Shown here: piece by piece, positions 1-64,000 of the stretch
How positions within the stretch are numbered: position 1 is the stretch's first letter
How the letters are laid out: each line of letters opens with the position of its first letter
Origin: Methylobacterium sp. CB376
GTDB lineage: Bacteria > Pseudomonadota > Alphaproteobacteria > Rhizobiales > Beijerinckiaceae
Length of the DNA stretch: 64,000 bases
Direction: 5' to 3'
Assembly (NCBI RefSeq): GCF_029714205.1
Contig: NZ_CP121648.1
Coordinates: 992,001-1,056,000 of the forward strand
Program-made: the position numbers and the translations under genes
The notes under the pieces: model-generated
Databases searched by the model: none
What the model saw: only the letters and a program-made list of their open reading frames with translations
What the model was told of the DNA's origin: nothing

Positions 1-85
1 CGAGACCTTGCCCGGCACGACGCATTTCCTGCCCTTCGAGGCGCCCGAGCGGGTGCGCGCGGCGATCCGGGCGGCGGTCGGCTGA
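1..85 (+). CDS. Alpha/beta hydrolase, C-terminal end (partial)
   Basis: The window opens inside a gene whose last 27 codons read in frame to a TGA at 83-85. The tail contains PGTTHFLPFEAPERV, the usual shape of the last segment of alpha/beta hydrolases, where the His would complete the Ser-Asp-His triad and the helix after it closes the fold. Substrate cannot be inferred from so little. proC follows on the same strand after about 100 bases. The family call rests on this one motif. Confidence 0.55.
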   Translation, partial: ETLPGTTHFLPFEAPERVRAAIRAAVG

Positions 86-183
86 AGGCGGGAAGGGCGC
101 GGCGCGGGAGGCTGGTCGCGCGGCCCGGTTCGGGATAGGTCTGCCTCGCGCCGAACCACCCGGATTTCACCCTCGAGGCTGGT

Positions 184-1017
184 ATGGACCGGTTCCCCAT
201 GAACGCCTCCGATCTCCCCGCCTCCCTGATCCTCGTCGGCGCCGGCAAGATGGGCGGGGCGATGCTGGAGGGCTGGCTCGCGGGCGGGCTCGACGGGTCG
301 CGCATCGCGGTCGTGGATCCCGGCGCCTCCGCCGACCTCGCGGATCTCTGCGCCCGGCGCGGCATCGCCCTCAACCCGCAGGGGTTGACGCCCCCCGAGG
401 CGCTCGTGCTCGCCATCAAGCCGCAGGGGCTGGAGGCGGCCGCCCCCGCGGTCGCGCCCCTGGCCGGTCCCGACACGCTCGTGCTCTCGGTGCTGGCGGG
501 CAAGACGGTGGCGAACCTCAAGGCCCGCCTGCCCGCGGCGCGGGCCGTGGTGCGGGCGATGCCCAACCTGCCGGCGAGCATCGGCAAGGGGGCCACCGGC
601 GCGGCGGCGAGCCCCGAGACCAGCGCCCGGCAGCGCCGCATGGCCGACGCGCTCCTCTCCGGGATCGGCCTCGTCGAGTGGCTCGCCGACGAGAGCCTGA
701 TCGACGCCGTCACGGCGGTCTCGGGCTCCGGCCCGGCCTACGTCTTCCTGCTCGCCGAGGCGCTGGCCGAGGCCGGGGCGGCCGCGGGCCTGCCGCCGGA
801 GGTCGCCGCCCGCCTCGCCCGCCAGACCGTCGCGGGGGCGGGCGCGCTCCTCGCCGAGAGCCCCCTCGATCCCGGCACCCTGCGCCGGAACGTGACCTCG
901 CCGGGCGGCACCACGGCGGCGGCGCTCGCCGTGCTGATGGGGGCGGGCGGGCTGCCGGACCGCCTGCGCGAGGCGGTGGCGGCGGCCAGGACCCGCTCGG
1001 CGGACCTGTCGGGCTGA
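184..1017 (+). CDS. proC: Pyrroline-5-carboxylate reductase
   Basis: Catalyses the last step of proline synthesis, NAD(P)H-dependent reduction of 1-pyrroline-5-carboxylate to L-proline, in the cytosol. The 277-residue length is normal for the family. The N-terminal Rossmann segment ILVGAGKMGGAML binds the cofactor. The segment VVRAMPNLPASIGKGATG follows mid-protein. The C-terminal dimerisation domain carries the ProC signature region with SGSGPAYVFLLAEAL and VTSPGGTTAAALAVL. ATG 184 has a GAGG five bases upstream; an in-frame ATG at 199 is the alternative start. It precedes a TetR/COQ9-like gene on the same strand, an association without an obvious metabolic link. Confidence 0.95.
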   Translation: MDRFPMNASDLPASLILVGAGKMGGAMLEGWLAGGLDGSRIAVVDPGASADLADLCARRGIALNPQGLTPPEALVLAIKPQGLEAAAPAVAPLAGPDTLVLSVLAGKTVANLKARLPAARAVVRAMPNLPASIGKGATGAAASPETSARQRRMADALLSGIGLVEWLADESLIDAVTAVSGSGPAYVFLLAEALAEAGAAAGLPPEVAARLARQTVAGAGALLAESPLDPGTLRRNVTSPGGTTAAALAVLMGAGGLPDRLREAVAAARTRSADLSG

Positions 1018-1105
1018 CCCGCTACGACAGCCCGCCGCAGCGCCCCACCCTGCCGCCGCGCGCGGAACCCCCTACATGGAGGGGGAACCCGCATCGGAGC
1101 ATCGC

Positions 1106-1840
1106 ATGGCCCGCAAGCCCCTTTCCGACGACGCGCCGGCGGCCGCGCCCGCCAATCCGCGGGAGGCGATCGTCGAGGCGCTGATGCGGCTCGCCGCCGA
1201 GCAGCCCTGGAGCGACATCGAGATCACCGACATCGCCCGCGAGGCGGGGGTGAGCCTCGCGCAGTTCCGCGACCTCTTCCCCTCCAAGGGCGCGGTGCTC
1301 GGCGGCTTCTCGCGCATGATCGACAAGCAGGTGCTGGAGGGCACGGGCGACGACCTCGCCGAGGAGCCCGCCCGCGAGCGGCTCTTCGACGTGCTGATGC
1401 GCCGCCTCGACGCGATGACGCCCTACAAGCCGGCCCTGCGCCGCATCGCCTTCGCGCTGCGCGGCGACCCGCTCTCGCTCGCCGCCCTCAACGGCGTCGC
1501 CCTGAACTCGCAGCGCTTCATGCTGGCCGCGGCCGGGATCGACACCGAGGGGCCGCTCGGCCGCCTCAAGCTCCAGGGCGTGGTGATCGCCTTCGCCCGC
1601 ACCCTGGAGACTTGGCTCGAGGACGACGACCCGTCGCTCGCCCGCACCATGGCCCGCCTCGACCGCGAGATCCGCAACGGCGAGCGGCTGATGGAGCGGG
1701 CCGAGGACCTGCGCCGCCTCACGGCCCCGTTCCGGGCGCTCGGCCGCTCGCTGGTCGAGCGCGGCCGCGGCCGCACCCGCCGGCCGCCCCGCGACGAGGC
1801 CGACGACGACCGGCTGGATACCGACCCGGTCGCGATCTGA
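1106..1840 (+). CDS. TetR-family / COQ9-like protein
   Basis: A 244-residue protein with an N-terminal TetR-type helix-turn-helix at about residues 18-66 (DIAREAGVSLAQFRDLFPSK). The C-terminal half, with a conserved Trp-Leu-Glu-Asp-Asp-Asp stretch and a following helix (TMARLDREI), resembles the COQ9 fold, which is built on the same TetR scaffold and binds lipids in ubiquinone biosynthesis. The sequence alone does not decide between a DNA-binding repressor and a COQ9-type accessory protein. The start is placed at ATG 1106 because a GGAG lies seven bases upstream; ATG 1076 is also in frame but would add ten unlikely residues. Confidence 0.8.
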   Translation: MARKPLSDDAPAAAPANPREAIVEALMRLAAEQPWSDIEITDIAREAGVSLAQFRDLFPSKGAVLGGFSRMIDKQVLEGTGDDLAEEPARERLFDVLMRRLDAMTPYKPALRRIAFALRGDPLSLAALNGVALNSQRFMLAAAGIDTEGPLGRLKLQGVVIAFARTLETWLEDDDPSLARTMARLDREIRNGERLMERAEDLRRLTAPFRALGRSLVERGRGRTRRPPRDEADDDRLDTDPVAI

Positions 1841-1915
1841 GCCCGGCGCGGCCTCCGGTGACGGATCCGACACCGCGCGTTGTATAGGGGTGTCATAACA
1901 ACCGGAGGAAACGCC

Positions 1916-3361
1916 ATGGTCATGCTGGACCGCCGCACGCTGATCGGCGCCGCGGGCGTCGCGCTCGCGGGCTCCGCCGCGCGGGCCGCGCCCGAGCCGG
2001 CCGCGCCGCAACCGGCCGCGCCCCGCGACGTCACCCGCGCGCTGGCCCGCTACGTGACCACGGCGCGCTACGAGGACCTGCCCGAACCGGTCCGGCGCGA
2101 GGGCACCCGCACCTTCCTGAACTGGGTGGGCGTCGCCATCGGCGGCTCGCACCACGAGACGCTCGACGTCGCGGTCGCGGCCCTGCAGCCCTTCTCCGGC
2201 CCGCCCCAGGCCGGGCTGTTCGGGCGCGCGGAGCGCTTCGACATCATGAACGCCGCCTTCCTGAACGGCGTGTCGAGCCACATCTTCGATTACGACGACA
2301 CGCACCTGAAGACCGTGATCCATCCGGCCGGCCCGGTCGCCTCGGCGATCCTGGCCCTGGCCGAGATGCGCCCGGTCCCGGGCCGGGACTTCCTCAACGC
2401 GCTGGTGCTCGGCATCGAGACCGAGTGCCGGATCGGCAACGCGGTCTATCCCAACCACTACGACGTCGGCTGGCACATCACCGGCACCGCGGGCGTGTTC
2501 GGGGCCGCGGCCGCCGCGGGCCGGCTGATGGGGCTCAGCGAGCAGCAGATGGTCTGGGCGCTCGGCCTCGCCGCCTCGCAGCCGGTGGGCCTGCGCGAAT
2601 CCTTCGGCTCGATGAACAAGAGCTTCAATCCGGGCCGCGCCGCCGCCAACGGGCTCTTCGCGGCCATCCTGGCGTCGAAGAACTACACGAGTTCGGACGC
2701 GATGATCGAGGCCAAGCGCGGCTGGGCCAACACGATCTCGACCAAGCAGGATTACCGGGAGATCACCGAGGGGCTGGGGAGCCGCTACGAGGCACTGCTC
2801 AACACCTACAAGCCCTTCGCCTGCGGCATCGTCATGCATCCGGCCATCGACGCCGCGGTGCAGCTGCGCAACGAGAACCGCCTGACCCCCGGCCAGATCG
2901 CCCGCGTCGACCTCAAGGTCCACCCGCTGGTGCTTGAACTGACCGGCAAGACCGCGCCGCGCTCCGGGCTCGAGGGCAAGTTCAGCATCTCCCACGCGGT
3001 CGCGGTGGCGCTGGCCGAGGGGGCGGGCGGCGAGAAGCAGTTCAGCGACCGGGCGGTGCGCGACCCCGAGATCGCTTCCCTGCGGGCCAAGGTCGTCCCG
3101 ACCGTGACGCCCGGAATCAGGCCCGAGCAGGTCGACATGACGGTGACGCTCACGGACGGCCGCACCCTGACCCGGCACATCGAGCACGCGATCGGCAGCG
3201 TCGAGAATCCGATGAGCGACGCGGATCTGGAGCGGAAATTCAACGACCTCGCGGAGGGCATCCTGCCGGAGGCGCAGGTCCGGCGGGTGATGGCCCTGGC
3301 CTGGGACGTGGCCAACCTGAAGGACGCGGGCGACGTGGCCCGGGCGGGGGTCCAGGCCTGA
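1916..3361 (+). CDS. MmgE/PrpD family protein with Tat-type signal
   Basis: A 481-residue member of the MmgE/PrpD family (2-methylcitrate dehydratase and related lyases or isomerases). Family hallmarks include FDYDDTHLKTVIHPAGPV around residue 120 and a central lid domain with HPAIDAAVQLR. The N-terminus reads MVMLDRRTLIGAAGVALAG, a twin-arginine signal followed by a hydrophobic core and an Ala-rich cleavage region. This predicts export of an enzyme class that is usually cytoplasmic. ATG 1916 is chosen because GGAGGA at 1904-1909 lies six bases upstream. The true substrate is unknown; there is no prpB or prpC nearby to support methylcitrate cycling. Confidence 0.85.
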   Translation: MVMLDRRTLIGAAGVALAGSAARAAPEPAAPQPAAPRDVTRALARYVTTARYEDLPEPVRREGTRTFLNWVGVAIGGSHHETLDVAVAALQPFSGPPQAGLFGRAERFDIMNAAFLNGVSSHIFDYDDTHLKTVIHPAGPVASAILALAEMRPVPGRDFLNALVLGIETECRIGNAVYPNHYDVGWHITGTAGVFGAAAAAGRLMGLSEQQMVWALGLAASQPVGLRESFGSMNKSFNPGRAAANGLFAAILASKNYTSSDAMIEAKRGWANTISTKQDYREITEGLGSRYEALLNTYKPFACGIVMHPAIDAAVQLRNENRLTPGQIARVDLKVHPLVLELTGKTAPRSGLEGKFSISHAVAVALAEGAGGEKQFSDRAVRDPEIASLRAKVVPTVTPGIRPEQVDMTVTLTDGRTLTRHIEHAIGSVENPMSDADLERKFNDLAEGILPEAQVRRVMALAWDVANLKDAGDVARAGVQA

Positions 3362-3393
3362 GGCGGGCACGGCGGGGGCGCTCCTGCGCCCGC

Positions 3394-3410
3394 CGCAGGG
3401 CTGCCCTGCG
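3394..3410 (+). terminator. Possible GC hairpin terminator
   Basis: A perfect 7-base stem (CGCAGGG / CCCTGCG) with a 3-base loop lies 30-50 bases after the MmgE/PrpD stop, next to a second imperfect GC hairpin. There is no T-tract, so it may be a rho-independent-like pause or only base composition. Confidence 0.3.
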
Positions 3411-3500
3411 CGGCCCCCGCCGGGCCCTTGTCGTGGCACGCCAGTGGGTTAGCTCAGCCGCGAAGCGGGCGGCCGACGCGGCCCGCCGATCGGATCCGTC

Positions 3501-4961
3501 ATGCCAGCACTCCCGACGACCCGCCGCCCCCTCGTGATCGCGGCGGTGATGGCCTCCATGTTCATGGTCGCCATCGAGGCCACCATCGTGTCGACCGCGA
3601 TGCCCCAGATCGTCGGGGACCTCGGCGGGCTCGCCCTCTATTCCTGGGTGTTCTCCTCCTTCCTGCTCACCCAGACCGCCGCGACGGTGGTGTTCGGCAA
3701 GCTCTCGGACGTCTACGGCCGCAAGCCCGTGATGCTCGCGGGCATCGCCGTCTTCCTCGTCGGCTCGCTGCTCTGCGGCTTCGCCCGCTCGATGCCGGCG
3801 ATGATCGCCTTCCGGCTGCTCCAGGGCGTCGGGGCGGGGGCGATCCAGCCGATCGCGCTCACCATCGTGGGCGACCTCTACAGCGCCCAGGAGCGCGGGC
3901 GCATCCAGGGCTTCCTGGCGAGCGTCTGGGCGACCTCCGCGGTGCTCGGGCCGCTCGCGGGCGGCTTCATCATCGAGCACGCCTCCTGGGCCTGGATCTT
4001 CTGGCTCAACATCCCGGTCGGGCTCCTGGCGGCGACGGGCTTCGCGACCTTCCTGCACGAGGGCGTGACCCGGGCCGAGCGCCGGATCGACGCGGCGGGC
4101 GCCGCCCTGTTCACGGTGGCGATCGGCGCCCTGATGGTGGCGCTCACCGAGGCCGGCACCTCCGACAGCTGGGGCGCCATGACGGCGGCCTGCGTCGCGC
4201 TCGTCGGCGCGACCCTGTTCGTGCTGCAGGAGCGGCTGGCGCCCGAGCCGGTGATCGCCTTCTCGGTCTGGAGCCGCCGGCCGATCGCCGCCTCGAACGG
4301 CTGCTCGCTCCTCGCCGGCATGGCGCTGATCGGCCTCACCACCTTCCTGCCGATGTACGTGCAGGGCGTGCTCGGCCAGACGCCCCTGGTGGCGGGCCTC
4401 GCCCTGACCGTGATGGTGCTCGGCTGGCCGATCGGCGCCACGCTCGCGGCCCGCACCCTGACCCGGTTCGGCCTGCGGCCGATCCTCCTCACCGGGAGCC
4501 TGCTGCTGCCGCTCGGGGCGAGCGTGCTCCTGACCCTCGGCCCCGGCTCCGCCCCGGGCACGGCCGGCCTCGCTTCGCTGGTGATGGGCTTCGGGATGGG
4601 GCTCCTCAGCACCGCCGCCCTGGTGCTGATCCAGGAGATCGTGCCCTGGTCGCAGCGCGGCAGCGCCACGGCCTCGAACGTCTTCTCGCGCAACCTCGGC
4701 AGCACGCTCGGGGCGACGCTGTTCGGGGCGGTGCTCAATCACGGCCTCGCCCGGGCCGGAACCGGGGTGCATGCCGACCAGCTCCAGCACCTGCTCGCCA
4801 GCGGCGGCGGGGCGGGCCTGACCGAGATCCGCGCGACGCTGCAACAGGCGCTGCACCTCACCTTCTGGGCGATGTTCGGCATCGCCGCGGCGGCGGTGCT
4901 GCTCGCGCTCCTGGTGCCGCACGTGCCCCTCGGCCGGGCGCGCGAGACCCCGGCCGAGTAG
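3501..4961 (+). CDS. MFS multidrug transporter, DHA2 (EmrB/QacA) type
   Basis: A 486-residue inner-membrane proton-driven exporter of the 14-helix DHA2 group. Visible motifs are motif A after the second helix (GKLSDVYGRKP), the helix 1 signature ASMFMVAIEATIVSTAMPQI, and motif C (GPLAGGFI) in helix 5. Hydrophobic segments continue to the C-terminus, including LLALLVPHV. No EmrA-like adaptor or dedicated regulator is next to it, so it probably works as a single-component pump; the substrate is unknown. Its stop lies four bases from the stop of the convergent heme oxygenase gene. The start is the only good ATG ahead of the first helix. Confidence 0.9.
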   Translation: MPALPTTRRPLVIAAVMASMFMVAIEATIVSTAMPQIVGDLGGLALYSWVFSSFLLTQTAATVVFGKLSDVYGRKPVMLAGIAVFLVGSLLCGFARSMPAMIAFRLLQGVGAGAIQPIALTIVGDLYSAQERGRIQGFLASVWATSAVLGPLAGGFIIEHASWAWIFWLNIPVGLLAATGFATFLHEGVTRAERRIDAAGAALFTVAIGALMVALTEAGTSDSWGAMTAACVALVGATLFVLQERLAPEPVIAFSVWSRRPIAASNGCSLLAGMALIGLTTFLPMYVQGVLGQTPLVAGLALTVMVLGWPIGATLAARTLTRFGLRPILLTGSLLLPLGASVLLTLGPGSAPGTAGLASLVMGFGMGLLSTAALVLIQEIVPWSQRGSATASNVFSRNLGSTLGATLFGAVLNHGLARAGTGVHADQLQHLLASGGGAGLTEIRATLQQALHLTFWAMFGIAAAAVLLALLVPHVPLGRARETPAE

Positions 4962-4965
4962 CCGG

Positions 4966-5673
4966 TCAGGCGGCCTTCGGGGAGGCCTCGGGCGCCGCGA
5001 GGGCCGCCTCGCGGGCGAAGACCGCCTCGCGGGCGAAGACCGCCTCGCGGGCGAAGACCGCCTCGCGGGCGAAGACCGCCTCGCGGGCGAAGACCGCCTC
5101 GAAGGCGCCGAAGGCGTCGAGGGCGCCGCGGATCACGGCGGCGCGCTCGCCCGGATGGCGGGCCCCGAAGGCGTCGAGGGCGGCCCGCAGCTCGGCCCAG
5201 AGCCGGCCCGTCGCCCTTCCGTGGCCGGCGAAGAACCGGGTGGCGTTGCCGAGGTCGAGGTCCGGGCGCCGCCGCAGCTCGGCCAGGATGAGCCGCCCGC
5301 CGAGCGCGGAGCCTTCGAGCACGTAGAGCCGCCCGAGGGCCTCCGCCAGGGACGCGCTCGGGGCGACCGGCGCGGCCGGGACCGGGGCGGCGGCCGCCAA
5401 GTCGGCGAGCAAGTCGGCGAGATCCCGTTCGAGCAGCGGGACGCGGGCGCGGGCGGCGGGGTCGAGCGCGAGCGCCTCCCAGCCCTCCTGCCGGGCGAGG
5501 TCGCGCTCGATCGGGCCCCAGACCGTGTGCATGGTGGCGAGGCAGGCCGCGTAGCCGCCCCGGTCCCGGATCGTCCCCGGCAGCCCGCTGAGCGCCTCCA
5601 CCCGCGCGTGGGCCGCCTGCGTCTGCGCGCGCAGGACCAGCGACAGGGCTGCGTCGGGGTGGGGATCGGTCAC
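4966..5673 (-). CDS. Biliverdin-producing heme oxygenase (BphO-like) with repeat tail
   Basis: A predicted 235-residue heme oxygenase that would open heme to biliverdin, CO and iron; in this group biliverdin usually feeds a bacteriophytochrome. The family motif LRAQTQAAHARVE near residue 18 supplies the proximal His ligand, and a distal-helix region with LYVLEGSALGGRLI is clear at about residues 125-140. The GTG start at 5673 has GGAG seven bases upstream; a TTG at 5685 is possible. The C-terminus carries five perfect copies of a six-residue unit (EAVFAR), outside the usual family length. No phytochrome gene lies next to it. Confidence 0.8.
   Translation of the reverse strand: MTDPHPDAALSLVLRAQTQAAHARVEALSGLPGTIRDRGGYAACLATMHTVWGPIERDLARQEGWEALALDPAARARVPLLERDLADLLADLAAAAPVPAAPVAPSASLAEALGRLYVLEGSALGGRLILAELRRRPDLDLGNATRFFAGHGRATGRLWAELRAALDAFGARHPGERAAVIRGALDAFGAFEAVFAREAVFAREAVFAREAVFAREAVFAREAALAAPEASPKAA
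5011..5100 (-). repeat. Five perfect 18-bp tandem repeats inside the heme oxygenase gene
   Basis: The unit GCGGGCGAAGACCGCCTC repeats five times without a mismatch (5011-5028, 5029-5046, 5047-5064, 5065-5082, 5083-5100), flanked by degenerate half copies. It encodes EAVFAR repeats. Being a multiple of three, copy changes would keep the frame, which marks it as a likely variable-number repeat. Confidence 0.95.
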
Positions 5674-5821
5674 GGGCGGCTCCAAGGGTGACGGGCTGGC
5701 GACGGGGGCACAGGATCAGGATCGCGGCAAGGCCCGATCCGTTCCCGGGGACGAAGCGCTCTCCGCCCCCGGGGCCATTCGGCCCCTTGTCCCGCGCGGG
5801 CGAAGGAGGCAAGTGCTGCGC

Positions 5822-6181
5822 ATGAGCGAGGCATCCGCGTCCCCGACCCGCCGCCGCGACTGGCCCGGCCTCTTCCTGCGCGCCGTGCTGTCGCTGTTCC
5901 TCGGCCTGCCGATCGGCGGCGTGCTCTACGCCCTCGGGCTGGCGGCGCAGGCGTGGTACCTGCAGGATCCGATCCTGCAGCATCCCTGGCTGCTCCTCTT
6001 CCGCAGCCTCGGCGTCGCGGTGGGCTACGTGTTCATGGGCGGCTTCGCCTGGGCGCCCGAGACCGGCTACGAGAGCCTGCACGTCTGGTACGCGGCGGGC
6101 GTCCTCCTCGCCTTCGTGCTCCTGAGCCGGCCCTGGCGGCGCGAGCGCCCGCGGACGGAACCCTGGCCGCGGATGTCGTGA
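5822..6181 (+). CDS. Small membrane protein of unknown function
   Basis: About 119 residues with three hydrophobic stretches: LFLRAVLSLFLGLPIGGVLY, LLLFRSLGVAVGYVFMGGFA and YAAGVLLAFVLL. This suggests a small inner-membrane protein. I do not recognise the family. AGGAGG at 5804-5809 would serve either GTG 5813 (too close) or ATG 5822 (about 12 bases), so the ATG is preferred. It stands alone between the heme oxygenase and patatin genes, both on the other strand. Confidence 0.6.
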   Translation: MSEASASPTRRRDWPGLFLRAVLSLFLGLPIGGVLYALGLAAQAWYLQDPILQHPWLLLFRSLGVAVGYVFMGGFAWAPETGYESLHVWYAAGVLLAFVLLSRPWRRERPRTEPWPRMS

Positions 6182-6402
6182 TCCGGCGGATGGCGCGCGC
6201 CCGGTCCCATCGTGCGCGCTCGCGCCGCGGACGGGAACGGCTCCCATCAGGCTCGGTTGACCGGGCGATCCTCGGGCGCGGCCTGCCGCGCGGCGCGGCG
6301 CGGCCTGCCGCGCGGCGCGGGCGCTCCTGCCGATCCGGCCGGAAACCTCGGGCAAATCCTCCTCGGCCGCCTCGCCGGCCGCGACCCTGCCGCCGCCCGC
6401 CC

Positions 6403-8178
6403 TCAGGCGCGAGGGAACGCCTCGCGAAGCTCGCTCAGCCCCTCCCGGATCGACTTCATGCCGAGCTTGGTCCCGACCGTGGCCAGGTAGTGCTGGGCCG
6501 GATAGCTCGACAGCCATCCGGCATAGCCGAGATCGATGACCTCCGGCAGGTCGTGGCGCAGCAGGGCACCGGCCACGGCCGAGAGCCGCGCCTGGAGCCG
6601 GTCGCCGATCCGATCGAGATCCACCGCATCCGGATCCGGGAGATCGGGCGCCGGGATCTCGATGGGCGTGAGCATCCGCGGGGTCAGGGGGATGATCGGG
6701 AAGGCCGGCTCCGTCCCCAGCCCGTCCACCGTCGAGGCGACGACGGCGTTGCGGGCCTGCGCGTCGGCACCGGGCGCGATGCTGCCCCGGCTGTCCGGCG
6801 GCTCCTTGACGTACCAAGCCTGCGCCGCCGCGCCGCGCCGCGCCCTGAACTCCTCGAACAGCGGGTTGCTCTCGGCGAGCATGAAGCTCCAGCGCAGAAA
6901 GGCCTGGGCGTTGCGCCGTCCGAGCAGGTAATCGTGCCGTCGGAAGGATTCGTGCAGGAAGCCGCCGAACCCGCCCAGGATGCCGCAGGCGATCGGATGT
7001 TTCGGGGTCGGATCCCCCGCGACCGGGCGGCTCGGGACCACGGCGAAGCGCGAGAACACGCGATCGTTCTGGGCGAGCGCGAGCTCCTCCGGCTTGAAGC
7101 GGGCTTGATCGATCAGGGTGCGGAGGAAGGCCGGTATGACGCTGAGGAGGCGCAGATCCCCCGGCGCGGGCCCGTCCGGCAGGGCGGCGTGGTTCGGAAA
7201 GGGATCGACCAGGATCATCGCCCGGGTCGCCCTGCTGGCATCGCGCCGGTTCGACGCGAGGCCCCCGGCGAGGTAGCGCCGCGCGATCTCGAAGGGCTCG
7301 TTGTCGATCACGCCGCCGTCCACGGCGACGAAGCCGAAGGGAACCGGAGGCGTGGCGACGTGCGGCGGGACCGTGCAGGTCTGGCCGGTCCCGTCCTGGT
7401 AGGTGACGCTCGGCACCGCGGTGTAGTCGGAGAAATCGCGCTGCAGCTGCCGGGCCTGCAGGCCGATCGGGAAGGCGCCGGTCGCCAGGGCGGCCTGCTT
7501 CAGCGCGAACCAGCGGTCCGACGCGTCGGGCGGGATCCGCAGGGGCAGGTCGTCGGTGTCGAGCCCGACGAAGCCCGGCACCGGCCGGGGTCTGCTGCCG
7601 ACCATGAACCGCATGGCGTCGCCATGGTTCAGCATGCCGTAGAACTCGCTCTTGTCCTGGCCGAACAGCTGGAAGGCGTAGGGCACGCCCCGCAGGTTCG
7701 AGGCCGTCATGATCAGCGCGACATCCTGCGAGTCGCCGCGACCGAGCCAGGTCCGGCGGCGGGTGCGGCGCTGGGCCGTAAGGGTGTCGTCGACGATCCG
7801 TTCGAGGATGGCGCAGTTGAGCACCGAGAGCACGCCGCGGTTGAGCCCGCCCGGGTCGAGCAGCGGCGCGACGTCGATCTCCCGCACCCAGCTCGCGTAG
7901 AGGCGGTTCGCCTCCGGTCCCGGCGGTTCCCCGGGACCGACATGGGAGAGGTCCGTGAACCAGCACAGGCTGGTGATCGCGGCCGTCATGCCGCCCGCCG
8001 AGGCGCCCGCGATCACCGGGACGCGCACCCGGTGCGTCGGTCCGCTCCAGCCTTCCATCTCGCGGACCGCCTCGTAGGCATCGATCGCCTCGGTGATGAA
8101 ATCCATCACGCCGGCCGAATAGGCTCCCGCCGAGATCGCACCCGCCATGACGAAGCCGATCTCGAAATCCATGCCCAT
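6403..8178 (-). CDS. Patatin-like phospholipase
   Basis: A 591-residue patatin-domain protein, a Ser-Asp dyad acyl hydrolase acting on phospholipids or other acyl esters. The N-terminus has the glycine-rich oxyanion region (GFVMAGAISAGAYSAGVMDF). The nucleophile elbow GASAG follows with Ser at about residue 60. The catalytic Asp appears in VDGGVIDNEPF near residue 287. At 591 residues it is longer than minimal bacterial patatins, with a C-terminal half I cannot assign. No signal peptide is visible. GGGGAGG lies seven bases upstream of ATG 8178. It is a single-gene unit. Confidence 0.88.
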   Translation of the reverse strand: MGMDFEIGFVMAGAISAGAYSAGVMDFITEAIDAYEAVREMEGWSGPTHRVRVPVIAGASAGGMTAAITSLCWFTDLSHVGPGEPPGPEANRLYASWVREIDVAPLLDPGGLNRGVLSVLNCAILERIVDDTLTAQRRTRRRTWLGRGDSQDVALIMTASNLRGVPYAFQLFGQDKSEFYGMLNHGDAMRFMVGSRPRPVPGFVGLDTDDLPLRIPPDASDRWFALKQAALATGAFPIGLQARQLQRDFSDYTAVPSVTYQDGTGQTCTVPPHVATPPVPFGFVAVDGGVIDNEPFEIARRYLAGGLASNRRDASRATRAMILVDPFPNHAALPDGPAPGDLRLLSVIPAFLRTLIDQARFKPEELALAQNDRVFSRFAVVPSRPVAGDPTPKHPIACGILGGFGGFLHESFRRHDYLLGRRNAQAFLRWSFMLAESNPLFEEFRARRGAAAQAWYVKEPPDSRGSIAPGADAQARNAVVASTVDGLGTEPAFPIIPLTPRMLTPIEIPAPDLPDPDAVDLDRIGDRLQARLSAVAGALLRHDLPEVIDLGYAGWLSSYPAQHYLATVGTKLGMKSIREGLSELREAFPRA

Positions 8179-8486
8179 CGCGATCCTCCCCGATCACGGA
8201 CAGATCGAGAGGATGCAGCATGTTCTCGTCACATGGCAATCTCTATCTGGTGTAGGCGTCTTATCTTTCCTGTACCGGATATTTTATCGTTCATTTGAAG
8301 ATGAATACCTGGTCTGAGATGGCGGATGACAGAATGTCAGAAAGGACCAGGGATGTGCCGAGACAGGGATAATCAACTCTATAGCGCAATCATCGGCGAT
8401 CATCTCAAACGGAAGTTGTGTGACGGGAACGCCTCGGCCCCCGGGGGGCACGGGAGACCGCGACAGCCTGGTCGGGCGTCCCGCGC
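8179..8486. other. Intergenic region upstream of the patatin gene
   Basis: About 300 bases between two minus-strand genes, with an AT-richer core around 8230-8330 that probably contains the patatin promoter. I could not fix -35/-10 boxes, and no convincing small gene or RNA was seen. Confidence 0.4.
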
Positions 8487-10328
8487 TCAGGCCGCCGCCG
8501 CCTCCTCCCATTCCGGCCCCCAGACCTGGACCACGTGGCCGGGGGAGACCTCCCGGTAGGCCCGCTCCGGGGGGACGAAGTCCACGGCGCGGATCGGGCT
8601 GCGGATCTCGTCGGCGGAGAGGCCGTGGCGGGCGCGCCGGCGGGAGGGATCCGGCACCGGCACGGCGGCGAGGAGGCGCTTGGTGTAGGGGTGCTGCGGC
8701 GCATCGAAGATCGCCGCGCGCGGACCGATCTCCACGATCTCGCCCAGATACATCACGGCCACGCGGTGGCTGACGCGCTCCACCACCGCCATGTCGTGGG
8801 AGATGAACAGGTAGGCGAGGCGCAGGGATTCCTGCAGGTCGAGGAGCAGGTTCACCACCTGCGCCTTCACCGAGACGTCGAGGGCCGAGACGGATTCGTC
8901 CGCCACGATCAGGCGCGGCTCCAGGGCGAGCGCCCGGGCGATGCAGATGCGCTGGCGCTGGCCGCCGGAGAATTCGTGCGGGAAGCGGCCCGCCATCTCG
9001 GGCTTGAGCCCGACGCGCCCGAGCAGGTCCGCCGCGCGGGCCTCGGCCTCGCGCCGCGAGGCGAGGCGGTTGATCAGGAGCGGCTCGGCGATCGCCGCCC
9101 CGACGCTCATGCGCGGATCGAGGCTGGCGAAGGGGTCCTGGAAGATCATCTGCATGCGCCGCCGCCGCTGCCGCAGGGCCTCGGGCGAGAGCGCCAGGAT
9201 GTCCTCGCCGTCGAGGAGCACGGAGCCGGCGAGCGGCTCGATCAGACGCAGGACCGAGCGGCCGGTGGTGGATTTGCCGCAGCCCGATTCGCCGACGAGC
9301 GCCAGCGTCTCCCCGGCCCGCAGGTCGAAGGACACGGTCTCGACCGCGTGCACGCGGCCCCGCACGCGCCCGAGCAGGCCGCCGCGGATGTCGAAGCGGG
9401 TGGTGAGCCCCTTCACCTCCAGCACCGGCCGCTCCGCCGCGGCGGGCCCCGCCGCGGCGGCCTCCTCGGGCGCCGGCACGGTCTCGCCGGTGGTGCGGTC
9501 CACGACGGGGAAGCGGGCCGGCCGCGCCCGGCCCCGCATGGCGCCGAGGGCCGGCACCGCGGCGAGGAGCGCCCGGCTGTAGGGGTGGGTCGGGCGGTGG
9601 AAGATGTCCTCCGTCGGCCCGCTCTCCACCGCCCGGCCGTCGAGCATCACCACGGTGCGGTCGGCGATCTCCGCCACCACGCCCATGTCGTGGGTGATGA
9701 ACAGGACCGACATCCCCTCCTCGTCCTGCAGGGCCTTGATGAGGTCGAGGATCTGGGCCTGGATGGTGACGTCGAGGGCGGTGGTCGGCTCGTCCGCGAT
9801 CAGGAGCTTCGGCCGGCAGGCGAGCGCCATGGCGATCATCACCCGCTGGCGCATGCCGCCCGAGAAGCGGTGGGGGTGGTCGTGCACCCGCGAGGCCGCC
9901 GCCGGGATGCGGACCTTGTCGAAGAGCCGCACGGTCTCGGCCTCGGCCTCGGCCCGGGAGAGGCCGCGATGGGCCATCAGCGCCTCGGCGATCTGGAAGC
10001 CGACCGTGAGCACCGGGTTCAGGCTCGTCATCGGCTCCTGGAAGATCATCGCCACGTCGCCGCCGCGGACCTTGCGCATCTCGGATTCCGGCAGGGTGAG
10101 GAGGTCGCGGCCCTGGAGGACCACCTCGCCGGTGATGCGGCTCGCGTCGCGGGGGGTGAGGCGCATGGTCGAGAGCGCGGTCACGCTCTTGCCGGAGCCC
10201 GACTCGCCGACCAGCGCAACGGTCTCCCGCGGGCCGATCTCGAAGGAGACCCCGTGCACCACCGGGCGCCAGCGCCCGTCCACCCGGAAGGCGGTGGCGA
10301 GGTTCCGGACGGAGAGGATCGGCGTCAT
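8487..10328 (-). CDS. Peptide-type ABC transporter, fused double ATP-binding protein (DppD-DppF like)
   Basis: A 613-residue cytoplasmic ATPase made of two complete nucleotide-binding domains in one chain, equivalent to DppD+DppF or OppD+OppF. The first half has Walker A GESGSGKS at about residue 40, signature FSGGMRQRV and Walker [12 protein letters not shown]. The second half has Walker [10 protein letters not shown] near residue 345, signature FSGGQRQRI and Walker [11 protein letters not shown]. Each half ends in the oligopeptide-family C-terminal segment ([28 protein letters not shown]). It is the last gene of the import operon. Its ATG overlaps the stop of a 45-codon frame just upstream as ATGA. 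Confidence 0.95.
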
Positions 10329-10462
10329 GGGGGCTCCGGGTGGGGAGGGGGTGCGTCGTCAGGGGCGAGGGCCCGGCGCGCGGCCTCGGGCTCCCGCTCG
10401 ATGATGCGCAAAGCCTGCATGGCGGCGTCGGGACGGCGGCGGCCCTGCTCGTCGGCCTCCAT
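10325..10462 (-). CDS. Small 45-residue ORF inside the ABC operon, unknown
   Basis: A frame between the DppC-like permease and the fused ATPase. It starts at ATG 10462, 20 bases after the permease stop, and its TGA overlaps the ATPase ATG as ATGA, the geometry of translational coupling. The product is soluble and charged with a proline-rich end (AMQALRIIEREPEAARRAL, then PPPHPEPP). No family is recognised. It could be a real small subunit, a leader that couples translation, or chance at this GC. Confidence 0.4.
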   Translation of the reverse strand: MEADEQGRRRPDAAMQALRIIEREPEAARRALAPDDAPPPHPEPP

Positions 10463-10481
10463 CGTCCGGGCGGAGGTCACG

Positions 10482-11405
10482 TCACAGCACCCGCCGCGGG
10501 TCGAGCGCGTCCCTGAGGCCGTCGCCGATGAAGTTGATCGACAGGACGGTCAGGAAGATCGCCGCGCCCGGGAACAGCGCCCAGTGCGGGGCGACGTCGA
10601 GGTGGTCCTTGGCGTCGAACAGGAGGCGGCCCCAGGTCGGGATGTCGGGCGGGAAGCCGAGGCCCAGGAAGGAGAGGGTCGATTCGGCGATGATCGCCGC
10701 CGAGACCTCGATCGTGGCCGCCACGATCACGGGTCCGAGCGCGTTCGGCAGGATGTGGCGCGTCACCTGGTGCAGCGGCCCCGCCCCCTGCGCGCGCGCC
10801 GCCTCCACGAATTCCTTCTCGCGCAGGGACAGGAACTGCGCCCGCACCAGCCGCGCCACCGGCATCCAGCGCAAGCCCCCGATCACCGCGACCACCATCA
10901 CGAAGATGCCGCCCTCGATCCCGAAGACCTGCTTGAGCTGGTCGCGGAACAGATAGATCACGAGCAGCAGCAGCGGCAGCTGCGGCAGGGACAGGAACAG
11001 GTCGGTCACCCACATCAGGACGGGATCGAGCAGGCGGCGGGACATGCCGGCGATCGATCCCACCACCACGCCGACGAGGGTCGCCACCAGCATCGCCGCG
11101 AAGCCGACCGCGAGCGAGATCCGCCCGCCGTAGATCATGCGGGCGAGCAGGTCCTGGCCGAGATCGTCCGTGCCGAAGGGGTGCTGGGCGGAGGGGCCCT
11201 GCAGCATGGCCGAGAAGTCGATGTCGTCGATGGCGACCGGCCAGAGCAGCCCGCCGAACACGACCCCCAGCACCAGCACCGCCAGGATCACGCTCGACGC
11301 CACCGCCAGCCGGTGGCGGCGGAAGCGCCGCCACGTGTCCCGGCCGGAGGCGGCGGGCGCGGGCGCCGCCTCAGCCGAAGGAGATGCGAGGGTCGAGCCA
11401 GCCAT
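10482..11405 (-). CDS. Peptide-type ABC transporter permease (DppC-like)
   Basis: A 307-residue inner-membrane permease of the DppC/OppC family. It has the N-terminal cytoplasmic stretch and first helix (ASSVILAVLVLGVVFGGLL), the periplasmic segment with HPFGTDDLGQDLLARMIYG, typical for DppC. The EAA-like loop follows with EAARAQGAGPLHQVTRHILPN. Its start overlaps the end of the DppB-like gene by 35 bases, so the two permeases are translated together. They would form the heterodimeric channel of the importer. Confidence 0.93.
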   Translation of the reverse strand: MAGSTLASPSAEAAPAPAASGRDTWRRFRRHRLAVASSVILAVLVLGVVFGGLLWPVAIDDIDFSAMLQGPSAQHPFGTDDLGQDLLARMIYGGRISLAVGFAAMLVATLVGVVVGSIAGMSRRLLDPVLMWVTDLFLSLPQLPLLLLVIYLFRDQLKQVFGIEGGIFVMVVAVIGGLRWMPVARLVRAQFLSLREKEFVEAARAQGAGPLHQVTRHILPNALGPVIVAATIEVSAAIIAESTLSFLGLGFPPDIPTWGRLLFDAKDHLDVAPHWALFPGAAIFLTVLSINFIGDGLRDALDPRRVL

Positions 11406-12330
11406 ACAGGAGGTCCGCGACGAGGTTGAACAGGACGACGAGGCAGGCGAACACGAAGGTCACGGCCATCACGACCGGCGTGTCGTTGGCGAGCATCGCG
11501 TTGATGAGGAGCGAGCCGATCCCCGGCACCCGGAAGATCTGCTCGGTGACGATGGCGCCGCCGAACACCGCCGGGATCTGGAGCGCCACGAGCGTCACCA
11601 CCGGGATGAGCGCGTTGCGGGCGATGTGGCGCAGCGTCACCACCGGCTCGCTCAGGCCCTTGGCGCGGGCCGTCGTGACGTAGTCGAGCCGCGCCACGTC
11701 GAGGACCGAGGCCCGGACGTAGCGGGTGTAGGAGGCGGCCTGGAACAGCCCCAGCACCGCGATCGGCATGATCGCCTGCCGGAGATGCTCCCAGTACCAT
11801 TGCCAGCCCGTCGCCGCGATGTCGGCGTTGTAGACGAAGGGCAGCCAGTCGAGCTTGAGGCTGAACAGCAGGATGAACAGCAGGCCGGTGAAGAAGGTCG
11901 GCAGCGAGAAGCCCACGAAGGCGAGCGTGTTCGCCACCTGGTCGAGGAGCGAGTAGGGCCGCAGGGCCGCCAGGATCCCGACCGGGAGCGCGATCAGCAG
12001 CGCCAGCACCTGCGAGGAGCCGACCACGAACAAGGTGGTCGGCAGGCGCTGCAGGATCAGGTCGTCGACGTTGACCCGGCTCGCGAAGGAGAAGCCCCAA
12101 TCGCCCTGCAGCATGGCGAGGAACCAGTGCAGGTAGCGCACCAGGATCGGGTCATCGAGGCCGAATTTGGCCCGGAGCGCCGCCCGCACCTCGGGCGGCA
12201 CGTTGGGGTTGGTGGCGAGCTCCCCGAAAGGATCGCCGGGCGCGAGCGCCAGCACGGTGAACAGGATCAGGCTGATCCCGACCAGGCTCGGGATCGCGAT
12301 CAGCAGGCGGCGGAGGAGGTAGGCGCCCAT
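11371..12330 (-). CDS. Peptide-type ABC transporter permease (DppB-like)
   Basis: A 319-residue DppB/OppB-family permease beginning with the family hallmark MGAYLLRRLLIAIPSLVGIS. The EAA-like loop TTARAKGLSEPVVTLRHIARN appears at about residue 200. It is followed by TEQIFRVPGIGSLLINA, characteristic of the family. It forms the transmembrane channel with the DppC-like partner downstream and starts 30 bases after the binding-protein stop, supporting one transcript. Confidence 0.94.
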   Translation of the reverse strand: MGAYLLRRLLIAIPSLVGISLILFTVLALAPGDPFGELATNPNVPPEVRAALRAKFGLDDPILVRYLHWFLAMLQGDWGFSFASRVNVDDLILQRLPTTLFVVGSSQVLALLIALPVGILAALRPYSLLDQVANTLAFVGFSLPTFFTGLLFILLFSLKLDWLPFVYNADIAATGWQWYWEHLRQAIMPIAVLGLFQAASYTRYVRASVLDVARLDYVTTARAKGLSEPVVTLRHIARNALIPVVTLVALQIPAVFGGAIVTEQIFRVPGIGSLLINAMLANDTPVVMAVTFVFACLVVLFNLVADLLYGWLDPRISFG

Positions 12331-12360
12331 GCGCGGCGCGTCAGCTCGGGGAGAACCGGC

Positions 12361-14151
12361 TCACGCCTCCTTGTACCAGTCGAACAGGAAGGCGAGCGAA
12401 TTGTCCCAGCCGCTCGACGGCGCCTGGAGCTTGGCCCCGACCGCCGAGACCTGGGCCCGGTGGAGGAGCGGCATGACGTATTCGGAGGCCACGATGTCGT
12501 TCATCTTGATGAAGAGGGCCGCGCGCTTGACCGCGTCGAGTTCGCCCTGCGCCGCGCGGTAGCAGGCATCGGCCTCGTCGTTGCGCATCCGGCAGATGTT
12601 GCGGCCCTGCCACTTGTTCTCCTTGGTGGCCGCCTCCCAGGACACGTATTGCAGCATGAACACGCCCGGATCGGCCTGCGCCATGTTCCAGGTGTACATC
12701 TCCATGTCGGCGTAGAAGTGCGGGTAGGTGTCCGGGTTGGCGACGTCCGAGGAGAAGAACACGGAGCCGGGAATCGATTTCAGTTCCATGTCGATGCCGG
12801 CCTTTTGGGCAGCCTGCTTGACGATGGCCTGGGTCTTCTGGCGGGGGGCGTTGATGGAGGTCTGGTAGACGAATTTGAGTTTCTTTCCGTCCTTGGCGCG
12901 GATGCCGTCGCCGCCCTTCTTCCAGCCGGCCTCCTCCAGGATCTGCGCGGCCTTGTCGGTGTCGAAGGCGAAGCTGGTGTTCTTCGAGCGGAAGCGCTCG
13001 GGGCCGTTGAGCACGTTGGCGGTCGCCCGGCCGGTGCGACCGTAGATGAATTGCTGCACGGCCGCCCGGTTGACGATCAGGTTCATGGCCTTGCGCACCG
13101 CCGGGTCCGAGAAGGCCGGGTGCTTGGTCTTGAGCGAGGCGCGCTCGCCGTCGACCTCGGTCCAGGGATCGGTGGCGTTGAGCAGGATGAATTCGAGGTT
13201 GCCGCCGTAGACGATCTCGACGCGGCCCCTGCCCTCGGCCTCGAGGCGCTTGAGGATCTCGTCCTCGACCTGCATGTTCCAGGCGTAGTCGTACTCGCCG
13301 GTCTGCAGCACGGCGCGGGCCGCCGAGACCGCGTCGCCGCCGCCCTTCATCTCGATCGTGTCGAAGGAGGGCCGGTTCGGCATATGGTAGTCGGGGTTGC
13401 GCACGCCGCGCACGATGTCGCCGGGGCGGAACTCCGCGAACTTGTAGGGGCCGGTGCCGACCGGCGCGAGGTTGGCGGGCGCGTCGCGCGACTTGTCGCC
13501 GATATAGGCCTCGAAATGGTGCTTGGGGATGATCATCCCGGCCGAGGACACGAAGGCGTCGGCCCAGAACGGCGTCGGCTTGTCGAACAGAACCTTGACG
13601 GTGAGGTCGTCGACCTTCTCGACCTTGATGTCCTTGTAGCTGCCGGAGGTCACCGCCGCGGTGGCGGGGTTGGCGGCGTATTGCCAGGTGAAGACGACGT
13701 CGTCGGCCGAGAAGGGCTTGCCGTCGTGCCACGTCACGCCGGGCTTGAGCTTCCAGGTCACCGAGCGGCCATCCTCGGCGACGCCGCCGTTCTGGCGGCT
13801 CGGGATCGCGGCGGCGAGCACCGGGAACAGGTTGCCCTCGGCGTCCCAGGCGGCGAGGGGCTCGTAGAAGATGCGCGAGCCCTCCTGGTCCTTGGTGCCG
13901 ACCGCGAAATGCGGGTTGATCAGGGTCGCGGCCTGCCAGAACAGCAGCTTGAGCGCCCCCCCGCCCCCGGCCTTGGCGGGCTTGTAGGCGGATGTCCCCT
14001 CGGCGGTCTGGGCGACGCCCTCCTGCGCCAGCATCATGCCGGCCATGGGGGCGGTGAGGCCGAGCGCGATCATCCGCTGCACGAAGTGCCGCCGGGAGAG
14101 CCGTCCGTCCTTCACCGCGCCGATCAGCGTCCGCAGGTCACGTTCGTTCAT
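12361..14151 (-). CDS. Peptide ABC transporter substrate-binding protein, Tat-type signal
   Basis: A 596-residue extracytoplasmic solute-binding protein of family 5 (DppA/OppA), first gene of the operon. The N-terminus contains LSRRHFVQRMIALGLTAP, a twin-arginine signal peptide ending near VAQT. Body motifs include VTWKLKPGVTWHDGKPFSADDVVFTW, cut short here as the typical family 5 signature near residue 120. ATG 14151 is chosen because GCGAGG precedes it and the signal starts just after; the longer frame upstream is not signal-like. The divergent M20 amidohydrolase suggests import of acylated amino acids or peptides, but the ligand is unknown. Confidence 0.93.
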   Translation of the reverse strand: MNERDLRTLIGAVKDGRLSRRHFVQRMIALGLTAPMAGMMLAQEGVAQTAEGTSAYKPAKAGGGGALKLLFWQAATLINPHFAVGTKDQEGSRIFYEPLAAWDAEGNLFPVLAAAIPSRQNGGVAEDGRSVTWKLKPGVTWHDGKPFSADDVVFTWQYAANPATAAVTSGSYKDIKVEKVDDLTVKVLFDKPTPFWADAFVSSAGMIIPKHHFEAYIGDKSRDAPANLAPVGTGPYKFAEFRPGDIVRGVRNPDYHMPNRPSFDTIEMKGGGDAVSAARAVLQTGEYDYAWNMQVEDEILKRLEAEGRGRVEIVYGGNLEFILLNATDPWTEVDGERASLKTKHPAFSDPAVRKAMNLIVNRAAVQQFIYGRTGRATANVLNGPERFRSKNTSFAFDTDKAAQILEEAGWKKGGDGIRAKDGKKLKFVYQTSINAPRQKTQAIVKQAAQKAGIDMELKSIPGSVFFSSDVANPDTYPHFYADMEMYTWNMAQADPGVFMLQYVSWEAATKENKWQGRNICRMRNDEADACYRAAQGELDAVKRAALFIKMNDIVASEYVMPLLHRAQVSAVGAKLQAPSSGWDNSLAFLFDWYKEA

Positions 14152-14365
14152 CAGCCTCGCCCCTTCCGTGCAGTGCCGGCAGCATGCACCAGACGCCCGC
14201 ATCCGCAAGCGGCCCGCGGCCGCGGGCCACCGCTTTACAAGTCTCGCGCCACTTTGCCCGGTTGGGTATCCGCCGGGCGCCGGGGAGCCGTGCAGCGGGA
14301 GCGGTTCGCCGGCCGCTCCCGGGCCGGCATACCGGGCGGATGCGCGCAGCGACCGGGAGGCATCC

Positions 14366-15781
14366 ATGGACAACCGCAACGCCGTGTGGCGGCAGGTCGA
14401 CCTCCACAAGGACCGGTTGATCGCCCTGAGCGACGCGGTCTGGGCCACGCCGGAGGTCTGCTACACGGAGGCGCGCTCGGCCGAGGCCCACGCCGCGGAG
14501 CTGCGCCACCAGGGCTTCCGGGTCGTGCAGGGCGTGGCCGAGATTCCGACCGCGCTCGTCGGCGAGGCCGGCGCGGGCGGGCCGGTGATCGCCTTCCTGG
14601 GCGAGTACGACGCGCTGCCGGCCCTGAGCCAGGAGGCGGGGGTGGCGGAGCCGCGGCCGCTGGTGCCGGGCGGGCCGGGCCACGGCTGCGGGCACAACCT
14701 GCTCGGCTCGGCGGCGCTGCTGGCCGCGACCGCCCTCAAGGACTGGCTCGCCGAGACCGGCCGGCCGGGCCGCGTGCGCTACTACGGCTGCCCGGCCGAG
14801 GAGGGCGGGGCCGCCAAGGCCTTCATGGTGCGGGCCGGCGCCTTCGCGGACGCGGATGCGGCGATCACCTGGCACCCGGCGAGCTTCTGGGAGGTGGCGC
14901 CCCCGCTGGCGCTGGCCAACACCCGGGCCGACTTCGTCTTCACCGGCCGGGCGAGCCACGCGGCGGCCGCGCCGCATCTCGGCCGCAGCGCCCTCGACGC
15001 GGTCGAGCTGATGAATGTCGGCGTCAACTACATGCGCGAGCACATGCCGAGCGACGCGCGGGTCCACTACGCGCTCCTCGATGCGGGCGGCATCGCCCCC
15101 AACGTGGTCCAGGCCCACGCGCGGGTGCGCTACTCGATCCGGGCCCGGGACCTCGCCGGCATGCGCGAGCTGGTGGCGCGGGTGCGCAGGATCGCCGAGG
15201 GCGCGGCCCTGATGACCGAGACCGCCGTCGAGATGCGCATCGTCAGCGCGGTCTCGGACCTCGTCGGCAACGCGCCGCTGGAGGAGACCCTGCACGCGGT
15301 GATGGAGGAGCTGGGCCCCCCGCCCTTCGACGAGGAGGACCGGGCCTTCGCCCGCGCGATCCGGGCGACGCTCGCGCCCGGCGACATTGCCGCGGTCTGG
15401 CGGGCGATCGGGATGCCGCCCACCGAGGCGCCGCTCGCCGACTTCCTCGTGCCCCTCGACGCCAAGCGCAACCCGGCGATCGGCTCGACGGACGTGGGCG
15501 ACGTGAGCTGGGTGGTGCCCACCGTGCAGGCCCACGCCCCGACGGTCGCGATCGGCACGCCCTTCCACACCTGGCAGGTGGTCGCGCAGGGCAAGAGCCC
15601 GGCAGCCCACAAGGCCATGGTGCAGGTGGCCAAGGCCATGGCGGCGGCCGGCGCGGCCCTGATCGCCGACCCGGCCCTGCGGGAGGCCGCCTGGGCGGAA
15701 CTGCGGGCGCGCACGCGGGACGGCTACGTCTCGCCGCTGCCGCCCGAGGTCGCCCCGCCCCTCGACATGTCGCGGGGCTGA
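14366..15781 (+). CDS. M20-family amidohydrolase (AbgB-like)
   Basis: A 471-residue metallopeptidase-type amidohydrolase resembling aminobenzoyl-glutamate hydrolase subunit B and related M20D enzymes. Metal-binding elements are GHGCGHNLLGSAAL near residue 110 and PAEEGGAAKAFM near 150, followed by ITWHPASFW. The dimerisation domain contains GRASHAAAAPHLGRSALDAVE. GGGAGG at 14355-14360 lies five bases before ATG 14366. It is divergent from the peptide ABC operon, so the importer probably brings in the amide this enzyme cleaves in the cytosol. No AbgA partner is present. Confidence 0.9.
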   Translation: MDNRNAVWRQVDLHKDRLIALSDAVWATPEVCYTEARSAEAHAAELRHQGFRVVQGVAEIPTALVGEAGAGGPVIAFLGEYDALPALSQEAGVAEPRPLVPGGPGHGCGHNLLGSAALLAATALKDWLAETGRPGRVRYYGCPAEEGGAAKAFMVRAGAFADADAAITWHPASFWEVAPPLALANTRADFVFTGRASHAAAAPHLGRSALDAVELMNVGVNYMREHMPSDARVHYALLDAGGIAPNVVQAHARVRYSIRARDLAGMRELVARVRRIAEGAALMTETAVEMRIVSAVSDLVGNAPLEETLHAVMEELGPPPFDEEDRAFARAIRATLAPGDIAAVWRAIGMPPTEAPLADFLVPLDAKRNPAIGSTDVGDVSWVVPTVQAHAPTVAIGTPFHTWQVVAQGKSPAAHKAMVQVAKAMAAAGAALIADPALREAAWAELRARTRDGYVSPLPPEVAPPLDMSRG

Positions 15782-15894
15782 GCGTCGCTCGCCGAAGCGG
15801 TCGCCGCTCCGGCGGCAGGAATGATGCGGGAACGAGAATCCGGGCGGACGCGCCCGACGCTATCCTGGCTGGGGCCGCGGGTCGCGGCCGGCGC

Positions 15895-16260
15895 CTAGGG
15901 GTTGCCGCGCAGGCCGCTCGCGAGTTCGCGGTTGATCCGGATCAGCGCGGTCAGCTTCTCGGCGTGGGGCTCGATCATCGCGTCGAAGGTGCGCGTGAAC
16001 ACGAAGGCGCCGAGCTGCGCCATGGACTGCTTCAGGTCGGCGGGGAGCGGCGCGTCGGGCTCGGTCGCGGCCGTGGAGAGGAGCGTCCAGACCTTCTGGT
16101 TGAAGGTGAGCGCCTCGTTCAATCCCGCCTGCTGGTCGGTCCAGTTGTCCTGGATCGCCTGGAGCCGTGCCGCCGCCTTGATGAGCACGGCCGCCTCGGC
16201 CTCCCGCGGCGTCAGGGCCGCCTGCGCAACCTTGGCGTAAGCGTTCGCTCCGTAACTCAT
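15895..16260 (-). CDS. flaF: Flagellar biosynthesis regulator FlaF
   Basis: A 121-residue all-helical protein matching alphaproteobacterial FlaF, which acts with FlbT on flagellin expression and secretion. Recognisable features are ANAYAKVAQAALTPREAEAA at the start, the central NQKVWTLL with a following LPADLKQSMAQLGAFVF, and INRELASGLRG at the end. ATG 16260 has GGAGGAG about 11 bases upstream. No flagellin, flbT or other flagellar gene is in this window, so the gene appears separated from its usual partners. Confidence 0.85.
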   Translation of the reverse strand: MSYGANAYAKVAQAALTPREAEAAVLIKAAARLQAIQDNWTDQQAGLNEALTFNQKVWTLLSTAATEPDAPLPADLKQSMAQLGAFVFTRTFDAMIEPHAEKLTALIRINRELASGLRGNP

Positions 16261-16393
16261 CGGATGCAACTCCTCCGACCCTGCACAAGGGCGGTCGGCG
16301 GAGGCTCGCACCAGAGCGTTAAGCTTGGGTTGTGAGTGTCGCGGCGAGGAGGGGGCGCGGGGCGATTCGGCGCCCTGCCCTGAAACCGCTACG

Positions 16394-16672
16394 ATGTCGG
16401 CTCATCCGTCGCCCGCTATGCTGAATTTCGTCCTCGGCGCCGTCGCGGGCGCCCTCATGGCCACCGTGGCGACGATCGCGGCCGTCCGGAACCCGGACGT
16501 CCAGGTCCGGATGGGGCTGGTGCGGCCCCAGCTGCCGGCGGTCGCGCTGCGCCGGCCGGAGCCCGTCTGCCCACCCCCCGCCGCGCCGCCGAGCCTCGCG
16601 GGCGTCGCCCCGGTGGGGCAGCCCGACATGCTGTTCGCCCGCCGCCGCTTCTGGTCGGTGGCGCCGCCCTGA
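16394..16672 (+). CDS. Small single-helix membrane protein, unknown
   Basis: A 92-residue frame with one clear hydrophobic segment (MLNFVLGAVAGALMATVATI) followed by a basic, proline-rich tail ending in FARRRFWSVAPP. This predicts an N-terminally anchored inner-membrane protein with the tail on one face. No family is recognised. It is divergent from flaF across about 130 bases. An upstream in-frame start at 16325 would add an implausible extension. Confidence 0.5.
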   Translation: MSAHPSPAMLNFVLGAVAGALMATVATIAAVRNPDVQVRMGLVRPQLPAVALRRPEPVCPPPAAPPSLAGVAPVGQPDMLFARRRFWSVAPP

Positions 16673-16767
16673 GCGCGGCGCGTCCCGGCCCTCGTGTCCG
16701 GCGGCCTTCGGGTCCGCTCGCGCCGCCATCGCCGGTCCGGGGCGTCCGCATCGGGGAATCCGGTCTC

Positions 16768-16803
16768 ATGCGCTGTCCGGACGATCACGTCCGGACAGCG
16801 CAT
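16768..16803. repeat. Perfect inverted repeat, 16-bp arms
   Basis: Two perfect 16-base arms (ATGCGCTGTCCGGACG and its complement) surround the four-base loop ATCA. It sits just past the end of the gene at 16394-16672 and could fold as a very stable hairpin. A similar CCGGACGTGATC core occurs near 39.78 kb, so it belongs to a dispersed element rather than a one-off terminator. Confidence 0.85.
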
Positions 16804-16805
16804 GG

Positions 16806-16833
16806 CAAGCCCGCGCGGCGCTTGAGCGAAGCC
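16806..16833 (-). repeat. 28-base dispersed repeat, copy 1
   Basis: These 28 bases recur exactly, in the other orientation, at 39726-39753. In both places the copy lies in an intergenic gap directly beside a CCGGAC-rich inverted repeat, which indicates a shared intergenic repeat family. Confidence 0.75.
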
Positions 16834-16870
16834 GACATCCGCCTCGCGACGCAATCCGTCGGATTTCGCA

Positions 16871-17017
16871 TCAGAGCGTGCTGAGCAGGACCATCACGAC
16901 CGTGGTGGCCGCCGTCGAGCCGAGGAAGCCGCAGAGCGCGGCCGCGAAGGAATGCGCGCCCGGGATGGCGGCATCGACGCGGGGGGCGGACTCGGTGCGG
17001 GCGGACTCGGTGAGCAT
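16871..17017 (-). CDS. 48-residue membrane peptide, unknown
   Basis: A short frame with an acidic/Ser-rich start and a C-terminal hydrophobic segment (FAAALCGFLGSTAATTVVMV), suggesting a tail-anchored small membrane protein. ATG 17017 has GGAGA seven bases upstream. No family is recognised; length and high GC leave room for chance. Confidence 0.4.
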   Translation of the reverse strand: MLTESARTESAPRVDAAIPGAHSFAAALCGFLGSTAATTVVMVLLSTL

Positions 17018-17109
17018 GACGGTCTCCAGTGGCAAGCGGACTTCGTTGAGAGAGGGGATGCCCTCGCGCGGACGTGGCCGTCCGTGCGGGGACGCACCCG
17101 GGGGAGCGC

Positions 17110-17430
17110 TCAGTCGCAGCGGAAGGCCCGCTTCTCCAGGCGCACGCTGCGCAGCGCCCCGCGCAGGTCGATCGACGCGAGGCCCGCACCGCACGCCTCG
17201 AAGCGGTCCTGCGCGTCCTCGTAGCGGTCCTCGACGTCGCCCAGCGCGTCGCAGACCCGGTCGCGGTCGCCGATCCGGGCCTCCTGGCGGGCCTGGAAGC
17301 GCAGGGCATCGGCCTCCTGGAGCTTGCGGTGGGCCGGCGCGCAGGTGGCCGGCTGCGCGAGGGCGGAGCCGGCCGCGACGAGAAGCGCGGCCGTGAGCGG
17401 GAACAGGGCAGGGCGAAGCGGTCGGGTCAT
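17110..17430 (-). CDS. Small secreted protein, unknown
   Basis: A 106-residue protein with a good Sec signal peptide (LTAALLVAAGSALAQ, cleavage near residue 26) and a mature part of about 80 residues. The mature part has four Cys (in ATCAP, RVCD, EACG and RCD), consistent with two disulfides in the periplasm. The charged, helical middle (QEADALRFQARQEARIGDRD) may be coiled. I do not recognise a family. It stands alone on the minus strand. Confidence 0.6.
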   Translation of the reverse strand: MTRPLRPALFPLTAALLVAAGSALAQPATCAPAHRKLQEADALRFQARQEARIGDRDRVCDALGDVEDRYEDAQDRFEACGAGLASIDLRGALRSVRLEKRAFRCD

Positions 17431-17585
17431 CGCTGAACTCGGTCGGGATGGTCGGCACCCCCTGCGGCGATAAGCCTCAGATCAGGAGGCTTGTCGCATG
17501 GCGCGGAGAGGCATCCCAGAAACGGCGACGCCCGGCCAGGGTTCCGGATTTTCCCGACCCCGAATTGTCCCGGCCCCGATGCGGG

Positions 17586-18101
17586 TCAGGCCGGCGCGGC
17601 GGCGCGGCGGCGCGAGGCCAGGATGGTGGCGAGCGTCACGGGCCGGTACGGGAAGGCGTCGACCCCGACGTCGAATTGCCGGGTCATCGGCTTCAGCCGG
17701 CCGTGGGAATGGCCGTGCAGGTCGATCACCCCGCGCCCCATGCGGTTCCAGGTGCGGAAGGCGTAGTGGCACAGAACCAGGCGGTGGCCGCCCTCGTCGA
17801 TCTCGGCGTAGTGGGCGACCGAGGCCCAGCCCGGCGCGCCGAGCGTCGCCGGGCCGTCGTTGTTGCCGACGATCAGGTGCTTCTCGCCGTGGAGTCCCGC
17901 CAGGAGAGCGGCGACCCGCTCCGGCGGGGGCCCGAGGGCGAAGTCGCCGAGGTGCCAGACCGTGTCGCCCGGCCCGACCGTCGCGTTCCAGTTCGCGACC
18001 AGGGCCGCGTCGTGCTCGGGGATGCCGGCGAAGGGGCGCCGGTCGATGCGCAGCACCCGCGGGTCGCCGAAATGCGTGTCGCTCGTGAAGTAGACGGTCA
18101 T
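17586..18101 (-). CDS. Metallophosphoesterase family protein
   Basis: A 171-residue calcineurin-like phosphoesterase of the compact kind. Dinuclear metal-site motifs are present in order: FTSDTHFGD (D-x-H), HLGDFALG (GD), IVGNNDG (GN), LCHYAF and DLHGHSHG (GHxH). Substrate could be a phosphodiester, nucleotide or protein phosphate. ATG 18101 begins MTVYFTSDTH, the usual start of this group. It follows the SDR gene on the same strand by 17 bases, so both are probably cotranscribed. Confidence 0.88.
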   Translation of the reverse strand: MTVYFTSDTHFGDPRVLRIDRRPFAGIPEHDAALVANWNATVGPGDTVWHLGDFALGPPPERVAALLAGLHGEKHLIVGNNDGPATLGAPGWASVAHYAEIDEGGHRLVLCHYAFRTWNRMGRGVIDLHGHSHGRLKPMTRQFDVGVDAFPYRPVTLATILASRRRAAAPA

Positions 18102-18118
18102 GCGATCCGGGGACGGGC

Positions 18119-18880
18119 TCAGCGCGCCTGCATGCGCAGCGCCCCGTCGAGGCGGATGACCTCGCCGTTGAGCATCGGGTTGTCGATGATCGCGAGCACG
18201 AGGCGGGCATATTCCTCCGGCCGGCCGAGCCGCGGCGGGAAGGGCACCGCGGCGCCGAGGGAATCCTGCACCTCCTGCGGCAGGCCCTTCATCATCGGCG
18301 TCTCGAACAGGCCCGGCGCGATGGCGCAGACCCGGATACCGGCGGGGGCGAATTCGCGGGCGGCCGGGAGGGTCAGCCCGACGACGCCCGCCTTCGAGGA
18401 GGCGTAGGCCGCCTGCCCGACCTGGCCCTCGAAGGCCGCCACCGAGGCGGTCGAGACGATGACGGCGCGCTCGCCCCCCTCCAGCGGGTCGAGGGGCAGG
18501 GCGCCGGCCGCCACGAGCCGCATCAGGTTGAACGTGCCGATCAGGTTGATCTCGACGACGCGGGCGAAGGCGCGCAGGTCGAGGGGGCCGGCGCGCCCGA
18601 CGATCCGCCCGGCGGTGGCGACGCCCGCGCAATTGACCAGGATGCGGGCCGGGCCGTGCGCCGCGGCGGCGCGGGACACCGCCTCCTCGGCGCTCCCCGC
18701 ATCCGAGACGTCGCAGGCGAGGGCGAGCCCGCCGGTCTCCTCCGCGACCGCCCGCGCGGCCTCCTCGTTGAGGTCGAGGAGCGCGACCCGGGCGCCCGCC
18801 GCCGCGAGGGCGCGGCCCGTCGCCGCGCCGAGGCCCGACCCGCCCCCCGTGACCACGGCCGCGATGCCCTGAACCTTCAT
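18119..18880 (-). CDS. SDR-family dehydrogenase (HSD10 / 3-hydroxyacyl-CoA dehydrogenase type II-like)
   Basis: A 253-residue short-chain dehydrogenase/reductase. The cofactor motif is VVTGGGSGLGAATG and a following Asp (LLDLN) indicates NAD preference. Next come NCAGVAT, the catalytic Ser in VSTASVAAFEG and Tyr-x-x-x-Lys in YASSKAG. The overall pattern with PMMKGLPQEVQDSL and FPPRLGRPEEYA is that of HSD17B10-type enzymes, which oxidise 3-hydroxy-2-methylacyl-CoA and related substrates. ATG 18880 begins MKVQGIAAVVTG, normal for the group. The companion phosphoesterase does not clarify the pathway. Confidence 0.9.
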   Translation of the reverse strand: MKVQGIAAVVTGGGSGLGAATGRALAAAGARVALLDLNEEAARAVAEETGGLALACDVSDAGSAEEAVSRAAAAHGPARILVNCAGVATAGRIVGRAGPLDLRAFARVVEINLIGTFNLMRLVAAGALPLDPLEGGERAVIVSTASVAAFEGQVGQAAYASSKAGVVGLTLPAAREFAPAGIRVCAIAPGLFETPMMKGLPQEVQDSLGAAVPFPPRLGRPEEYARLVLAIIDNPMLNGEVIRLDGALRMQAR

Positions 18881-18985
18881 GCGCGCCTCCCGTCGTTGCG
18901 CATTCCGGCTTAGCAGAGGGCGGGGCCGCCCGTGAACCGCCGCGCTGCTGCCCCGTTGAGGGGAGCGATCCGGGAATCCCGAAGG

Positions 18986-19759
18986 GTGCTGCGCCTCATC
19001 ACCTACAACGTCCGCCGCTGCCTCGGCACCGACGGGACCCTCTCCCCCGCGCGCATCGCCGCGGTCCTCGCCTCCTGCCGGCCCGACGTGGTGGCGCTGC
19101 AGGAGCTCGACGTCGGCCGCCCGCGCTCCGGGCGGATCGATCAGGCCCACGCCATCGCGGAGCATCTCGGCATGCGGGCGCATTTCCACGCGGCCCTGCG
19201 GGTGATGGAGGAGGCGTACGGCAACGCCATCCTCACCGCCCTGCCCTCCCGCCTCGTGCGGGCCGAGGCGCTGCCGGGCCTCGCCGGGCGCCCGCACCTC
19301 GAGCCGCGCGGCGCGCTCTGGGCGGCGATCGAGGCCGGCGGCACGGAGGTCCAGGTCATCGCCACCCATCTGGGCCTGCGCCGCCGCGAGCGCGCCCGGC
19401 AGGCGGAGGCCCTGCTCGGGCCCCGCTTCCTGGCCGATCCGGGCTGCCGCCCGCCCCTCGTGCTGGTGGGGGACCTCAACGCCGTGCCGGCCTCCGCCGC
19501 CTACCGGCGCCTCGCCCGGCATCTCCGGGACGCGCAGCGCGCCGCCGGCGTGCCGCGCCGCCAGCGCACCTTCCCGTCCGGGTTCCCGCTGCTGCGGCTC
19601 GATCACGTCTTCGTCAGCGAGGGGATCCGGGTGCGGCACGTCGAGGTGGTGCGCGGGCCGTTGGCGCGGGTCGCCTCGGACCACCTGCCGCTCCTCGTCG
19701 ACCTCGACCTCGCCCCGGCGGCGGGCGCGCCGCGCCCCGACCGGGCGGAGGTGGCGTGA
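18986..19759 (+). CDS. Endonuclease/exonuclease/phosphatase family protein (YbhP-like)
   Basis: About 257 residues of the EEP fold, Mg-dependent phosphodiesterases. Motifs in order: LITYNVRRCLGTDG, ALQELDVGR, VIATHLGL, VLVGDLNAVP, RLDHVFVS and VASDHLPLLVDL. GTG 18986 starts MLRLITYNV, typical for the family; GTG 18932 and TTG 18956 are in-frame alternatives. Its stop overlaps the start of the next gene (YbhN-like), and a cardiolipin-synthase-like gene lies close by on the other strand. The three match the E. coli ybhP-ybhN-clsB neighbourhood, suggesting a role in phospholipid handling. Confidence 0.88.
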   Translation: MLRLITYNVRRCLGTDGTLSPARIAAVLASCRPDVVALQELDVGRPRSGRIDQAHAIAEHLGMRAHFHAALRVMEEAYGNAILTALPSRLVRAEALPGLAGRPHLEPRGALWAAIEAGGTEVQVIATHLGLRRRERARQAEALLGPRFLADPGCRPPLVLVGDLNAVPASAAYRRLARHLRDAQRAAGVPRRQRTFPSGFPLLRLDHVFVSEGIRVRHVEVVRGPLARVASDHLPLLVDLDLAPAAGAPRPDRAEVA

Positions 19760-20748
19760 TGGCGCGGCACGGGGCGGGGAGCGGGCGCCGCCGCCGCTGG
19801 ACCCTGATCACCACCGCGCTCAGCGTCGCGCTCGGGGCCTACCTCCTCGTCCGCACCCTCTCGGGCTACGGCCTCGCGGAGCTGTACGCGGCGGTGCGGG
19901 CGATCCCGGCGGCCCGGCTCCTGGGGGCGGGCGCCTTCGCGGCGGGCAGCTACCTCTGCCTCACGGCAGGGGACTGGCTGGCCCTGCGGGCGATCGGGCG
20001 CCCCCTCCCCTACCGGTACGTCGGCGTGGCGGCCTTCGTGGCGCTCGGCGTCGGCCACAGCATCGGCCTGTCCGGCCTGAGCAGCGGGGCGATCCGCTAC
20101 CGCTTCTACGCGCGCCGCGGCCTGACGCTGGCCGAGAGCGCCAAGCTGGTCCTGTTCTGCGGCCTCACGGTCGCGCTCGGGCTGATGGCGCTCGGCGCGC
20201 TGGCGCTGCTGCGGCCGCGGCTCGCGCAGGAGATCACGGGTCTGGGGCGGGGCGGCATCGTGGCGGTGGCGCTCGCCTGCCTCGCCGGGGTCGGGCTCTA
20301 CCTCGCGGCCGCGGCCTTCCGGCTCGGGCCCCTGACCATCCGCCGCTGGTCGATCGAGGTGCCGCCCTGGCGCATCGCCCTCGCCCAGGTGGCGGTGGGG
20401 TCGGTGAACTTCGCCCTGGTCTCGGCCTGCCTGCATCAGGTGCTCGCGGCGGTCTCGGACGTGGCCTATCCGGGCGTCGCCTCGGTCTTCGTGATCGCGA
20501 ACGCGGCGGTGCTCGTCACCAACGTGCCGGGCGGCGTCGGGGTGATCGAGAGCGTGGTGGTGCATCTCCTGCCCGGGACCGACGTGATCGGGCCGCTCAT
20601 CGCCTTCCGCGTCGTGTACTTCCTGGTGCCGCTGGCGCTCGGGCTCCTGGTCTTCGCGGGGGCGGAGGTGGTGTTCCGGCGAAGGGGACGCGCCGGCCCG
20701 GCGCCCGGGCGGGACGCGATCGGCCCGGCGGCCTCGCCCGCCCGGTGA
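19759..20748 (+). CDS. YbhN / LPG-synthase-type integral membrane protein
   Basis: A 329-residue polytopic membrane protein of the UPF0104/lysylphosphatidylglycerol synthase transmembrane family, without the catalytic aminoacyl-transfer domain. Family landmarks are GHSIGLSGLSSGAIRYRFY near residue 95 and VLVTNVPGGVGVIESVVVHL near 260. About eight hydrophobic helices are visible. ATG 19759 overlaps the upstream TGA, so it is translationally coupled to the YbhP-like gene. YbhN-type proteins are linked to lipid transport or flipping in the inner membrane; the exact lipid here is not known. Confidence 0.88.
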   Translation: MARHGAGSGRRRRWTLITTALSVALGAYLLVRTLSGYGLAELYAAVRAIPAARLLGAGAFAAGSYLCLTAGDWLALRAIGRPLPYRYVGVAAFVALGVGHSIGLSGLSSGAIRYRFYARRGLTLAESAKLVLFCGLTVALGLMALGALALLRPRLAQEITGLGRGGIVAVALACLAGVGLYLAAAAFRLGPLTIRRWSIEVPPWRIALAQVAVGSVNFALVSACLHQVLAAVSDVAYPGVASVFVIANAAVLVTNVPGGVGVIESVVVHLLPGTDVIGPLIAFRVVYFLVPLALGLLVFAGAEVVFRRRGRAGPAPGRDAIGPAASPAR

Positions 20749-20779
20749 GGGCGCGCGCAGAGGGCGCGCGGAGAGCGGG

Positions 20780-20875
20780 TCAGATCACCTCGGCGACCGC
20801 CAGGGCGAGCACGAGCAGGGCCAGCGCCGCCACTTCCGACCAGTGCACGAGGGTGTCTGGTGCGATCCTGTTCAT
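20780..20875 (-). CDS. 31-residue single-helix membrane peptide
   Basis: A very short frame with a soluble start (MNRIAPDTLVHWSEV) and a hydrophobic helix (AALALLVLALAVAEVI). It is too short to assign a family. Support comes from the AT-rich promoter-like region with direct repeats immediately upstream (20901-20934), unusual for this GC. No strong ribosome site is visible. Confidence 0.35.
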   Translation of the reverse strand: MNRIAPDTLVHWSEVAALALLVLALAVAEVI

Positions 20876-20900
20876 GAAGCGGAGCCTACGCCTGCTGTCC

Positions 20901-20934
20901 TGACAAGTATAGGGACAATTTATAGTGACAATTC
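20901..20934. promoter_or_regulatory. Direct-repeat operator-like site
   Basis: Three GACAA words recur at 12-13 base spacing with TATAG between them: TGACAAGTATAG, GGACAATTTATAG, TGACAATTC. Read on the minus strand they embed TTGTCA and TATACT (14-base spacer), so they overlap a possible promoter for the 31-residue frame. Head-to-tail spacing near one helical turn suggests a cooperative regulator binding site; the factor is unknown. Confidence 0.45.
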
Positions 20935-21039
20935 GGGGCAGCGATCACGGCCAAGTTCGACGCATCCACGCGGGTGCGCGCCGAGGGCGGCTCGTCCGAA
21001 GGGAGAGGCCCCCGGGCGCGCCGGGTGCGCCTGCCGGCC

Positions 21040-22476
21040 TCAGCTCCCGAACGGCCGCTCCGGGTCGAGGAGGTCCGCGCCGAGGAGGGGCTCGATCAGG
21101 CCCTCCTCGGGCGGCACCGCGAAGGGCCGCAGGCCCCGCGGGCCGGTGTTGAGCCGCTCCACCGCCCGCACGAGCGACCCCTCCGCCCGGATCGCCGCCG
21201 TCACGGCGGCGGGATCGGCCCCGAGATGCTCGGCCAGCAGCCGGTCGCGCAGGGCCGCGATGGTGGCCCGGGTCGCCGGGTCGGTGCCCCCGACGGCGAG
21301 GTCGCACTCGGTGTCGAGCGCGACCGAGCGGTTGTTGAGGTTGGAGGAGCCGACCCGCAGGGCGGTGTCGTCCACGATCACCAGCTTCGAGTGCACCAGG
21401 ACCTGGCACTCGCCCGCCGGGCCCGGCACCGCCGGGTAGGCGAGGAGGAAGCGGCCGTGCCGGTCGGCGGCGCGCAGGCGGCGGATCAGGCGGTCGCGGG
21501 GCGCGCCCATGGCGACCCGCTCGGTGAGGTTGTGCGAGCGGCGGGTGAGCACGATCACCACGTCGGGCCCGTCCGGCCGCGCCAGCTGCGCCTCCAGCAC
21601 GTCGCCGACGAAGCGCGCCGTGAGGTACTGCGCCTCGATGTAGACGTGGCGCCGGGCGCCGCGCAGCAGGTCGGCCGTGAGGGCGGCGGCCTCCTCGACC
21701 GAGGGCTGCTCGTCGAGGAGCGGCATGGTCCGGGCGATCGCCACCGGCACGTCCGTGAAGTCGGGGGCGAGGCCGCGCGGCCAGAGCGGCGGTCCCTCGG
21801 CGGGGGCGGCCGCCTCTCCGGTCGCGTCGCGCCAGCGGGCGCGCACGAGGTCGCCGACCGCGCGGGCCGCCTCCCCGTCCACCACCATCTGGGTGTCGTG
21901 GACCGGCCCGTAGGGGGCGCCGTCCGGATCGACCCGGCGGGGATCCTCGGCCCGGTGCTCCTGCGTGTCCCAGCGCTGCACGGTCAGGTCCATGCCGCCC
22001 ACGAAGGCGAGGCACTCGTCGACGCAGACGATCTTCTGATGATGGGCCGCGTAGAGGGGGTGGCGCGTGTCGAGCCGCACCCGGATGCGGGGATGGCGCT
22101 GCCACTCCGCCCCGAACAGCAGCGGCAGCGCCTCGCCCGGCCCGTGCAGCGTGCCCACGCTCCAGATCAGGATGCGCAGCTCCAGTTCGGGCCGCGCCTC
22201 CACGAGGGCGCGCAGGAAGGGGCCGAGCGGGGGCGAGGCCGCCTCCGGCGCGTCGGCCCGCAGGCGGATGCGGCCGTCGAAATCCCAGCCCACCAGGGTG
22301 ATGCTGCGCCGGGCGCGCGCGAGCGCGTCCTCCAGCGCCGCGAAGTAATCCGCGCCGTCGACGAGCAGGGCGGCGCGGGCCGCCCGCGCCACCCGCCAGC
22401 AATTGCGGCCCGGCACGAACAGGGTCGGGGGCGGGGCGACCGGGACGGCCCCGGCCAACGCGTCATCCATTCTCAT
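21040..22476 (-). CDS. Phospholipase D-family protein, cardiolipin synthase B-like
   Basis: A 478-residue cytoplasmic or membrane-associated PLD-superfamily enzyme with two HKD motifs. The first is HHQKIVCVDECLAFVGGMDL, the second HSKLVIVDDTALRVGSSNLN, and each gives the His-Lys-Asp of the two-part active site. The N-terminal segment with DYFAALEDALARARRSITLV is typical for ClsB-type proteins. It likely joins or cleaves phospholipid head groups. ATG 22476 is followed by a second ATG at 22470, either of which may be used. It lies convergent to the YbhN-like gene, completing a ybhP-ybhN-clsB-like set. Confidence 0.9.
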   Translation of the reverse strand: MRMDDALAGAVPVAPPPTLFVPGRNCWRVARAARAALLVDGADYFAALEDALARARRSITLVGWDFDGRIRLRADAPEAASPPLGPFLRALVEARPELELRILIWSVGTLHGPGEALPLLFGAEWQRHPRIRVRLDTRHPLYAAHHQKIVCVDECLAFVGGMDLTVQRWDTQEHRAEDPRRVDPDGAPYGPVHDTQMVVDGEAARAVGDLVRARWRDATGEAAAPAEGPPLWPRGLAPDFTDVPVAIARTMPLLDEQPSVEEAAALTADLLRGARRHVYIEAQYLTARFVGDVLEAQLARPDGPDVVIVLTRRSHNLTERVAMGAPRDRLIRRLRAADRHGRFLLAYPAVPGPAGECQVLVHSKLVIVDDTALRVGSSNLNNRSVALDTECDLAVGGTDPATRATIAALRDRLLAEHLGADPAAVTAAIRAEGSLVRAVERLNTGPRGLRPFAVPPEEGLIEPLLGADLLDPERPFGS

Positions 22477-22753
22477 CGTGACGACCAACGATCTCCCCGA
22501 TGCGGCGGGCGGCCCCGCCCGGGGCCGCGCCCCACCAGAACACGTCAGGCGCCCGAGCGTTGCAGCCTGCTCCTGCGGCACAGCGGACCCCGCCGCGCCG
22601 CACCGCACACGGCAAGTCCTGCCTCGAAGAACCAGTCTCGTTCGCACCCGCAGCACAGACGAGACGGAATAAGGACGCGCAAGAATGATGATCTCGATCG
22701 AACTTGCGGCCGCTCAACCCGTTTCAGGATCTGAACGGAATTGGAAAGGATCG

Positions 22754-23020
22754 ATGATGCGGACGAAGCGGATGGCGCTCGCGGGCGCCCTGATGGTGGC
22801 CCTGGGCGGCGCGGCGGTGGCCCAGACCGCGGCGCCGGGCAGCGCCGAGGGCAACATGAACAACCCGGGCAGCGTCAAGAGCAACGCCGAGAAGGGGGGG
22901 CGCGACGCCGCCCCGGCGGCGGGCGTGGCGCCCGGGACGGCGCCGGCCGCGACCGGGACCGTGACGGGCGGAGGGAGCAGGACGGTCCCGAAGCCGAGCG
23001 ACCCGACTCCGAGCCGCTGA
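22754..23020 (+). CDS. Small secreted Ala/Gly/Pro-rich protein, unknown
   Basis: An 88-residue protein with a Sec signal peptide (MALAGALMVALGGAAVAQ) and a low-complexity mature part carrying NMNNPGSVKSNAEKGG, then Ala-Pro-Thr-Gly runs. It is probably periplasmic and disordered. GGAAAGGA at 22743-22750 precedes ATG 22754; frames starting at 22685 are longer but lack the signal at the start. No family is recognised. Confidence 0.6.
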   Translation: MMRTKRMALAGALMVALGGAAVAQTAAPGSAEGNMNNPGSVKSNAEKGGRDAAPAAGVAPGTAPAATGTVTGGGSRTVPKPSDPTPSR

Positions 23021-23036
23021 GCCGGGCGATGCACCG

Positions 23037-23066
23037 GGGCGGCCGGGACGCGCGTCCCGGCCGCCC
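23037..23066 (+). terminator. Hairpin after the small secreted protein
   Basis: Perfect 14-base arms (GGGCGGCCGGGACG and its complement) around two bases, 17 bases after the stop. It is very stable but has no T-tract. Confidence 0.5.
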
Positions 23067-23163
23067 TCGGCGGTGGGCGGAGGCGGATCGCGGCTGGACG
23101 CGGGAATCCTGCACTCCCACTCTTCCGGCAGACCTCCGCCACCGGAGCCACCGGACCGAGCCC

Positions 23164-26100
23164 GTGCACTACAGCAGATCCGACATCGTCGCGGCCTGCG
23201 GCCCCAACGCCACCCGCGCCGGGCAGAGCTACCTGCGCGAGGGGCGCGTTCTCGAAGCGACCCGAAACGGAGCCGGGATCTCCGGCGAGGTCCAGGGCAG
23301 CGACGAGCCCTACAGGCTGGTCGTCGATCTGAGGGAGCGGGGGAAGGGGCTGCGGATCGAAGGCACCTGCTCCTGCCCGGTCGCCCGCAATTGCAAGCAC
23401 GTGGCGGCCGTCCTCCTCTCGCTCCTGGACGAGGCGTCGGAGCCGCCGGGCGATCCGGTCGCGCAGCGCCTGGAGCGCCTGCTGGCGCCGGCCCCGACGG
23501 CCCGCGGCGCGGCACGAGCGGGCCGCCCCGCGGCCCAGGCGGAGGCGCTGCCGCCGGCCCTGGCGCGGTGGGTCGCGCAACTCGACCGGGCCCAGGCCAC
23601 CGCCGGGGAGGATTACCCACGCTCCATCAACCAGCGGCTCGTCTACGTGCTCGGCTCGCTCCTGGCGGGGGAAGGCCTGCCGCGCCTCGCCCTGCAGGTG
23701 ATCTCGACGCGCCTGCGCAAGGACGGCACCTTCTCGGAGGGCGGCAGCCCCTATCTCCTGCAGGCGGGCGCATCGCCGGCCCGGTTCCTGCGCCCCTCGG
23801 ACCTGCGCATCCACCGCCTTCTCGCCGGCCGGCAGCGCCACTCCATCGGCTACGGCCGGGCCTACGCCTACGATCTCTCCGACGAGGATGCGGCGGAGAT
23901 CCTGGCGGCCCTGCTCGCCACCGGCCGCGTCCGCTGGCGGGAGCCGAACGGGCCGGCCCTCGCGGCGGGTCCGCCCCGGGCCGGGCGGATCGCCTGGCGG
24001 GAGGAGGCGGATGCCCTGCGGGCGGAGGTCACCTGCGAGGATCCCGGCGCGGTGCTGGCCGCGGCGCCGCCCGCCTACGTGGACGAGGCGGCCGGCCTGA
24101 TCGGGCCGGTGGAGACCGGACTCGCCCCGCGCCTCGCCGGCGCCCTCGCCCTGGCGCCGCCGGTCCCGGCGGAAGCGGTGGCGGCGCTCAACGCCGTCCT
24201 GGCGGAGAAGGTCCCGGACCTCGCCGCCCACCGGCCGCCCTCGCCCGCGGCGGAGCCCCTCCGCGTCGCCCCGCGACCGGTGCTGCGCCTCACGACCGCC
24301 CCGATCAGGACGACCATCGGCTACGGCCCCTACGCGATGATCGACCACGAGACGGTGCCCATCGCGCGGCTGGCCTTCGCGTACGGACCGGTGCGGACGG
24401 AACTCGGCGAGATGCGGGCCGTGGTGCCGCGCCTCAGCGGCGGGCGCCTCTACGCGGTGGCCCGCGATCCCGAGGCCGAGCGCGAGGCGGCCCGGCGCCT
24501 CATCCGGGAAAACTTCGTCCCGGTCTGCGAACGCTATCCCGCCGAGGCCGCGCATGGCCGCGACTTCGTGCGCGAAGGAGGAACGGCCCAATGGGCCGAC
24601 GCGCAATACTGGCTCCTGCCCCGCCTGCGGGAGGAGGGCTGGGAGATCGAGACCGCCGCCGATTTCCCCCTGCGGCTGATGCGGGCGGACGGCGCCTTCG
24701 ACGCGGAGATCCGCGAGGGATCCGGCATCGACTGGCTCGAACTCCAGCTCGGTGTCGAGCTGGACGGGGAGCGGATCGACCTCGTCGGGCCGATCCTCGC
24801 GCTGCTGCGGCGGCCGGGCTTCGACCCCGCCATCCTCGACGGCCCGGAGGGGGAGAAGGCCCTCGTCCTGCCGCTTCCGGACGGGCGGATGCTGGCCCTG
24901 CCCCCGGGCCGGCTGCGCGGGATCCTGGCGGCGATCGCCGAATTGCTGATCGGCCGCGACGACGAGGGGCGGCTTCGCCTGTCGCGGGCCGACGCGGCCG
25001 GCCTCGCGGCCCTGGAGGAGGAGGGCGGGGAGCGCGTGATCTGGCGCGGCGGCGAGGCGATCCGCGCCATGGGACGGCGGCTTTCCGCGAGCGGCGGCAT
25101 CCCGCCGGTGGAGCCCCCCGCGGCGTTCCGGGCGAGCCTGCGGCCCTATCAGGCGCAGGGCCTCGCCTGGCTCGCCTTCCTGCGCGAGACCGGCTTCGGC
25201 GGCGTCCTGGCGGACGATATGGGCCTGGGCAAGACCGTCCAGGCCCTGGCGCTCCTCGCCCTCGAGAAGGCGGAGGGCCGCCTCGACCGGCCCGCCCTGG
25301 TGGTGGCGCCGACGAGCCTGATGGGCAATTGGCGGCGCGAGACGGAGCGCTTCGCCCCCTCCCTCCGCGTGCTCACGCTGCACGGCCTCGACCGCAAGGA
25401 GCAGTTCGGGGCGATGGCCGAGCACGACCTCGTGCTCACCACCTATCCGCTGATCCCCCGCGACCACGCGGTGCTGACGGCGCAGGAGTGGCACATCCTT
25501 CTCCTCGACGAGGCGCAGGCGATCAAGAACCCGGACGCGCAGACGACCCGGCTGCTGCACGGGATCCGGGCGCGGCACCGCTTCTGCCTCACCGGGACGC
25601 CGCTTGAGAATTCCCTCGCGGAGGTGTGGTCGCTCTTCGCCTTCGCGTGCCCGGGCCTGCTCGGCGACCGCCGGCACTTCACCCGGGCGTGGCGCATGCC
25701 GATCGAGAAGCAGGGCGACCGCGAGCGCGGCCGGCTGCTGGCGCGGCGCCTCAAGCCCTTCCTGCTGCGGCGGACCAAGGACGAGGTGGCGGCCGAGCTG
25801 CCGCCCAAGACCGAGATCGTCGAGCGCGTCGACCTCGCGGCCGGTCAGCGCGACCTCTACGAGTCGATCCGGCTCGCCATGCATGCCCGGGTGCGCGCCG
25901 CCATCGCCGAGAAGGGATTCGCCCGCAGCCGCATCGTCATCCTGGACGCGCTGCTCAAGCTGCGGCAGGCCTGCTGCGATCCGCGCCTGCTCAAGCTCGC
26001 ACCTCCCCCGAAGGCGGGCTCGGCCAAGCTCGACCGCCTGGACGAGTTGCTGGAATCCCTGATCGCCGAGGGGCGCCGGGTGCTGGTCTTCTCGCAATTC

Positions 26101-26526
26101 ACCTCGATGCTCGACCTGATCAAGCCGCGCCTCACGCTCGCCAAGACGCCCTGCCTCGAACTCACCGGCCGCAGCCGCGACCGCGCCGAGGTGGTGCGCC
26201 GCTTCGAGGCCGGCGAGGCACCGGTCTTCCTGATCAGCCTGAAGGCGGGCGGGACGGGGCTCAACCTCGTCGCGGCGGATACGGTGATCCTCTACGATCC
26301 CTGGTGGAATCCGGCCGTGGAGGCCCAGGCGATCGACCGCGCCCACCGCATCGGCCAGGACAAGCCCGTCTTCGTCCACAAGCTCGTCGCCTCCCGCACC
26401 ATCGAGGAGAAGATGGGGGTGCTGAAGGAGAGGAAGGGCGCGCTCGCCGATTCGCTGTTCGACCACGACGGCGCGCCCACGAGCGCCATGACGGCGGAGG
26501 ATTTGGATCTCCTGCTCGGGGACTGA
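23164..26526 (+). CDS. SWIM-domain SNF2-family DEAD/DEAH helicase
   Basis: About 1120 residues. The N-terminus holds a SWIM zinc-binding motif (CSCPVARNCKH, about residues 69-79). The middle is an unassigned region of roughly 550 residues. The C-terminal 450 residues are a full Swi2/Snf2 motor: DDMGLGKT (motif I, about 685), VVAPTSLMGNW (Ia), DEAQAIKNP (II, about 783), LTGTPLENSLAEVWSLF (III), VLVFSQFTSM (IV), LISLKAGGTGLNL (V) and AIDRAHRIGQ (VI). Such proteins are ATP-driven dsDNA translocases; in bacteria their target is usually RNA polymerase or DNA repair, but here it is unknown. GTG 23164 starts just before the SWIM region; no better start is seen. Confidence 0.92.
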   Translation: MHYSRSDIVAACGPNATRAGQSYLREGRVLEATRNGAGISGEVQGSDEPYRLVVDLRERGKGLRIEGTCSCPVARNCKHVAAVLLSLLDEASEPPGDPVAQRLERLLAPAPTARGAARAGRPAAQAEALPPALARWVAQLDRAQATAGEDYPRSINQRLVYVLGSLLAGEGLPRLALQVISTRLRKDGTFSEGGSPYLLQAGASPARFLRPSDLRIHRLLAGRQRHSIGYGRAYAYDLSDEDAAEILAALLATGRVRWREPNGPALAAGPPRAGRIAWREEADALRAEVTCEDPGAVLAAAPPAYVDEAAGLIGPVETGLAPRLAGALALAPPVPAEAVAALNAVLAEKVPDLAAHRPPSPAAEPLRVAPRPVLRLTTAPIRTTIGYGPYAMIDHETVPIARLAFAYGPVRTELGEMRAVVPRLSGGRLYAVARDPEAEREAARRLIRENFVPVCERYPAEAAHGRDFVREGGTAQWADAQYWLLPRLREEGWEIETAADFPLRLMRADGAFDAEIREGSGIDWLELQLGVELDGERIDLVGPILALLRRPGFDPAILDGPEGEKALVLPLPDGRMLALPPGRLRGILAAIAELLIGRDDEGRLRLSRADAAGLAALEEEGGERVIWRGGEAIRAMGRRLSASGGIPPVEPPAAFRASLRPYQAQGLAWLAFLRETGFGGVLADDMGLGKTVQALALLALEKAEGRLDRPALVVAPTSLMGNWRRETERFAPSLRVLTLHGLDRKEQFGAMAEHDLVLTTYPLIPRDHAVLTAQEWHILLLDEAQAIKNPDAQTTRLLHGIRARHRFCLTGTPLENSLAEVWSLFAFACPGLLGDRRHFTRAWRMPIEKQGDRERGRLLARRLKPFLLRRTKDEVAAELPPKTEIVERVDLAAGQRDLYESIRLAMHARVRAAIAEKGFARSRIVILDALLKLRQACCDPRLLKLAPPPKAGSAKLDRLDELLESLIAEGRRVLVFSQFTSMLDLIKPRLTLAKTPCLELTGRSRDRAEVVRRFEAGEAPVFLISLKAGGTGLNLVAADTVILYDPWWNPAVEAQAIDRAHRIGQDKPVFVHKLVASRTIEEKMGVLKERKGALADSLFDHDGAPTSAMTAEDLDLLLGD

Positions 26527-26550
26527 CTCTGGGGCACAAACCCGTATAAT
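26523..26550 (+). promoter_or_regulatory. Putative sigma-70 promoter of the AT-rich patch
   Basis: A perfect TATAAT at 26545-26550 with CTGACT 16 bases upstream (26523-26528). A perfect -10 box is rare in this GC-rich setting. It would start transcription about 45 bases before the broken frame at 26601. Confidence 0.45.
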
Positions 26551-26600
26551 AGTCGCGCAATTTCCCCATCGCTGCATCGCAGCCTTCTGGTTGAATTTTT

Positions 26601-27239
26601 ATGAAATTAGACGCATTTTTATTTCAAGTCATGATTTTGTTTCTGCCTGGAGTGATTTGGGCACGTATCGATATCGTGTGGGCAAGACAATCTAAACCTT
26701 CAGATGTTGAATTTTTCGTCCTGAGCTTTCTCTACGGGCTTGCAAGTTAGGCTGTCACATATGCTTTATTTGAGTTATTTGTTGGTGATTTCGAAGTCAT
26801 AAGCATAGAAAAGCCGGCCATTTTTAACTATTCTATTGTATATGAACTCATTTGTGCAACTTTCATCAGTTTTGCAGGAGGAATAGCCTGGCTTTATGCC
26901 TCGAATTACAAAATCATGGCACGCTTCCTGCAATTCATTCGAGCCACCAAGCGATATGGCGATGAGGACGTATGGGACTTTACATTCAACAGTCGATCGA
27001 AATCAGTCGGATTTATAAATTGGCGCGACTTCGAGCAGAAGCTAGGCTAATCCGGATACGTTAATACATTCTCGGAAAGCGGAGAAATCAGAGAGATTGT
27101 ACTGCGAGATGTGTCGGTGTATGATTTCGAGGGCAATAAGCAATACGACGTTCCGTTGCTCTACCTAGCGCGAAAAGCGGAAAATATCCATATCGAGTTT
27201 CCGATCCCGAACACGGAGGCGAGTCAGGATGCCGGATAA
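26601..27239 (+). pseudogene. Membrane protein gene broken by two stops, DUF6338-like
   Basis: From ATG 26601 one frame reads about 210 coherent codons to TAA 27237, interrupted by TAG at 26748-26750 and TAA at 27048-27050. The product would begin with a hydrophobic helix containing FLPGVIWARIDI, then a second helix (ATFISFAGGIAWLYASNYKI). A soluble C-terminal half follows with VWDFTFNSR and EIREIVLRDVSVYDFEGN. The early PGV/I-x-x-x-R, the Trp-Asp-x-x-Phe and the late Leu-x-Asp pattern recall DUF6338 membrane proteins; that match is from memory. The patch is clearly AT-rich against its neighbours, suggesting horizontal origin and decay. Readthrough or recoding of both stops is much less likely. 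Confidence 0.7.
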
Positions 27240-27360
27240 ATCGTTCACGAACCTGAAGGCTGAGGGCGGCTACTCGCTACCCCGGAGTGCTCCGCTGACC
27301 GAGAGCTACGTCCGCAAAGGCGGCGTCAACGCTCCCTCGGCGCAAGCCACCCGTCCCCCG
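27229..27360 (+). other. Possible remnant of a small partner gene at the island border
   Basis: An ATG at 27229 overlaps the end of the broken membrane gene and reads MPDKSFTNLKAEGGYSLP, then a Tyr-Val-x-Lys-Gly-Gly stretch and a Pro-rich run (ATRPPPPRP). Short Gly-Tyr/Pro-rich proteins commonly sit next to this kind of membrane protein. The frame stays open to 28074 but from about 27330 on it runs opposite the RND pump gene, so the true end cannot be placed and the gene may be truncated. Confidence 0.25.
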
Positions 27361-30300
27361 CCTCCCCGCCCCTTCGCCCGGCCACGGGGCCGAATGCGCC
27401 GTCGTCGGGCGGACAGGGCGGCTCCTCGCGGCAAACCTGAGGAGGGACCCGCGCGGGCCACCGTTCCGGCCCGTACCGGCCGCTGCCGCGTCACTCCGGT
27501 CGAGGCGAGCTCACTCCCCGGGGCCGCCGGGCTCGCCATGCCGCCGTGCGGGGGCGGGGCCGCCGCCTGGGCGGGGGCGGGCTTCGCTGCCCGGGCGCGC
27601 AGGCGCGCCGCCGCATTCTTCGGCAGGTCCGAGATCACGCAGACGAGGCAGAACACCGCCGGCACGAAGATCAGCGACAGGACCGTCGAGAAGAGCAGGC
27701 CGCCGATCACCGCGATCGCCATCGGTGCCCGGAACTCGCCGCCCGCCCCGATCGCCAGCGCGCTCGGGACCATGCCGGCCACCATGGCGATCGTCGTCAT
27801 GATGATCGGCCGCGCGCGCTTGCGGCCCGCATCGATGATCGCCTCATTGCGCGACATGCCGTGGCGCATCGACTCGATCGCGAATTCCACCAGCATGATC
27901 GCGTTCTTGGTCACGATGCCCATCAGCATCAGGATGCCGATCCAGACCGGGGTCGTGAGCTGCTTGCCGGTGACGAGCAGCGCCACCACGGCGCCGCCCA
28001 GGGAGAGCGGCAGCGAGAACAGGATGGTGATCGGGTGCAGGAAGGACCCGAACAGCATCACCAGCACGGCGTAGACCATGAGCAGGCCCGCCCGCATCAC
28101 CTCGGCGAAGCCGTCCGACAATTCGGCGAGGTTCTCGGCGTCGCCCGACTGGTTGACCTGCACCCCCTTCGGCAGGTTCCTCATCACCGGCAGCTGATTG
28201 ATCGCGGCCAGCACGTCGCCGAGGGCCGCGTCCCCGACGAGGTCCGCCGCCACGGTCGCCTGGCGCTCGCGGTCGTAGCGGGAGATGTTGGCCGGCCCGT
28301 CCTGGAAGCCGAGATCCGCCACCGCCGAGAGCGGCACCCCGCCCTTCGCGGCCGGGGTCGGGATGCGCAGCTGCTCCACGATCTGCCAGTTCAGCCGGGC
28401 GCTGTCGTCGAGCTGGACCCGCACCGGCACGAGGCGGTCGCCCGCGTCGAACTTGGCCAGCGCCGGCCCCACGTCGCCGATCGTGGCGACGCGGATCGTC
28501 TCGGAGAGCGTGTCGGCCGTGATGCCGAGCCGGGCGGCGAGGTCCATGCGCGGGCGGATGCGCAGCTCCGGCCGGTTCAGGGTCGCGCCCGAGATCACGT
28601 TGGCCACGGCCGGCAGGCGGCGCATCTGGTTGGCGAGCTCGTTGGCCACGCTCGCCACCGTGCTGCTGTCCTGGCCGTTGACCACGAGTGAGATCGCCCG
28701 CAGGCCGTTCTCGTCCACGAACCAGTAGCGGATGTCCGGGATCTGCCTCAGCCGCGCCTCGACCTGCTGCTCCAGCTGGCGCTGGGTGATCGTGCGGTGG
28801 GTCTTGTTGGTGTAGTTGAGGATGAGCGAGGCGCGCCGGACCTCGATCGTGCCGCCCGCGATGCGCCCGCCATCGACGAAGATGCTCTTCACCTCCGGGA
28901 TCTGGCGCAGGTCCTTGACGATCACGTCGGTGACGCGCTGCGTGTCCGAGGCCTGGCTGCCCGGGGGCAGCTCGATCGAGAGCAGCGAGCGGGCGGTGTC
29001 CTGGGCCGGCAGGAAGCCCTGCGACAGGAGCTTCATGCTGAGGATCGAGGCCGCGAAGATCGCGATGCCGAGGATCACGGTGAGCCCGTAGAAGCGCACC
29101 GATTTCGAGACCAGCCAGACATAGGCGCGCTCGATCCGGCCCGGCGGCTTCTCCTCGTGGACGTGCGGCTTCATGATGTAGGCGGCCAGCATCGGCGTCA
29201 CGAAGCGGGCCGCGAGCAGCGAGAACAGCACCTGCACCGCGATGGTGATGCCGAACTGCTTGAAGAACTGGCCCGCGATGCCGCCCATGAAGCTCGCCGG
29301 CGCGAAGATCGCCACGATGGTGAGGCTGATCGCGATCACCGCGAGCCCGATCTCGTCGGCCGCGTCGATCGCCGCCTGGAAGGGCGACTTGCCCATCCGG
29401 ATGTGGCGCACGATGTTCTCGATCTCGACGATCGAATCGTCGACCAGGATGCCGGTCGAGAGCGTGACGGCGAGGAAGCTCACGAGGTTGAGCGAGAAGC
29501 CGAGCAGGTCCATCGCCCAGAAGGCCGGGAAGATCGACAGCGGCAGCGACACCGCCACGATCACCGTCGTGCGCAGGTCGCGCAGGAACAGGAACACCAC
29601 GATGACCGCGAGCGCCGCGCCCTCGAACAGCGTCTTGATCGCGGCCTCGTAGTTGCCGAGCGTGTAGTCGACCGACGTGTCGATCAGCGAGAGCTTGACG
29701 TCCGGGTACTCGGCCTGGATCTGGTCGACCTTGGCCTGGACGGCCTTGGCCACGACGACGTCGCTCGCGCCCTTGGCGCGCTTGATGCCGATGGCGACGA
29801 CCGGCTTGGCGTCGAGGCTCGCGAAGGTGCGCCGGTCCGCCACCGTGTCGGTGACGACGCCGAGATCCTGCAGCCGGATCTGCCCGCCCGAGGCGAGCGG
29901 GATCATGGTGCCCTTGAGCTCGTCGAGGCTGCGCGCGCCCGCGAGGGCCCGGATCGCGAAGTCGCGCCCGCCGAGCTGGGTGCGCCCGCCCGCCACGTCC
30001 ACGTTGATGCCGCGCAGCCGGCGGCTCACGTCGACGGCGGTGAGCCCGTAGGCCTGGAGCCGGTCGGGATCGAGGGAGACCAGGATCTCGCGCTCGGAGC
30101 CGCCGATCGTCTCGACCTGCGCGACGCCGCGGATGCTCTGCAGGCGGCGCTTGACCACCGTGTCGACGAAGTAGGAGAGCTGCTCGGGCGTCTTGTCGGG
30201 GGCGACCGCCGCGTAGGTGACGATCGGCAGGCCGACCACGTCGACGCGCTGGATCAGCGGCGCCTCCGCCGAGCGCGGCAGGTCGGCCTGGATGCGGGTG

Positions 30301-30641
30301 ATCGCGTCCTTGACGTCGTTGAGCGCCCGGTCGGTGTTGGTCTCCAGGCGGAACTGGACCGTCGTCACCGAGACGCCGTCGGTGACGAGGGACGCGATGT
30401 GGCGCACGCCCTCGACGCCCGAGACCCCGTCCTCGATGGTCTTGGTGACCTGCGCCTCCAGCTCCGCCGGGGCCGCGCCGAACTGCGCCACCGCCACCGA
30501 GATGATCGGGATGTCGGCCGAGGGCAGCCGCGTGATCGGGAGCTTCCCGAAGCTCATCCAGCCCAGGATGAGCAGGATCAGCGAGATCAGGATCGAGGGG
30601 AGCGGCTTGCGGATCGCCCAGGAGGAGACGTTCAGGGACAC
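27306..30641 (-). CDS. RND efflux transporter, inner-membrane permease (AcrB-like)
   Basis: A 1111-residue proton-driven RND pump of the HAE-type branch. The start reads VSLNVSSWAIRKPLPSILIS (GTG 30641). The proton-relay Asp pair is in helix 4 (GILVDDSIVEIENI, about residues 405-417), and the second half repeats the fold up to SLIFVPAVFCLVCVISDL. It exports unknown substrates across inner and outer membrane with the adaptor encoded just upstream. Oddity: after the last helix and a short tail there are about 70 further residues, highly Arg/Gly/Pro-rich, that look like unselected sequence and reach into the border of the AT-rich island. Confidence 0.92.
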   Translation of the reverse strand: MSLNVSSWAIRKPLPSILISLILLILGWMSFGKLPITRLPSADIPIISVAVAQFGAAPAELEAQVTKTIEDGVSGVEGVRHIASLVTDGVSVTTVQFRLETNTDRALNDVKDAITRIQADLPRSAEAPLIQRVDVVGLPIVTYAAVAPDKTPEQLSYFVDTVVKRRLQSIRGVAQVETIGGSEREILVSLDPDRLQAYGLTAVDVSRRLRGINVDVAGGRTQLGGRDFAIRALAGARSLDELKGTMIPLASGGQIRLQDLGVVTDTVADRRTFASLDAKPVVAIGIKRAKGASDVVVAKAVQAKVDQIQAEYPDVKLSLIDTSVDYTLGNYEAAIKTLFEGAALAVIVVFLFLRDLRTTVIVAVSLPLSIFPAFWAMDLLGFSLNLVSFLAVTLSTGILVDDSIVEIENIVRHIRMGKSPFQAAIDAADEIGLAVIAISLTIVAIFAPASFMGGIAGQFFKQFGITIAVQVLFSLLAARFVTPMLAAYIMKPHVHEEKPPGRIERAYVWLVSKSVRFYGLTVILGIAIFAASILSMKLLSQGFLPAQDTARSLLSIELPPGSQASDTQRVTDVIVKDLRQIPEVKSIFVDGGRIAGGTIEVRRASLILNYTNKTHRTITQRQLEQQVEARLRQIPDIRYWFVDENGLRAISLVVNGQDSSTVASVANELANQMRRLPAVANVISGATLNRPELRIRPRMDLAARLGITADTLSETIRVATIGDVGPALAKFDAGDRLVPVRVQLDDSARLNWQIVEQLRIPTPAAKGGVPLSAVADLGFQDGPANISRYDRERQATVAADLVGDAALGDVLAAINQLPVMRNLPKGVQVNQSGDAENLAELSDGFAEVMRAGLLMVYAVLVMLFGSFLHPITILFSLPLSLGGAVVALLVTGKQLTTPVWIGILMLMGIVTKNAIMLVEFAIESMRHGMSRNEAIIDAGRKRARPIIMTTIAMVAGMVPSALAIGAGGEFRAPMAIAVIGGLLFSTVLSLIFVPAVFCLVCVISDLPKNAAARLRARAAKPAPAQAAAPPPHGGMASPAAPGSELASTGVTRQRPVRAGTVARAGPSSGLPRGAALSARRRRIRPRGRAKGRGGGGRVACAEGALTPPLRT

Positions 30642-30693
30642 TTACGGCGCTCGCCTCGGTTGGTGTTGCATCGACGCCTCCTCCGCTCCCGGT

Positions 30694-31596
30694 TCAGAAG
30701 GCCGTGCCGGCCTTGGCCACCACGGTGTCGCCCTCTCCGACGCCGCTGCGGATCTCGACGTCGTCCTCCGAGGAGGAGCCGACGACGACGCGGCGGGTCT
30801 CGATCCGGCCGCCGCGCACCACCTGGACGCTCGTCGTGTCGCTGCGGCGCAGGATGGCGGCGCGGGGCACGGCGATCCCGCAGCTGCGCGCCGTGTCGAT
30901 CAGGGCGCGGGCGAACATGCCCGGGCGCAGGTCCGCGTGGGCCGGAACCGACACGAAGGCCCGGCCGAACTGGGTCGCCGGGTCGACGTCGGTCGCCGCC
31001 ATCCGCACCTCGCCCCGCAGCGCGAGGTCGTTGCCGATCAGGATCCGGCTCTCCGCCCCGGCCCGGATCTTCGAGATGTAGAGGCTCGGCACCTGCACCA
31101 TCAGGTCGAGATCGCGGTCGAGGGCGATCTGGAACAGCGGGTCCATCTGGGGGCTGACGAGCTGCCCCACCTTGGCGGTGCTGCGCGTGACGGTGCCGGC
31201 CGCGGAGGCCTTCAGGGAGATCGAGTTGGGGAGCTTGGCGAGGTTCGACGGGGCCAGCATCTGGGCGACCGAATCGTCCGCCCCGATCTTGGCGACCCGG
31301 GCCAGTTCCTGGCCGGCCGAGACGGGGTCGCCCTCCTGCACCAGCACGTCCGAGACCCGGTAGCCCTCGATGTTGATGCTCACGTAGGCGGGGCGCCGGG
31401 GCATCAGGTAGCCGGTCACCCGCACGTTGTCGGAGAAGCAGGCCCGCCGCGCCCGCACCGTGTCGGTCGGGGCGTCCTCGGCCCGGGCCAGCCCGGGCGG
31501 GCCGATCAGGGCGAGCGTCAGGAGGGCGGCGCGGCCGAGCGCCTCCGGGGCGCGCGCGGGGCGCGGGCGGAGGGCCGTATCGCGGTCAGGACGCAT
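30694..31596 (-). CDS. RND efflux periplasmic adaptor subunit
   Basis: A 300-residue membrane-fusion protein with an N-terminal signal (ALLTLALIGPPGLARAED). The lipoyl/barrel halves are typical: YVSINIEGYRVSDVLVQEGD and LKASAAGTVTRSTAKVGQLV. It lacks a long coiled-coil hairpin, so it is a short adaptor. ATG 31596 is favoured by GAGG about nine bases upstream. It is followed after 52 bases by the RND permease, forming an adaptor-pump operon; no outer-membrane TolC-like gene is present. A paralogue without a pump lies at 44933-45841; both keep a Cys-Phe just after the signal (RACF, RRCF). Confidence 0.88.
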   Translation of the reverse strand: MRPDRDTALRPRPARAPEALGRAALLTLALIGPPGLARAEDAPTDTVRARRACFSDNVRVTGYLMPRRPAYVSINIEGYRVSDVLVQEGDPVSAGQELARVAKIGADDSVAQMLAPSNLAKLPNSISLKASAAGTVTRSTAKVGQLVSPQMDPLFQIALDRDLDLMVQVPSLYISKIRAGAESRILIGNDLALRGEVRMAATDVDPATQFGRAFVSVPAHADLRPGMFARALIDTARSCGIAVPRAAILRRSDTTSVQVVRGGRIETRRVVVGSSSEDDVEIRSGVGEGDTVVAKAGTAF

Positions 31597-31753
31597 CCAT
31601 CGGCCTCGCATCGGCCTCGCCAGAATCGTACGCGGTTCGGGGGCGGGAGGCGGGCCCGTCCGGGAGGACGGGGCCCGCGCCGCGGGGTGAGGGCCCGGCC
31701 GCGGCCGGGCGGGCCGGCCGAAACCGGGCGGGCCGGCTTTGGCCGGCCCCATC

Positions 31754-32437
31754 TCAGTAGCGCGAGGCCGACTTCACGCCCGACATGTTGACCGTCGTCA
31801 CGCGGCGGTTGACCGGGGCGTTCGGGTTCGCCGCGTCCTTGAGCTGCGTCTTGCCGTAGCCGACGCTGACGAGGTTGGTGGCGGGCACGCCGTAATTCTG
31901 GACGATGTAGTCCTTCACGGCCTGGGCGCGGCGCTCGGACAGGGCCTGGTTCGCCTGGTCCTTGCCCTTGCCGTCGGTGTGTCCGACGATCAGGAAGGTG
32001 TTGCCCTTGAGTTCCTGCCGGGCGAGGGCGGCGCCCAGGCTCTTGACCATGGGCAGGGCCTTCGGGCCGATCTTGGCGGAGTTGTAGTCGAAGGGGATCT
32101 CGAGGTCGATGCTCGGCTTGTCGGCCGAGACCGCCGCGAGCTTGCTGCGCTCGCTCGGGGTCAGCGAGGCGCGGTTGCGCAGCGAATCCAGGAAGCTGCG
32201 GTCCTCGCCGAGGGCGCCGGCGCTCGCCGCCTCGCCGCGGACGCTGGTCGAGAGGCTGCGGGTCGGCCCGGTCGCGACCGGCGCCTCGGCGGGTGCCCCG
32301 ATCAGGGCCTTGGCGATGTCGGCCTCGCTCGGGGCCTTCTGGGCGAGGGCGCCGGCCGCCGAGCCGAGGGTCAGCAATCCGGCAAGGAGCGCGGCGCGGC
32401 TCAGGCGCCGCGAGAACGTGTTAGCAGATCCAGTCAT
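31754..32437 (-). CDS. OmpA-family peptidoglycan-binding protein
   Basis: A 227-residue exported protein with a signal peptide (LAGLLTLGSAAGALAQK) and a C-terminal OmpA-like domain: IPFDYNSAKIG, FLIVGHTDGKGKDQANQALS, ERRAQAVKDYIV and NRRVTTVN. These elements bind peptidoglycan diaminopimelate in the periplasm. GAGGAG lies seven to eight bases before ATG 32437. It is strongly similar to the 38688-39320 protein, including the linker FLDSLRNRASLTPSER, so the two are recent paralogues. It lacks the eight-strand barrel of true OmpA. Confidence 0.9.
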   Translation of the reverse strand: MTGSANTFSRRLSRAALLAGLLTLGSAAGALAQKAPSEADIAKALIGAPAEAPVATGPTRSLSTSVRGEAASAGALGEDRSFLDSLRNRASLTPSERSKLAAVSADKPSIDLEIPFDYNSAKIGPKALPMVKSLGAALARQELKGNTFLIVGHTDGKGKDQANQALSERRAQAVKDYIVQNYGVPATNLVSVGYGKTQLKDAANPNAPVNRRVTTVNMSGVKSASRY

Positions 32438-32574
32438 CGTGATGCTCCTCAAAACGATCTCAGTCCAGTGCCAGACGTTCTTCGTTCGTATGCCGGTCGC
32501 TGCCCGGTCATCAGGACCGAGTGACGCCGTCTTTCCGCTCGCGTCGAGGCCGGCCGCGCGGCGCGTGGGCGGCC

Positions 32575-34236
32575 TCAACGGATTCCGTATTGGGCGAACT
32601 CTCTCTCGAGGCCCGGATCCATCCGGAGCGCATCGTTGATGTCGCTCTTCCCCTCCTCCGTCTCGCCGGTCCGAACCCGCGCCATCCCGCGGCCGTACAG
32701 GGACGAGGCCTGCTTACCATTGCCCTTCAACGCGGCATCGTAATCGCGGATGGCGAGACCGGGAAGTCCTATCTTGAGGTTGACCAGTCCACGACTGTCG
32801 AGAGCGTCCGGGAAATTGGGTCTGAGCTTCAGCGCCTCGTTGCAGTCGCGCAGTGCCCGGTCGAGTTCATCAACCATCGCGCGCACCCAGCAGCGGTTAT
32901 TGAGCGCCTCAACGTCCTGTGGGTTGAGGCGGATCACCTCGTCAAAGTCCGCCAGCGCGAGCGCGTACTCGCGGTGGATCGCGTAGAGCTGGCCGCGCCG
33001 GTAGAGGGCGGACCCGTCGGCTGGGTTGCGCTCCAGGGCCTTGTTGAGCTCGGCCCGCAGGCGCTCGTCCTCGCGGGTGTAGGGCAGCGGGGTCTGGGGC
33101 ACCTTCGGGGCGGCGACCTTGGCCTGCTCCTCGAACCGCTTCAGCTCGGCCCGGCCGCGCTCGCCCCAGGCGGTGCCCTGGAACTTGTCCGCGAAGCGCT
33201 CCATCGCCTCCCGGGTCCCGGCCTTTCGGGCGGCGGCGAACTCGGCGGACGGGTCGGCCTGCGGCTCCCGCGGCGTCTCGGGCGGTCGGCCGGCCACCGG
33301 CCCGGGCGGCGCCTCCTCGCGCGGGGGCCTCCTCCCGGCCTGCTGCGGATCCACCCAGGTCGGGCTCTCCTTCGGGGTCTGACCCTCCTTGGCAGGGAAG
33401 TCCTTGGCAGGGAAGTCCTTGGGAGAGTGGTCCTTGGCAGAAAGGTCCTTGGCAGAAAGGTCTTTGGGCGGCGGGGTGTCCTTCGCGAGGGCCCCCTCCC
33501 GCAGGCTCGAGTAGATCCAGGGGGTCTGCCCGCCCTGGCCCGCCGCCAGGGCGGAGCGGGTCCGGTCGAACACCGCGCGGCTGATCCCGTCGCTCTGGCC
33601 GAGCTGCCGGACCAGTTCCTCGGCGAAGGGGCTGCGGGCGCCCGTCGCCTGGCGCAGCATCTGGCCGGGCTGGGTCGAGTAGAAGACGAGCGCGTTCGGG
33701 GGAGCCTCGGCCGTCGCCGCGAGCCCGTTGGCGAAGCTGCGGAAGCGCCGCTCGAACGGGTTGCGGTTGGCCGCGTCCAGGATCACCACCTTCAGGTCCG
33801 CGCCGCGCTTCTGCATCTCGCTCAGGATGCCCTCGACGTTGAAGCCGTCCCGCCGCAGATCCGGCTCGGTCCAGATCTGGGCATCGACCGGTATCAGGTA
33901 ATTCTGCTTGTTCGATTGGATCCCATACCCGCTGAAGTAGAGGAGCGCGGTCGAGCCCGCCTTGATCTTGTCGTAGAAGCGCCCGAGCGCGCCCTGCAGG
34001 GCGACCTTCGCCATGTTCTCGCCGACGTCCACGGCGTAGCCCTTCTGCTGAAGGACCGCCGCCACGGCCCTGGCATCCGCGACCGGGGTCGTGAGGGCCG
34101 TGTCGCTGTCCGGGTACTGCGCGTTGCCGATCACCAGAGCGATCCGGTCGCCCGCTCTGCTTTGGGCGAAGACAGGTTGAATCGCCTGGCACGCGCTGAA
34201 CGCGAGCACGATGCCGACAATCCACAACGCACGCAT
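32575..34236 (-). CDS. Catalytically dead caspase-like (C14) protein with TPR repeats
   Basis: A 553-residue exported protein. After a signal (IVGIVLAFSACQAIQPVFAQ) it has a caspase/metacaspase p20-like domain at residues about 30-260, starting DRIALVIGNAQYPDSD. The site where active members have Gly-His-Gly reads FSGYGIQ (Tyr at 104). The site where they have Asp-Ala-Cys reads ILDAANRNP (Ala at 156). Both catalytic residues are therefore lost. A repeat-rich Lys-Asp linker follows, then C-terminal TPR units (ALYRRGQLYAIHREYALALA, ALNNRCWVRAMVDELDRALR). It may be a pseudo-protease scaffold or regulator of the intact homologue at 48301-50343. ATG 34236 has GAGG six bases upstream. Confidence 0.88.
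   Translation of the reverse strand: MRALWIVGIVLAFSACQAIQPVFAQSRAGDRIALVIGNAQYPDSDTALTTPVADARAVAAVLQQKGYAVDVGENMAKVALQGALGRFYDKIKAGSTALLYFSGYGIQSNKQNYLIPVDAQIWTEPDLRRDGFNVEGILSEMQKRGADLKVVILDAANRNPFERRFRSFANGLAATAEAPPNALVFYSTQPGQMLRQATGARSPFAEELVRQLGQSDGISRAVFDRTRSALAAGQGGQTPWIYSSLREGALAKDTPPPKDLSAKDLSAKDHSPKDFPAKDFPAKEGQTPKESPTWVDPQQAGRRPPREEAPPGPVAGRPPETPREPQADPSAEFAAARKAGTREAMERFADKFQGTAWGERGRAELKRFEEQAKVAAPKVPQTPLPYTREDERLRAELNKALERNPADGSALYRRGQLYAIHREYALALADFDEVIRLNPQDVEALNNRCWVRAMVDELDRALRDCNEALKLRPNFPDALDSRGLVNLKIGLPGLAIRDYDAALKGNGKQASSLYGRGMARVRTGETEEGKSDINDALRMDPGLEREFAQYGIR
33386..33460 (-). repeat. Five 15-bp tandem repeats in the dead-caspase gene
   Basis: Units of TCCTTGGCAGGGAAG and close variants run at 33386, 33401, 33416, 33431 and 33446. 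They encode AKD-centred pentapeptides in the linker between the caspase-like and TPR parts. The length is a multiple of three, so copy changes would keep the frame. Confidence 0.85.
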
Positions 34237-34627
34237 GCCGTCCTCAGAGAACTGCTCAGCAATCACAATCCAGCCGCGGAAGCTTAAGACCTCCGCCGCG
34301 GTCTGACAAGTTTAACGGTCGCGCACGACCGATTCCGATCGGCCGGACGAGGGACCTCCTTCCGCAATGCGACCACTGAATCGGCGTGACAAGCGCCAGT
34401 TTCTTCGCGTCATCCGCCAGAACCGGCACCGGACGGGCAAGTCTCGCACGGATGCGGGACCGGGTTTCGCCAGTCTCCTGGCAAGAGCCGCCCGATCGGA
34501 GCTTTCCGACGCTTCGGTTCTACCTGGGTGCGGGATGCCCGGGCGTGCGGGCGCGCACCGCCCGAGACGCGACGACGCCCCGGGCGGGGGCCCGGGGCGT
34601 CGTCGCGCGCCGCCTCGGGTGTGGCCG
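34237..34627. other. Intergenic region with a strong hairpin
   Basis: No gene seen in these 390 bases. The upstream part probably holds the promoter of the dead-caspase gene (AT-richer at 34280-34330). The end next to the OmpA-like gene contains the hairpin listed at 34569-34606. Confidence 0.4.
34569..34606 (-). terminator. Hairpin after the second OmpA-like gene
   Basis: Perfect 16-base arms (GCGACGACGCCCCGGG and complement) around a six-base loop, about 20 bases past the minus-strand stop at 34628. It has no T-tract, but stability and position suit a terminator. Confidence 0.6.
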
Positions 34628-35164
34628 CTAGTCCACGGCGAGGCGGGTTTCGACGCGGCGGTTGGCCGGGTCGAGCGGGTTGTCGGTGAGCGGGCGGGAC
34701 TTGCCGAGGCCGCGGGCGGTGAGCTGGGCGGCCAGGACGCCGCGGCCGGAGAGGTACCGGACCACGGCGTCGGCCCGGCGGCCCGACAGGCCGAGGTTGA
34801 ACTCCTCGCCGCCGCGCGCGTCCGTGTGCCCCTCGACCAGGAAGGTCGAGGATCTCAGGCGGTCGTCGCGCAGCGCCTTGGCGAATTCGTCGAGGTTCTG
34901 CTTGGCGGCGCCGGTCAACTGGTCGGAATTGTAGTCGAAATTCACCACCAGGTCGAAGCTGCCGGTCGGCCTCGCCCGGGTTTCGACGCCGGCGTTGCAC
35001 TCGCTGTGGGTGCCGATGCAGAGCCCGCGGGTCTTGCCCAGCGGATCGGCCGGCGCGAACTTCTTGACGATGTCCTCGGCGGTATAGGCCGGGCCGGCGA
35101 CGGCAGCATGGCCGGCGCAGACCGCCGCGAGCGCGAGAATCGAGGCCGTAAACTTGCCGCGCAT
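34628..35164 (-). CDS. OmpA-family peptidoglycan-binding protein, divergent copy
   Basis: A 178-residue exported protein with a signal peptide (ASILALAAVCAGHAAVAGP) and an OmpA-like C-terminal domain: VNFDYNSDQL, FLVEGHTDARGGEEFNLGLS, GRRADAVVRYL and NRRVETRL. The mature N-terminal part has two Cys (LCIGTHSECNAG) not seen in the other two copies and possibly disulfide-bonded. ATG 35164 is chosen over TTG 35182 because AGGGGA lies about eight bases upstream and a good promoter follows. Confidence 0.9.
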   Translation of the reverse strand: MRGKFTASILALAAVCAGHAAVAGPAYTAEDIVKKFAPADPLGKTRGLCIGTHSECNAGVETRARPTGSFDLVVNFDYNSDQLTGAAKQNLDEFAKALRDDRLRSSTFLVEGHTDARGGEEFNLGLSGRRADAVVRYLSGRGVLAAQLTARGLGKSRPLTDNPLDPANRRVETRLAVD

Positions 35165-35189
35165 GTCCGAATTCCCCTGCAACGTTGCG

Positions 35190-35218
35190 GTTATGCCGCA
35201 GGATCAGTTTTTCGTCAA
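35190..35218 (-). promoter_or_regulatory. Sigma-70-like promoter of the OmpA-like gene
   Basis: On the minus strand TTGACG and CATAAC are separated by 17 bases, placing the transcription start about 20 bases before ATG 35164, just enough for the ribosome site. Spacing and boxes are good for a housekeeping promoter. Confidence 0.55.
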
Positions 35219-35464
35219 TAGCCTGGGCCAGGTACGACTAGGTATCACTGATTCAAATTTTCGCTCCACAGTCGTTGCAAGACCTCGTCGCGCACCAATC
35301 CTCGGTACTCCTGCGTCGGGCCGGGGGCGCAGCGGCCTGGGGGCGGCGCCCGGCGAGCCCTTGCCGAAAGATCCCGCCTCGGTCAGGGTGACGGGGGCGC
35401 GCTTTCCAGGGGCCGGACCGGCCGCCGTCCCGCTCAGGCCGGTCCGCGCATCGGGCGCCCCCGC

Positions 35465-36310
35465 ATGACCGGTCGGACCATGAAGACAGACGCCACCGAG
35501 CCGACGCCGCGGCCAGTCCGGGCCGCGCTGGACCTGGGCTCGGCCTGCCATGCGGGGCGCGTGCGCGAGTTGAACGAGGACCGTTTCCTGCTCGCGCCGG
35601 AGAGCGGGATCTTCGCGGTGGCGGACGGGATGGGCGGGCACGCGGGCGGCGAGGTGGCGAGCACCGCGGTGGTGGAGGCCCTGGCCGCGGTCGGGCCTGC
35701 AGCCTCGGCGGGGGACCTGCTCACCGCCCTGAAGGCGCGGCTCGCCGCCGCCAACGCGGACATCCAGAAGGTTGCCCGGGCGCGCGGCGCCGTCGTCGGC
35801 ACCACGGTCGCGGTGCTGCTGATCCACGCGCCGCACTTCGCCTGCCTGTGGTCGGGGGACAGCCGGATCTACCGGGTGCGCGGCGGGGTGCTGGCCCAGC
35901 TCTCGCGCGACCACACCGAGATCCAGTCCCTGGTCGAGCGGGGGGTGATCACCCCGCAGGAGGCGCAGACCTGGCCGCGGCGCAACGTGATCACCCGGGC
36001 GATCGGCGTGCAGGCCCAGCCCGAACTCGACCTCGACCACGGCCTGCTGGAGGCCGGCGACCTGTTCATCCTGTGCTCGGACGGGCTCACGCGGCACGTG
36101 GAGGACGGCGAGATCCTGGCGGCGGCCTCGGGCCCGGAATCCGGCAGCGCCCAGGGGCTCTGCGACGCGCTCCTCGCCCTCACCCTGCACCGCGGCGCGG
36201 CCGACAACGTCACGGTCGTGGCCGTGCGCTATCTCGGGCGTCCCGCCGACGCCCCGGCCGACTCGCCCGCCGCCTCCGGGCCGCGCCCACCGGAGGGCCC
36301 GCGCGCATGA
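35465..36310 (+). CDS. PP2C-family Ser/Thr protein phosphatase
   Basis: A 281-residue Mg/Mn-dependent phosphatase of the Stp/PppA type. Metal and catalytic motifs are all present: RELNEDRFLL, FAVADGMGGHAGGEVAS, GTTVAVLLI, LWSGDSRIYRVRGG, LCSDGLTRHV and DNVTVVAVRY. It would remove phosphate from Ser/Thr residues, most likely of the partner kinase and its targets. Its TGA overlaps the kinase ATG (ATGA), so the two are translated together. The start may be ATG 35465 or 35480; neither has a clear ribosome site. Confidence 0.93.
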   Translation: MTGRTMKTDATEPTPRPVRAALDLGSACHAGRVRELNEDRFLLAPESGIFAVADGMGGHAGGEVASTAVVEALAAVGPAASAGDLLTALKARLAAANADIQKVARARGAVVGTTVAVLLIHAPHFACLWSGDSRIYRVRGGVLAQLSRDHTEIQSLVERGVITPQEAQTWPRRNVITRAIGVQAQPELDLDHGLLEAGDLFILCSDGLTRHVEDGEILAAASGPESGSAQGLCDALLALTLHRGAADNVTVVAVRYLGRPADAPADSPAASGPRPPEGPRA

Positions 36311-37899
36311 GCGAGGAGACGGTCTTCCTCCCGCCGCAGTCCCGGTCCTTCATCGCGCCCGGCACCCGCCTCAACGACATCTACGTGATCCGCAGCCTGA
36401 TCGCGGCCGGCGGCATGGGCGAGGTCTACCGGGGCGAGGCGCTCGCCACCGGCGACGCGGTGGCGATCAAGGTGATCAAGCCGGACCTCGCCCGCAACGC
36501 CTCGGCGCTGGCCCTGTTCCGGCGCGAGGCCTCGGCCCTGCACAACCTCCACCACGAGGCGATCGTCCGCTACTTCGTGTTCTCGATCGACCCGAAGCTC
36601 GAACTCCCCTACCTGGCGATGGAGTTCGTGGACGGCGTGTCGCTCTCCGACCGGCTCAAGGAGGGTCCCCTCGACGGGCCGACGCTGCGGCTGCTGCTGC
36701 GCCGGCTCGCGGCCGGGCTGCAGGCCGCGCACGAGCTCGGGATCATCCACCGGGACGTCTCGCCCGACAACGTGATCCTGCCGGGCGGCAACGTGGCCCG
36801 CGCCAAGCTGATCGATTTCGGCATCGCCCGGGCGCCGAGCACGGACGGCACGGTGATCGGCGGGGGCTTCGCGGGCAAGTACGCCTACGTGTCCCCCGAG
36901 CAGCTGGGGCTCTACGGGGGCGAGGTCACCCCGCAATCGGACATCTACAGCCTCGGCCTGCTGATGGCGCACGCGGCGCGCGGCCGCGCCCTCGACATGG
37001 GCAGCAACCACGTCGACGTGGTCGAGAAGCGCCGGCGCGTGCCGGACCTGACCGGGATCGAGGAGCCGATCCGCGGCCTGCTGCAGGCGATGTTGCAGCC
37101 CAACCCGAAGGACCGGCCCGCCGACTTGGCGGCGGTGGCGGCGCTGGCCGCGGCCGAACCGGCCGCCCCCCGGCGCCTGCCCGTCGCGGTGCTGGCCGCG
37201 GCGGGCGGGGGCGTGGCCGCCACCGCCGCCCTCGCGGCGCTCGCCTTCGCGGTGCTGCCGGCGCGCCGGGCGGAGGCGCCGCTCACCACCCCGGTGCCGC
37301 AGGTGGTCGGCCCGGCCGAGCCGGTGGTGACGCCGAGCGTGCCCGCCCCGCCGACCGAGCCCTCCTCGCGGGCCGATCCCTCCTCGCGGGCCGAGCCCGC
37401 GCGGCCGCCCTCGGCCACGAAGCCGCCGATCATCGCCCTGCCCGACCCGGGCGAGGATCCGGACGCGCCGCCCGCATCCCCCCGGGACCCCCGGCGCGAG
37501 CCCCCGCCCCTCCCCGCCCCCGGCCGTGACCACGACCGCCGAGGAGGTGGAGAGCTTCATCCGCAAGTACGACGGGGGCGACTGCTTCTTCATCACGCCG
37601 GTGACGACCCAGCCGCCCGACATCACGGTCGACGCCTTCGGGCGCTCGACGCAGCCCTTCCGGGATTTCGACCAGGCGTTCAAGAACGCGCTCGGGATCG
37701 AGTCGCAGATCACCCTGCGGCAGGTGAGCGAGGCGCAGTGCCCCGTCGTCGCCTTCCTGGCGCGCCACTACCCGCAGCGCGACGCGCGCGCGGCGAGCAT
37801 CACCATCACGCAGGACCTGCTCCACAGCGGGCAGGACCTCGTCGGCACGGTCGAGACCCGCGGCGACCGCGCGGTCGACCTGCTCCTCGTGGCGGATGA
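36307..37899 (+). CDS. Hanks-type Ser/Thr protein kinase, frameshifted before its C-terminal domain
   Basis: A kinase with a complete catalytic core: Gly loop AAGGMGEVYRG, Lys at about 55 in VAIKVIKPD, IIHRDVSPDNVIL with Asp150 and Asn155, and LIDFGIA with Asp170. A transmembrane helix (AALAALAFAVLP and preceding residues, about 291-320) and a Pro/Ser/Glu-rich stalk follow, so the kinase faces the cytosol and the C-terminus the periplasm. At about 37500-37525 the frame runs into Arg/His/Pro-rich nonsense ending at 37899, while the natural continuation is the +1 frame at 37526-38152. One extra base in the C-rich run explains this; the repaired protein would have 614 residues. Confidence 0.88.
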   Translation: MSEETVFLPPQSRSFIAPGTRLNDIYVIRSLIAAGGMGEVYRGEALATGDAVAIKVIKPDLARNASALALFRREASALHNLHHEAIVRYFVFSIDPKLELPYLAMEFVDGVSLSDRLKEGPLDGPTLRLLLRRLAAGLQAAHELGIIHRDVSPDNVILPGGNVARAKLIDFGIARAPSTDGTVIGGGFAGKYAYVSPEQLGLYGGEVTPQSDIYSLGLLMAHAARGRALDMGSNHVDVVEKRRRVPDLTGIEEPIRGLLQAMLQPNPKDRPADLAAVAALAAAEPAAPRRLPVAVLAAAGGGVAATAALAALAFAVLPARRAEAPLTTPVPQVVGPAEPVVTPSVPAPPTEPSSRADPSSRAEPARPPSATKPPIIALPDPGEDPDAPPASPRDPRREPPPLPAPGRDHDRRGGGELHPQVRRGRLLLHHAGDDPAARHHGRRLRALDAALPGFRPGVQERARDRVADHPAAGERGAVPRRRLPGAPLPAARRARGEHHHHAGPAPQRAGPRRHGRDPRRPRGRPAPRGG

Positions 37900-38152
37900 C
37901 GGGCGGGTGACCAATCTCAGCCGCTCCGCCAAGCGGACGGGCGAGACCCTGCGCTTCTCGCTGCGGATGGAGGGGAGCGGCGTGCCGCGGCCGCAGCTCG
38001 TGGTGGTCGTGACCAGCCAGAAGCCGCTGACGAGCGTGCGCTCCGGGATCAACGGCCGGGCCGAGCAGCTCTTCCGGCAGATCGGCGACGAACTCGACCG
38101 CGATCCCCGTCCGGCGGGGATCGCGGTCGCCTATTTCAAGCTCGGGAGCTGA
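37526..38152 (+). pseudogene. C-terminal periplasmic domain of the kinase, displaced by frameshift
   Basis: A 208-codon frame starting VTTTAEEVESFIRKYDGGDC that carries ordered, protein-like sequence to TGA 38152. It has no ribosome site (the upstream is all C and G), so it is best read as the end of the kinase gene. The region FDQAFKNALG and a later beta-rich part (DLVGTVETRGDRAVDLLLVA, LVVVVTSQKPLTSV) look like a sensory or binding domain outside the membrane; the latter recalls DUF4384-type domains, but this is not firm. Either the locus is inactivated, translation slips in the C-run, or the sequence has an error. Confidence 0.75.
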
Positions 38153-38197
38153 GATCCTCCGGGCCGTGATCCTCTGGGCCGTCCGGCCCGGGGGCGC

Positions 38198-38476
38198 TCA
38201 CGGCATCCGGGTCATCAGGCGCAGGCCCTCGATGTCGAAGCGCGTGAAGGGCCGCACGCCCGGCGCCAGCGCGCGCCATCCGGCGGGAGCCGCCGGGGAG
38301 GGAGCGAAGACCTCGTCCGCGAAGGCGAGCTGCATCCGGCGCTCCGCGCGGGGATGGACGAAGGCGCATTCCTCGGGCGACAGGCCCCGGCACGGCGAGG
38401 CCTCGGCCGGCAGGGCCGCTGCGAGGGGCGCCACCAGGGCGAGGGCCGACAGGACCGGGGCAGCACGCAGCGTCAT
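38198..38476 (-). CDS. Small secreted protein, unknown
   Basis: A 92-residue protein with a Sec signal peptide (LSALALVAPLAAALPAEASP) and a mature part holding two Cys (PCRGLSPEECAFVHPRAERR) that could form a disulfide, then LRLMTRMP at the end. The same LMTRMP-like ending (MMSRMP) closes the caspase protein at 50343, a small coincidence worth noting. No family is recognised. It is convergent with the kinase gene. Confidence 0.6.
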   Translation of the reverse strand: MTLRAAPVLSALALVAPLAAALPAEASPCRGLSPEECAFVHPRAERRMQLAFADEVFAPSPAAPAGWRALAPGVRPFTRFDIEGLRLMTRMP

Positions 38477-38687
38477 CAAGTCTCTCCATCCGTCTCGGGT
38501 TCGGCGAGGATCGTTCGGTCGTCGTGCCCCGAGATGGGCTTCCGAACCCGCCGATGCAAGATAAGGCCCCTCCGTTCTGGACCTACTGCTAGGCTAAGAC
38601 TGTGCGCCCGCGCACCTGAACGCGGGATGATCGCGGTTTCAGCCGAGTTCCGGCGCGACCGGAGGAGCGCGAGAGAGCCTCGCCGTC

Positions 38688-39320
38688 TCAGTTGCGGCTC
38701 GCGACCTGCGGCGCCGACATGTTGACGGCGGTGACGCGGCGATTGGCGGCCGCGTAGGGGTTGGCGGCCTCCTTCAGGTGGCTCTTGCCGAAGCCGACGC
38801 CGATCAGGTTGCCGGCCGCCACGCCGTAATGCCGGACGATGTAGTCCTTCACCGCCCGGGCGCGCCGCTCCGAGAGCCGCTGGTTGCCGCGGTCGCTGCC
38901 CTTCCCGTCCGTGTGGCCGACGATGAGGATCGTGCTGTCGCGCAGTTCCGGGCGGGCCAGGCTGGCGCCGAGCGCGCTCACCTGCGCGAGCGCGCCGTGG
39001 CCGATCTTCGAGGAATTGTACGCGAAGGGGATGTCGAGGGCGATGCTCTGCTTGTCGGACGAGAGCGCGGCGAGCCGGTCGCGCTCGGCCGCCGACAGGG
39101 ACGACCGGTTGCGCAGGGAATCCAGGAAGACCTGCTCCTCGCGCCCGCCGCGGTCCGGCACGACCAGGGTGAGGCTGCGGGTCTGGGGCCGCGGCATCAG
39201 CGCGCGGACGATGTCGTCCTCGGTCACGGTCTGCGCGCGGGCCCCGCCGGACCCGAGAAGCAGCGCGAGCGCGACGAGCGGACCGAACCCGGAAGGGCTC
39301 CGACGAGGGAACGCGACCAT
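38688..39320 (-). CDS. OmpA-family peptidoglycan-binding protein
   Basis: A 210-residue exported protein: signal region LVALALLLGSGGARAQT, a short N-terminal segment (TEDDIVRALMPRP), linker FLDSLRNRSSLSAAER and OmpA-like domain (IPFAYNSSKIGHGAL, ILIVGHTDGKGSDRGNQRLS, NRRVTAVN). It is clearly a paralogue of 31754-32437 and shares the DIVRAL-like segment with the 34628 protein (DIVKKF). GAGG lies eight bases before ATG 39320. It likely tethers an envelope complex to peptidoglycan. Confidence 0.9.
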   Translation of the reverse strand: MVAFPRRSPSGFGPLVALALLLGSGGARAQTVTEDDIVRALMPRPQTRSLTLVVPDRGGREEQVFLDSLRNRSSLSAAERDRLAALSSDKQSIALDIPFAYNSSKIGHGALAQVSALGASLARPELRDSTILIVGHTDGKGSDRGNQRLSERRARAVKDYIVRHYGVAAGNLIGVGFGKSHLKEAANPYAAANRRVTAVNMSAPQVASRN

Positions 39321-39629
39321 GGCTTTGCCTCAAGCAAGAGTGATCTGCGATCACACCCACGGACGCCGAGCACGGTGGCCCCTCCCGATGCGTCAAGCAG
39401 AGCGATGCAGAGCCGATGTTGTCCGATACAGAATCACGGCCAACCTGCCAAGCCCGCAAATGCCCGCACAATCTCTCCGGTCGGACCGGTCCCCAACAAC
39501 TCCGCGCGAGCCTCCGCAAGTCCCGCATCCCGGTGATGTTCCACGCAGGTCGGGGGACGGCTGTGCGCCAGCGCACGGCCGGGGAGAAGCGGCCGGCGGG
39601 CGCGGGACTCGTCCCGGCCGCGGGGGCCC

Positions 39630-39664
39630 AACGAGAAAGGCCCGGCGGAGCCGGGCCTCTCGTT
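39630..39664 (-). terminator. Terminator-like hairpin downstream of the autotransporter
   Basis: A long stem with core AGGCCCGGC / GCCGGGCCT and an outer AACGAG / CTCGTT pair. It lies about 145 bases past the autotransporter stop on the minus strand and is symmetrical enough to work in either direction. Confidence 0.55.
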
Positions 39665-39668
39665 CGTC

Positions 39669-39756
39669 GCGCCGCGCGGGCTTGGCATCCCAAAGCCGCT
39701 CGATCCCTTCGGGATGGCGGCTTTGGGCTTCGCTCAAGCGCCGCGCGGGCTTGGCA
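39669..39756. repeat. Composite intergenic repeat: direct repeats flanking a hairpin
   Basis: A 19-base direct repeat (GCGCCGCGCGGGCTTGGCA) occurs at 39669-39687 and 39738-39756. Between them, 39689-39727 forms an inverted repeat with arms CCCAAAGCCGC / GCGGCTTTGGG and an inner ATCCC/GGGAT stem. Bases 39726-39753 match 16806-16833 exactly in the opposite orientation. No transposase is seen, so this is a small non-coding repeat element. Confidence 0.8.
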
Positions 39757-39807
39757 GACGCCGTCCGGACGGATCGTCCGGCCGGACGTGATCCTCCGGA
39801 CGGCGGA

Positions 39808-42800
39808 TCAGAAGGTCGAGAACTGGTAGCGGATGCCGGCGCGGCCGCCGCCGCCGACGAGGTCGCCGCCGATCCGGTAATCGCCCCGGATGAAGCCCGA
39901 CAGCCCGGTCTTGAGGTTGAAGAAATTGATCGAGGCCTGGACCTCCCCGCGCACCTTCCCCTCTTCCCGCAGGCCGGTCACCCCGGTGATCCCGTTGAAC
40001 GCGCCCACCGTGCCGGTCTCGGTCAGCACGCTGTAGACGTAGCCCGTGATGCTCGGCTCGATCCGGATGTTGTCCTCGACCATCTCGGTCCCGATCCGCG
40101 CCCCGATCCGGCCGCGCAGGGCCTCGCCGTCCCGCAGGGGGACCGCCCCGACCGCCAGCGCCGGCGTGCGGTCGAACACCGTCGAGACGTATTCCAGGCC
40201 CGCCGTCGGCTCGACGTAGATGTTGTGCTCCAGCGGCACCCGGTAGCCGACATTGGTGGTGAAGTTGTAGTTCTGCAGGCCCGTGCGCTGCACCACGCCC
40301 GGCGCCCGGATGTCGAGGCCGAGCAGGTCGACCTTGAACAGCGCGTCCCAGAACCAGGGGCCGTTCAGGTAGGTGCCGTAGACGCCGACCGTGCCGCCCT
40401 CGTAATCCTGCCGCCCGGCATTGCGGTTGAGGTCGACGCCCGCCAGCGTGTAGCCGCCCATCACGCCGAGGATCAGGCCGTCGTCGGGCTTGGTCAGCCC
40501 GCTGATGACCACGTCCGTGCCGCCCAGGAAGCCGCCCGAGACCTGGCTGTAGCCGAGGTCGCGGGTGAAGTTGAGACCGCCGAAGGAGAAGTTGCTGAAG
40601 CCCGAGCGGCTCTCGATGTCGCCGTAGGCGCGGGCCCAGATGGCGGGCCGGGTGGTGGTCTGCGGCGCGGGCTCGGCGAGCTTGGGGGCGATCGGGTCCT
40701 TGGTCACGAGCGCCGAGTAGGCCGACAGGCCGTTATACTGCATCGCCTGCGGGATGGCGGTCTGGCCGGGCGCCGCCTTGAGGCTGTCGCGGACCTGGGT
40801 GAGCCGGTCGAGCACCGCCGAGCCGCCCTGGAAGGCGATGGTGCGGGCCGCGATCACGGCCGTGGAGGCCGAGAGGCCGACCGCGGTCGGCACGGTGCCG
40901 AGGGCCACGGAGGTGCCGCCCTGGCCGGTGGTCGCGACCAGGATCGCCTCGAGGGTGCCGAAATTCTGCGCCCCCGCGAGCGTGAAGGCGTTGGCGGCGC
41001 TGGTGCCGGTGACCGTGACGATCGGCGAGCCCGTGGTGAAGGGGACGGCCCCGGTCAGGTTGGTGACGGTGACGCCGGTCGTGCCGGAGGCGTTGCCGTT
41101 GATGATCAGGCGGTCGCCCGTGCTGGTCTGGGTGTTGAACTCCGCCAGCAGGCGCCCGTTCTGCCCGACGTAGTTGCCGTTGATGGTGAGCGTGTCGCCC
41201 GCCCGACCGTTCACGAGGCTGATCGTGCCGGCATTGACGAAGCTGGTGCCCTGAGTCTGGCTGCCGATGCTGCTGGTGCCGGTGGCGATGAGCAGGCCCG
41301 AGCCCTGGTTCTGGAACCCCGACAGGTTCTGCAGGCTGGTCGAGGCGAGCGAGATCCCGCCCGCGTTGGTGATCGTGCCGCCGCCGAAGCTGCTCGCGCC
41401 CGTGACGTTGACGCGGCCGCTCGCCGTGTTGGTGAAGGTCGAGCCGCTCGACAGGGCGAGGGAGCCGGTCAGCGTGCCGGCATTGGTCACCTGGCTGGCC
41501 ACGGCGCTCGCCGCGGTCGTGATCGCGGCGCCCTGCACGTCGATCGTGCCGAGGTTGGTGATCGTCAGGGGTCCGGTGGCGGCGCCCGTCGCCGGGAGGC
41601 CGGGGACCGAGCTGAGCACCGCCGCGTCGATGCCGTTGGCGCCCGCGATGGTGCCGTTCGCCCCGTTCTCGATGCTGATCGCGCCGCCGGCGCGGGCGAA
41701 GATCGCCGACGGATTGGCGTTGGTCTGGAGGAAGCCGGCGATCAGGGTCGGCAGGCCGGTGGCGGGCGGGCCCGAGGCGGTGGCGGACTGGGTCAGCGCC
41801 CCCGCGTTGGAGATCACGAGCGGCGCGACCGCGCTGCCGCCCAGGATGCCGAACTGGCCGTAATTGACGGTGCCGGTGTTGGTCAGGGTGACGGTGCCGG
41901 TGAAGCCCCCGCCGACGAGGCCCGCGTAGGACGCGTTGAGGGTGCCGGAATTCGACAGGGCGGTGGTGGTGCGCGACGAGCCCGAGATGCCGAGCGGCGC
42001 GGTGATCGTGCCGGAATTCGCGACCGTGAGGGCGCCCCGGTTGGTGTCGGCCTGGATGCCCGCCGTCGCGGCCGTGATCGTGCCGGCGCTGGTGACGCTG
42101 CCCGCGCCCGTGCCGGAGCCGCTGTCGATCTGGATGCCGGCGCCGCCCGGCGCCGTGATCGTCGCCGAGGCGTTGACGTTGATCGCGACGCTGCCGGCCG
42201 GGCTCGCGCCGGTGGTCGCGGCGGTCGGCATCACCAGCACGGCGGCCGCGTTCTGCGGGCCGGCGATCGTGGTGTTGTCGAGGACGTTCAGGGTGAACTT
42301 GTCGAGCGGGGTGTAGAAGATGCCGCCCGTGTAGGCCCGGTTGGGGCCGCAATTGGCGATCTGCGTGGTCGAGGCGTTGTCCCCGGGCTGGCAGACGTTG
42401 GCCAGCATGACGACGCCGTTGCGGACCGGGAACAGGAACTGCCCGGGGACGCCGTTGTTCGAGCCCGCCACCAGCGAGTTGGGCCCGCCATCGATGAGCG
42501 CGCCGTTCACGAGGGAGCCGGGGAGCTCGAAGTAGCTGCCCGCCGCGCCGGTGCCGGCGGAGTAGCCGGCCGAGGCCGAGGTGCCGCCGAGCCCGTTCGT
42601 GCCGCCGCTGGCGTCGCCGGTCTCGAACTGGATGCGCTGGTAGTTGAAGTAGATGTCGAAATTGCCGCCGCCCGTATCGGCGCGGCTGGCCAGGACCAAC
42701 TGGAAGGTGTTGGTCTTGTCGGCATGGTTCGAGAAGTAGCCGACCGAGGGCCAGGTCACCCCGAAGGCGGTCTGGCCCGCGTAGGTGCCGGTGCCGTAGG

Positions 42801-43182
42801 AGGTGATGCCGCTCGCCGGGTTGCGCGTGTCCACGTCGGAGAAGAAGGGCGCGATGATCGGCGCCCCGCGGTAATTGGCGCCGAGGCCGACCGGCGTGAA
42901 CGTGCTCAGGGGCGTCCCGAACGTCACGTTGCCGTTGTTGTTGACGTAGAGCGACGAGTAGGTCGTGCCGAAGAAGTTGGCCGTGAAGGGCAGCGCCACC
43001 TCGCCGGTGGAGCCGTCGTCGTTGCGGGCGAGCTGATTGGCGTCGAAGCCCGGCACCACGCTCTGCGCGTAGGCCGCGCCGGCCAGCACCGGAAGCCCCG
43101 CGAAGGAGACGCCGATCATCAGCAGGCGCTTCATCCGCGCAAGGCCGCGCGCGCGGCCCGTTTCGTACCCCAGCGTCACCAT
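39808..43182 (-). CDS. Autotransporter with N-terminal NIDO-like domain
   Basis: About 1124 residues, surface-exposed or secreted by type V secretion. After the signal (MKRLLMIGVSFAGLPVLAGA) a nidogen-like NIDO domain of about 200 residues is visible: LPFTANFFGTTYSSLYVNNN, NVTFGTPLSTF, IIAPFFSDVDTRN, TNTFQLVLASRAD. A long Gly/Thr/Asn-rich beta-helix passenger follows (repeated TITNAG and NSGTITAP-like units). The last 280 residues are an autotransporter barrel ending in Phe (GIRYQFSTF). NIDO domains occur in cell-adhesion proteins, so adhesion is the likely role. The start is GTG/ATG-ambiguous: ATG 43182 (used) or ATG 43134, directly before the signal. Confidence 0.88.
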   Translation of the reverse strand: MVTLGYETGRARGLARMKRLLMIGVSFAGLPVLAGAAYAQSVVPGFDANQLARNDDGSTGEVALPFTANFFGTTYSSLYVNNNGNVTFGTPLSTFTPVGLGANYRGAPIIAPFFSDVDTRNPASGITSYGTGTYAGQTAFGVTWPSVGYFSNHADKTNTFQLVLASRADTGGGNFDIYFNYQRIQFETGDASGGTNGLGGTSASAGYSAGTGAAGSYFELPGSLVNGALIDGGPNSLVAGSNNGVPGQFLFPVRNGVVMLANVCQPGDNASTTQIANCGPNRAYTGGIFYTPLDKFTLNVLDNTTIAGPQNAAAVLVMPTAATTGASPAGSVAINVNASATITAPGGAGIQIDSGSGTGAGSVTSAGTITAATAGIQADTNRGALTVANSGTITAPLGISGSSRTTTALSNSGTLNASYAGLVGGGFTGTVTLTNTGTVNYGQFGILGGSAVAPLVISNAGALTQSATASGPPATGLPTLIAGFLQTNANPSAIFARAGGAISIENGANGTIAGANGIDAAVLSSVPGLPATGAATGPLTITNLGTIDVQGAAITTAASAVASQVTNAGTLTGSLALSSGSTFTNTASGRVNVTGASSFGGGTITNAGGISLASTSLQNLSGFQNQGSGLLIATGTSSIGSQTQGTSFVNAGTISLVNGRAGDTLTINGNYVGQNGRLLAEFNTQTSTGDRLIINGNASGTTGVTVTNLTGAVPFTTGSPIVTVTGTSAANAFTLAGAQNFGTLEAILVATTGQGGTSVALGTVPTAVGLSASTAVIAARTIAFQGGSAVLDRLTQVRDSLKAAPGQTAIPQAMQYNGLSAYSALVTKDPIAPKLAEPAPQTTTRPAIWARAYGDIESRSGFSNFSFGGLNFTRDLGYSQVSGGFLGGTDVVISGLTKPDDGLILGVMGGYTLAGVDLNRNAGRQDYEGGTVGVYGTYLNGPWFWDALFKVDLLGLDIRAPGVVQRTGLQNYNFTTNVGYRVPLEHNIYVEPTAGLEYVSTVFDRTPALAVGAVPLRDGEALRGRIGARIGTEMVEDNIRIEPSITGYVYSVLTETGTVGAFNGITGVTGLREEGKVRGEVQASINFFNLKTGLSGFIRGDYRIGGDLVGGGGRAGIRYQFSTF

Positions 43183-43704
43183 CCCGCACCCCCGAACACG
43201 TCCCAGCGAGCCGGTCGGCGGGTCGCGCCCGCCCCGGCCCATGCCCGCCCCTCGCGGCGGCCGGCCCGACCCCGATCCCCGTCGGCGGCCGGTCCGGCGC
43301 GTGATCTCCGTCCGAAGACGCACATCAGGTCAGGCCTCTCGATCAGCATAACGGTCACGCTCGGCCAGCGTCTATTGCTAGACTGCCCGGCCGAGCACGC
43401 GAAACAACTCCGTTGCCGGGATGCCACAGCCGGCTTCCTCGCCACTGATTCGTTTCGAGTACAGCTGGCGATGAGCGTAAAGAGTTTCTTGCGAGATCGG
43501 CGCTCGACTCTGACCGGTATTCGTCCGATGCGGCAGATCTCGTTCCGGCCGGCGCCGGTCGAGCGAGGGATCTTGAGCGCATCAGAACCGGAACGGGATC
43601 GGTCGCGACGCGGATCGACTGGAGGCTGTTGTGGACCGGAGACGGGCGTTGTGTCGCGTCAGCGACGTCCGGCCCTGGCCAGCACGATTCCTGTCCCGGG
43701 TCGA
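43183..43704. other. Intergenic region between autotransporter and HD-GYP genes
   Basis: About 520 bases with no supported gene. The part near 43340-43480 is AT-richer than its surroundings and probably carries the autotransporter promoter and leader. An imperfect GC-rich inverted stretch lies near 43550. Confidence 0.4.
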
Positions 43705-44766
43705 TCACGGCCTCTCGCCGGCCAGCGCGCGGCCGAAGGATTGGACGAGGCCGGCTTCGAGCTTGCCATCCATGCTCTGCAGGATGGTCATGGCCTCCCG
43801 CATCGGCATCGGCGTCTTGTAGGGACGGCGCTCGGTCAGGGCCGCGTAGATGTCGCAGATCGTCATCAGCCGCACCCCGTCGCTGACCGCCGCGCCCGCG
43901 AGCCTGTCCGGGTAGCCGGACCCGTCGAGGAACTCGTGGTGGTGGCGGACCACGTCGAGGGTGAAGGCGTCGCACTCGCCGCCGGCCTTCAGGATGTCGT
44001 GGCCGAGCGCCGCGTGGGTGCGCATCACCGCCGCCTCGTCGGGCGAGAGCCGGCCGGGCTTGGTGAGGATCGGGAGCGGGATCCGCGCCTTGCCGACGTC
44101 GTGGACGAGGGCGGCGCGCACGAAGCGCTGCTGGTCGTCGCGCCGGAAGCGCAGGTGCAGGGCGAATTGCGCGGCGAGGCCCGCCACCAGCAGGCAATGC
44201 TGGTAGGTGGCGTCGTCGTGCGTCCAGACCGTGTCGAGCCAGCGCGCCAGCCCGCCCTCCCGCACGGCGGTCAGGATCGGGGTCAGGCCCGCCTCGACGG
44301 TCTGCATGCGGATCCGGCTGCCCGCGCGCGCCTCCGCGAGCAGGCTGGTCAGCGCCTCCCCGGCCCGCGCGACGCCCTGGACCACCGCCGCCTCGCCCAC
44401 CGGGCCGAACGCCTCGAGCTGGTTGAACAGGGCCGCCACCACCGTGTCGGGCGGCACGTAGGCCGGCAGGCAGACGGTGGCGCCGAGCGTCTTGGCGTGG
44501 CGCAGGGATTCCGTCGAGGTGCGGCGCAGGAGCCCGATCACCGGCAGCGCGCGGCCCCGGTAGCGCTTCTCCAGGGCCCGCAGGCAGGTGGACGCCTCGG
44601 GCCGGGTCAGGGTCAGGTCCGCGACCACGCCGATCAGCGCGGCGTCGCGGGTCCAGCGCTCGTCGGTCCCCACCACCTCGCAGCGCCCGACCGATCCGAG
44701 CGCCCGCGCGAGCGCGGCGCTGCGGTCCGGCCGATCGGTGACGAGGACGATGGTTCCCTCCGGCAT
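43705..44766 (-). CDS. HD-GYP domain protein with degenerate receiver-like N-terminus
   Basis: A 353-residue protein. The C-terminal HD-GYP domain (about residues 185-340) has the metal-site motifs LVHDVGKARIPLPILTKPG and HHHEFLDGSGYPDRLAG, so it probably hydrolyses cyclic di-GMP. The N-terminal 120 residues have receiver-like topology (TIVLVTDRPDRSAALARALG, VIGLLRR, LGATVCLPAYVPPDTVV) but lack a clear acidic phosphorylation pocket, so phosphorylation is doubtful. GGGAG lies eight bases before ATG 44766. It is a cytosolic second-messenger enzyme in the signalling region. Confidence 0.9.
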   Translation of the reverse strand: MPEGTIVLVTDRPDRSAALARALGSVGRCEVVGTDERWTRDAALIGVVADLTLTRPEASTCLRALEKRYRGRALPVIGLLRRTSTESLRHAKTLGATVCLPAYVPPDTVVAALFNQLEAFGPVGEAAVVQGVARAGEALTSLLAEARAGSRIRMQTVEAGLTPILTAVREGGLARWLDTVWTHDDATYQHCLLVAGLAAQFALHLRFRRDDQQRFVRAALVHDVGKARIPLPILTKPGRLSPDEAAVMRTHAALGHDILKAGGECDAFTLDVVRHHHEFLDGSGYPDRLAGAAVSDGVRLMTICDIYAALTERRPYKTPMPMREAMTILQSMDGKLEAGLVQSFGRALAGERP

Positions 44767-44932
44767 GGAGGCACTCCCGACGGAACGGCCGCGACCTTGT
44801 CCGGTCGGGTATACTCCTAGTTCCGAAGAAATCGCTTACGGGATCCTCGAAGATCCGGCCCAGTCGGGGCGGGCGGCGCGGATCGATCAGATCACGCCCT
44901 GCCCCACGGGAGACGGGCGGCGCGAAGCCGGC

Positions 44933-45841
44933 TCAGTTCAGGGCCTGGCCCTCCCCGACGCGGATCGGCCGGACGAGGTCGCCCTCGCGCACGAAGGGGG
45001 CGGCGCGCACGACCACGAGGTCGTTCTCGGACAGGCCGCTGCGGATCTCGACCTCGTCCTCCGAGAACAGCCCGACCGCGACCGGGCGCGCCTCGATGTG
45101 GTTCTGGCTGACGACGTAGACCGTGGTGCCGTCCTGCCCGCTCACCAGCGAGGAGAAGGGCACGGCGATCCCGCAGCTCTCGCCGACCGAGACGGTGCCG
45201 CGGGCGTACATGCCGAGCCGCGCCTCGCCGATCGCGCTGAGCAGGATGCGCACCTGCCCGAGCTGGCTCGCCGCATCCGTCGAGGGGGAGACCAGCCGCA
45301 CCCGGCCGCTGATCGGGCCGAGGCCGAGGGGCTTCACGGTCACGGGCTGGCCCGGGGCGATCTTCCCGAGCGCCGTGATCGGCGCGTCGGCCGCGAGTTC
45401 GATCTCGCCCTGCCCGATGATCACGAAGAGCGGATCGGAATGGGCCGGGGCGGGCCCGCCGATCGTGGCGGTGCTGCGGCCGACCACGCCCGCGACGGGG
45501 GCGCGGATCGGGATCGGGGTCGGGTTGACCGAGCCGTCGTCGGGGACGAGCTGGGCGAGGACCTGGTTCTGCCGCACCTCGTCGAGGGGCCGGACGGCGA
45601 CCTGCTGCACGCGCAGCCCGTCCCGCTCGGGGCGGATCTGGACCTCCTGGCGGGCGGCGAGCACGCCGGTCACGTCGACCCGGTCGTCGAAGCAGCGCCG
45701 CTTGGCCGGCGCGACGCTGACGGCGAGGCCGGCGCTCGGCGCCGTCTCGGCCGCGACCGGGCCGGCGAGCGCCGCCCACAGCAGGGCCGCGAGCGCGGGC
45801 GCCGCGCGACGCGGCAGGCGATGGATGGGACGACGCGACAC
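44933..45841 (-). CDS. RND-type periplasmic adaptor, orphan paralogue
   Basis: A 302-residue exported protein with a signal (ALAALLWAALAGPVAAE), the paired half-motifs of adaptors (IRPERDGLRVQQVAVRPLDE, IRAPVAGVVGRSTATIG) and C-terminal barrel segments (YARGTVSVGESCGIAVPFSS, DEVEIRSGLSENDLVVV). It is similar in architecture to 30694-31596, including the barrel Cys-Gly-Ile-Ala-Val and the DDVEIRSG/DEVEIRSG segment. GTG 45841 has GAGGAG upstream and starts the signal. No RND permease or outer-membrane factor is adjacent, so it may use a pump encoded elsewhere or have another periplasmic role. Confidence 0.85.
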   Translation of the reverse strand: MSRRPIHRLPRRAAPALAALLWAALAGPVAAETAPSAGLAVSVAPAKRRCFDDRVDVTGVLAARQEVQIRPERDGLRVQQVAVRPLDEVRQNQVLAQLVPDDGSVNPTPIPIRAPVAGVVGRSTATIGGPAPAHSDPLFVIIGQGEIELAADAPITALGKIAPGQPVTVKPLGLGPISGRVRLVSPSTDAASQLGQVRILLSAIGEARLGMYARGTVSVGESCGIAVPFSSLVSGQDGTTVYVVSQNHIEARPVAVGLFSEDEVEIRSGLSENDLVVVRAAPFVREGDLVRPIRVGEGQALN

Positions 45842-46007
45842 GACCTCGCTCCTCTCTTCGACGCGGCAACGGCCCGGGGCGGCGCCCGCCGGGCCGGGAC
45901 GCGGCGGAACCGCCCCGGGCGGTTCCGCCGACACTTCTCGCTCTCGCATCATCCCCACCGGCGCGGGCTGACGCGGCGCCGGACGAGGGCGCGGGCGGGA
46001 CCGGCCC

Positions 46008-47843
46008 TCACGGCCGCGCGCCCGGACGGGCGGGACCCGGCCGCAGGGGGGCGCGCGATCCCCCGCCGCCTCCGCCGCCGAACAGGGATTCCAGCATCCC
46101 GCCGAGCGGGTTGGCCTTGCCGCCCTCCAGCATCTCCGACCCGAGGGCGCCGAGATTCGACAGGGTCTGCCCGTTCAGCACGGCGCCGAGATCGACGCTG
46201 ACCTGCGGCGCGTCCCAGGAGCCGCCGATGAGCACGGGCAGGCTCACGTCGAACAGCTTCGGGAGCGCGCGGGCGGCGGTGCGCGTCAGGCGGGGCTCGA
46301 TGCGGAAGGCCAGGGTGCGGGCGGAGAGGTCGATGGTCCCGGTCCCCCTGGCGGTGACCAGGGGACCGGCGAGGGCGAGGTCCTGGGTCGTCGCCCGCCC
46401 GTCCGCGATGCGGAACCGGGACGAGATGCGGTCGAAGGCGGTGGCGTCCTGGCTGCGCAGCCGCGGATCGGGGGAGAGCTGCTGGGCGACCGACTGGACC
46501 ACGCCCGGGATGTCGATCCCGGTGAGGCGCCCGTTCTCGACCTGGATGGCCGCCTCGCCCGAGAGGGATCTGGCGAGTTCGGCCTGGCTGCTGCCGCTCG
46601 CCTTGAGGTCGATGGTGGCGCCCGCCGTCCCGTCGAGGAGCGCGAAGCCCGAGGCGGCGGAGAGGAGCGGCAGGCTGCGGACCTGGGTGAGGTCGAGGTG
46701 GAGCGCGTGGCGGGGCGGCGCGCTCCCGCGCGCCTCCCGGGCGATGTCGGACCTGAGCGTGGCGCGCACCTGCCCGCCCGCGAGCCCGCCCTGCGTCAGG
46801 GCCGCCTCGATCCCCCCCTCCGTGAGCTTGCCGTCGAGGAGCGCCTCGGTGAGGGAGAGCCCGCCCGCCCGCAGGGCGCCGAGGCGGATCCTGGCGCGGC
46901 CGTCGAAGCTGCGCAGCAGGGCGGGATCCAGGGACGCGTCCCCGAGTCCCCCGGCGGCCGGGAGGTCCAGGCTGCCGCCGGCGAGGTCGATCCGCACGAA
47001 GGGCTTGGCGGTGAGGTCGACCACCACCGCGCCCGTGAAGGGCACGGCGCCGACCTGGGCGGAGAGGCGCGCCAGGGTCAGGGCGGCCCCGTGCAGGGCC
47101 GCGTCGGCGCGGCCCTCAAGCGGCTCGGCGCCGAGCCCGGGCACCCGGCAGCTGAAGGTCAGGGGCGCGCTCTCCCCCTCCTCCGGGGGCGCGACGGACA
47201 CGTCGCAGCGCGCCGCCCCGCCGCCGGTGCGGCCCCCCGCCTTGACCTCGTACCCGCCCGCGCGGGCCAGGGCCTCGGCGGAGAGATCCTCGACGGAGGC
47301 CACGACCGTGTCGCCCTTGACGAGGAGGAGCGCGCCCCCCGTCACCCGGACGCGTTCGGGCCGCGGCCCGGCGGACCCGGCGTGCCCGGCGTGCCCGGCG
47401 GGGCCGGCCTGCTCGCGCGCGGGATCGGGTGCGGGATCGGGATCCGGTGCGGCGCCCGCTGCGGCTGCGGCGCCCGCGGGCGCGCCGGCGCGCCACCACT
47501 CGGCCGGCCAGCGCAGGACCGGGCGCTCGACCTCGATCGCGGCGAGGTCGCGCCCGGCGAGGAGGTCGAGGGGCGCACCGGTGACCCGCAGGCTGGCGAT
47601 GTCGAGGCTCGCCGTGCCGACCCCCGGGTAATCCGTGCGGGTCCCGACGTCGCGCAGGACGACCGCAACGCGCGGCCACAGGGACAGGCTGGCCCCGCCC
47701 CGGACGGTCCAGGTCCGGCCGGTCTCGGCGGCGAGGCGCTCCTGCGCCGAGCGCACGATCATGGCCGTGCCGGACGAGGCCGCGACGCCGACCGCGAGGC
47801 AGCCCGCGGCGGCAAGCAGAAGGGAGAGGTTGCGCAGCTTCAT
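46008..47843 (-). CDS. AsmA-family protein
   Basis: A 611-residue inner-membrane-anchored periplasmic protein of the AsmA group, thought to bridge lipid movement between inner and outer membrane. One N-terminal helix (LLLAAAGCLAVGVAASSG) is followed by the AsmA N-terminal pattern (LSLWPRVAVVLRDVGTRTDY) and the conserved C-terminal core FDRISSRFRIADGRATTQDL and FRIEPRLT. GAGGA lies five bases before ATG 47843. Low-complexity Gly/Ala/Pro stretches near residues 110-140 and at the end are linkers. It is unlinked to a lipid operon here. Confidence 0.88.
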   Translation of the reverse strand: MKLRNLSLLLAAAGCLAVGVAASSGTAMIVRSAQERLAAETGRTWTVRGGASLSLWPRVAVVLRDVGTRTDYPGVGTASLDIASLRVTGAPLDLLAGRDLAAIEVERPVLRWPAEWWRAGAPAGAAAAAGAAPDPDPAPDPAREQAGPAGHAGHAGSAGPRPERVRVTGGALLLVKGDTVVASVEDLSAEALARAGGYEVKAGGRTGGGAARCDVSVAPPEEGESAPLTFSCRVPGLGAEPLEGRADAALHGAALTLARLSAQVGAVPFTGAVVVDLTAKPFVRIDLAGGSLDLPAAGGLGDASLDPALLRSFDGRARIRLGALRAGGLSLTEALLDGKLTEGGIEAALTQGGLAGGQVRATLRSDIAREARGSAPPRHALHLDLTQVRSLPLLSAASGFALLDGTAGATIDLKASGSSQAELARSLSGEAAIQVENGRLTGIDIPGVVQSVAQQLSPDPRLRSQDATAFDRISSRFRIADGRATTQDLALAGPLVTARGTGTIDLSARTLAFRIEPRLTRTAARALPKLFDVSLPVLIGGSWDAPQVSVDLGAVLNGQTLSNLGALGSEMLEGGKANPLGGMLESLFGGGGGGGSRAPLRPGPARPGARP

Positions 47844-48300
47844 CCTGTCCTCGCAACCCGCGGCACCGCGCGGGAAAGCAGAGCGCACTCTCCGCGCGAA
47901 ATCAATCGGGCGGAACGACGTCCGCTCGTCTGATCGTTCGCGCGCTCGTCCGCGTCGTTCGCGCGCGCTCGTTCGCGCGCTCGTCCGCGCGTGCAGGCCC
48001 GCCGGCCGGGCGGGCCGCCGCGGGCCGATCCGGCGGGCAAGGGGCCGGCAGGAGAGTCCGGGCCCGGCGCGCCACCGTGCCCCGCCGCACGCGGCGGAGC
48101 CCCGTCTTCGACCAATCGCCCGCGCTCGCGGCAAGATCCTGTATTTTCTCGACTTTGGGTGAGCGGTAGCCCGTCCCGCCTGATCTCTCGCGGGTGCCCG
48201 GGCCCGGGGCCGTCGGACTGGTAAAGACCATGTCGAGACGGGAGACGATGTGTGCCGCGGCACTTGCCCGGGTTGGCCGGTGGCGTGTAGATTTGAGGCT
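47844..48300. other. Divergent intergenic region with a CG-rich simple repeat
   Basis: About 455 bases between the AsmA gene and the caspase gene. Bases 47936-47991 are a degenerate run of CGCGCTCGT/CGTTCG units. A shorter AT-richer stretch near 48130-48160 (TATTTTCTCGACTTTGG) and the region 48260-48300 may carry promoters; no gene or RNA is supported. Confidence 0.5.
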
Positions 48301-50343
48301 ATGAAACGGTCTCTCTCAGGATTTCTCGCTCTGCTGCTCACGCTGTGGGCAGGCATGGCCGTTTCGGCCCCGGCGGAGAAGCGCGTCGCCCTCGTCATCG
48401 GCAATGCCGCCTATGACAGTTTCGGCAAGCTGGCCAATCCCGGCAACGACGCCGAGGATCTCGCGGCCCTGCTGCGCAAATCCGGTTTCGACGTGATCGA
48501 CGGCCGCGACCTCTCGCGCCGCGACATGGACCGGAAGCTCGCGCAGTTCTCGCGGCTCGCGACGGATGCGGACACCGCCCTCGTCTACTATGCCGGGCAC
48601 GGTCTGCAATATCAGAGCCAGAACTACCTGGTGCCGGTCGACGCGCAGCTGCGGGACGGGTTCGACGTGCCGTTCGAGACGATCTCGGTCGAGTTCGTCA
48701 TCTCGGCCCTCGACAACGCCAAGGGCGCCCGGATCCTGATCCTCGACGCCTGCCGCGACCTGCCCCTGAAGGATGTCGGCAACAACGCCGCCAGCCACGG
48801 CCTCGCGCGGGCGGTCGGCCGCAAGGGCCTGATCCTGGCTTACGCCACCCAGGCCGACAGCGTCGCCTTCGACGGCACCGGCCGCAACAGCTTCTTCGCG
48901 GGCGCGCTGCTGAAGGCCATGCAGGAGCCGGGCCTGGAGATCGGCCAGGTCTTCCAGCAGGTCGCCTCGACGGTGTCGGGCCTCACCAACGGCCGCCAGC
49001 TGCCCGAAATCACCCGGTCCTACCCGGGCGAGGTCTTCCTCAACCACGAGGAGACGGACATGCAGGCCTGGTCGCGGCTGCGCCGGAGCAACCAGCTCGC
49101 GGAGCTGCGCCAGTTCATCGCGAAGTACCCGAACAGCCTGCTGATCGACGACGCGATGACCCGCATCCAGCTGCTCGAGGCCCGGGCGACGCCCGACCGC
49201 AACGAGCAGCGCGAGCCCGCCCTGCCGCGCCAGGACATGGCCAGGGACACGGCCCGCCGCGAGGAGGAGGAGCGGCTCGCCGAGGTCGCCCGCCGCAAGC
49301 GCGAGGAGGAAGCCAAGCGCCTGGAGCAGGCCCGGCAAGAGACCACCCGTCAAGAGACCGCCCGTCTCGAAGCCGCGCGCGTCGCCGAGCAGGCCCGGCT
49401 CGCGGCCGAGGCGGCCCGGGCGCAGCAGGCCGCCAAGCTCGACGCCGAGAAGGCCGCGCCGACCGAGACGGCGCTGGCGACGGTGCCGACGACCTACACG
49501 GCGCTGCCGACCGGCGAGACGGCGCCGAAGCCGGCCGCCGCGGGCGAGGCGCCCGCCGCCGCAAGCGAGCCCGCCGCCGCGCCGGTGGTGAAGACCGCGT
49601 CCCTGTCCCAGCCCGTGGCCGAGGAGAAGGGCGTTTCCGAGCGGGTCGTGCGCGCGGTGCAGCAGCGCCTCGTCGATCTCGGCTGCTACCAGGGCCGGCC
49701 GGAATCGTCGTGGGGCAGGCAATCCTCGGAGGCGCTCGACCAGTTCTACCGCCTGTCGCAGGCGAGCGACCCGGCGAAGACCCGCGCGGTCAAGATCGTG
49801 TCGCACATGCCCGATCAGGCGACGCTGGACGTGCTCAACACCTACAACCAGCGGATCTGCCCGGTCTCGTGCCCGACCGGGTCGGAGCCGAAGGGCGAGG
49901 TGTGCGTGAAGATCACCTGCCCGACCGGGATGGAGCTCGACGGGAACGAGTGCCACCCCCGCCGCAAGTCGATCCAGGCGACGCTGCCGGCCGAGACGAC
50001 CAAGAAGGCCCCGGCCGCCGCCGCGAAGGAGACGGCCAAGCCGAAGCTGGCCAAGCGGCCCGAGCCCCAGGACGAGGAGGAGCCCGTCCAGAAGCCCAAG
50101 GCCAAGGCCAAGGCGGCGCCCGTGGTGCGGGAGACGCCGAAGGCCGCCAAGCCGGTGGTCCGCGAGGCGGCCCGCCCGGTGGCCCCGAAGGTGAAGGTGG
50201 TGGAGCCGATCCGGGTCCGCGCGCCGGTCCCCTCCCTCGCCCGCACCCCGCGCTACGCGCCGGGCCCGGCGGCGGCCTCGGCGGCGCCGAGCTACACCCC
50301 GGCGGAGATCGGGGCCTCCCGGATGATGAGCCGGATGCCCTGA
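48301..50343 (+). CDS. Caspase-family (peptidase C14) protein, catalytically intact
   Basis: A 680-residue exported protein. After a signal (SLSGFLALLLTLWAGMAVSA) comes a caspase-like domain at about residues 27-245 with both catalytic motifs: VYYAGHGLQ (His100) and LILDACRDLP (Cys151). It is therefore a predicted Cys peptidase in the periplasm. A short helix-rich part follows (AWSRLRRSNQLAELRQF), then a coiled-coil of Glu/Arg/Ala (about 330-400) and a low-complexity linker. Next are a peptidoglycan-binding-like unit (VQQRLVDLGCYQGRPESSWG) and a Cys-rich tail (CPTGSEPKGEVC, CPTGMELDGNEC). It starts at ATG 48301. It is the active counterpart of 32575-34236. Confidence 0.92.
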   Translation: MKRSLSGFLALLLTLWAGMAVSAPAEKRVALVIGNAAYDSFGKLANPGNDAEDLAALLRKSGFDVIDGRDLSRRDMDRKLAQFSRLATDADTALVYYAGHGLQYQSQNYLVPVDAQLRDGFDVPFETISVEFVISALDNAKGARILILDACRDLPLKDVGNNAASHGLARAVGRKGLILAYATQADSVAFDGTGRNSFFAGALLKAMQEPGLEIGQVFQQVASTVSGLTNGRQLPEITRSYPGEVFLNHEETDMQAWSRLRRSNQLAELRQFIAKYPNSLLIDDAMTRIQLLEARATPDRNEQREPALPRQDMARDTARREEEERLAEVARRKREEEAKRLEQARQETTRQETARLEAARVAEQARLAAEAARAQQAAKLDAEKAAPTETALATVPTTYTALPTGETAPKPAAAGEAPAAASEPAAAPVVKTASLSQPVAEEKGVSERVVRAVQQRLVDLGCYQGRPESSWGRQSSEALDQFYRLSQASDPAKTRAVKIVSHMPDQATLDVLNTYNQRICPVSCPTGSEPKGEVCVKITCPTGMELDGNECHPRRKSIQATLPAETTKKAPAAAAKETAKPKLAKRPEPQDEEEPVQKPKAKAKAAPVVRETPKAAKPVVREAARPVAPKVKVVEPIRVRAPVPSLARTPRYAPGPAAASAAPSYTPAEIGASRMMSRMP

Positions 50344-50370
50344 CCTCCCCGCGATCCGCCAGATCCCCGC

Positions 50371-50395
50371 GCGGCGCCGGCCTCCCCGGCGCCGC
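50371..50395 (+). terminator. Terminator-like hairpin after the caspase gene
   Basis: Perfect ten-base arms (GCGGCGCCGG / CCGGCGCCGC) with a five-base loop, 28 bases after the stop and followed by TCTCGTTTGG, a weak T-containing tail. Confidence 0.6.
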
Positions 50396-50857
50396 TCTCG
50401 TTTGGGGCGCCGGCCGACCCGGCGGAGGGGGAGGGATCGGCGGCGCCTCGCGCGGTCCTCGGTGGGTTCGGTAGCGCCGTCCGAAGGCCGGGATCGGCTG
50501 CTCGGACCGCGAGATCCCGCCCCCGCTGTCCCGGACGCGGGACAGGCGATGACGGCCCTGGCCGATCTGCGTGCCGAACCGATCACCACCGATCCGCACG
50601 GCAGCCATCCGGCGCGGATCAGAACAAGACCGCCGAAATCCAAGGCAATGCCCGGGCGCGAGACGAGTCCGGACGGATCCGGCGGACACCGAAACGGTAC
50701 GCGCTCGCCGCAATGAGCGAGGGGGCGGGATCGGTGGGCCGGCCGTGTCGGCGCGGAGCGGCCCCGCCCCGGTCGTCGCGGTGGAATCGGGCGTGCGCGG
50801 GAGGCCGCGCCGGTGTCGGCCCGCACCGGGAGGCGGGCCGCATGCCCGCCTGCCGCG
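50396..50857. other. Intergenic region, nothing found
   Basis: About 460 GC-rich bases between the terminator of the caspase gene and the end of the minus-strand cyclase gene. I see no gene, RNA or clear promoter. Confidence 0.4.
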
Positions 50858-51778
50858 CTACTCCGCCCCGCCCACCGTCAGGGCGAAATCGAGGGCGCTG
50901 GCGCGGTCGAGGCCGACCGAGCGGCCGATGCCGAGGGTGCCGACGTCGCGCAGCACCAGCTCCTCGCGGCGCATGCAGAATTCCTCGGCCCCGAACAAGG
51001 TCACGTAGGTCCCGTTCGTGCTGTGATCGACCAGCACCCACTTGTCGCCCCGGCGCTCGATCGTGGCGTGGCGGCGCGAGGCGTAGTCGTTGTCGACGAC
51101 GATGTCGTTGGCCGATTCCCGCCCCAGCGAGACGCTGGCGTGGCGCTCGTCGAAGAGCCAGCGCCGGCCCCGGTAGGTGATGCGCAGGTCGTTGCCGGCG
51201 GGCGGGCGCTCGCCCGCCGCCGGCAGGAGCGAGAAGACCGTCTGGTTCTCGGCGAGGTGCCAGAGCACCTCGGCCACCCGCACGTCGTCGCTCGCCCCCT
51301 TCACGTAGACGCCGACGAGGCTGCGGGTCGCCGCCCGCTGCAGCGGCGGCAGGCTGTCGGCCAGGGCGCCGGTCGTGATGATCTGCCCGCCCTTGGCGAT
51401 CGCCACCATCCGGGCCGCCATGTTCACGGTCGTGCCGAAGTAATCGTCGTTGGCCTGCACCGCCGGCCCGAAATGGAAGCCGATCCGCAGCTGCAGGTGC
51501 TGCCCCTCGACCTGCCCGACCCGGTCGTCCTCGAACCGGCGCTGAACCGCCACGGCGGCGTCGCACATGGCGCAGACGTCGGAGAAGACCGCCATGAACT
51601 CGTCGCCGATGGTCTTGACGATGCGTCCGCCATTGGCCTGGACCACGTCGGCGGCGCAGCCCAGGCAGCTTTCCACGATGCGCAGGGCCGCGTCATCGCC
51701 GAGATCGCGGTAGAGCCGCGTGCTCCCTGCGACGTCGCAGAACAGGACGCCGATGGAGCAGGGTTCGGTCGTGCTCAT
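50858..51778 (-). CDS. Class III nucleotide cyclase fused to an FHA domain
   Basis: A 306-residue cytosolic protein. The N-terminal two-thirds are a class III adenylate/guanylate cyclase: LFCDVAGSTRLYRDLG (first metal Asp), VKTIGDEFMAVF (second metal Asp and substrate Lys) and FGTTVNMAARM (Asn/Arg transition-state pair). The C-terminal FHA domain has SLGRESANDIVV, SRRHATIE and STNGTYV, the standard phosphothreonine-reading residues. The fusion links a phospho-Thr signal, plausibly from the kinase/phosphatase pair at 35465-38152, to cyclic nucleotide synthesis. ATG 51778 is chosen because it starts right before the cyclase fold. Confidence 0.92.
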   Translation of the reverse strand: MSTTEPCSIGVLFCDVAGSTRLYRDLGDDAALRIVESCLGCAADVVQANGGRIVKTIGDEFMAVFSDVCAMCDAAVAVQRRFEDDRVGQVEGQHLQLRIGFHFGPAVQANDDYFGTTVNMAARMVAIAKGGQIITTGALADSLPPLQRAATRSLVGVYVKGASDDVRVAEVLWHLAENQTVFSLLPAAGERPPAGNDLRITYRGRRWLFDERHASVSLGRESANDIVVDNDYASRRHATIERRGDKWVLVDHSTNGTYVTLFGAEEFCMRREELVLRDVGTLGIGRSVGLDRASALDFALTVGGAE

Positions 51779-52011
51779 CTTGAGGAGCGATCCTCGAGGG
51801 GATTGCGCGACACAATGGCGCCAGTGCTCTCGTCTATGCAAGCGCCGCGCGCAGCGCGGAAGTCCAAAAACGATCCAGCGGGCGCGCCCGGTGCGCCAGC
51901 GCACCGACCTCCCCGCCGGCGCGCGCCGGCGCGGGCGGTTGGTGGGATGCGAGCGCGGCCCTATGCTGGGCCCGCGCCGGGCGGAGAGGCCGGGCGGGGA
52001 GGATGAGGGCG

Positions 52012-53160
52012 ATGCGGAGGAATGTGGCGCTGCTGTTCGGAGGGCGCTCGGCCGAGCACGAGGTGTCGATCGTCTCGGCCGGCAACGTCGCCCGGGCGCT
52101 CGATCCGGATCGCTACGCGGTGACGCCGATCGCCATCGACAAGGAGACGGGCGCGTGGCGGCTCTGCCCGCCGCTCGCGCCCGGCGAGGCGCCCGCGATG
52201 GTGCGGGAGGGGCCGCGCGTCGCCTTCCTTCCGGGCGGCGGCGGCCGGCTCGCGGTGCTGGGGGAGACGGCGAGCGTGTCGGAGCCCTTCGACGTCGTCG
52301 TGCCGGTGCTGCACGGGCCGAACGGCGAGGACGGGACCGTGCAGGGCGCCCTCGACCTCGCGGGCGTGCCCTATGTGGGGTCGGGGGTCATCGGCTCGGC
52401 CGCCGCGATGGACAAGGACGTGGCCAAGCGCCTGATGCGCGACGCGGGCCTGCCGATCGTGCCCTACCTGGTGGCGGGGCCGCGGCGCGGGGTCGCCTAC
52501 ACGGAGGCGGTCGAGGCGCTGGAGAGCCGGACGCTGTTCGTGAAGCCCGCCAATATGGGCTCCTCGGTCGGCGTCTCGCGGGTCGCCGATGCGGGCCAGT
52601 TCGACCAGGCGCTGGCCCACGCCTTCGCGTACGACGAGAAGATCCTGATCGAGCGGGCCGTGCCGCGGGCGCGGGAGATCGAGTTCGCGGTGCTGGAGAC
52701 GGCGGAGGGAGAGGTGCGGGTGTCGCCGCCGGGGGAGATCGCCCCGGCCGCCGCGCACGGCTTCTACGGCTACGACGCCAAGTACGTCGATCCGGACGGG
52801 GCGGCCCTGCTGATCCCGGCGAGCCTCGCGCCCGCGCTCGCCGAGCGGATGGGCGGGCTGGCGGCCCGGGCCTTCGAGGCCCTCGCCTGCGCGGGGCTCG
52901 CCCGGGTCGACCTCTTCCTCGACCCGGACGACCCGGAGGGAATCTTCGTCAACGAGGTCAACACCCTGCCGGGCTTCACGGCGATCAGCATGTACCCGAA
53001 ATTGTGGGACGCGGCGGGCCTCGCGCCGCCCGCCCTTATGGACGCCCTGATCGCCCACGCCCTCGCCCGCCACGCCCGGGCCGTCGCCACGGGCCGGGCT
53101 GCCCCGCGATCGGCGGCGGATGCGGCGTGGGCGCCGATGCGCGAGAGCATTTCCCGCTGA
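52012..53160 (+). CDS. ddl: D-alanine--D-alanine ligase
   Basis: A 382-residue ATP-grasp ligase that joins two D-Ala for peptidoglycan precursors in the cytosol. Signatures are LLFGGRSAEHEVSIVSA at the start, VLHGPNGEDGTVQGALDL and PYVGSGVIGSAAAMDKD. ATP-grasp motifs follow: LFVKPANMGSSVGVSRV, EIEFAVLE, and FVNEVNTLPGFTAISMYPKL near the end. The pattern is of the DdlA-type length. ATG 52012 is preferred because GGAGG ends nine bases upstream; ATG 52003 lies on that ribosome site. It is isolated from the mur/fts cluster, which is common for a second or DdlA-type ligase. Confidence 0.96.
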   Translation: MRRNVALLFGGRSAEHEVSIVSAGNVARALDPDRYAVTPIAIDKETGAWRLCPPLAPGEAPAMVREGPRVAFLPGGGGRLAVLGETASVSEPFDVVVPVLHGPNGEDGTVQGALDLAGVPYVGSGVIGSAAAMDKDVAKRLMRDAGLPIVPYLVAGPRRGVAYTEAVEALESRTLFVKPANMGSSVGVSRVADAGQFDQALAHAFAYDEKILIERAVPRAREIEFAVLETAEGEVRVSPPGEIAPAAAHGFYGYDAKYVDPDGAALLIPASLAPALAERMGGLAARAFEALACAGLARVDLFLDPDDPEGIFVNEVNTLPGFTAISMYPKLWDAAGLAPPALMDALIAHALARHARAVATGRAAPRSAADAAWAPMRESISR

Positions 53161-53203
53161 CGTGGATGCCGGTTCGGCGTAGGACATGCGGCCAAACCGG
53201 AGA

Positions 53204-53249
53204 CCTGGAGCAGGCTTCGGGTTTCGACCCGAGCGAAGCCTGCTCCAGG
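53204..53249. repeat. Inverted repeat hairpin after ddl
   Basis: Perfect 16-base arms (CCTGGAGCAGGCTTCG and complement) around a 14-base loop, 44 bases after the ddl stop. It is flanked by GCCGGTTCGG-like words on both sides (53169 and 53269). It could be a terminator or a member of an intergenic repeat family. Confidence 0.75.
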
Positions 53250-53374
53250 CACCGTGCGCCGAAGGGGCACCGGTTCGGAAAAAACGACGCGGGAACAAGA
53301 ACCTGAGCAGAATCGCGGCGGACCGCTCTGCTCGGGCCGGCCTGTCGGATCGGGAGAGGGCGGGAGAGGGCGGA

Positions 53375-54754
53375 ATGACGGGAGCGGCCGGACCGGTGCC
53401 GGTGGAGGCGGCGGACGGCCTGCCGCCGGCCGAGCGCCTCTGGGCCATGGGGGCGATCGGCACCGCCATGACCCTCGCGGTGCTGGACGGGGCCATCGTC
53501 AACGTCGCCCTGCCGGTGATGGCCCGCGACCTCGGGGTCAGCCCGGGCGCCGCGATCTTCGTGACGAACGGCTACCAGCTCGCCGTCACGGCGGCGCTGC
53601 TGCCGCTCGCCTCGCTCGGCGACATCCTCGGCTACAGGCGGATCTACGCGATCGGGCTCGCCCTGTTCACGGCGGCCTCGCTGGCCTGCGCGCTCGCCCC
53701 CACGCTGCCCCTGCTCATCGCCGCGCGGATCCTGCAGGGGCTCGGCGCCGCCGGGATCATGAGCGTCAACATCGCCCTGGTGCGGTTCATCTACCCGCAC
53801 CGCCTGATCGGCCGGGGGGTCGGCACGGTGGCGCTCGTGGTGGCGATCGCCTCGGCGGCCGGGCCGACCGTGGCGGGCGCGATCCTGTCGGTGGCGCGCT
53901 GGCCCTGGCTGTTCCTCGTCAACCTGCCGCTCGGGCTGCTGGCGCTCGCGGCGGCGATCCGCACCCTGCCGGTCACACCCCGCAGCGGCGGGCGCTTCGA
54001 TGCCCTGAGCGCGCTCCTCAACGCGCTCGTCTTCGCGCTCCTGATCACCGGGGTCGACGGGCTCGGCGACCCCGGGGAACGCGGCCTTGCGCTCCTCCTC
54101 CTCGGGGGCGCCCTCGTGATCGGCACGGCCTTCGTCTGGTACCAGGCGCGGCTGCCGGCGCCCCTCCTGCCGGTGGACCTCCTGCGCATCCCGGTCTTCG
54201 CCCTCTCGATGGCGAGTTCGATCTGCGCCTTCTCGGCCCAGATGATGGCCTACGTCGCCCTCCCCTTCTACTTCCACGACCTGCTGCACCGGACGAGCAG
54301 CGAGACGGGCCTCCTGATGACGCCCTGGCCGATCGCCATCGCGGTGATCGCGCCGGTGGCGGGCCGGCTCTCGGACCGGATCGCCCCCGGCCTCCTCGGC
54401 GGCGTCGGCATGCTGGGGATGGCGGCGGGCCTCGCCCTGGTGGCGAGCCTGCCGGCCGAGCCCGCCACGGGAGACATCGTCTGGCGGCTCACGCTCTGCG
54501 GGCTCGGCTTCGGGCTGTTCCAGTCGCCGAACAACCGGGTGATCATCACCAGCGCCCCGCGGGAGCGCAGCGGGGGCGCGAGCGGCATGCAGGCGACGGC
54601 GCGGCTCGTCGGGCAGTCGCTCGGGGCCGCGATGGTCGCGGTGATCTTCGGCCTGATGCACACGGGCGGCACCGTGGCGGTGCTGTGGATCGCCGCCGGC
54701 CTGTCGCTGACCGGGGCGGCGACGAGCGCCATGCGCAATCCGGCGCGGACCTGA
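53375..54754 (+). CDS. MFS transporter, DHA2 type (SmvA/EmrB-like)
   Basis: A 459-residue inner-membrane proton antiporter. Helix 1 reads LAVLDGAIVNVALPVMARDL, motif A SLGDILGYRRIY, and motif C AGPTVAGAIL; 14 hydrophobic helices are apparent, in line with the DHA2 family. GGGAGAGGGCGG precedes ATG 53375. It is distinct from the exporter at 3501-4961 (different motif A). The following SDR gene on the same strand, 119 bases away, may be cotranscribed; substrate unknown. Confidence 0.9.
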   Translation: MTGAAGPVPVEAADGLPPAERLWAMGAIGTAMTLAVLDGAIVNVALPVMARDLGVSPGAAIFVTNGYQLAVTAALLPLASLGDILGYRRIYAIGLALFTAASLACALAPTLPLLIAARILQGLGAAGIMSVNIALVRFIYPHRLIGRGVGTVALVVAIASAAGPTVAGAILSVARWPWLFLVNLPLGLLALAAAIRTLPVTPRSGGRFDALSALLNALVFALLITGVDGLGDPGERGLALLLLGGALVIGTAFVWYQARLPAPLLPVDLLRIPVFALSMASSICAFSAQMMAYVALPFYFHDLLHRTSSETGLLMTPWPIAIAVIAPVAGRLSDRIAPGLLGGVGMLGMAAGLALVASLPAEPATGDIVWRLTLCGLGFGLFQSPNNRVIITSAPRERSGGASGMQATARLVGQSLGAAMVAVIFGLMHTGGTVAVLWIAAGLSLTGAATSAMRNPART

Positions 54755-54873
54755 GGCGCCGCCTCCGGGCCGGAGGCGCCGCCTCCGGGGCTCCTCCGCG
54801 CGGACCGCCAAGCCCTGGACGTCCGGGATCGGGATCACATCTCCCGGGCGGGACGGCTGCGACGGAGGCCAGC

Positions 54874-55671
54874 ATGGACATCGATCTCACCGGGCGGCGC
54901 GCCCTCGTGACGGGCTCGACCGCGGGAATCGGCTTCGCCATCGCCAGGGCGCTCGGGGAGCTCGGCGCCACCGTGGCGGTGAACGGGCGCACGGCCGGGC
55001 GGGCCGAGGCGGCGGTCGCGGCGCTCGCGCGGGCCGCGCCGAAGGGGCGCTTCCTGGCCGCGCCCGGGGACGTCGCGGACGAAGCGGGCGCGCGGGCCGT
55101 GCACGCCGCCGTCCCGGACGCGGACATCCTCGTGAACAATGCGGGGATCTTCGAGCCCAAACCCTTCTTCGAGATCCCGGACGAGGATTGGAGGCGCTTC
55201 TTCGAGGTGAACGTGCTGAGCGGCGTGCGCCTGTCGCGGCTCTACGTGCCCGGCATGACGGCGCGGGGCTTCGGCCGGGTCGTGTTCATCTCCAGCGAAT
55301 CGGCCCTGCAGATCCCGGTGGAGATGGTCCATTACGGGATGACCAAGACCGCCCAGCTCGCGGTCTCCCGCGGCCTCGCCGAGACCGTCGCGGGCAGCGG
55401 CGTCACGGTGAACGCGGTCCTGCCGGGCCCGACCCTGTCGGAGGGCGTCGCCACCTTCATGAAGGAGATGGCGGCCGGCATCGCCGACCCGGACCTCGAC
55501 GCGATGGGCCGCGCCTTCGTCCGGGAGCACCGGCCGACCTCCCTGCTCGGGCGGCTCGCCACGCCGGAGGAGGTGGCGAACCTCGTCGCCTATCTGTGCA
55601 CCCCCGCCGCCAGCGCCACCAGCGGGGCGGCCCTGCGGGTCGATGGCGGGGTGGTGCGCGCCATCGTGTGA
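54874..55671 (+). CDS. SDR-family oxidoreductase
   Basis: A 265-residue NAD(P)-dependent short-chain dehydrogenase. Motifs: ALVTGSTAGIGFAIARALGE (cofactor), ILVNNAGIF, the catalytic Ser in VFISSESAL, and Tyr-x-x-x-Lys in VHYGMTKTAQ. The Asn-Gly-Arg after strand 2 (AVNGRTAGR) favours NADP. The ending LRVDGGVVRAIV is typical. GGAGG lies five bases before ATG 54874. The substrate is unknown. Confidence 0.92.
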   Translation: MDIDLTGRRALVTGSTAGIGFAIARALGELGATVAVNGRTAGRAEAAVAALARAAPKGRFLAAPGDVADEAGARAVHAAVPDADILVNNAGIFEPKPFFEIPDEDWRRFFEVNVLSGVRLSRLYVPGMTARGFGRVVFISSESALQIPVEMVHYGMTKTAQLAVSRGLAETVAGSGVTVNAVLPGPTLSEGVATFMKEMAAGIADPDLDAMGRAFVREHRPTSLLGRLATPEEVANLVAYLCTPAASATSGAALRVDGGVVRAIV

Positions 55672-55970
55672 CCCCGGCGCGCGCATCCGGCGAGGGCCGC
55701 GGAGGAGATTTCGCGGCCTTCGCCGAAGACAATCCAAGCGTGGGATTGAAAATTTACTCGCTTTTTTGAATCGTTCGGCCGCTCCTCTCGGCCATTTGGC
55801 CTATATCGAAAGGCATATTGCAGAACGGACACATCCTTTCCCTTACGGCAACTCACTGCCGGCGGCTCCCTGTACATTCACAGCCCGCTCAGATATTCCC
55901 TTACCCAGCGGAATCGGGGAAAGAAAAGGCGCGCCGTGCGACTCCTTCCCTGGGTAAAGGAGATGGTAAA
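55672..55970. promoter_or_regulatory. Long upstream region of the porin gene
   Basis: About 300 bases, clearly AT-richer than average at 55735-55830. TTGAAA at about 55745 is a possible -35, but no convincing -10 with 17-base spacing was found. A long untranslated leader is likely, as is usual for abundant porins. The ribosome site AAGGAGAT lies at 55957-55964. Confidence 0.45.
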
Positions 55971-57446
55971 GTGACGATGCAATCCGGAATGATGTCGGTG
56001 TCCGCGCGGTCGCTCCGCGCGGTCAAGGGCGTGCTCCTCGGTTCGGCGGCCGGTCTGGCCGTCGCCGGCGGGGCTCAGGCGGCCGATCTGCCGACCAAGA
56101 AGGCGGCTCCGGTCGAGTACGTGCGGATCTGCTCGGCCTACGGCGCCGGCTTCTTCTACATCCCGGGCACCGATACCTGCCTGCGCGTCGGCGGCCGCGC
56201 CCGCTTCGAGGCGACCTACGTCCAGCCGCTGATCCGCGGCGACAACATGGGCTATCGCGCCCTCGGCCGCCTGAACATCGACGCCCGCACGCAGACCGGC
56301 TACGGCACCCTGCGCGCCTTCGTCCGCTTCGAACTGGCCAGCCGCACCGGCGGCTTCTTGAAGTCCGGTACCCAGGAGCGCGCCGCCAACGCCTTCTCCG
56401 CCACCGGCGTCGACACGGCCGGGCGCGTCCAGCAATACGTGAACGCCGACAAGGCCTTCATCCAGTTTGCCGGCCTCACCGCCGGCCGCGCGGCCTCGTT
56501 CTACGACTTCTACGCCCACGATTACGAGATCATCGCCGGCACGCTCGGGTCGGACATGTCCTCGACCAACGTCCTCGCCTATACGGCGACGTTCGGCGAG
56601 GGCTTCTCGGCCACGATCTCGATGGAAGACCCGAACTTCCGCAAGAACCCGATCTTCGGTGCGCCGACCGCCAGCGTGGGCGTGAACCCCGTCGACGTGG
56701 TGCAGCGCTCGCGCATGCCCGACTTCGTCGGCGCCCTGCGCTACGACGCGGCCTGGGGCTCGGCGCAGCTCTCGGCGGCGGTCCACGAGATCAACACCGG
56801 CAACTTCACCTCGAATCTCCTCACGATCCCCCACGTGCCGAGCGAGTACGGCTGGGCGGTCCAGGGCGGCGTGAAGATCAACCTGCCCTTCATCGCCGCG
56901 GGTGACGGTCTCTACCTGCAGGGCTCGTACGGTGAAGGCGCGACGATCTATACCGGCATCTCCAACTACAACGGCACCTACTCGCTGACCGGCAACCCGA
57001 TTGGTGGCCTGTTCAACACCTCCTACGCGGACGCGATCCTCGACCCGGTGACCGGCCGGCTGTCGCTCTCGAAGAGCTTCACGGTGGTGGGCTCGTTCCT
57101 CCATTACTGGACGCCCGAGTGGCGGTCGGCCATCTTCGGCAGCTACGGCGAGATCGAGTTCAACAAGACCGCCCGGGCCCGCACCGCGGCGGCCGGGATC
57201 GGCGGCCTCACCGTCGCCGACGCGGCGACCAGCGCCCTGCTGCGCGACGCGTCCCAGATCGTCGCCGGCGCGAGCCTGATCTGGTCGCCGGTGAAGGATC
57301 TCGATATCGGCGTCGAGGGTCTCTACACCCAGGTCGGCGTCAAGAACGGTCGCGTCCTCGACCCGAACCGGCCCGGCAGCACCACGGCGACCGTCAAGGA
57401 CGGCGACACGTTCCAGGTTCGCATGCGCGTTCAGCGCGACTTCTGA
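55971..57446 (+). CDS. Porin, alphaproteobacterial Porin_2 type
   Basis: A 491-residue outer-membrane general porin. The signal peptide ends near GAQAADLP, followed by the family start APVEYVRICSAYGAGFFYIP and DTCLRVGGRARFEATYVQP. The barrel strands carry alternating patterns (LRAFVRFELASRTGG, RAASFYDFYAHDYEI, LSAAVHEINTGNF), and the protein ends in Phe (VRMRVQRDF). GTG 55971 has AAGGAGAT six bases upstream; ATG 55977 is the alternative. Its promoter region and a terminator make it a single-gene unit, probably highly expressed. Confidence 0.93.
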   Translation: MTMQSGMMSVSARSLRAVKGVLLGSAAGLAVAGGAQAADLPTKKAAPVEYVRICSAYGAGFFYIPGTDTCLRVGGRARFEATYVQPLIRGDNMGYRALGRLNIDARTQTGYGTLRAFVRFELASRTGGFLKSGTQERAANAFSATGVDTAGRVQQYVNADKAFIQFAGLTAGRAASFYDFYAHDYEIIAGTLGSDMSSTNVLAYTATFGEGFSATISMEDPNFRKNPIFGAPTASVGVNPVDVVQRSRMPDFVGALRYDAAWGSAQLSAAVHEINTGNFTSNLLTIPHVPSEYGWAVQGGVKINLPFIAAGDGLYLQGSYGEGATIYTGISNYNGTYSLTGNPIGGLFNTSYADAILDPVTGRLSLSKSFTVVGSFLHYWTPEWRSAIFGSYGEIEFNKTARARTAAAGIGGLTVADAATSALLRDASQIVAGASLIWSPVKDLDIGVEGLYTQVGVKNGRVLDPNRPGSTTATVKDGDTFQVRMRVQRDF

Positions 57447-57468
57447 TCCCGACGGCGGATCGCGACGG

Positions 57469-57504
57469 AGGGCCCCGGCGGTGTCGGGGCCCTTTCCATT
57501 TTTG
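57469..57504 (+). terminator. Rho-independent terminator of the porin gene
   Basis: A nine-base stem (AGGGCCCCG / CGGGGCCCT) with a seven-base loop, 22 bases past the stop and followed by TTCCATTTTT. This is the clearest intrinsic terminator in the window. Confidence 0.85.
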
Positions 57505-57930
57505 AGGATCGATGGGAGGGCGAGCGCCCCGCCCGGCCGGGCGCCTGCATCGGCAGGCGCGGGACGGGGCCGCGGGCAGCTGCCCGGTGGTTCGAGCCGG
57601 TCCGATGGCGGGATGGCCCCGAACGGGGCGGCCGATGCCCTCACGGCGTTTCCGGCACCGGCCCCATCCTCGCGTGCGTCGCCGCAACCCCGACCACGAC
57701 GGCTCAGGACAGGGTTCGGGCCCGCACGCGGCCCGGCGCGATCTCTAGAGCCCCGGCCCATCATCGCCCGGCGAGGGGGCCCCAGCCATGCCGGGACCGT
57801 CGCGGAGGGCGGGGTCGAAGAGCGGCGCCGATGCGCCTCGGCGCGACGGGGACCGCGAGGCTCCGGTCCGAGACCGGCCGGCGCCGGACGCCGACGGGCC
57901 TCCGGCGGAACCCCGCGCGGGCCTCCGCCC
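57505..57930. other. Intergenic region, nothing found
   Basis: About 425 very GC-rich bases between the porin terminator and the end of the convergent SWIB gene. No gene, RNA or clear signal is supported. Confidence 0.4.
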
Positions 57931-58293
57931 TTACTTCAGGTGCTGGGCGAGATACTTGTTCATCTCGAACATCGTCGCCTTGTCCTTGCCGAAGACCTTC
58001 TTCAGCTTGTCGTCGGCGAGGATCTCGCGCTTGTTCTCGGGATTCTGCAGGGAATGGGTGCGGATGTAGTCCCACACCTTGCTGACCACCTCGCCGCGCG
58101 GGATCGGCTTGGTGCCGACGATCGCGCCGAGTTCCGGCGAGGGCTGGAGGGGCTTCTGCAGGGCGTTCGGCTTGTCGCCGCCCTTGGGCGCCGCCACCTT
58201 CTTGCCCTTGGCGGCGGATTCCTTGCCGGCGGGCTTCTCGGCCTCGGCCGCCTCGGCCTTCGGAGCCTCTTTCTTGGTCGTCTTGGTCGCCAT
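57931..58293 (-). CDS. SWIB/MDM2-domain protein
   Basis: A 120-residue protein. The N-terminal 45 residues are Lys/Ala-rich and low in complexity (KKEAPKAEAAEAEKPAG), like histone-like tails. The C-terminal SWIB domain reads LQPSPELGAIVGTKPIPRGE, then VVSKVWDYIRTHSLQNPENK and DDKLKKVFGKDKATMFEMNK. In bacteria such proteins, often with DNA topoisomerase, are presumed nucleoid-associated. GGAGGAG lies about four bases before ATG 58293. Confidence 0.92.
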   Translation of the reverse strand: MATKTTKKEAPKAEAAEAEKPAGKESAAKGKKVAAPKGGDKPNALQKPLQPSPELGAIVGTKPIPRGEVVSKVWDYIRTHSLQNPENKREILADDKLKKVFGKDKATMFEMNKYLAQHLK

Positions 58294-58445
58294 CGCTCTC
58301 CTCCGGTGTCCCCTGGGGCCCACGTCGCGGGATATACGGCCCTGCCGGGCGCTTAGCGTCAACAACTAAGCCTTGCCGGCCCCGTTCCAAGCGGAAATTC
58401 GCGGCCGGAACGGGATCATCCACACCCGAAGGCGTAAACGAAAGC

Positions 58446-59474
58446 TCAAGCCCCGATTGATCGGGCATCCGTCCAGGTCTTGCGGCCCTCCAGGGGATAG
58501 GCCGGATCGGTGTAGCCGGGGGTCGAGGGATGGCCGGCCGGCACGAGCCGGTCGACCAGGGCTTCGTCCTCCGCCCCGAAGCGGTAGGCGAGCGAGGCCG
58601 CGTAGGCCTCCCACTGCGCGAAGGTGCGCGGGCCGGCGATGACCGCGGTGACCGCCCGATTGTTCAGCACCCAGCCGAGGGCGAAGTCGATCGGCGAGGC
58701 GCCGCGGGCGGCCGCGTGGGCGGCGATCTCGCGGGCGATGGCGAGGCTCTCGGGGCGCCACTCGGTCTGCATCATGCGGGCGTCGCCGCGGCCGGCACGG
58801 CTGCCCTCGGGCGGCGAGGCGCCGGGATCGTACTTCGCGGTGAGCACGCCGCGGGCGAGCGGCGAGTAGGGCACCACGCCGAGCCCGAAATACGCGCAGG
58901 CCGGCAGGTGCTCGACCTCGGGCATGCGGTTGAGGGCATTGTAGTAGGGCTGGCTCGCCGCCGGTCGATCGATGCCGTAGTCGTCGCAGAGGCGGCAGAT
59001 CTCGGCGACGCGCCAGGACCGGTGGTTCGAGACCGCGAAGTACCGGACCTTGCCGGTGCGGATCAGGTCGCCCACGGCCCGCACGGTCTCGGCCAGCGGC
59101 GTGTCGTGGTCCTCGCGGTGGAGGTAGTAGAGGTCGATCCAGTCGGTGCCGAGGCGCCGGAGGCTGTCCTCGCAGGCGCGGATGACGTGGGCGCGGGAGA
59201 GGCCGCGGTCGTTGGGGCCGGCCCCCATCGGGTTCCCGACCTTGGTGGCGAGCACGACGGCGCCGCGGTCGCGGGCGATGGCGCGGCCCACCACCTCCTC
59301 GGAGACGCCGTCATTGTAGACGTCGGCCGTGTCGATGAAGTTGATCCCCCGGTCGCGGGCATCCGCGATGATGCGGGCGGCCTGGGCCTCACTGGTCTGG
59401 CCGCCGAACATCATGGTGCCGAGGCAGAGGGGGGAGACCTTGAGGCCGGATCGTCCGAGGGTGCGGTACTCCAT
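58446..59474 (-). CDS. Aldo/keto reductase family oxidoreductase
   Basis: A 342-residue NADP-dependent AKR of the general YghZ/Tas-like branch. The start MEYRTLGRSGLKVSPLCLG is typical. Catalytic elements appear in order: Asp-Thr-Ala-Asp-Val-Tyr (FIDTADVYNDG), Lys in VLATKVGNPM and His in YYLHREDHD. The cofactor site near the C-terminus reads AVIAGPRTFAQWEA. GGAGG precedes ATG 59474 by about 11 bases; the longer frame to 59570 looks non-coding. Physiological substrate unknown. Confidence 0.92.
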   Translation of the reverse strand: MEYRTLGRSGLKVSPLCLGTMMFGGQTSEAQAARIIADARDRGINFIDTADVYNDGVSEEVVGRAIARDRGAVVLATKVGNPMGAGPNDRGLSRAHVIRACEDSLRRLGTDWIDLYYLHREDHDTPLAETVRAVGDLIRTGKVRYFAVSNHRSWRVAEICRLCDDYGIDRPAASQPYYNALNRMPEVEHLPACAYFGLGVVPYSPLARGVLTAKYDPGASPPEGSRAGRGDARMMQTEWRPESLAIAREIAAHAAARGASPIDFALGWVLNNRAVTAVIAGPRTFAQWEAYAASLAYRFGAEDEALVDRLVPAGHPSTPGYTDPAYPLEGRKTWTDARSIGA

Positions 59475-59621
59475 CGCGTCGCTGTCCTCCGATGATGGCC
59501 GATCTTGGGCACTAAGTTCCTGTGGCGCGCGCGTCTCGCCGCCGTGTGGATGCCGGGGTTTTCCTCCCATTCACCCTGTTCGGCAATCCCCCGTTAAGCA
59601 CGCGGCCGCAGAACTCTCCGC

Positions 59622-59741
59622 ATGTTCTTCGCCGCCATCTCCCTCGCCTTCGGCGCCGCCAGCGCCCTCATCCTTGGCCTGCGGGCCGCGGTGTCCTCCG
59701 AGATCCCCGGGGAGGGCCCGCATTCGCGGGGCTTCCTCTGA
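59622..59741 (+). CDS. 39-residue single-helix membrane peptide
   Basis: ATG 59622 opens a frame with an N-terminal hydrophobic helix (FFAAISLAFGAASALILGL) and a short polar tail ending GPHSRGFL. It lies between the aldo/keto reductase and MFS genes. The ribosome site is weak, and the size allows chance, but the clean helix speaks for a real small protein. Confidence 0.35.
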   Translation: MFFAAISLAFGAASALILGLRAAVSSEIPGEGPHSRGFL

Positions 59742-59849
59742 GATCCGGGTGGCCGGAGGGTGCGCCCTGCGGCGGGGAGCCGAGGGGCGGCGCCCCTCGG
59801 TCCTGATCTCTGGTCGGCCGGCGCGGGCGCCGCGCCGCGAGGCGCCGCG

Positions 59850-61028
59850 ATGCTGAGCCGCTTCCTCGTCGTCGCGGCGGCGCTCTATGCGGGCTACGGC
59901 GTCACGTCGCCCTACCTGCCGGCCTTCCTGGCCGAGCGCGGGCTCGGCGCGGACCAGATCGGGCTCGCGCTCGCGGCCGGCCAGGGGGTCCGGCTCGCGG
60001 CAGGCCCGCTGGCGGGGCGCCTCGCGGACCGGCGCGACGCCGCCCGCGGCGTGCTGGCGGCCTGCGCCCTCCTCTCCGCCGTCACGGCGCTCGCCTTCCT
60101 CGCCGGGCACGGCTTCGCGGCCCTCCTGGTGGTCGGGGTCGCGCACGCGGCCGCGACGGCGCCGCTCGCGCCGCTGGCGGACGCCCTGGCGCTCCCGGCC
60201 GCCGCGGCCGGCCGCTTCTCCTACGGGCTCGTGCGGGGTGCGGGCTCGGCGGCCTTCATCGCCGGCACGCTGCTCGCGGGGGCGGTGACGGCGTGGTCGG
60301 GCCGGCCGGCCCTGCTCGCCTGCGGGGCGGCGTTCTTCGGGCTCCTGGCGCTCGCCGCCCTGCGGCTCCCGGCCGGGGCGGCGCGGGCCGCGGGGATTGT
60401 GGATTCGGCCTCGCCGGGCCTCCTCCTGCGCTCGGCGCCGTTTCGCCGCATCGTCCTGGTCGCCGCCCTGGTGGTCGGCAGCCATGCCATGCACGACGCC
60501 TTCGCGGTGATCCGCTGGCAGGCGGCCGGGATCGGTCCCGGCGCGGCGAGCCTGCTCTGGGCGGAATCGGTCGCCGCGGAGGTGCTGGTCTTCACGCTCG
60601 CCGGGCCGCCGCTCCTCGACCGGCTCGGCCCGGCCCGGGCGCTGATGCTGGCGGGCCTCGCCGCGGCGGGGCGCTGGGCCGTGGAGGGCGCGACGGCGGC
60701 GCTGCCGGCCCTGGCGCTGATCCAGGCCCTGCATGGGCTGACCTTCGCGCTCCTGCACCTCGCCTGCATGCGGGTGCTGCTGGCGAGCGTGCCGCCGGCG
60801 CTGGCGGCCACCGCCCAGACCCTCTACGGCACGCTCGGCCTCGGGCTCGCCACCACGCTGACGACGCTGGCGGCCGGGCCGCTCTACGGCCGGTTCGGGC
60901 CGGCAGCCTTCTGGGCCATGGCGCTGATGGCGCTCGCCGCCGTGCCGCTGGCGCGGGGCCTGCGCGCGCCGCCGGGCGATGCCCTGCCGGGCGATGCCCG
61001 GGAGGGCACCGCCCGCGGCGGGGCTTGA
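59850..61028 (+). CDS. MFS transporter, MFS_1-like (HcaT-type)
   Basis: A 392-residue 12-helix major facilitator resembling the 3-phenylpropionate/nucleoside-type MFS_1-like group. It has an early GYGVTSPYLPAFLAERGLGA, motif A region GPLAGRLADRRDAARG, and RFSYGLVRGAGSAAFIAGTL, which matches the family hallmark after helix 4. The second half repeats with LLDRLGPARALM. The substrate is unknown. It starts at ATG 59850; earlier in-frame starts fall in a Pro/Arg-rich non-helical stretch. Confidence 0.87.
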   Translation: MLSRFLVVAAALYAGYGVTSPYLPAFLAERGLGADQIGLALAAGQGVRLAAGPLAGRLADRRDAARGVLAACALLSAVTALAFLAGHGFAALLVVGVAHAAATAPLAPLADALALPAAAAGRFSYGLVRGAGSAAFIAGTLLAGAVTAWSGRPALLACGAAFFGLLALAALRLPAGAARAAGIVDSASPGLLLRSAPFRRIVLVAALVVGSHAMHDAFAVIRWQAAGIGPGAASLLWAESVAAEVLVFTLAGPPLLDRLGPARALMLAGLAAAGRWAVEGATAALPALALIQALHGLTFALLHLACMRVLLASVPPALAATAQTLYGTLGLGLATTLTTLAAGPLYGRFGPAAFWAMALMALAAVPLARGLRAPPGDALPGDAREGTARGGA

Positions 61029-61076
61029 CCCGGGCCCGCGCCGGGCGGAAGGCGGGCCCGCCGACCGGAGCCCCGC

Positions 61077-61526
61077 ATGCCCGTTCCCGCCGACCTCTCG
61101 GCCCTCGATTCGACCGCGCACATCATCCAGGTGGCGCTGACGCCGGTCTTCCTGCTTAGCGGGCTCGCGACGCTGCTCAGCGTCCTGTCGACGCGCCACG
61201 CGCGGATCGCCGACCAGGTCGAGAGGCTGTCGGGCCGCACGAACGAGGTGGCGCGGCTCGCGGAGTTGCGGCGGCGCAGCCTCGCCCTGGACGCGGCGGT
61301 GGTGCTGGCGGCGCTCGCGGGGGTGGCGACCTGCGGGGCGGTGCTGACGCTGTTCGTGGGGGCGCTGCGCGACACGGGCGTGGCGAGCGTGCTCTTCGCC
61401 TTGTTCGGCGCCGCGATCGTGTTCACCCTGTGCGCGCTCGGGGTCTTCGCCGTCGAGATGACCCTGGCGAGTCGCGACGTGCGCAGCGCCGCCGCGACTC
61501 AGGCGGAGGAAGCCCGGGAGCGCTGA
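61077..61526 (+). CDS. DUF2721 membrane protein
   Basis: A 149-residue inner-membrane protein with the DUF2721 pattern: IIQVALTPVFLLSGLATLLS, RHARIADQVERL and three hydrophobic helices, the last being LFALFGAAIVFTLCALGVF. GGAG lies six bases before ATG 61077, 48 bases after the MFS stop, so the two could be cotranscribed. The function of the family is not known. Confidence 0.88.
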   Translation: MPVPADLSALDSTAHIIQVALTPVFLLSGLATLLSVLSTRHARIADQVERLSGRTNEVARLAELRRRSLALDAAVVLAALAGVATCGAVLTLFVGALRDTGVASVLFALFGAAIVFTLCALGVFAVEMTLASRDVRSAAATQAEEARER

Positions 61527-61621
61527 GGGGCCGCGGGCGCCAGAGCGCCCGCAGGCGCGGAAGCGCCCGGAACCGTCCGGCGGGGGTCCGGTTCCCCAGG
61601 GGTGAGACGGGGAGACGAGAG

Positions 61622-62059
61622 ATGCCGACCGACCTGCCGACCGAACGAAGCCTGCGCGCGCCGGGCTCGATGGAGCTCGACCCGACCGCCGAGGGCGTCG
61701 CCCTCGACGAGACCCGCCGGCTGATCGCCTCGAACAAGGTCGAGGGCACCGCGGTCTACAATCGCCAGGGCGAGAGCCTGGGTACGATCTACAACTTCAT
61801 GGTCGATAAAGTGTCGGGGCAGGTCGCCTACGCGGTCCTGTCCTTCGGCGGCTTCCTCGGCCTCGGCGAGAGCTACCATCCGGTGCCGTGGCGGGCGCTG
61901 ACCTACGATGTCCGGCTCGGCGGCTACGTGATCGACCTCGACGTGGACGCGCTGGCGGGGGCGCCGAGCCAGGGTCCGGGCGAGGACGCCTTCGCGGATC
62001 CGGGCTTCGGGCCGCGGGTCGACGCCCATTGGGGCCGCGGCCGGCCGGACCCGGCCTGA
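61622..62059 (+). CDS. PRC-barrel domain protein
   Basis: A 145-residue soluble protein with one PRC-barrel at about residues 35-110: LIASNKVEGTAVYNRQGESL, TIYNFMVDKVSGQVAYAVLS and YHPVPWRALTYD. These small barrels occur in photosynthetic reaction-centre H subunits, RimM and many stress-related alphaproteobacterial proteins. No partner is obvious here. ATG 61622 follows GGGGAGACGAGA. The next gene starts four bases after its stop. Confidence 0.9.
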   Translation: MPTDLPTERSLRAPGSMELDPTAEGVALDETRRLIASNKVEGTAVYNRQGESLGTIYNFMVDKVSGQVAYAVLSFGGFLGLGESYHPVPWRALTYDVRLGGYVIDLDVDALAGAPSQGPGEDAFADPGFGPRVDAHWGRGRPDPA

Positions 62060-62063
62060 GGCC

Positions 62064-62993
62064 ATGGAGCCGGAGGCGGTCGAGGGGGCGGTCGAGCGCG
62101 GCGCCGGCTTCTCGGTCGCGCCGGGGACGGGCAAGCGCCCCGGGGTGCTGGTGGCGATGCCGTTCGACCGCGACCTGATCGCGCGCTTCCGCGAGACCTT
62201 CCCGACCGCGAAGTTCCGCCGCGCGACGCGGCGCTGGTTCGTCCCGGGCACCACGGCCGAGCGGCGGGTCGATGCCTGGATCGGGCGGGAGATGTCGGCG
62301 CGCGACGCCCACGGCGACGCGAAGGGCCGCGACGCCTACGCCTTCGAGCCGCTGGTGAGCCGCTACCTCGACCCGAGCCCCGAGGGGCTGATCGTGCGCA
62401 CCCCCTATTCGCGCACCGTGGTGGAGACCCTGCGGGGCATCTCCGCCGCCCATTGGGACCCGGCGGTGCGGGCGTGGCGGGTGCCGTGGCGGGCCTACGA
62501 GGCGCTCAAGGCGGTCTGGCCGGTGATCGAGGAGGCGGCCGCCCGCAACGAGCCCGAGGCGAAGCGCGCCCGCCGGGAGGCGGCCCGCGATCCCGCGGCC
62601 GAGCGCGAGCGGCGGCGCCAGCGTCACCCGGTGCCGATGGACGACCTGCCGCCCCTCGGGGTCCCGGTCGAGACGGCGGCCTACGGCGTGGTGGTGTTCG
62701 AGGCCCTCGACGCGGAGCCGATCGCGCGCGAGGACCTGCCGCACGCGGTGGCGCCCCTGCCGAAGGGCCGGGCCTTCGTGTGGGGCTGGTGGCGGATGCC
62801 GGATTTCCGCGAACTCGCGGAGGTTCTCTCCGCCGCGCGCCCGGACGACGTGCGCCGCGGCTGGTGGCCGCCGACCCGGGAGGGGCTGGAGATGCGGCGG
62901 CGGCGCCTGCGGGAGGCCGAGCGGGCGCGGGCGACCCGGGCCGCCCGGCGCGAGGAGGCCGAGGTGCCGGCCGGCGAGGACGCGCAGGAGTGA
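62064..62993 (+). CDS. Protein with two HARP-like repeats, no helicase domain
   Basis: A 309-residue soluble protein. Two segments share a pattern seen in HARP domains of SMARCAL1-type annealing helicases: residues about 30-74 (AMPFDRDLIARFRETF, then RRATRRWFVP) and 110-156 (VRTPYSRTVVETLRGI, then WDPAVRAWRVPWRAYEAL). The C-terminal part has a Trp-rich stretch (AFVWGWWRMPDFRELAEV, RRGWWPPTREGLEM) and an Arg/Glu coiled end. It is tightly coupled to the PRC-barrel gene. Binding of nucleic-acid forks is an inference from the HARP resemblance. Confidence 0.65.
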   Translation: MEPEAVEGAVERGAGFSVAPGTGKRPGVLVAMPFDRDLIARFRETFPTAKFRRATRRWFVPGTTAERRVDAWIGREMSARDAHGDAKGRDAYAFEPLVSRYLDPSPEGLIVRTPYSRTVVETLRGISAAHWDPAVRAWRVPWRAYEALKAVWPVIEEAAARNEPEAKRARREAARDPAAERERRRQRHPVPMDDLPPLGVPVETAAYGVVVFEALDAEPIAREDLPHAVAPLPKGRAFVWGWWRMPDFRELAEVLSAARPDDVRRGWWPPTREGLEMRRRRLREAERARATRAARREEAEVPAGEDAQE

Positions 62994-63023
62994 TCCGGGT
63001 CGGCCGGCGCGCCCGCTCCCGTC

Positions 63024-64000
63024 CTACGCCCCGGCCGCCTCCGGCGCGTAGGCCGCCGGATCGACCCGCTCGGGCCGTCCCGGCAGGGCGAGGGCGGCCG
63101 CCCGGGCGGGGGTGCGGGCCACCACCCGGCCGCGGCGGATCACCGCGAGCCGCGTCGCGCGCAGCCGGATCGCCTCGATCGGGTCGCGGGCCTGCAGCAG
63201 CACCAGATCCGCGTGGGCGCCGACATGCAGCCCATAATCCTCAAGCCCCATCACGGCGGCGGCCTGGGTCGTCACGGCCGCGAAGCAGGCCCGCATCGCT
63301 TCGCGCCCGGTCATCTGCGCCACGTGCAGGCCCATATGGGCGACGTCGAGCATGTCGGCCGCGCCGAGGCTGTACCAGGGGTCCATGCAGCAATCCTGGC
63401 CGAAGGCGACGGTGAGCCCCGCCGCCAGCGCCTCGGGCACGCGGGTGAGGCCGCGGCGCTTCGGGTAGCTGTCGTGCCGGCCCTGGAGCACGATGTTGAT
63501 GAGCGGGTTCGCCACCACCCGCAGCTGCGCCTCCGCCATCAGGGGCAGCAGCTTCGAGACGTAGTAATTGTCCATCGAGTGCATGGAGGTGAGGTGCGAG
63601 CCCGCCACCCGCCCCTGCAGCCCGTGCCGCACCGTCTCGGCGGCGAGCGTCTCGACGTGGCGCGACAGGGGATCGTCAGTCTCGTCGCAGTGGATGTCGA
63701 CGCGCAGCCCCCGCTCCGCCGCGATCCGGCACAGGCGGCGCAGGGATTCGGCCCCCTCCTCCGCGGTGCGCTCGAAATGCGGGATGCCGCCCACCACCTC
63801 GACGCCGCGGTCGAGGGCGCGCTCCAGGTTGCGCGCCGCGCCGGGCGCGCGCAGATAGCCGTCCTGCGGGAAGGCGACGAGCTGGAGGTCGAGGTACGGC
63901 GCGACCTGCTTCTTGACGGCGAGCAGGGCGTCGACCGCGAGCAGCCGGTCGTCGCAGACGTCGACGTGGGAGCGCACCGCGAGCAGCCCCTGCGCCACCG
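63024..64000 (-). CDS. Cytosine deaminase-like amidohydrolase (CodA family), 5' end outside the window
   Basis: At least 325 residues of an amidohydrolase-superfamily deaminase closely following CodA. Segments visible are VRSHVDVCDDRLLAVDALLA, YLDLQLVAFPQDG, the metal region DIHCDETDDPLSRHVET with Glu, SHLTSMHSMDNYYVSKLL, and IVLQGRHDSYPKRRGLTRV. In place of the Gly-His-Asp-Asp of E. coli CodA it has FGQDCCMDPWYSLG, keeping the first metal-ligand Asp but changing the next residue that helps set substrate choice. It may therefore deaminate a related pyrimidine, creatinine-like or isoguanine-like substrate. The gene runs off the right edge. Confidence 0.88.
   Translation of the reverse strand, partial: VAQGLLAVRSHVDVCDDRLLAVDALLAVKKQVAPYLDLQLVAFPQDGYLRAPGAARNLERALDRGVEVVGGIPHFERTAEEGAESLRRLCRIAAERGLRVDIHCDETDDPLSRHVETLAAETVRHGLQGRVAGSHLTSMHSMDNYYVSKLLPLMAEAQLRVVANPLINIVLQGRHDSYPKRRGLTRVPEALAAGLTVAFGQDCCMDPWYSLGAADMLDVAHMGLHVAQMTGREAMRACFAAVTTQAAAVMGLEDYGLHVGAHADLVLLQARDPIEAIRLRATRLAVIRRGRVVARTPARAAALALPGRPERVDPAAYAPEAAGA

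Follow-up and report, generated by a model that had tools for sequence, protein, structure and literature searches.

What does a kinase-phosphatase pair of the type VI secretion system (T6SS) kind do in a genome from which the secretion system itself is missing? The question is raised by a 64,000-nucleotide stretch of DNA, analysed whole and hereafter called the window, from the genome of Methylobacterium sp. CB376 (7.69 Mb, 2 contigs, 99.96% complete), for which the closest named locus among the matches listed is that of Methylobacterium sp. WSM2598, with 99% identity across the matched stretch. An earlier note on this DNA had proposed an envelope-signalling system between 31754 and 51778, in which a wall-sensing kinase would act through an FHA protein on a cyclic nucleotide, with a caspase as output. 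We consider it on balance probable that the locus encodes a threonine-phosphorylation module of T6SS descent, kept without the weapon and probably signalling through a cyclic nucleotide. The computed basis of this reading is the T6SS-type ancestry of the pair, the co-location of the genes across species, their intact motifs, the purifying selection on them and the absence of TssC, TssM and Hcp from the genome.

The conserved block occupies positions 27306-51904 of the window. At its left edge lies an AcrB-type RND pump gene (27306-30641, minus strand; Pfam ACR_tran, 755 bits), which adjoins the module in relatives, and to its right follow, all on the minus strand, a HlyD/membrane fusion protein (30694-31752; Pfam HlyD_3), OmpA1, an OmpA-family protein with a signal peptide by eye (31754-32437, from the likely start within ORF 31754-32578; Pfam OmpA, 69.9 bits), a pseudocaspase with TPRs (32575-34236, ORF to 34266; Pfam Peptidase_C14, 111.8 bits, plus TPR) and OmpA2 (34628-35182; Pfam OmpA, 76.7 bits), the last of a type shared with Mesorhizobium T6SS loci. 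The spacings from pseudocaspase through OmpA1 and HlyD to AcrB are 137, 1 and 52 bp, which suggests that these four genes form one transcript. On the plus strand come the PP2C phosphatase of PppA type (35465-36310; assigned by Pfam PP2C_2, motifs and tree) and the PpkA-type Ser/Thr kinase (36307 to approximately 37500; Pfam Pkinase, 120.9 bits, and motifs), which has a kinase domain, one predicted membrane helix (from the same-species copy) and a Pro-rich linker; its C-terminal domain of about 205 residues, presumably periplasmic, is encoded in another frame at 37526-38152. Beyond the kinase, again on the minus strand, are OmpA3 (38688-39320; Pfam OmpA, 59.9 bits), a NIDO-domain autotransporter (39808-43323, likely start near 43134; Pfam NIDO, 116 bits, and Autotransporter, 73.5 bits), an HD-GYP-type protein (43705-44766; Pfam HD_5, 96 bits), a second membrane fusion protein, HlyD2 (44933-45958; Pfam HlyD_3), and an AsmA-family protein (46008-48404; Pfam AsmA). 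A caspase with an intact catalytic dyad (48301-50343, plus strand, ORF from 48250; Pfam Peptidase_C14, 139 bits) is followed at the right edge by a fusion of a class III nucleotide cyclase to a C-terminal FHA domain (50858-51778, minus strand, ORF to 51904; Pfam Guanylate_cyc, 61 bits, and FHA, 52 bits). The parts named in the earlier note are thus real by Pfam, namely three OmpA proteins, two caspase-like proteins, PP2C, Pkinase, the cyclase with FHA and the HD-type domain, and the conserved set reaches past the left edge of 31754 given there to include the AcrB and HlyD genes at 27306-31752, with the autotransporter likewise a part of it.

That the block is a unit can be seen from its surroundings. 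When 101 gene calls over 144 kb, made by a simple third-position GC rule that may miss small genes, were set against the surroundings of the block in three congeners (G020, G113 and G122; 79-100 kb each), the 15 calls within the block, one of them an antisense artefact (36229-37713, minus strand), found matches for 12, 10 and 12, respectively, with the OmpA3 match falling at the place of OmpA1. The 86 calls outside the block found 0, 2 and 1 matches, at 48-55% identity and scattered, and the flanks of the three congeners, compared with each other, had one shared pair (51% identity). Because the flanking genes are almost unshared while the block genes match, the block holds together in four different neighbourhoods, and we infer that it moved as a unit. 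This was the gene-order and co-occurrence check that the earlier note had called for, and it finds the core members grouped across differing neighbourhoods, so that independent scattering of the core genes is rejected.

Within the genus, the block type is present in 9 of 111 genomes, with PP2C identities of 69-100%, whereas PP2C relatives at E 1e-20 occur more widely, in 27 genomes at 31 places, 22 of which are of another type. All nine block loci hold AcrB, HlyD, OmpA1 and the pseudocaspase, where the gene content of stretches cut short has been completed from the overlapping named loci L039 and L041. OmpA2 is in eight (none was seen in G122), as is the autotransporter (the contig ends in G109), and the active caspase is in seven, being missing from the G113 stretch and lying past the contig end in G109. 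Two candidates for the core fall away on these counts: the HD-GYP protein, which the earlier note had taken as a component of the system, is found at three of the nine loci, and OmpA3 at two, both of the same species.

The descent of the pair can be read from its relatives. The best 80 of at least 303 confirmed kinase matches fall in 79 distinct loci, in 73 of which TssK, TssL, TssM or TagF lies within the sequence fetched. The remaining six are five loci of the block's own type and L117, which has no T6SS gene in the fetched locus and has TssC elsewhere in its genome. In three loci scanned with Pfam, DotU/TssL and IcmF/TssM lie just upstream of the PP2C-kinase pair, and some of these loci also have TssK and TagF. 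The annotation of three plasmid T6SS loci gives the same arrangement. Of the 22 places with the other type of PP2C, 20 have a TssM domain no more than 3 kb away; of the two others, one is at a contig edge (G102) and one, which has an in-frame stop, is on a separate contig without a TssM match (G109:C181). A joint tree of PP2C and kinase was built from tblastn segments, X standing for stops, and entered by 39 of 40 rows (L117, without PP2C, was left out). In it the block type comes out as a single clade (100/100) that lies among T6SS-linked pairs, at a position which the tree does not fix. A tree of the kinase domain alone groups the block with T6SS-linked Methylobacterium kinases at 91/86, below the starred level, with L117 labelled as T6 despite the lack of a T6SS gene in its fetched locus. 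The likeness to T6SS loci, which the earlier note had raised as an analogy, is in the case of the kinase pair common ancestry.

The weapon, on the other hand, is absent. A search of the block's own genome for one sheath, one tube and one membrane-complex gene, TssC, Hcp and TssM, found none, and the nine block loci have no match to TssK, TssL, TssM, TagF or TagH in the fetched stretch. The earlier statement that no T6SS core gene lies nearby accordingly extends to these three genes across the genome, and the use of the block by a T6SS elsewhere in the same genome is rejected. What remains of the T6SS threonine-phosphorylation module is a PP2C adjoining a PpkA-lineage membrane Hanks kinase, together with an FHA reader, though one that is cyclase-fused and not of the TagH type, and with no link to, or regulation of, a T6SS. 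The module is real and co-inherited, a T6SS-type kinase pair without a T6SS.

The PP2C and kinase genes overlap by 4 bp, and the PP2C motifs, as well as the glycine loop, VAIK, HRD and DFG motifs of the kinase, are intact in all nine block loci. The outer domain of the kinase recurs in 88 of the 97 ORFs for such kinases, including T6SS-linked ORFs (some loci counted twice), and has two cysteines that are invariant across 30 alignment rows; it matched no Pfam or NCBIfam family, and a search for solved relatives gave a best E of 0.13. The single helix and the two-cysteine outer domain are consistent with a role for the kinase as an envelope sensor. The coupled phosphatase and kinase with a periplasmic domain described in the earlier note stand as to the coupling and as to the outer domain being encoded, but in this assembly that domain is out of the kinase frame, the break falling in a C-rich tract near 37480-37530. 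Kinase and outer domain share a single frame in all eight other block-type loci fetched, and the length of the C-rich tract differs in the one same-species genome compared. The break may have arisen in sequencing or be peculiar to the strain, and intact copies exist in the other loci. The kinase gives the only Pkinase match above the Pfam cut-off in the whole genome (4 candidates scored). The one other Pkinase match there is a partial one of 27 bits, below the cut-off, in an LRR protein whose C-terminus is kinase-like but divergent (L186, at G000:C1:5119865).

The FHA-cyclase holds the single FHA match in the genome (8 candidates scored), and its FHA motifs GR, SRRH and NG are intact in all seven copies with the FHA part fetched. 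The cyclase motifs FCDVAGST, VKTIGDEF and DYFGTTVNMAAR are intact in all six block copies that span them (the stretches of L148 and L151 stop short of the gene, and that of L155 covers part only); they contain what we take to be the active-site metal Asp, Lys, Asn and Arg residues, and the active site is apparently complete. At E 1e-25 the FHA-cyclase occurs in 13 of the 111 Methylobacterium genomes, the nine with the block and four that bear a T6SS, and all 13 have a PP2C, as against 27 of the 111 overall (Fisher 6.7e-10, with related species counted as independent). In Chelatococcus (L046 and L056) it follows a T6SS kinase by about 1.5 kb or less, and in G011 and G111 it adjoins a PpkA-type kinase of another kind, FGE-sulfatase at its C-terminus, on a contig separate from the T6SS. 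A small gene lies between the FGE-bearing kinase and the FHA-cyclase in these two genomes (L205 7423-11134 and L204 7164-10981), with DUF4399 in G011. One type of FHA-cyclase reader thus accompanies three PpkA-type kinase settings, which is an association and not proof. Against a TagH profile the protein scored 31 bits, the cut-off being 120.

Putting these parts together, the kinase-to-cyclic-nucleotide step would be the best-supported reading, and one might picture its working as follows. The PpkA kinase, the PppA phosphatase and an OmpA partner would have come from a T6SS that is itself gone; the outer domain of the kinase, surrounded by OmpA and pseudocaspase proteins, would read the state of the envelope, and the kinase would then phosphorylate a threonine of its own or of a membrane partner. 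There is precedent in T6SS pathways: PMC10482370 describes threonine phosphorylation of Fha or TssL by PpkA and, in Agrobacterium, the binding of phosphorylated TssL by Fha. In the block, the FHA domain of the cyclase would dock on the phosphothreonine, docking would place or activate the cyclase to raise a cyclic nucleotide, probably cAMP, and PppA would reset the system. The stimulus, the phosphorylation target, the FHA docking, the switching-on of the cyclase and its product are all inferred. The path from kinase through FHA to cyclase suggested in the earlier note draws strength from two findings, namely that FHA and above-cut-off Pkinase matches occur once each in the genome and that FHA-cyclases adjoin two other PpkA-type kinases; the caspase output suggested there gains no support, having co-location in its favour and no active caspase found near the G113 block. 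Several observations count against the relay: in two of the four genomes with an FHA-cyclase outside the block (L202 and L203) no related kinase lies within the 12-20 kb fetched around it; in G121, the closest other species, some 33 kb separate the PP2C from the FHA-cyclase, the latter keeping its right-hand neighbours Ddl and MFS; the kinase of the window is frame-broken; the LRR protein is a second, sub-cut-off kinase-like candidate; CRP-like sites are not enriched (4 found against 6.3 expected); and dN/dS of the core genes rises to 0.23-0.56 when the more distant G020 is the comparison. In the fullest form of the reading, a T6SS phosphorylation pathway freed from its weapon was rewired as a phosphothreonine-to-cyclic-nucleotide envelope relay with one kinase, one phosphatase and a cyclase that doubles as the one FHA reader. 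Its genes share a block, found in differing genomic places, with those for a pseudocaspase, OmpA proteins, an autotransporter and an RND pump. This form is offered as a tentative one, a little short of even odds in our estimation.

The arrangement of the left half of the block permits a different reading, in which the kinase targets the envelope operon of pseudocaspase, OmpA1, HlyD and AcrB, or the transcription of that operon, the FHA-cyclase being a passenger that answers to an input of its own. These four genes adjoin the pair in the block loci, and their close spacing suggests a single transcript; yet the only FHA match of the genome sits in the FHA-cyclase, and at the thresholds used that protein is never found without a PP2C in the 111 genomes, which makes a mere passenger unlikely.

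Compared with G121, dN/dS is 0.08 for the kinase domain, 0.11 for the FHA-cyclase, 0.20 for PP2C and 0.23 for the pseudocaspase, and lies between 0.08 and 0.38 over these four together with OmpA1, OmpA2, the autotransporter and the caspase, with dS estimated by simple counting in DNA of very high GC content. The first HlyD gives 0.46, and two genes just outside the block give 0.16 and 0.28; the values are higher for the core genes against the more distant G020 (0.23-0.56), and for the FHA-cyclase against four further species they are 0.38-0.44. These values argue that the block parts are under purifying selection and in use. They bear on the view that the block is a decaying relic of a lost T6SS, with the frame break as a sign of decay, for which one might cite the five of nine block genomes that lack TssM and the broken kinase of the window. 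The nine copies, however, form one clade with kinase and PP2C motifs intact, the four genes named first above stay at 0.08-0.23, and the break affects one copy in nine, in a C-rich tract where sequencing error is possible; a relic is thus very unlikely.

The caspases bring in a further possibility. The upstream one lacks both catalytic residues, having FSGYGIQ and LDAAN where the active caspase has YAGHG and LDACR, and Tyr-Ala replaces the dyad in all nine block copies; both residues are lost in 28 of 28 genomes with a pseudocaspase relative at E 1e-40 among the 111 of the genus, in a search seeded with a pseudocaspase. The active caspase keeps its dyad in all seven block loci where the gene was found, and in G113 none was seen within roughly 25 kb past the FHA-cyclase. 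One dead and one active caspase-like protein, as first described, are thus confirmed, and both look exported, a judgement made by eye. Of the 73 T6SS-linked loci, 59 have a caspase-like ORF in the fetched stretch and 46 a separate OmpA, and a caspase-OmpA appendage seems common there. In six other loci of the pseudocaspase family (L011-L016, of L011-L022 and L175-L181), an OmpA gene adjoins the pseudocaspase, with no kinase pair in the short stretch fetched. A set of caspases, a kinase and a Pycsar-like cyclase could also be read as an anti-phage defence island, and PADLOC does return PD-T4-6-type kinase profiles at up to 181 bits along with weak PycC and caspase profiles. The PADLOC kinase matches, however, span the kinase domain at large, the PycC and caspase profiles reach at most 40 and 34 bits, the caspases look exported, and 73 of the 79 kept relatives of the pair (best of at least 303) lie in T6SS loci, all of which renders a defence role highly improbable. 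Service as an accessory to a T6SS encoded elsewhere deserves hardly any credence, for while four of the nine block genomes have TssM, three of these (G121, G109 and G174) own a second PP2C within 3 kb of it, and the other five have no TssM at all.

The T6SS-descended phosphorylation module may then be compared with what is known. With the T6SS PpkA-PppA-Fha/TagH pathway it shares the coupled PP2C and membrane kinase, the kinase and outer domains of Rhizobiales T6SS-linked kinases and an OmpA of the same type near the pair; it differs in that its genome has no TssC, TssM or Hcp and its FHA is cyclase-fused, with no Fha of TagH type. A parallel in layout is the T6SS locus of Mesorhizobium ciceri pMESCI01 (L207), where TssL-TssM-PP2C-kinase is followed by DUF1036, an M23 peptidase, OmpA, caspase, OmpA, autotransporter and caspase, and to an OmpA of which the OmpA2 of the block gives 140 bits; unlike the block, this locus has VgrG, TssL, TssM and TagH and no FHA-cyclase annotated in the stretch shown, and its autotransporter has no match to the NIDO protein of the block. 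Residues 49-187 of the cyclase match solved class III nucleotide cyclases (PDB 4wp3, Ma1120), which differ in lacking the C-terminal FHA, and none of the 19 solved sequences listed spans both domains in its best stretch. The pseudocaspase, a p20 domain without the His-Cys dyad, fits the pseudo-orthocaspases that PMC6426788 describes as common in Alphaproteobacteria, with His and Cys of p20 replaced and TPRs in some; it shares with them the dyad-less p20 and TPR, and differs in its Tyr-Ala dyad and its operon-like setting with OmpA, HlyD and AcrB beside a kinase pair. The block would give such pseudocaspases a concrete genetic setting. In the open-access literature, surveyed by titles and the starts of abstracts and with subscription papers mostly outside its scope, no paper was found on an FHA-cyclase with a PpkA-type kinase or on a PpkA-PppA pair free of a T6SS.

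If the relay reading is true, the regulatory arm of a secretion system outlived its machine and gained a new output. Because the genome's single FHA and its single Ser/Thr kinase above the cut-off both lie in the block, it would offer an unusually clean setting in which to test whether a Hanks kinase drives a cyclic-nucleotide signal.

Some smaller points concern the edges of the block and its reach. A search of 72,556 plasmid records returned neither the FHA-cyclase (E 1e-30) nor the pseudocaspase (E 1e-40). The FHA-cyclase region, 50858-51904, is still 57-71% identical to relatives when read in the wrong frame, and overlapping open frames in GC-rich DNA can mislead similarity searches. Directly left of the block, an ORF at 26601-27239 (in the region 26527-27305) has in-frame stops and no Pfam family, and the 2-kb bin 26001-28000 has a GC content of 61%, the remaining bins having 67-77%; this low-GC stretch and its ORF may mark the site at which the block was inserted.
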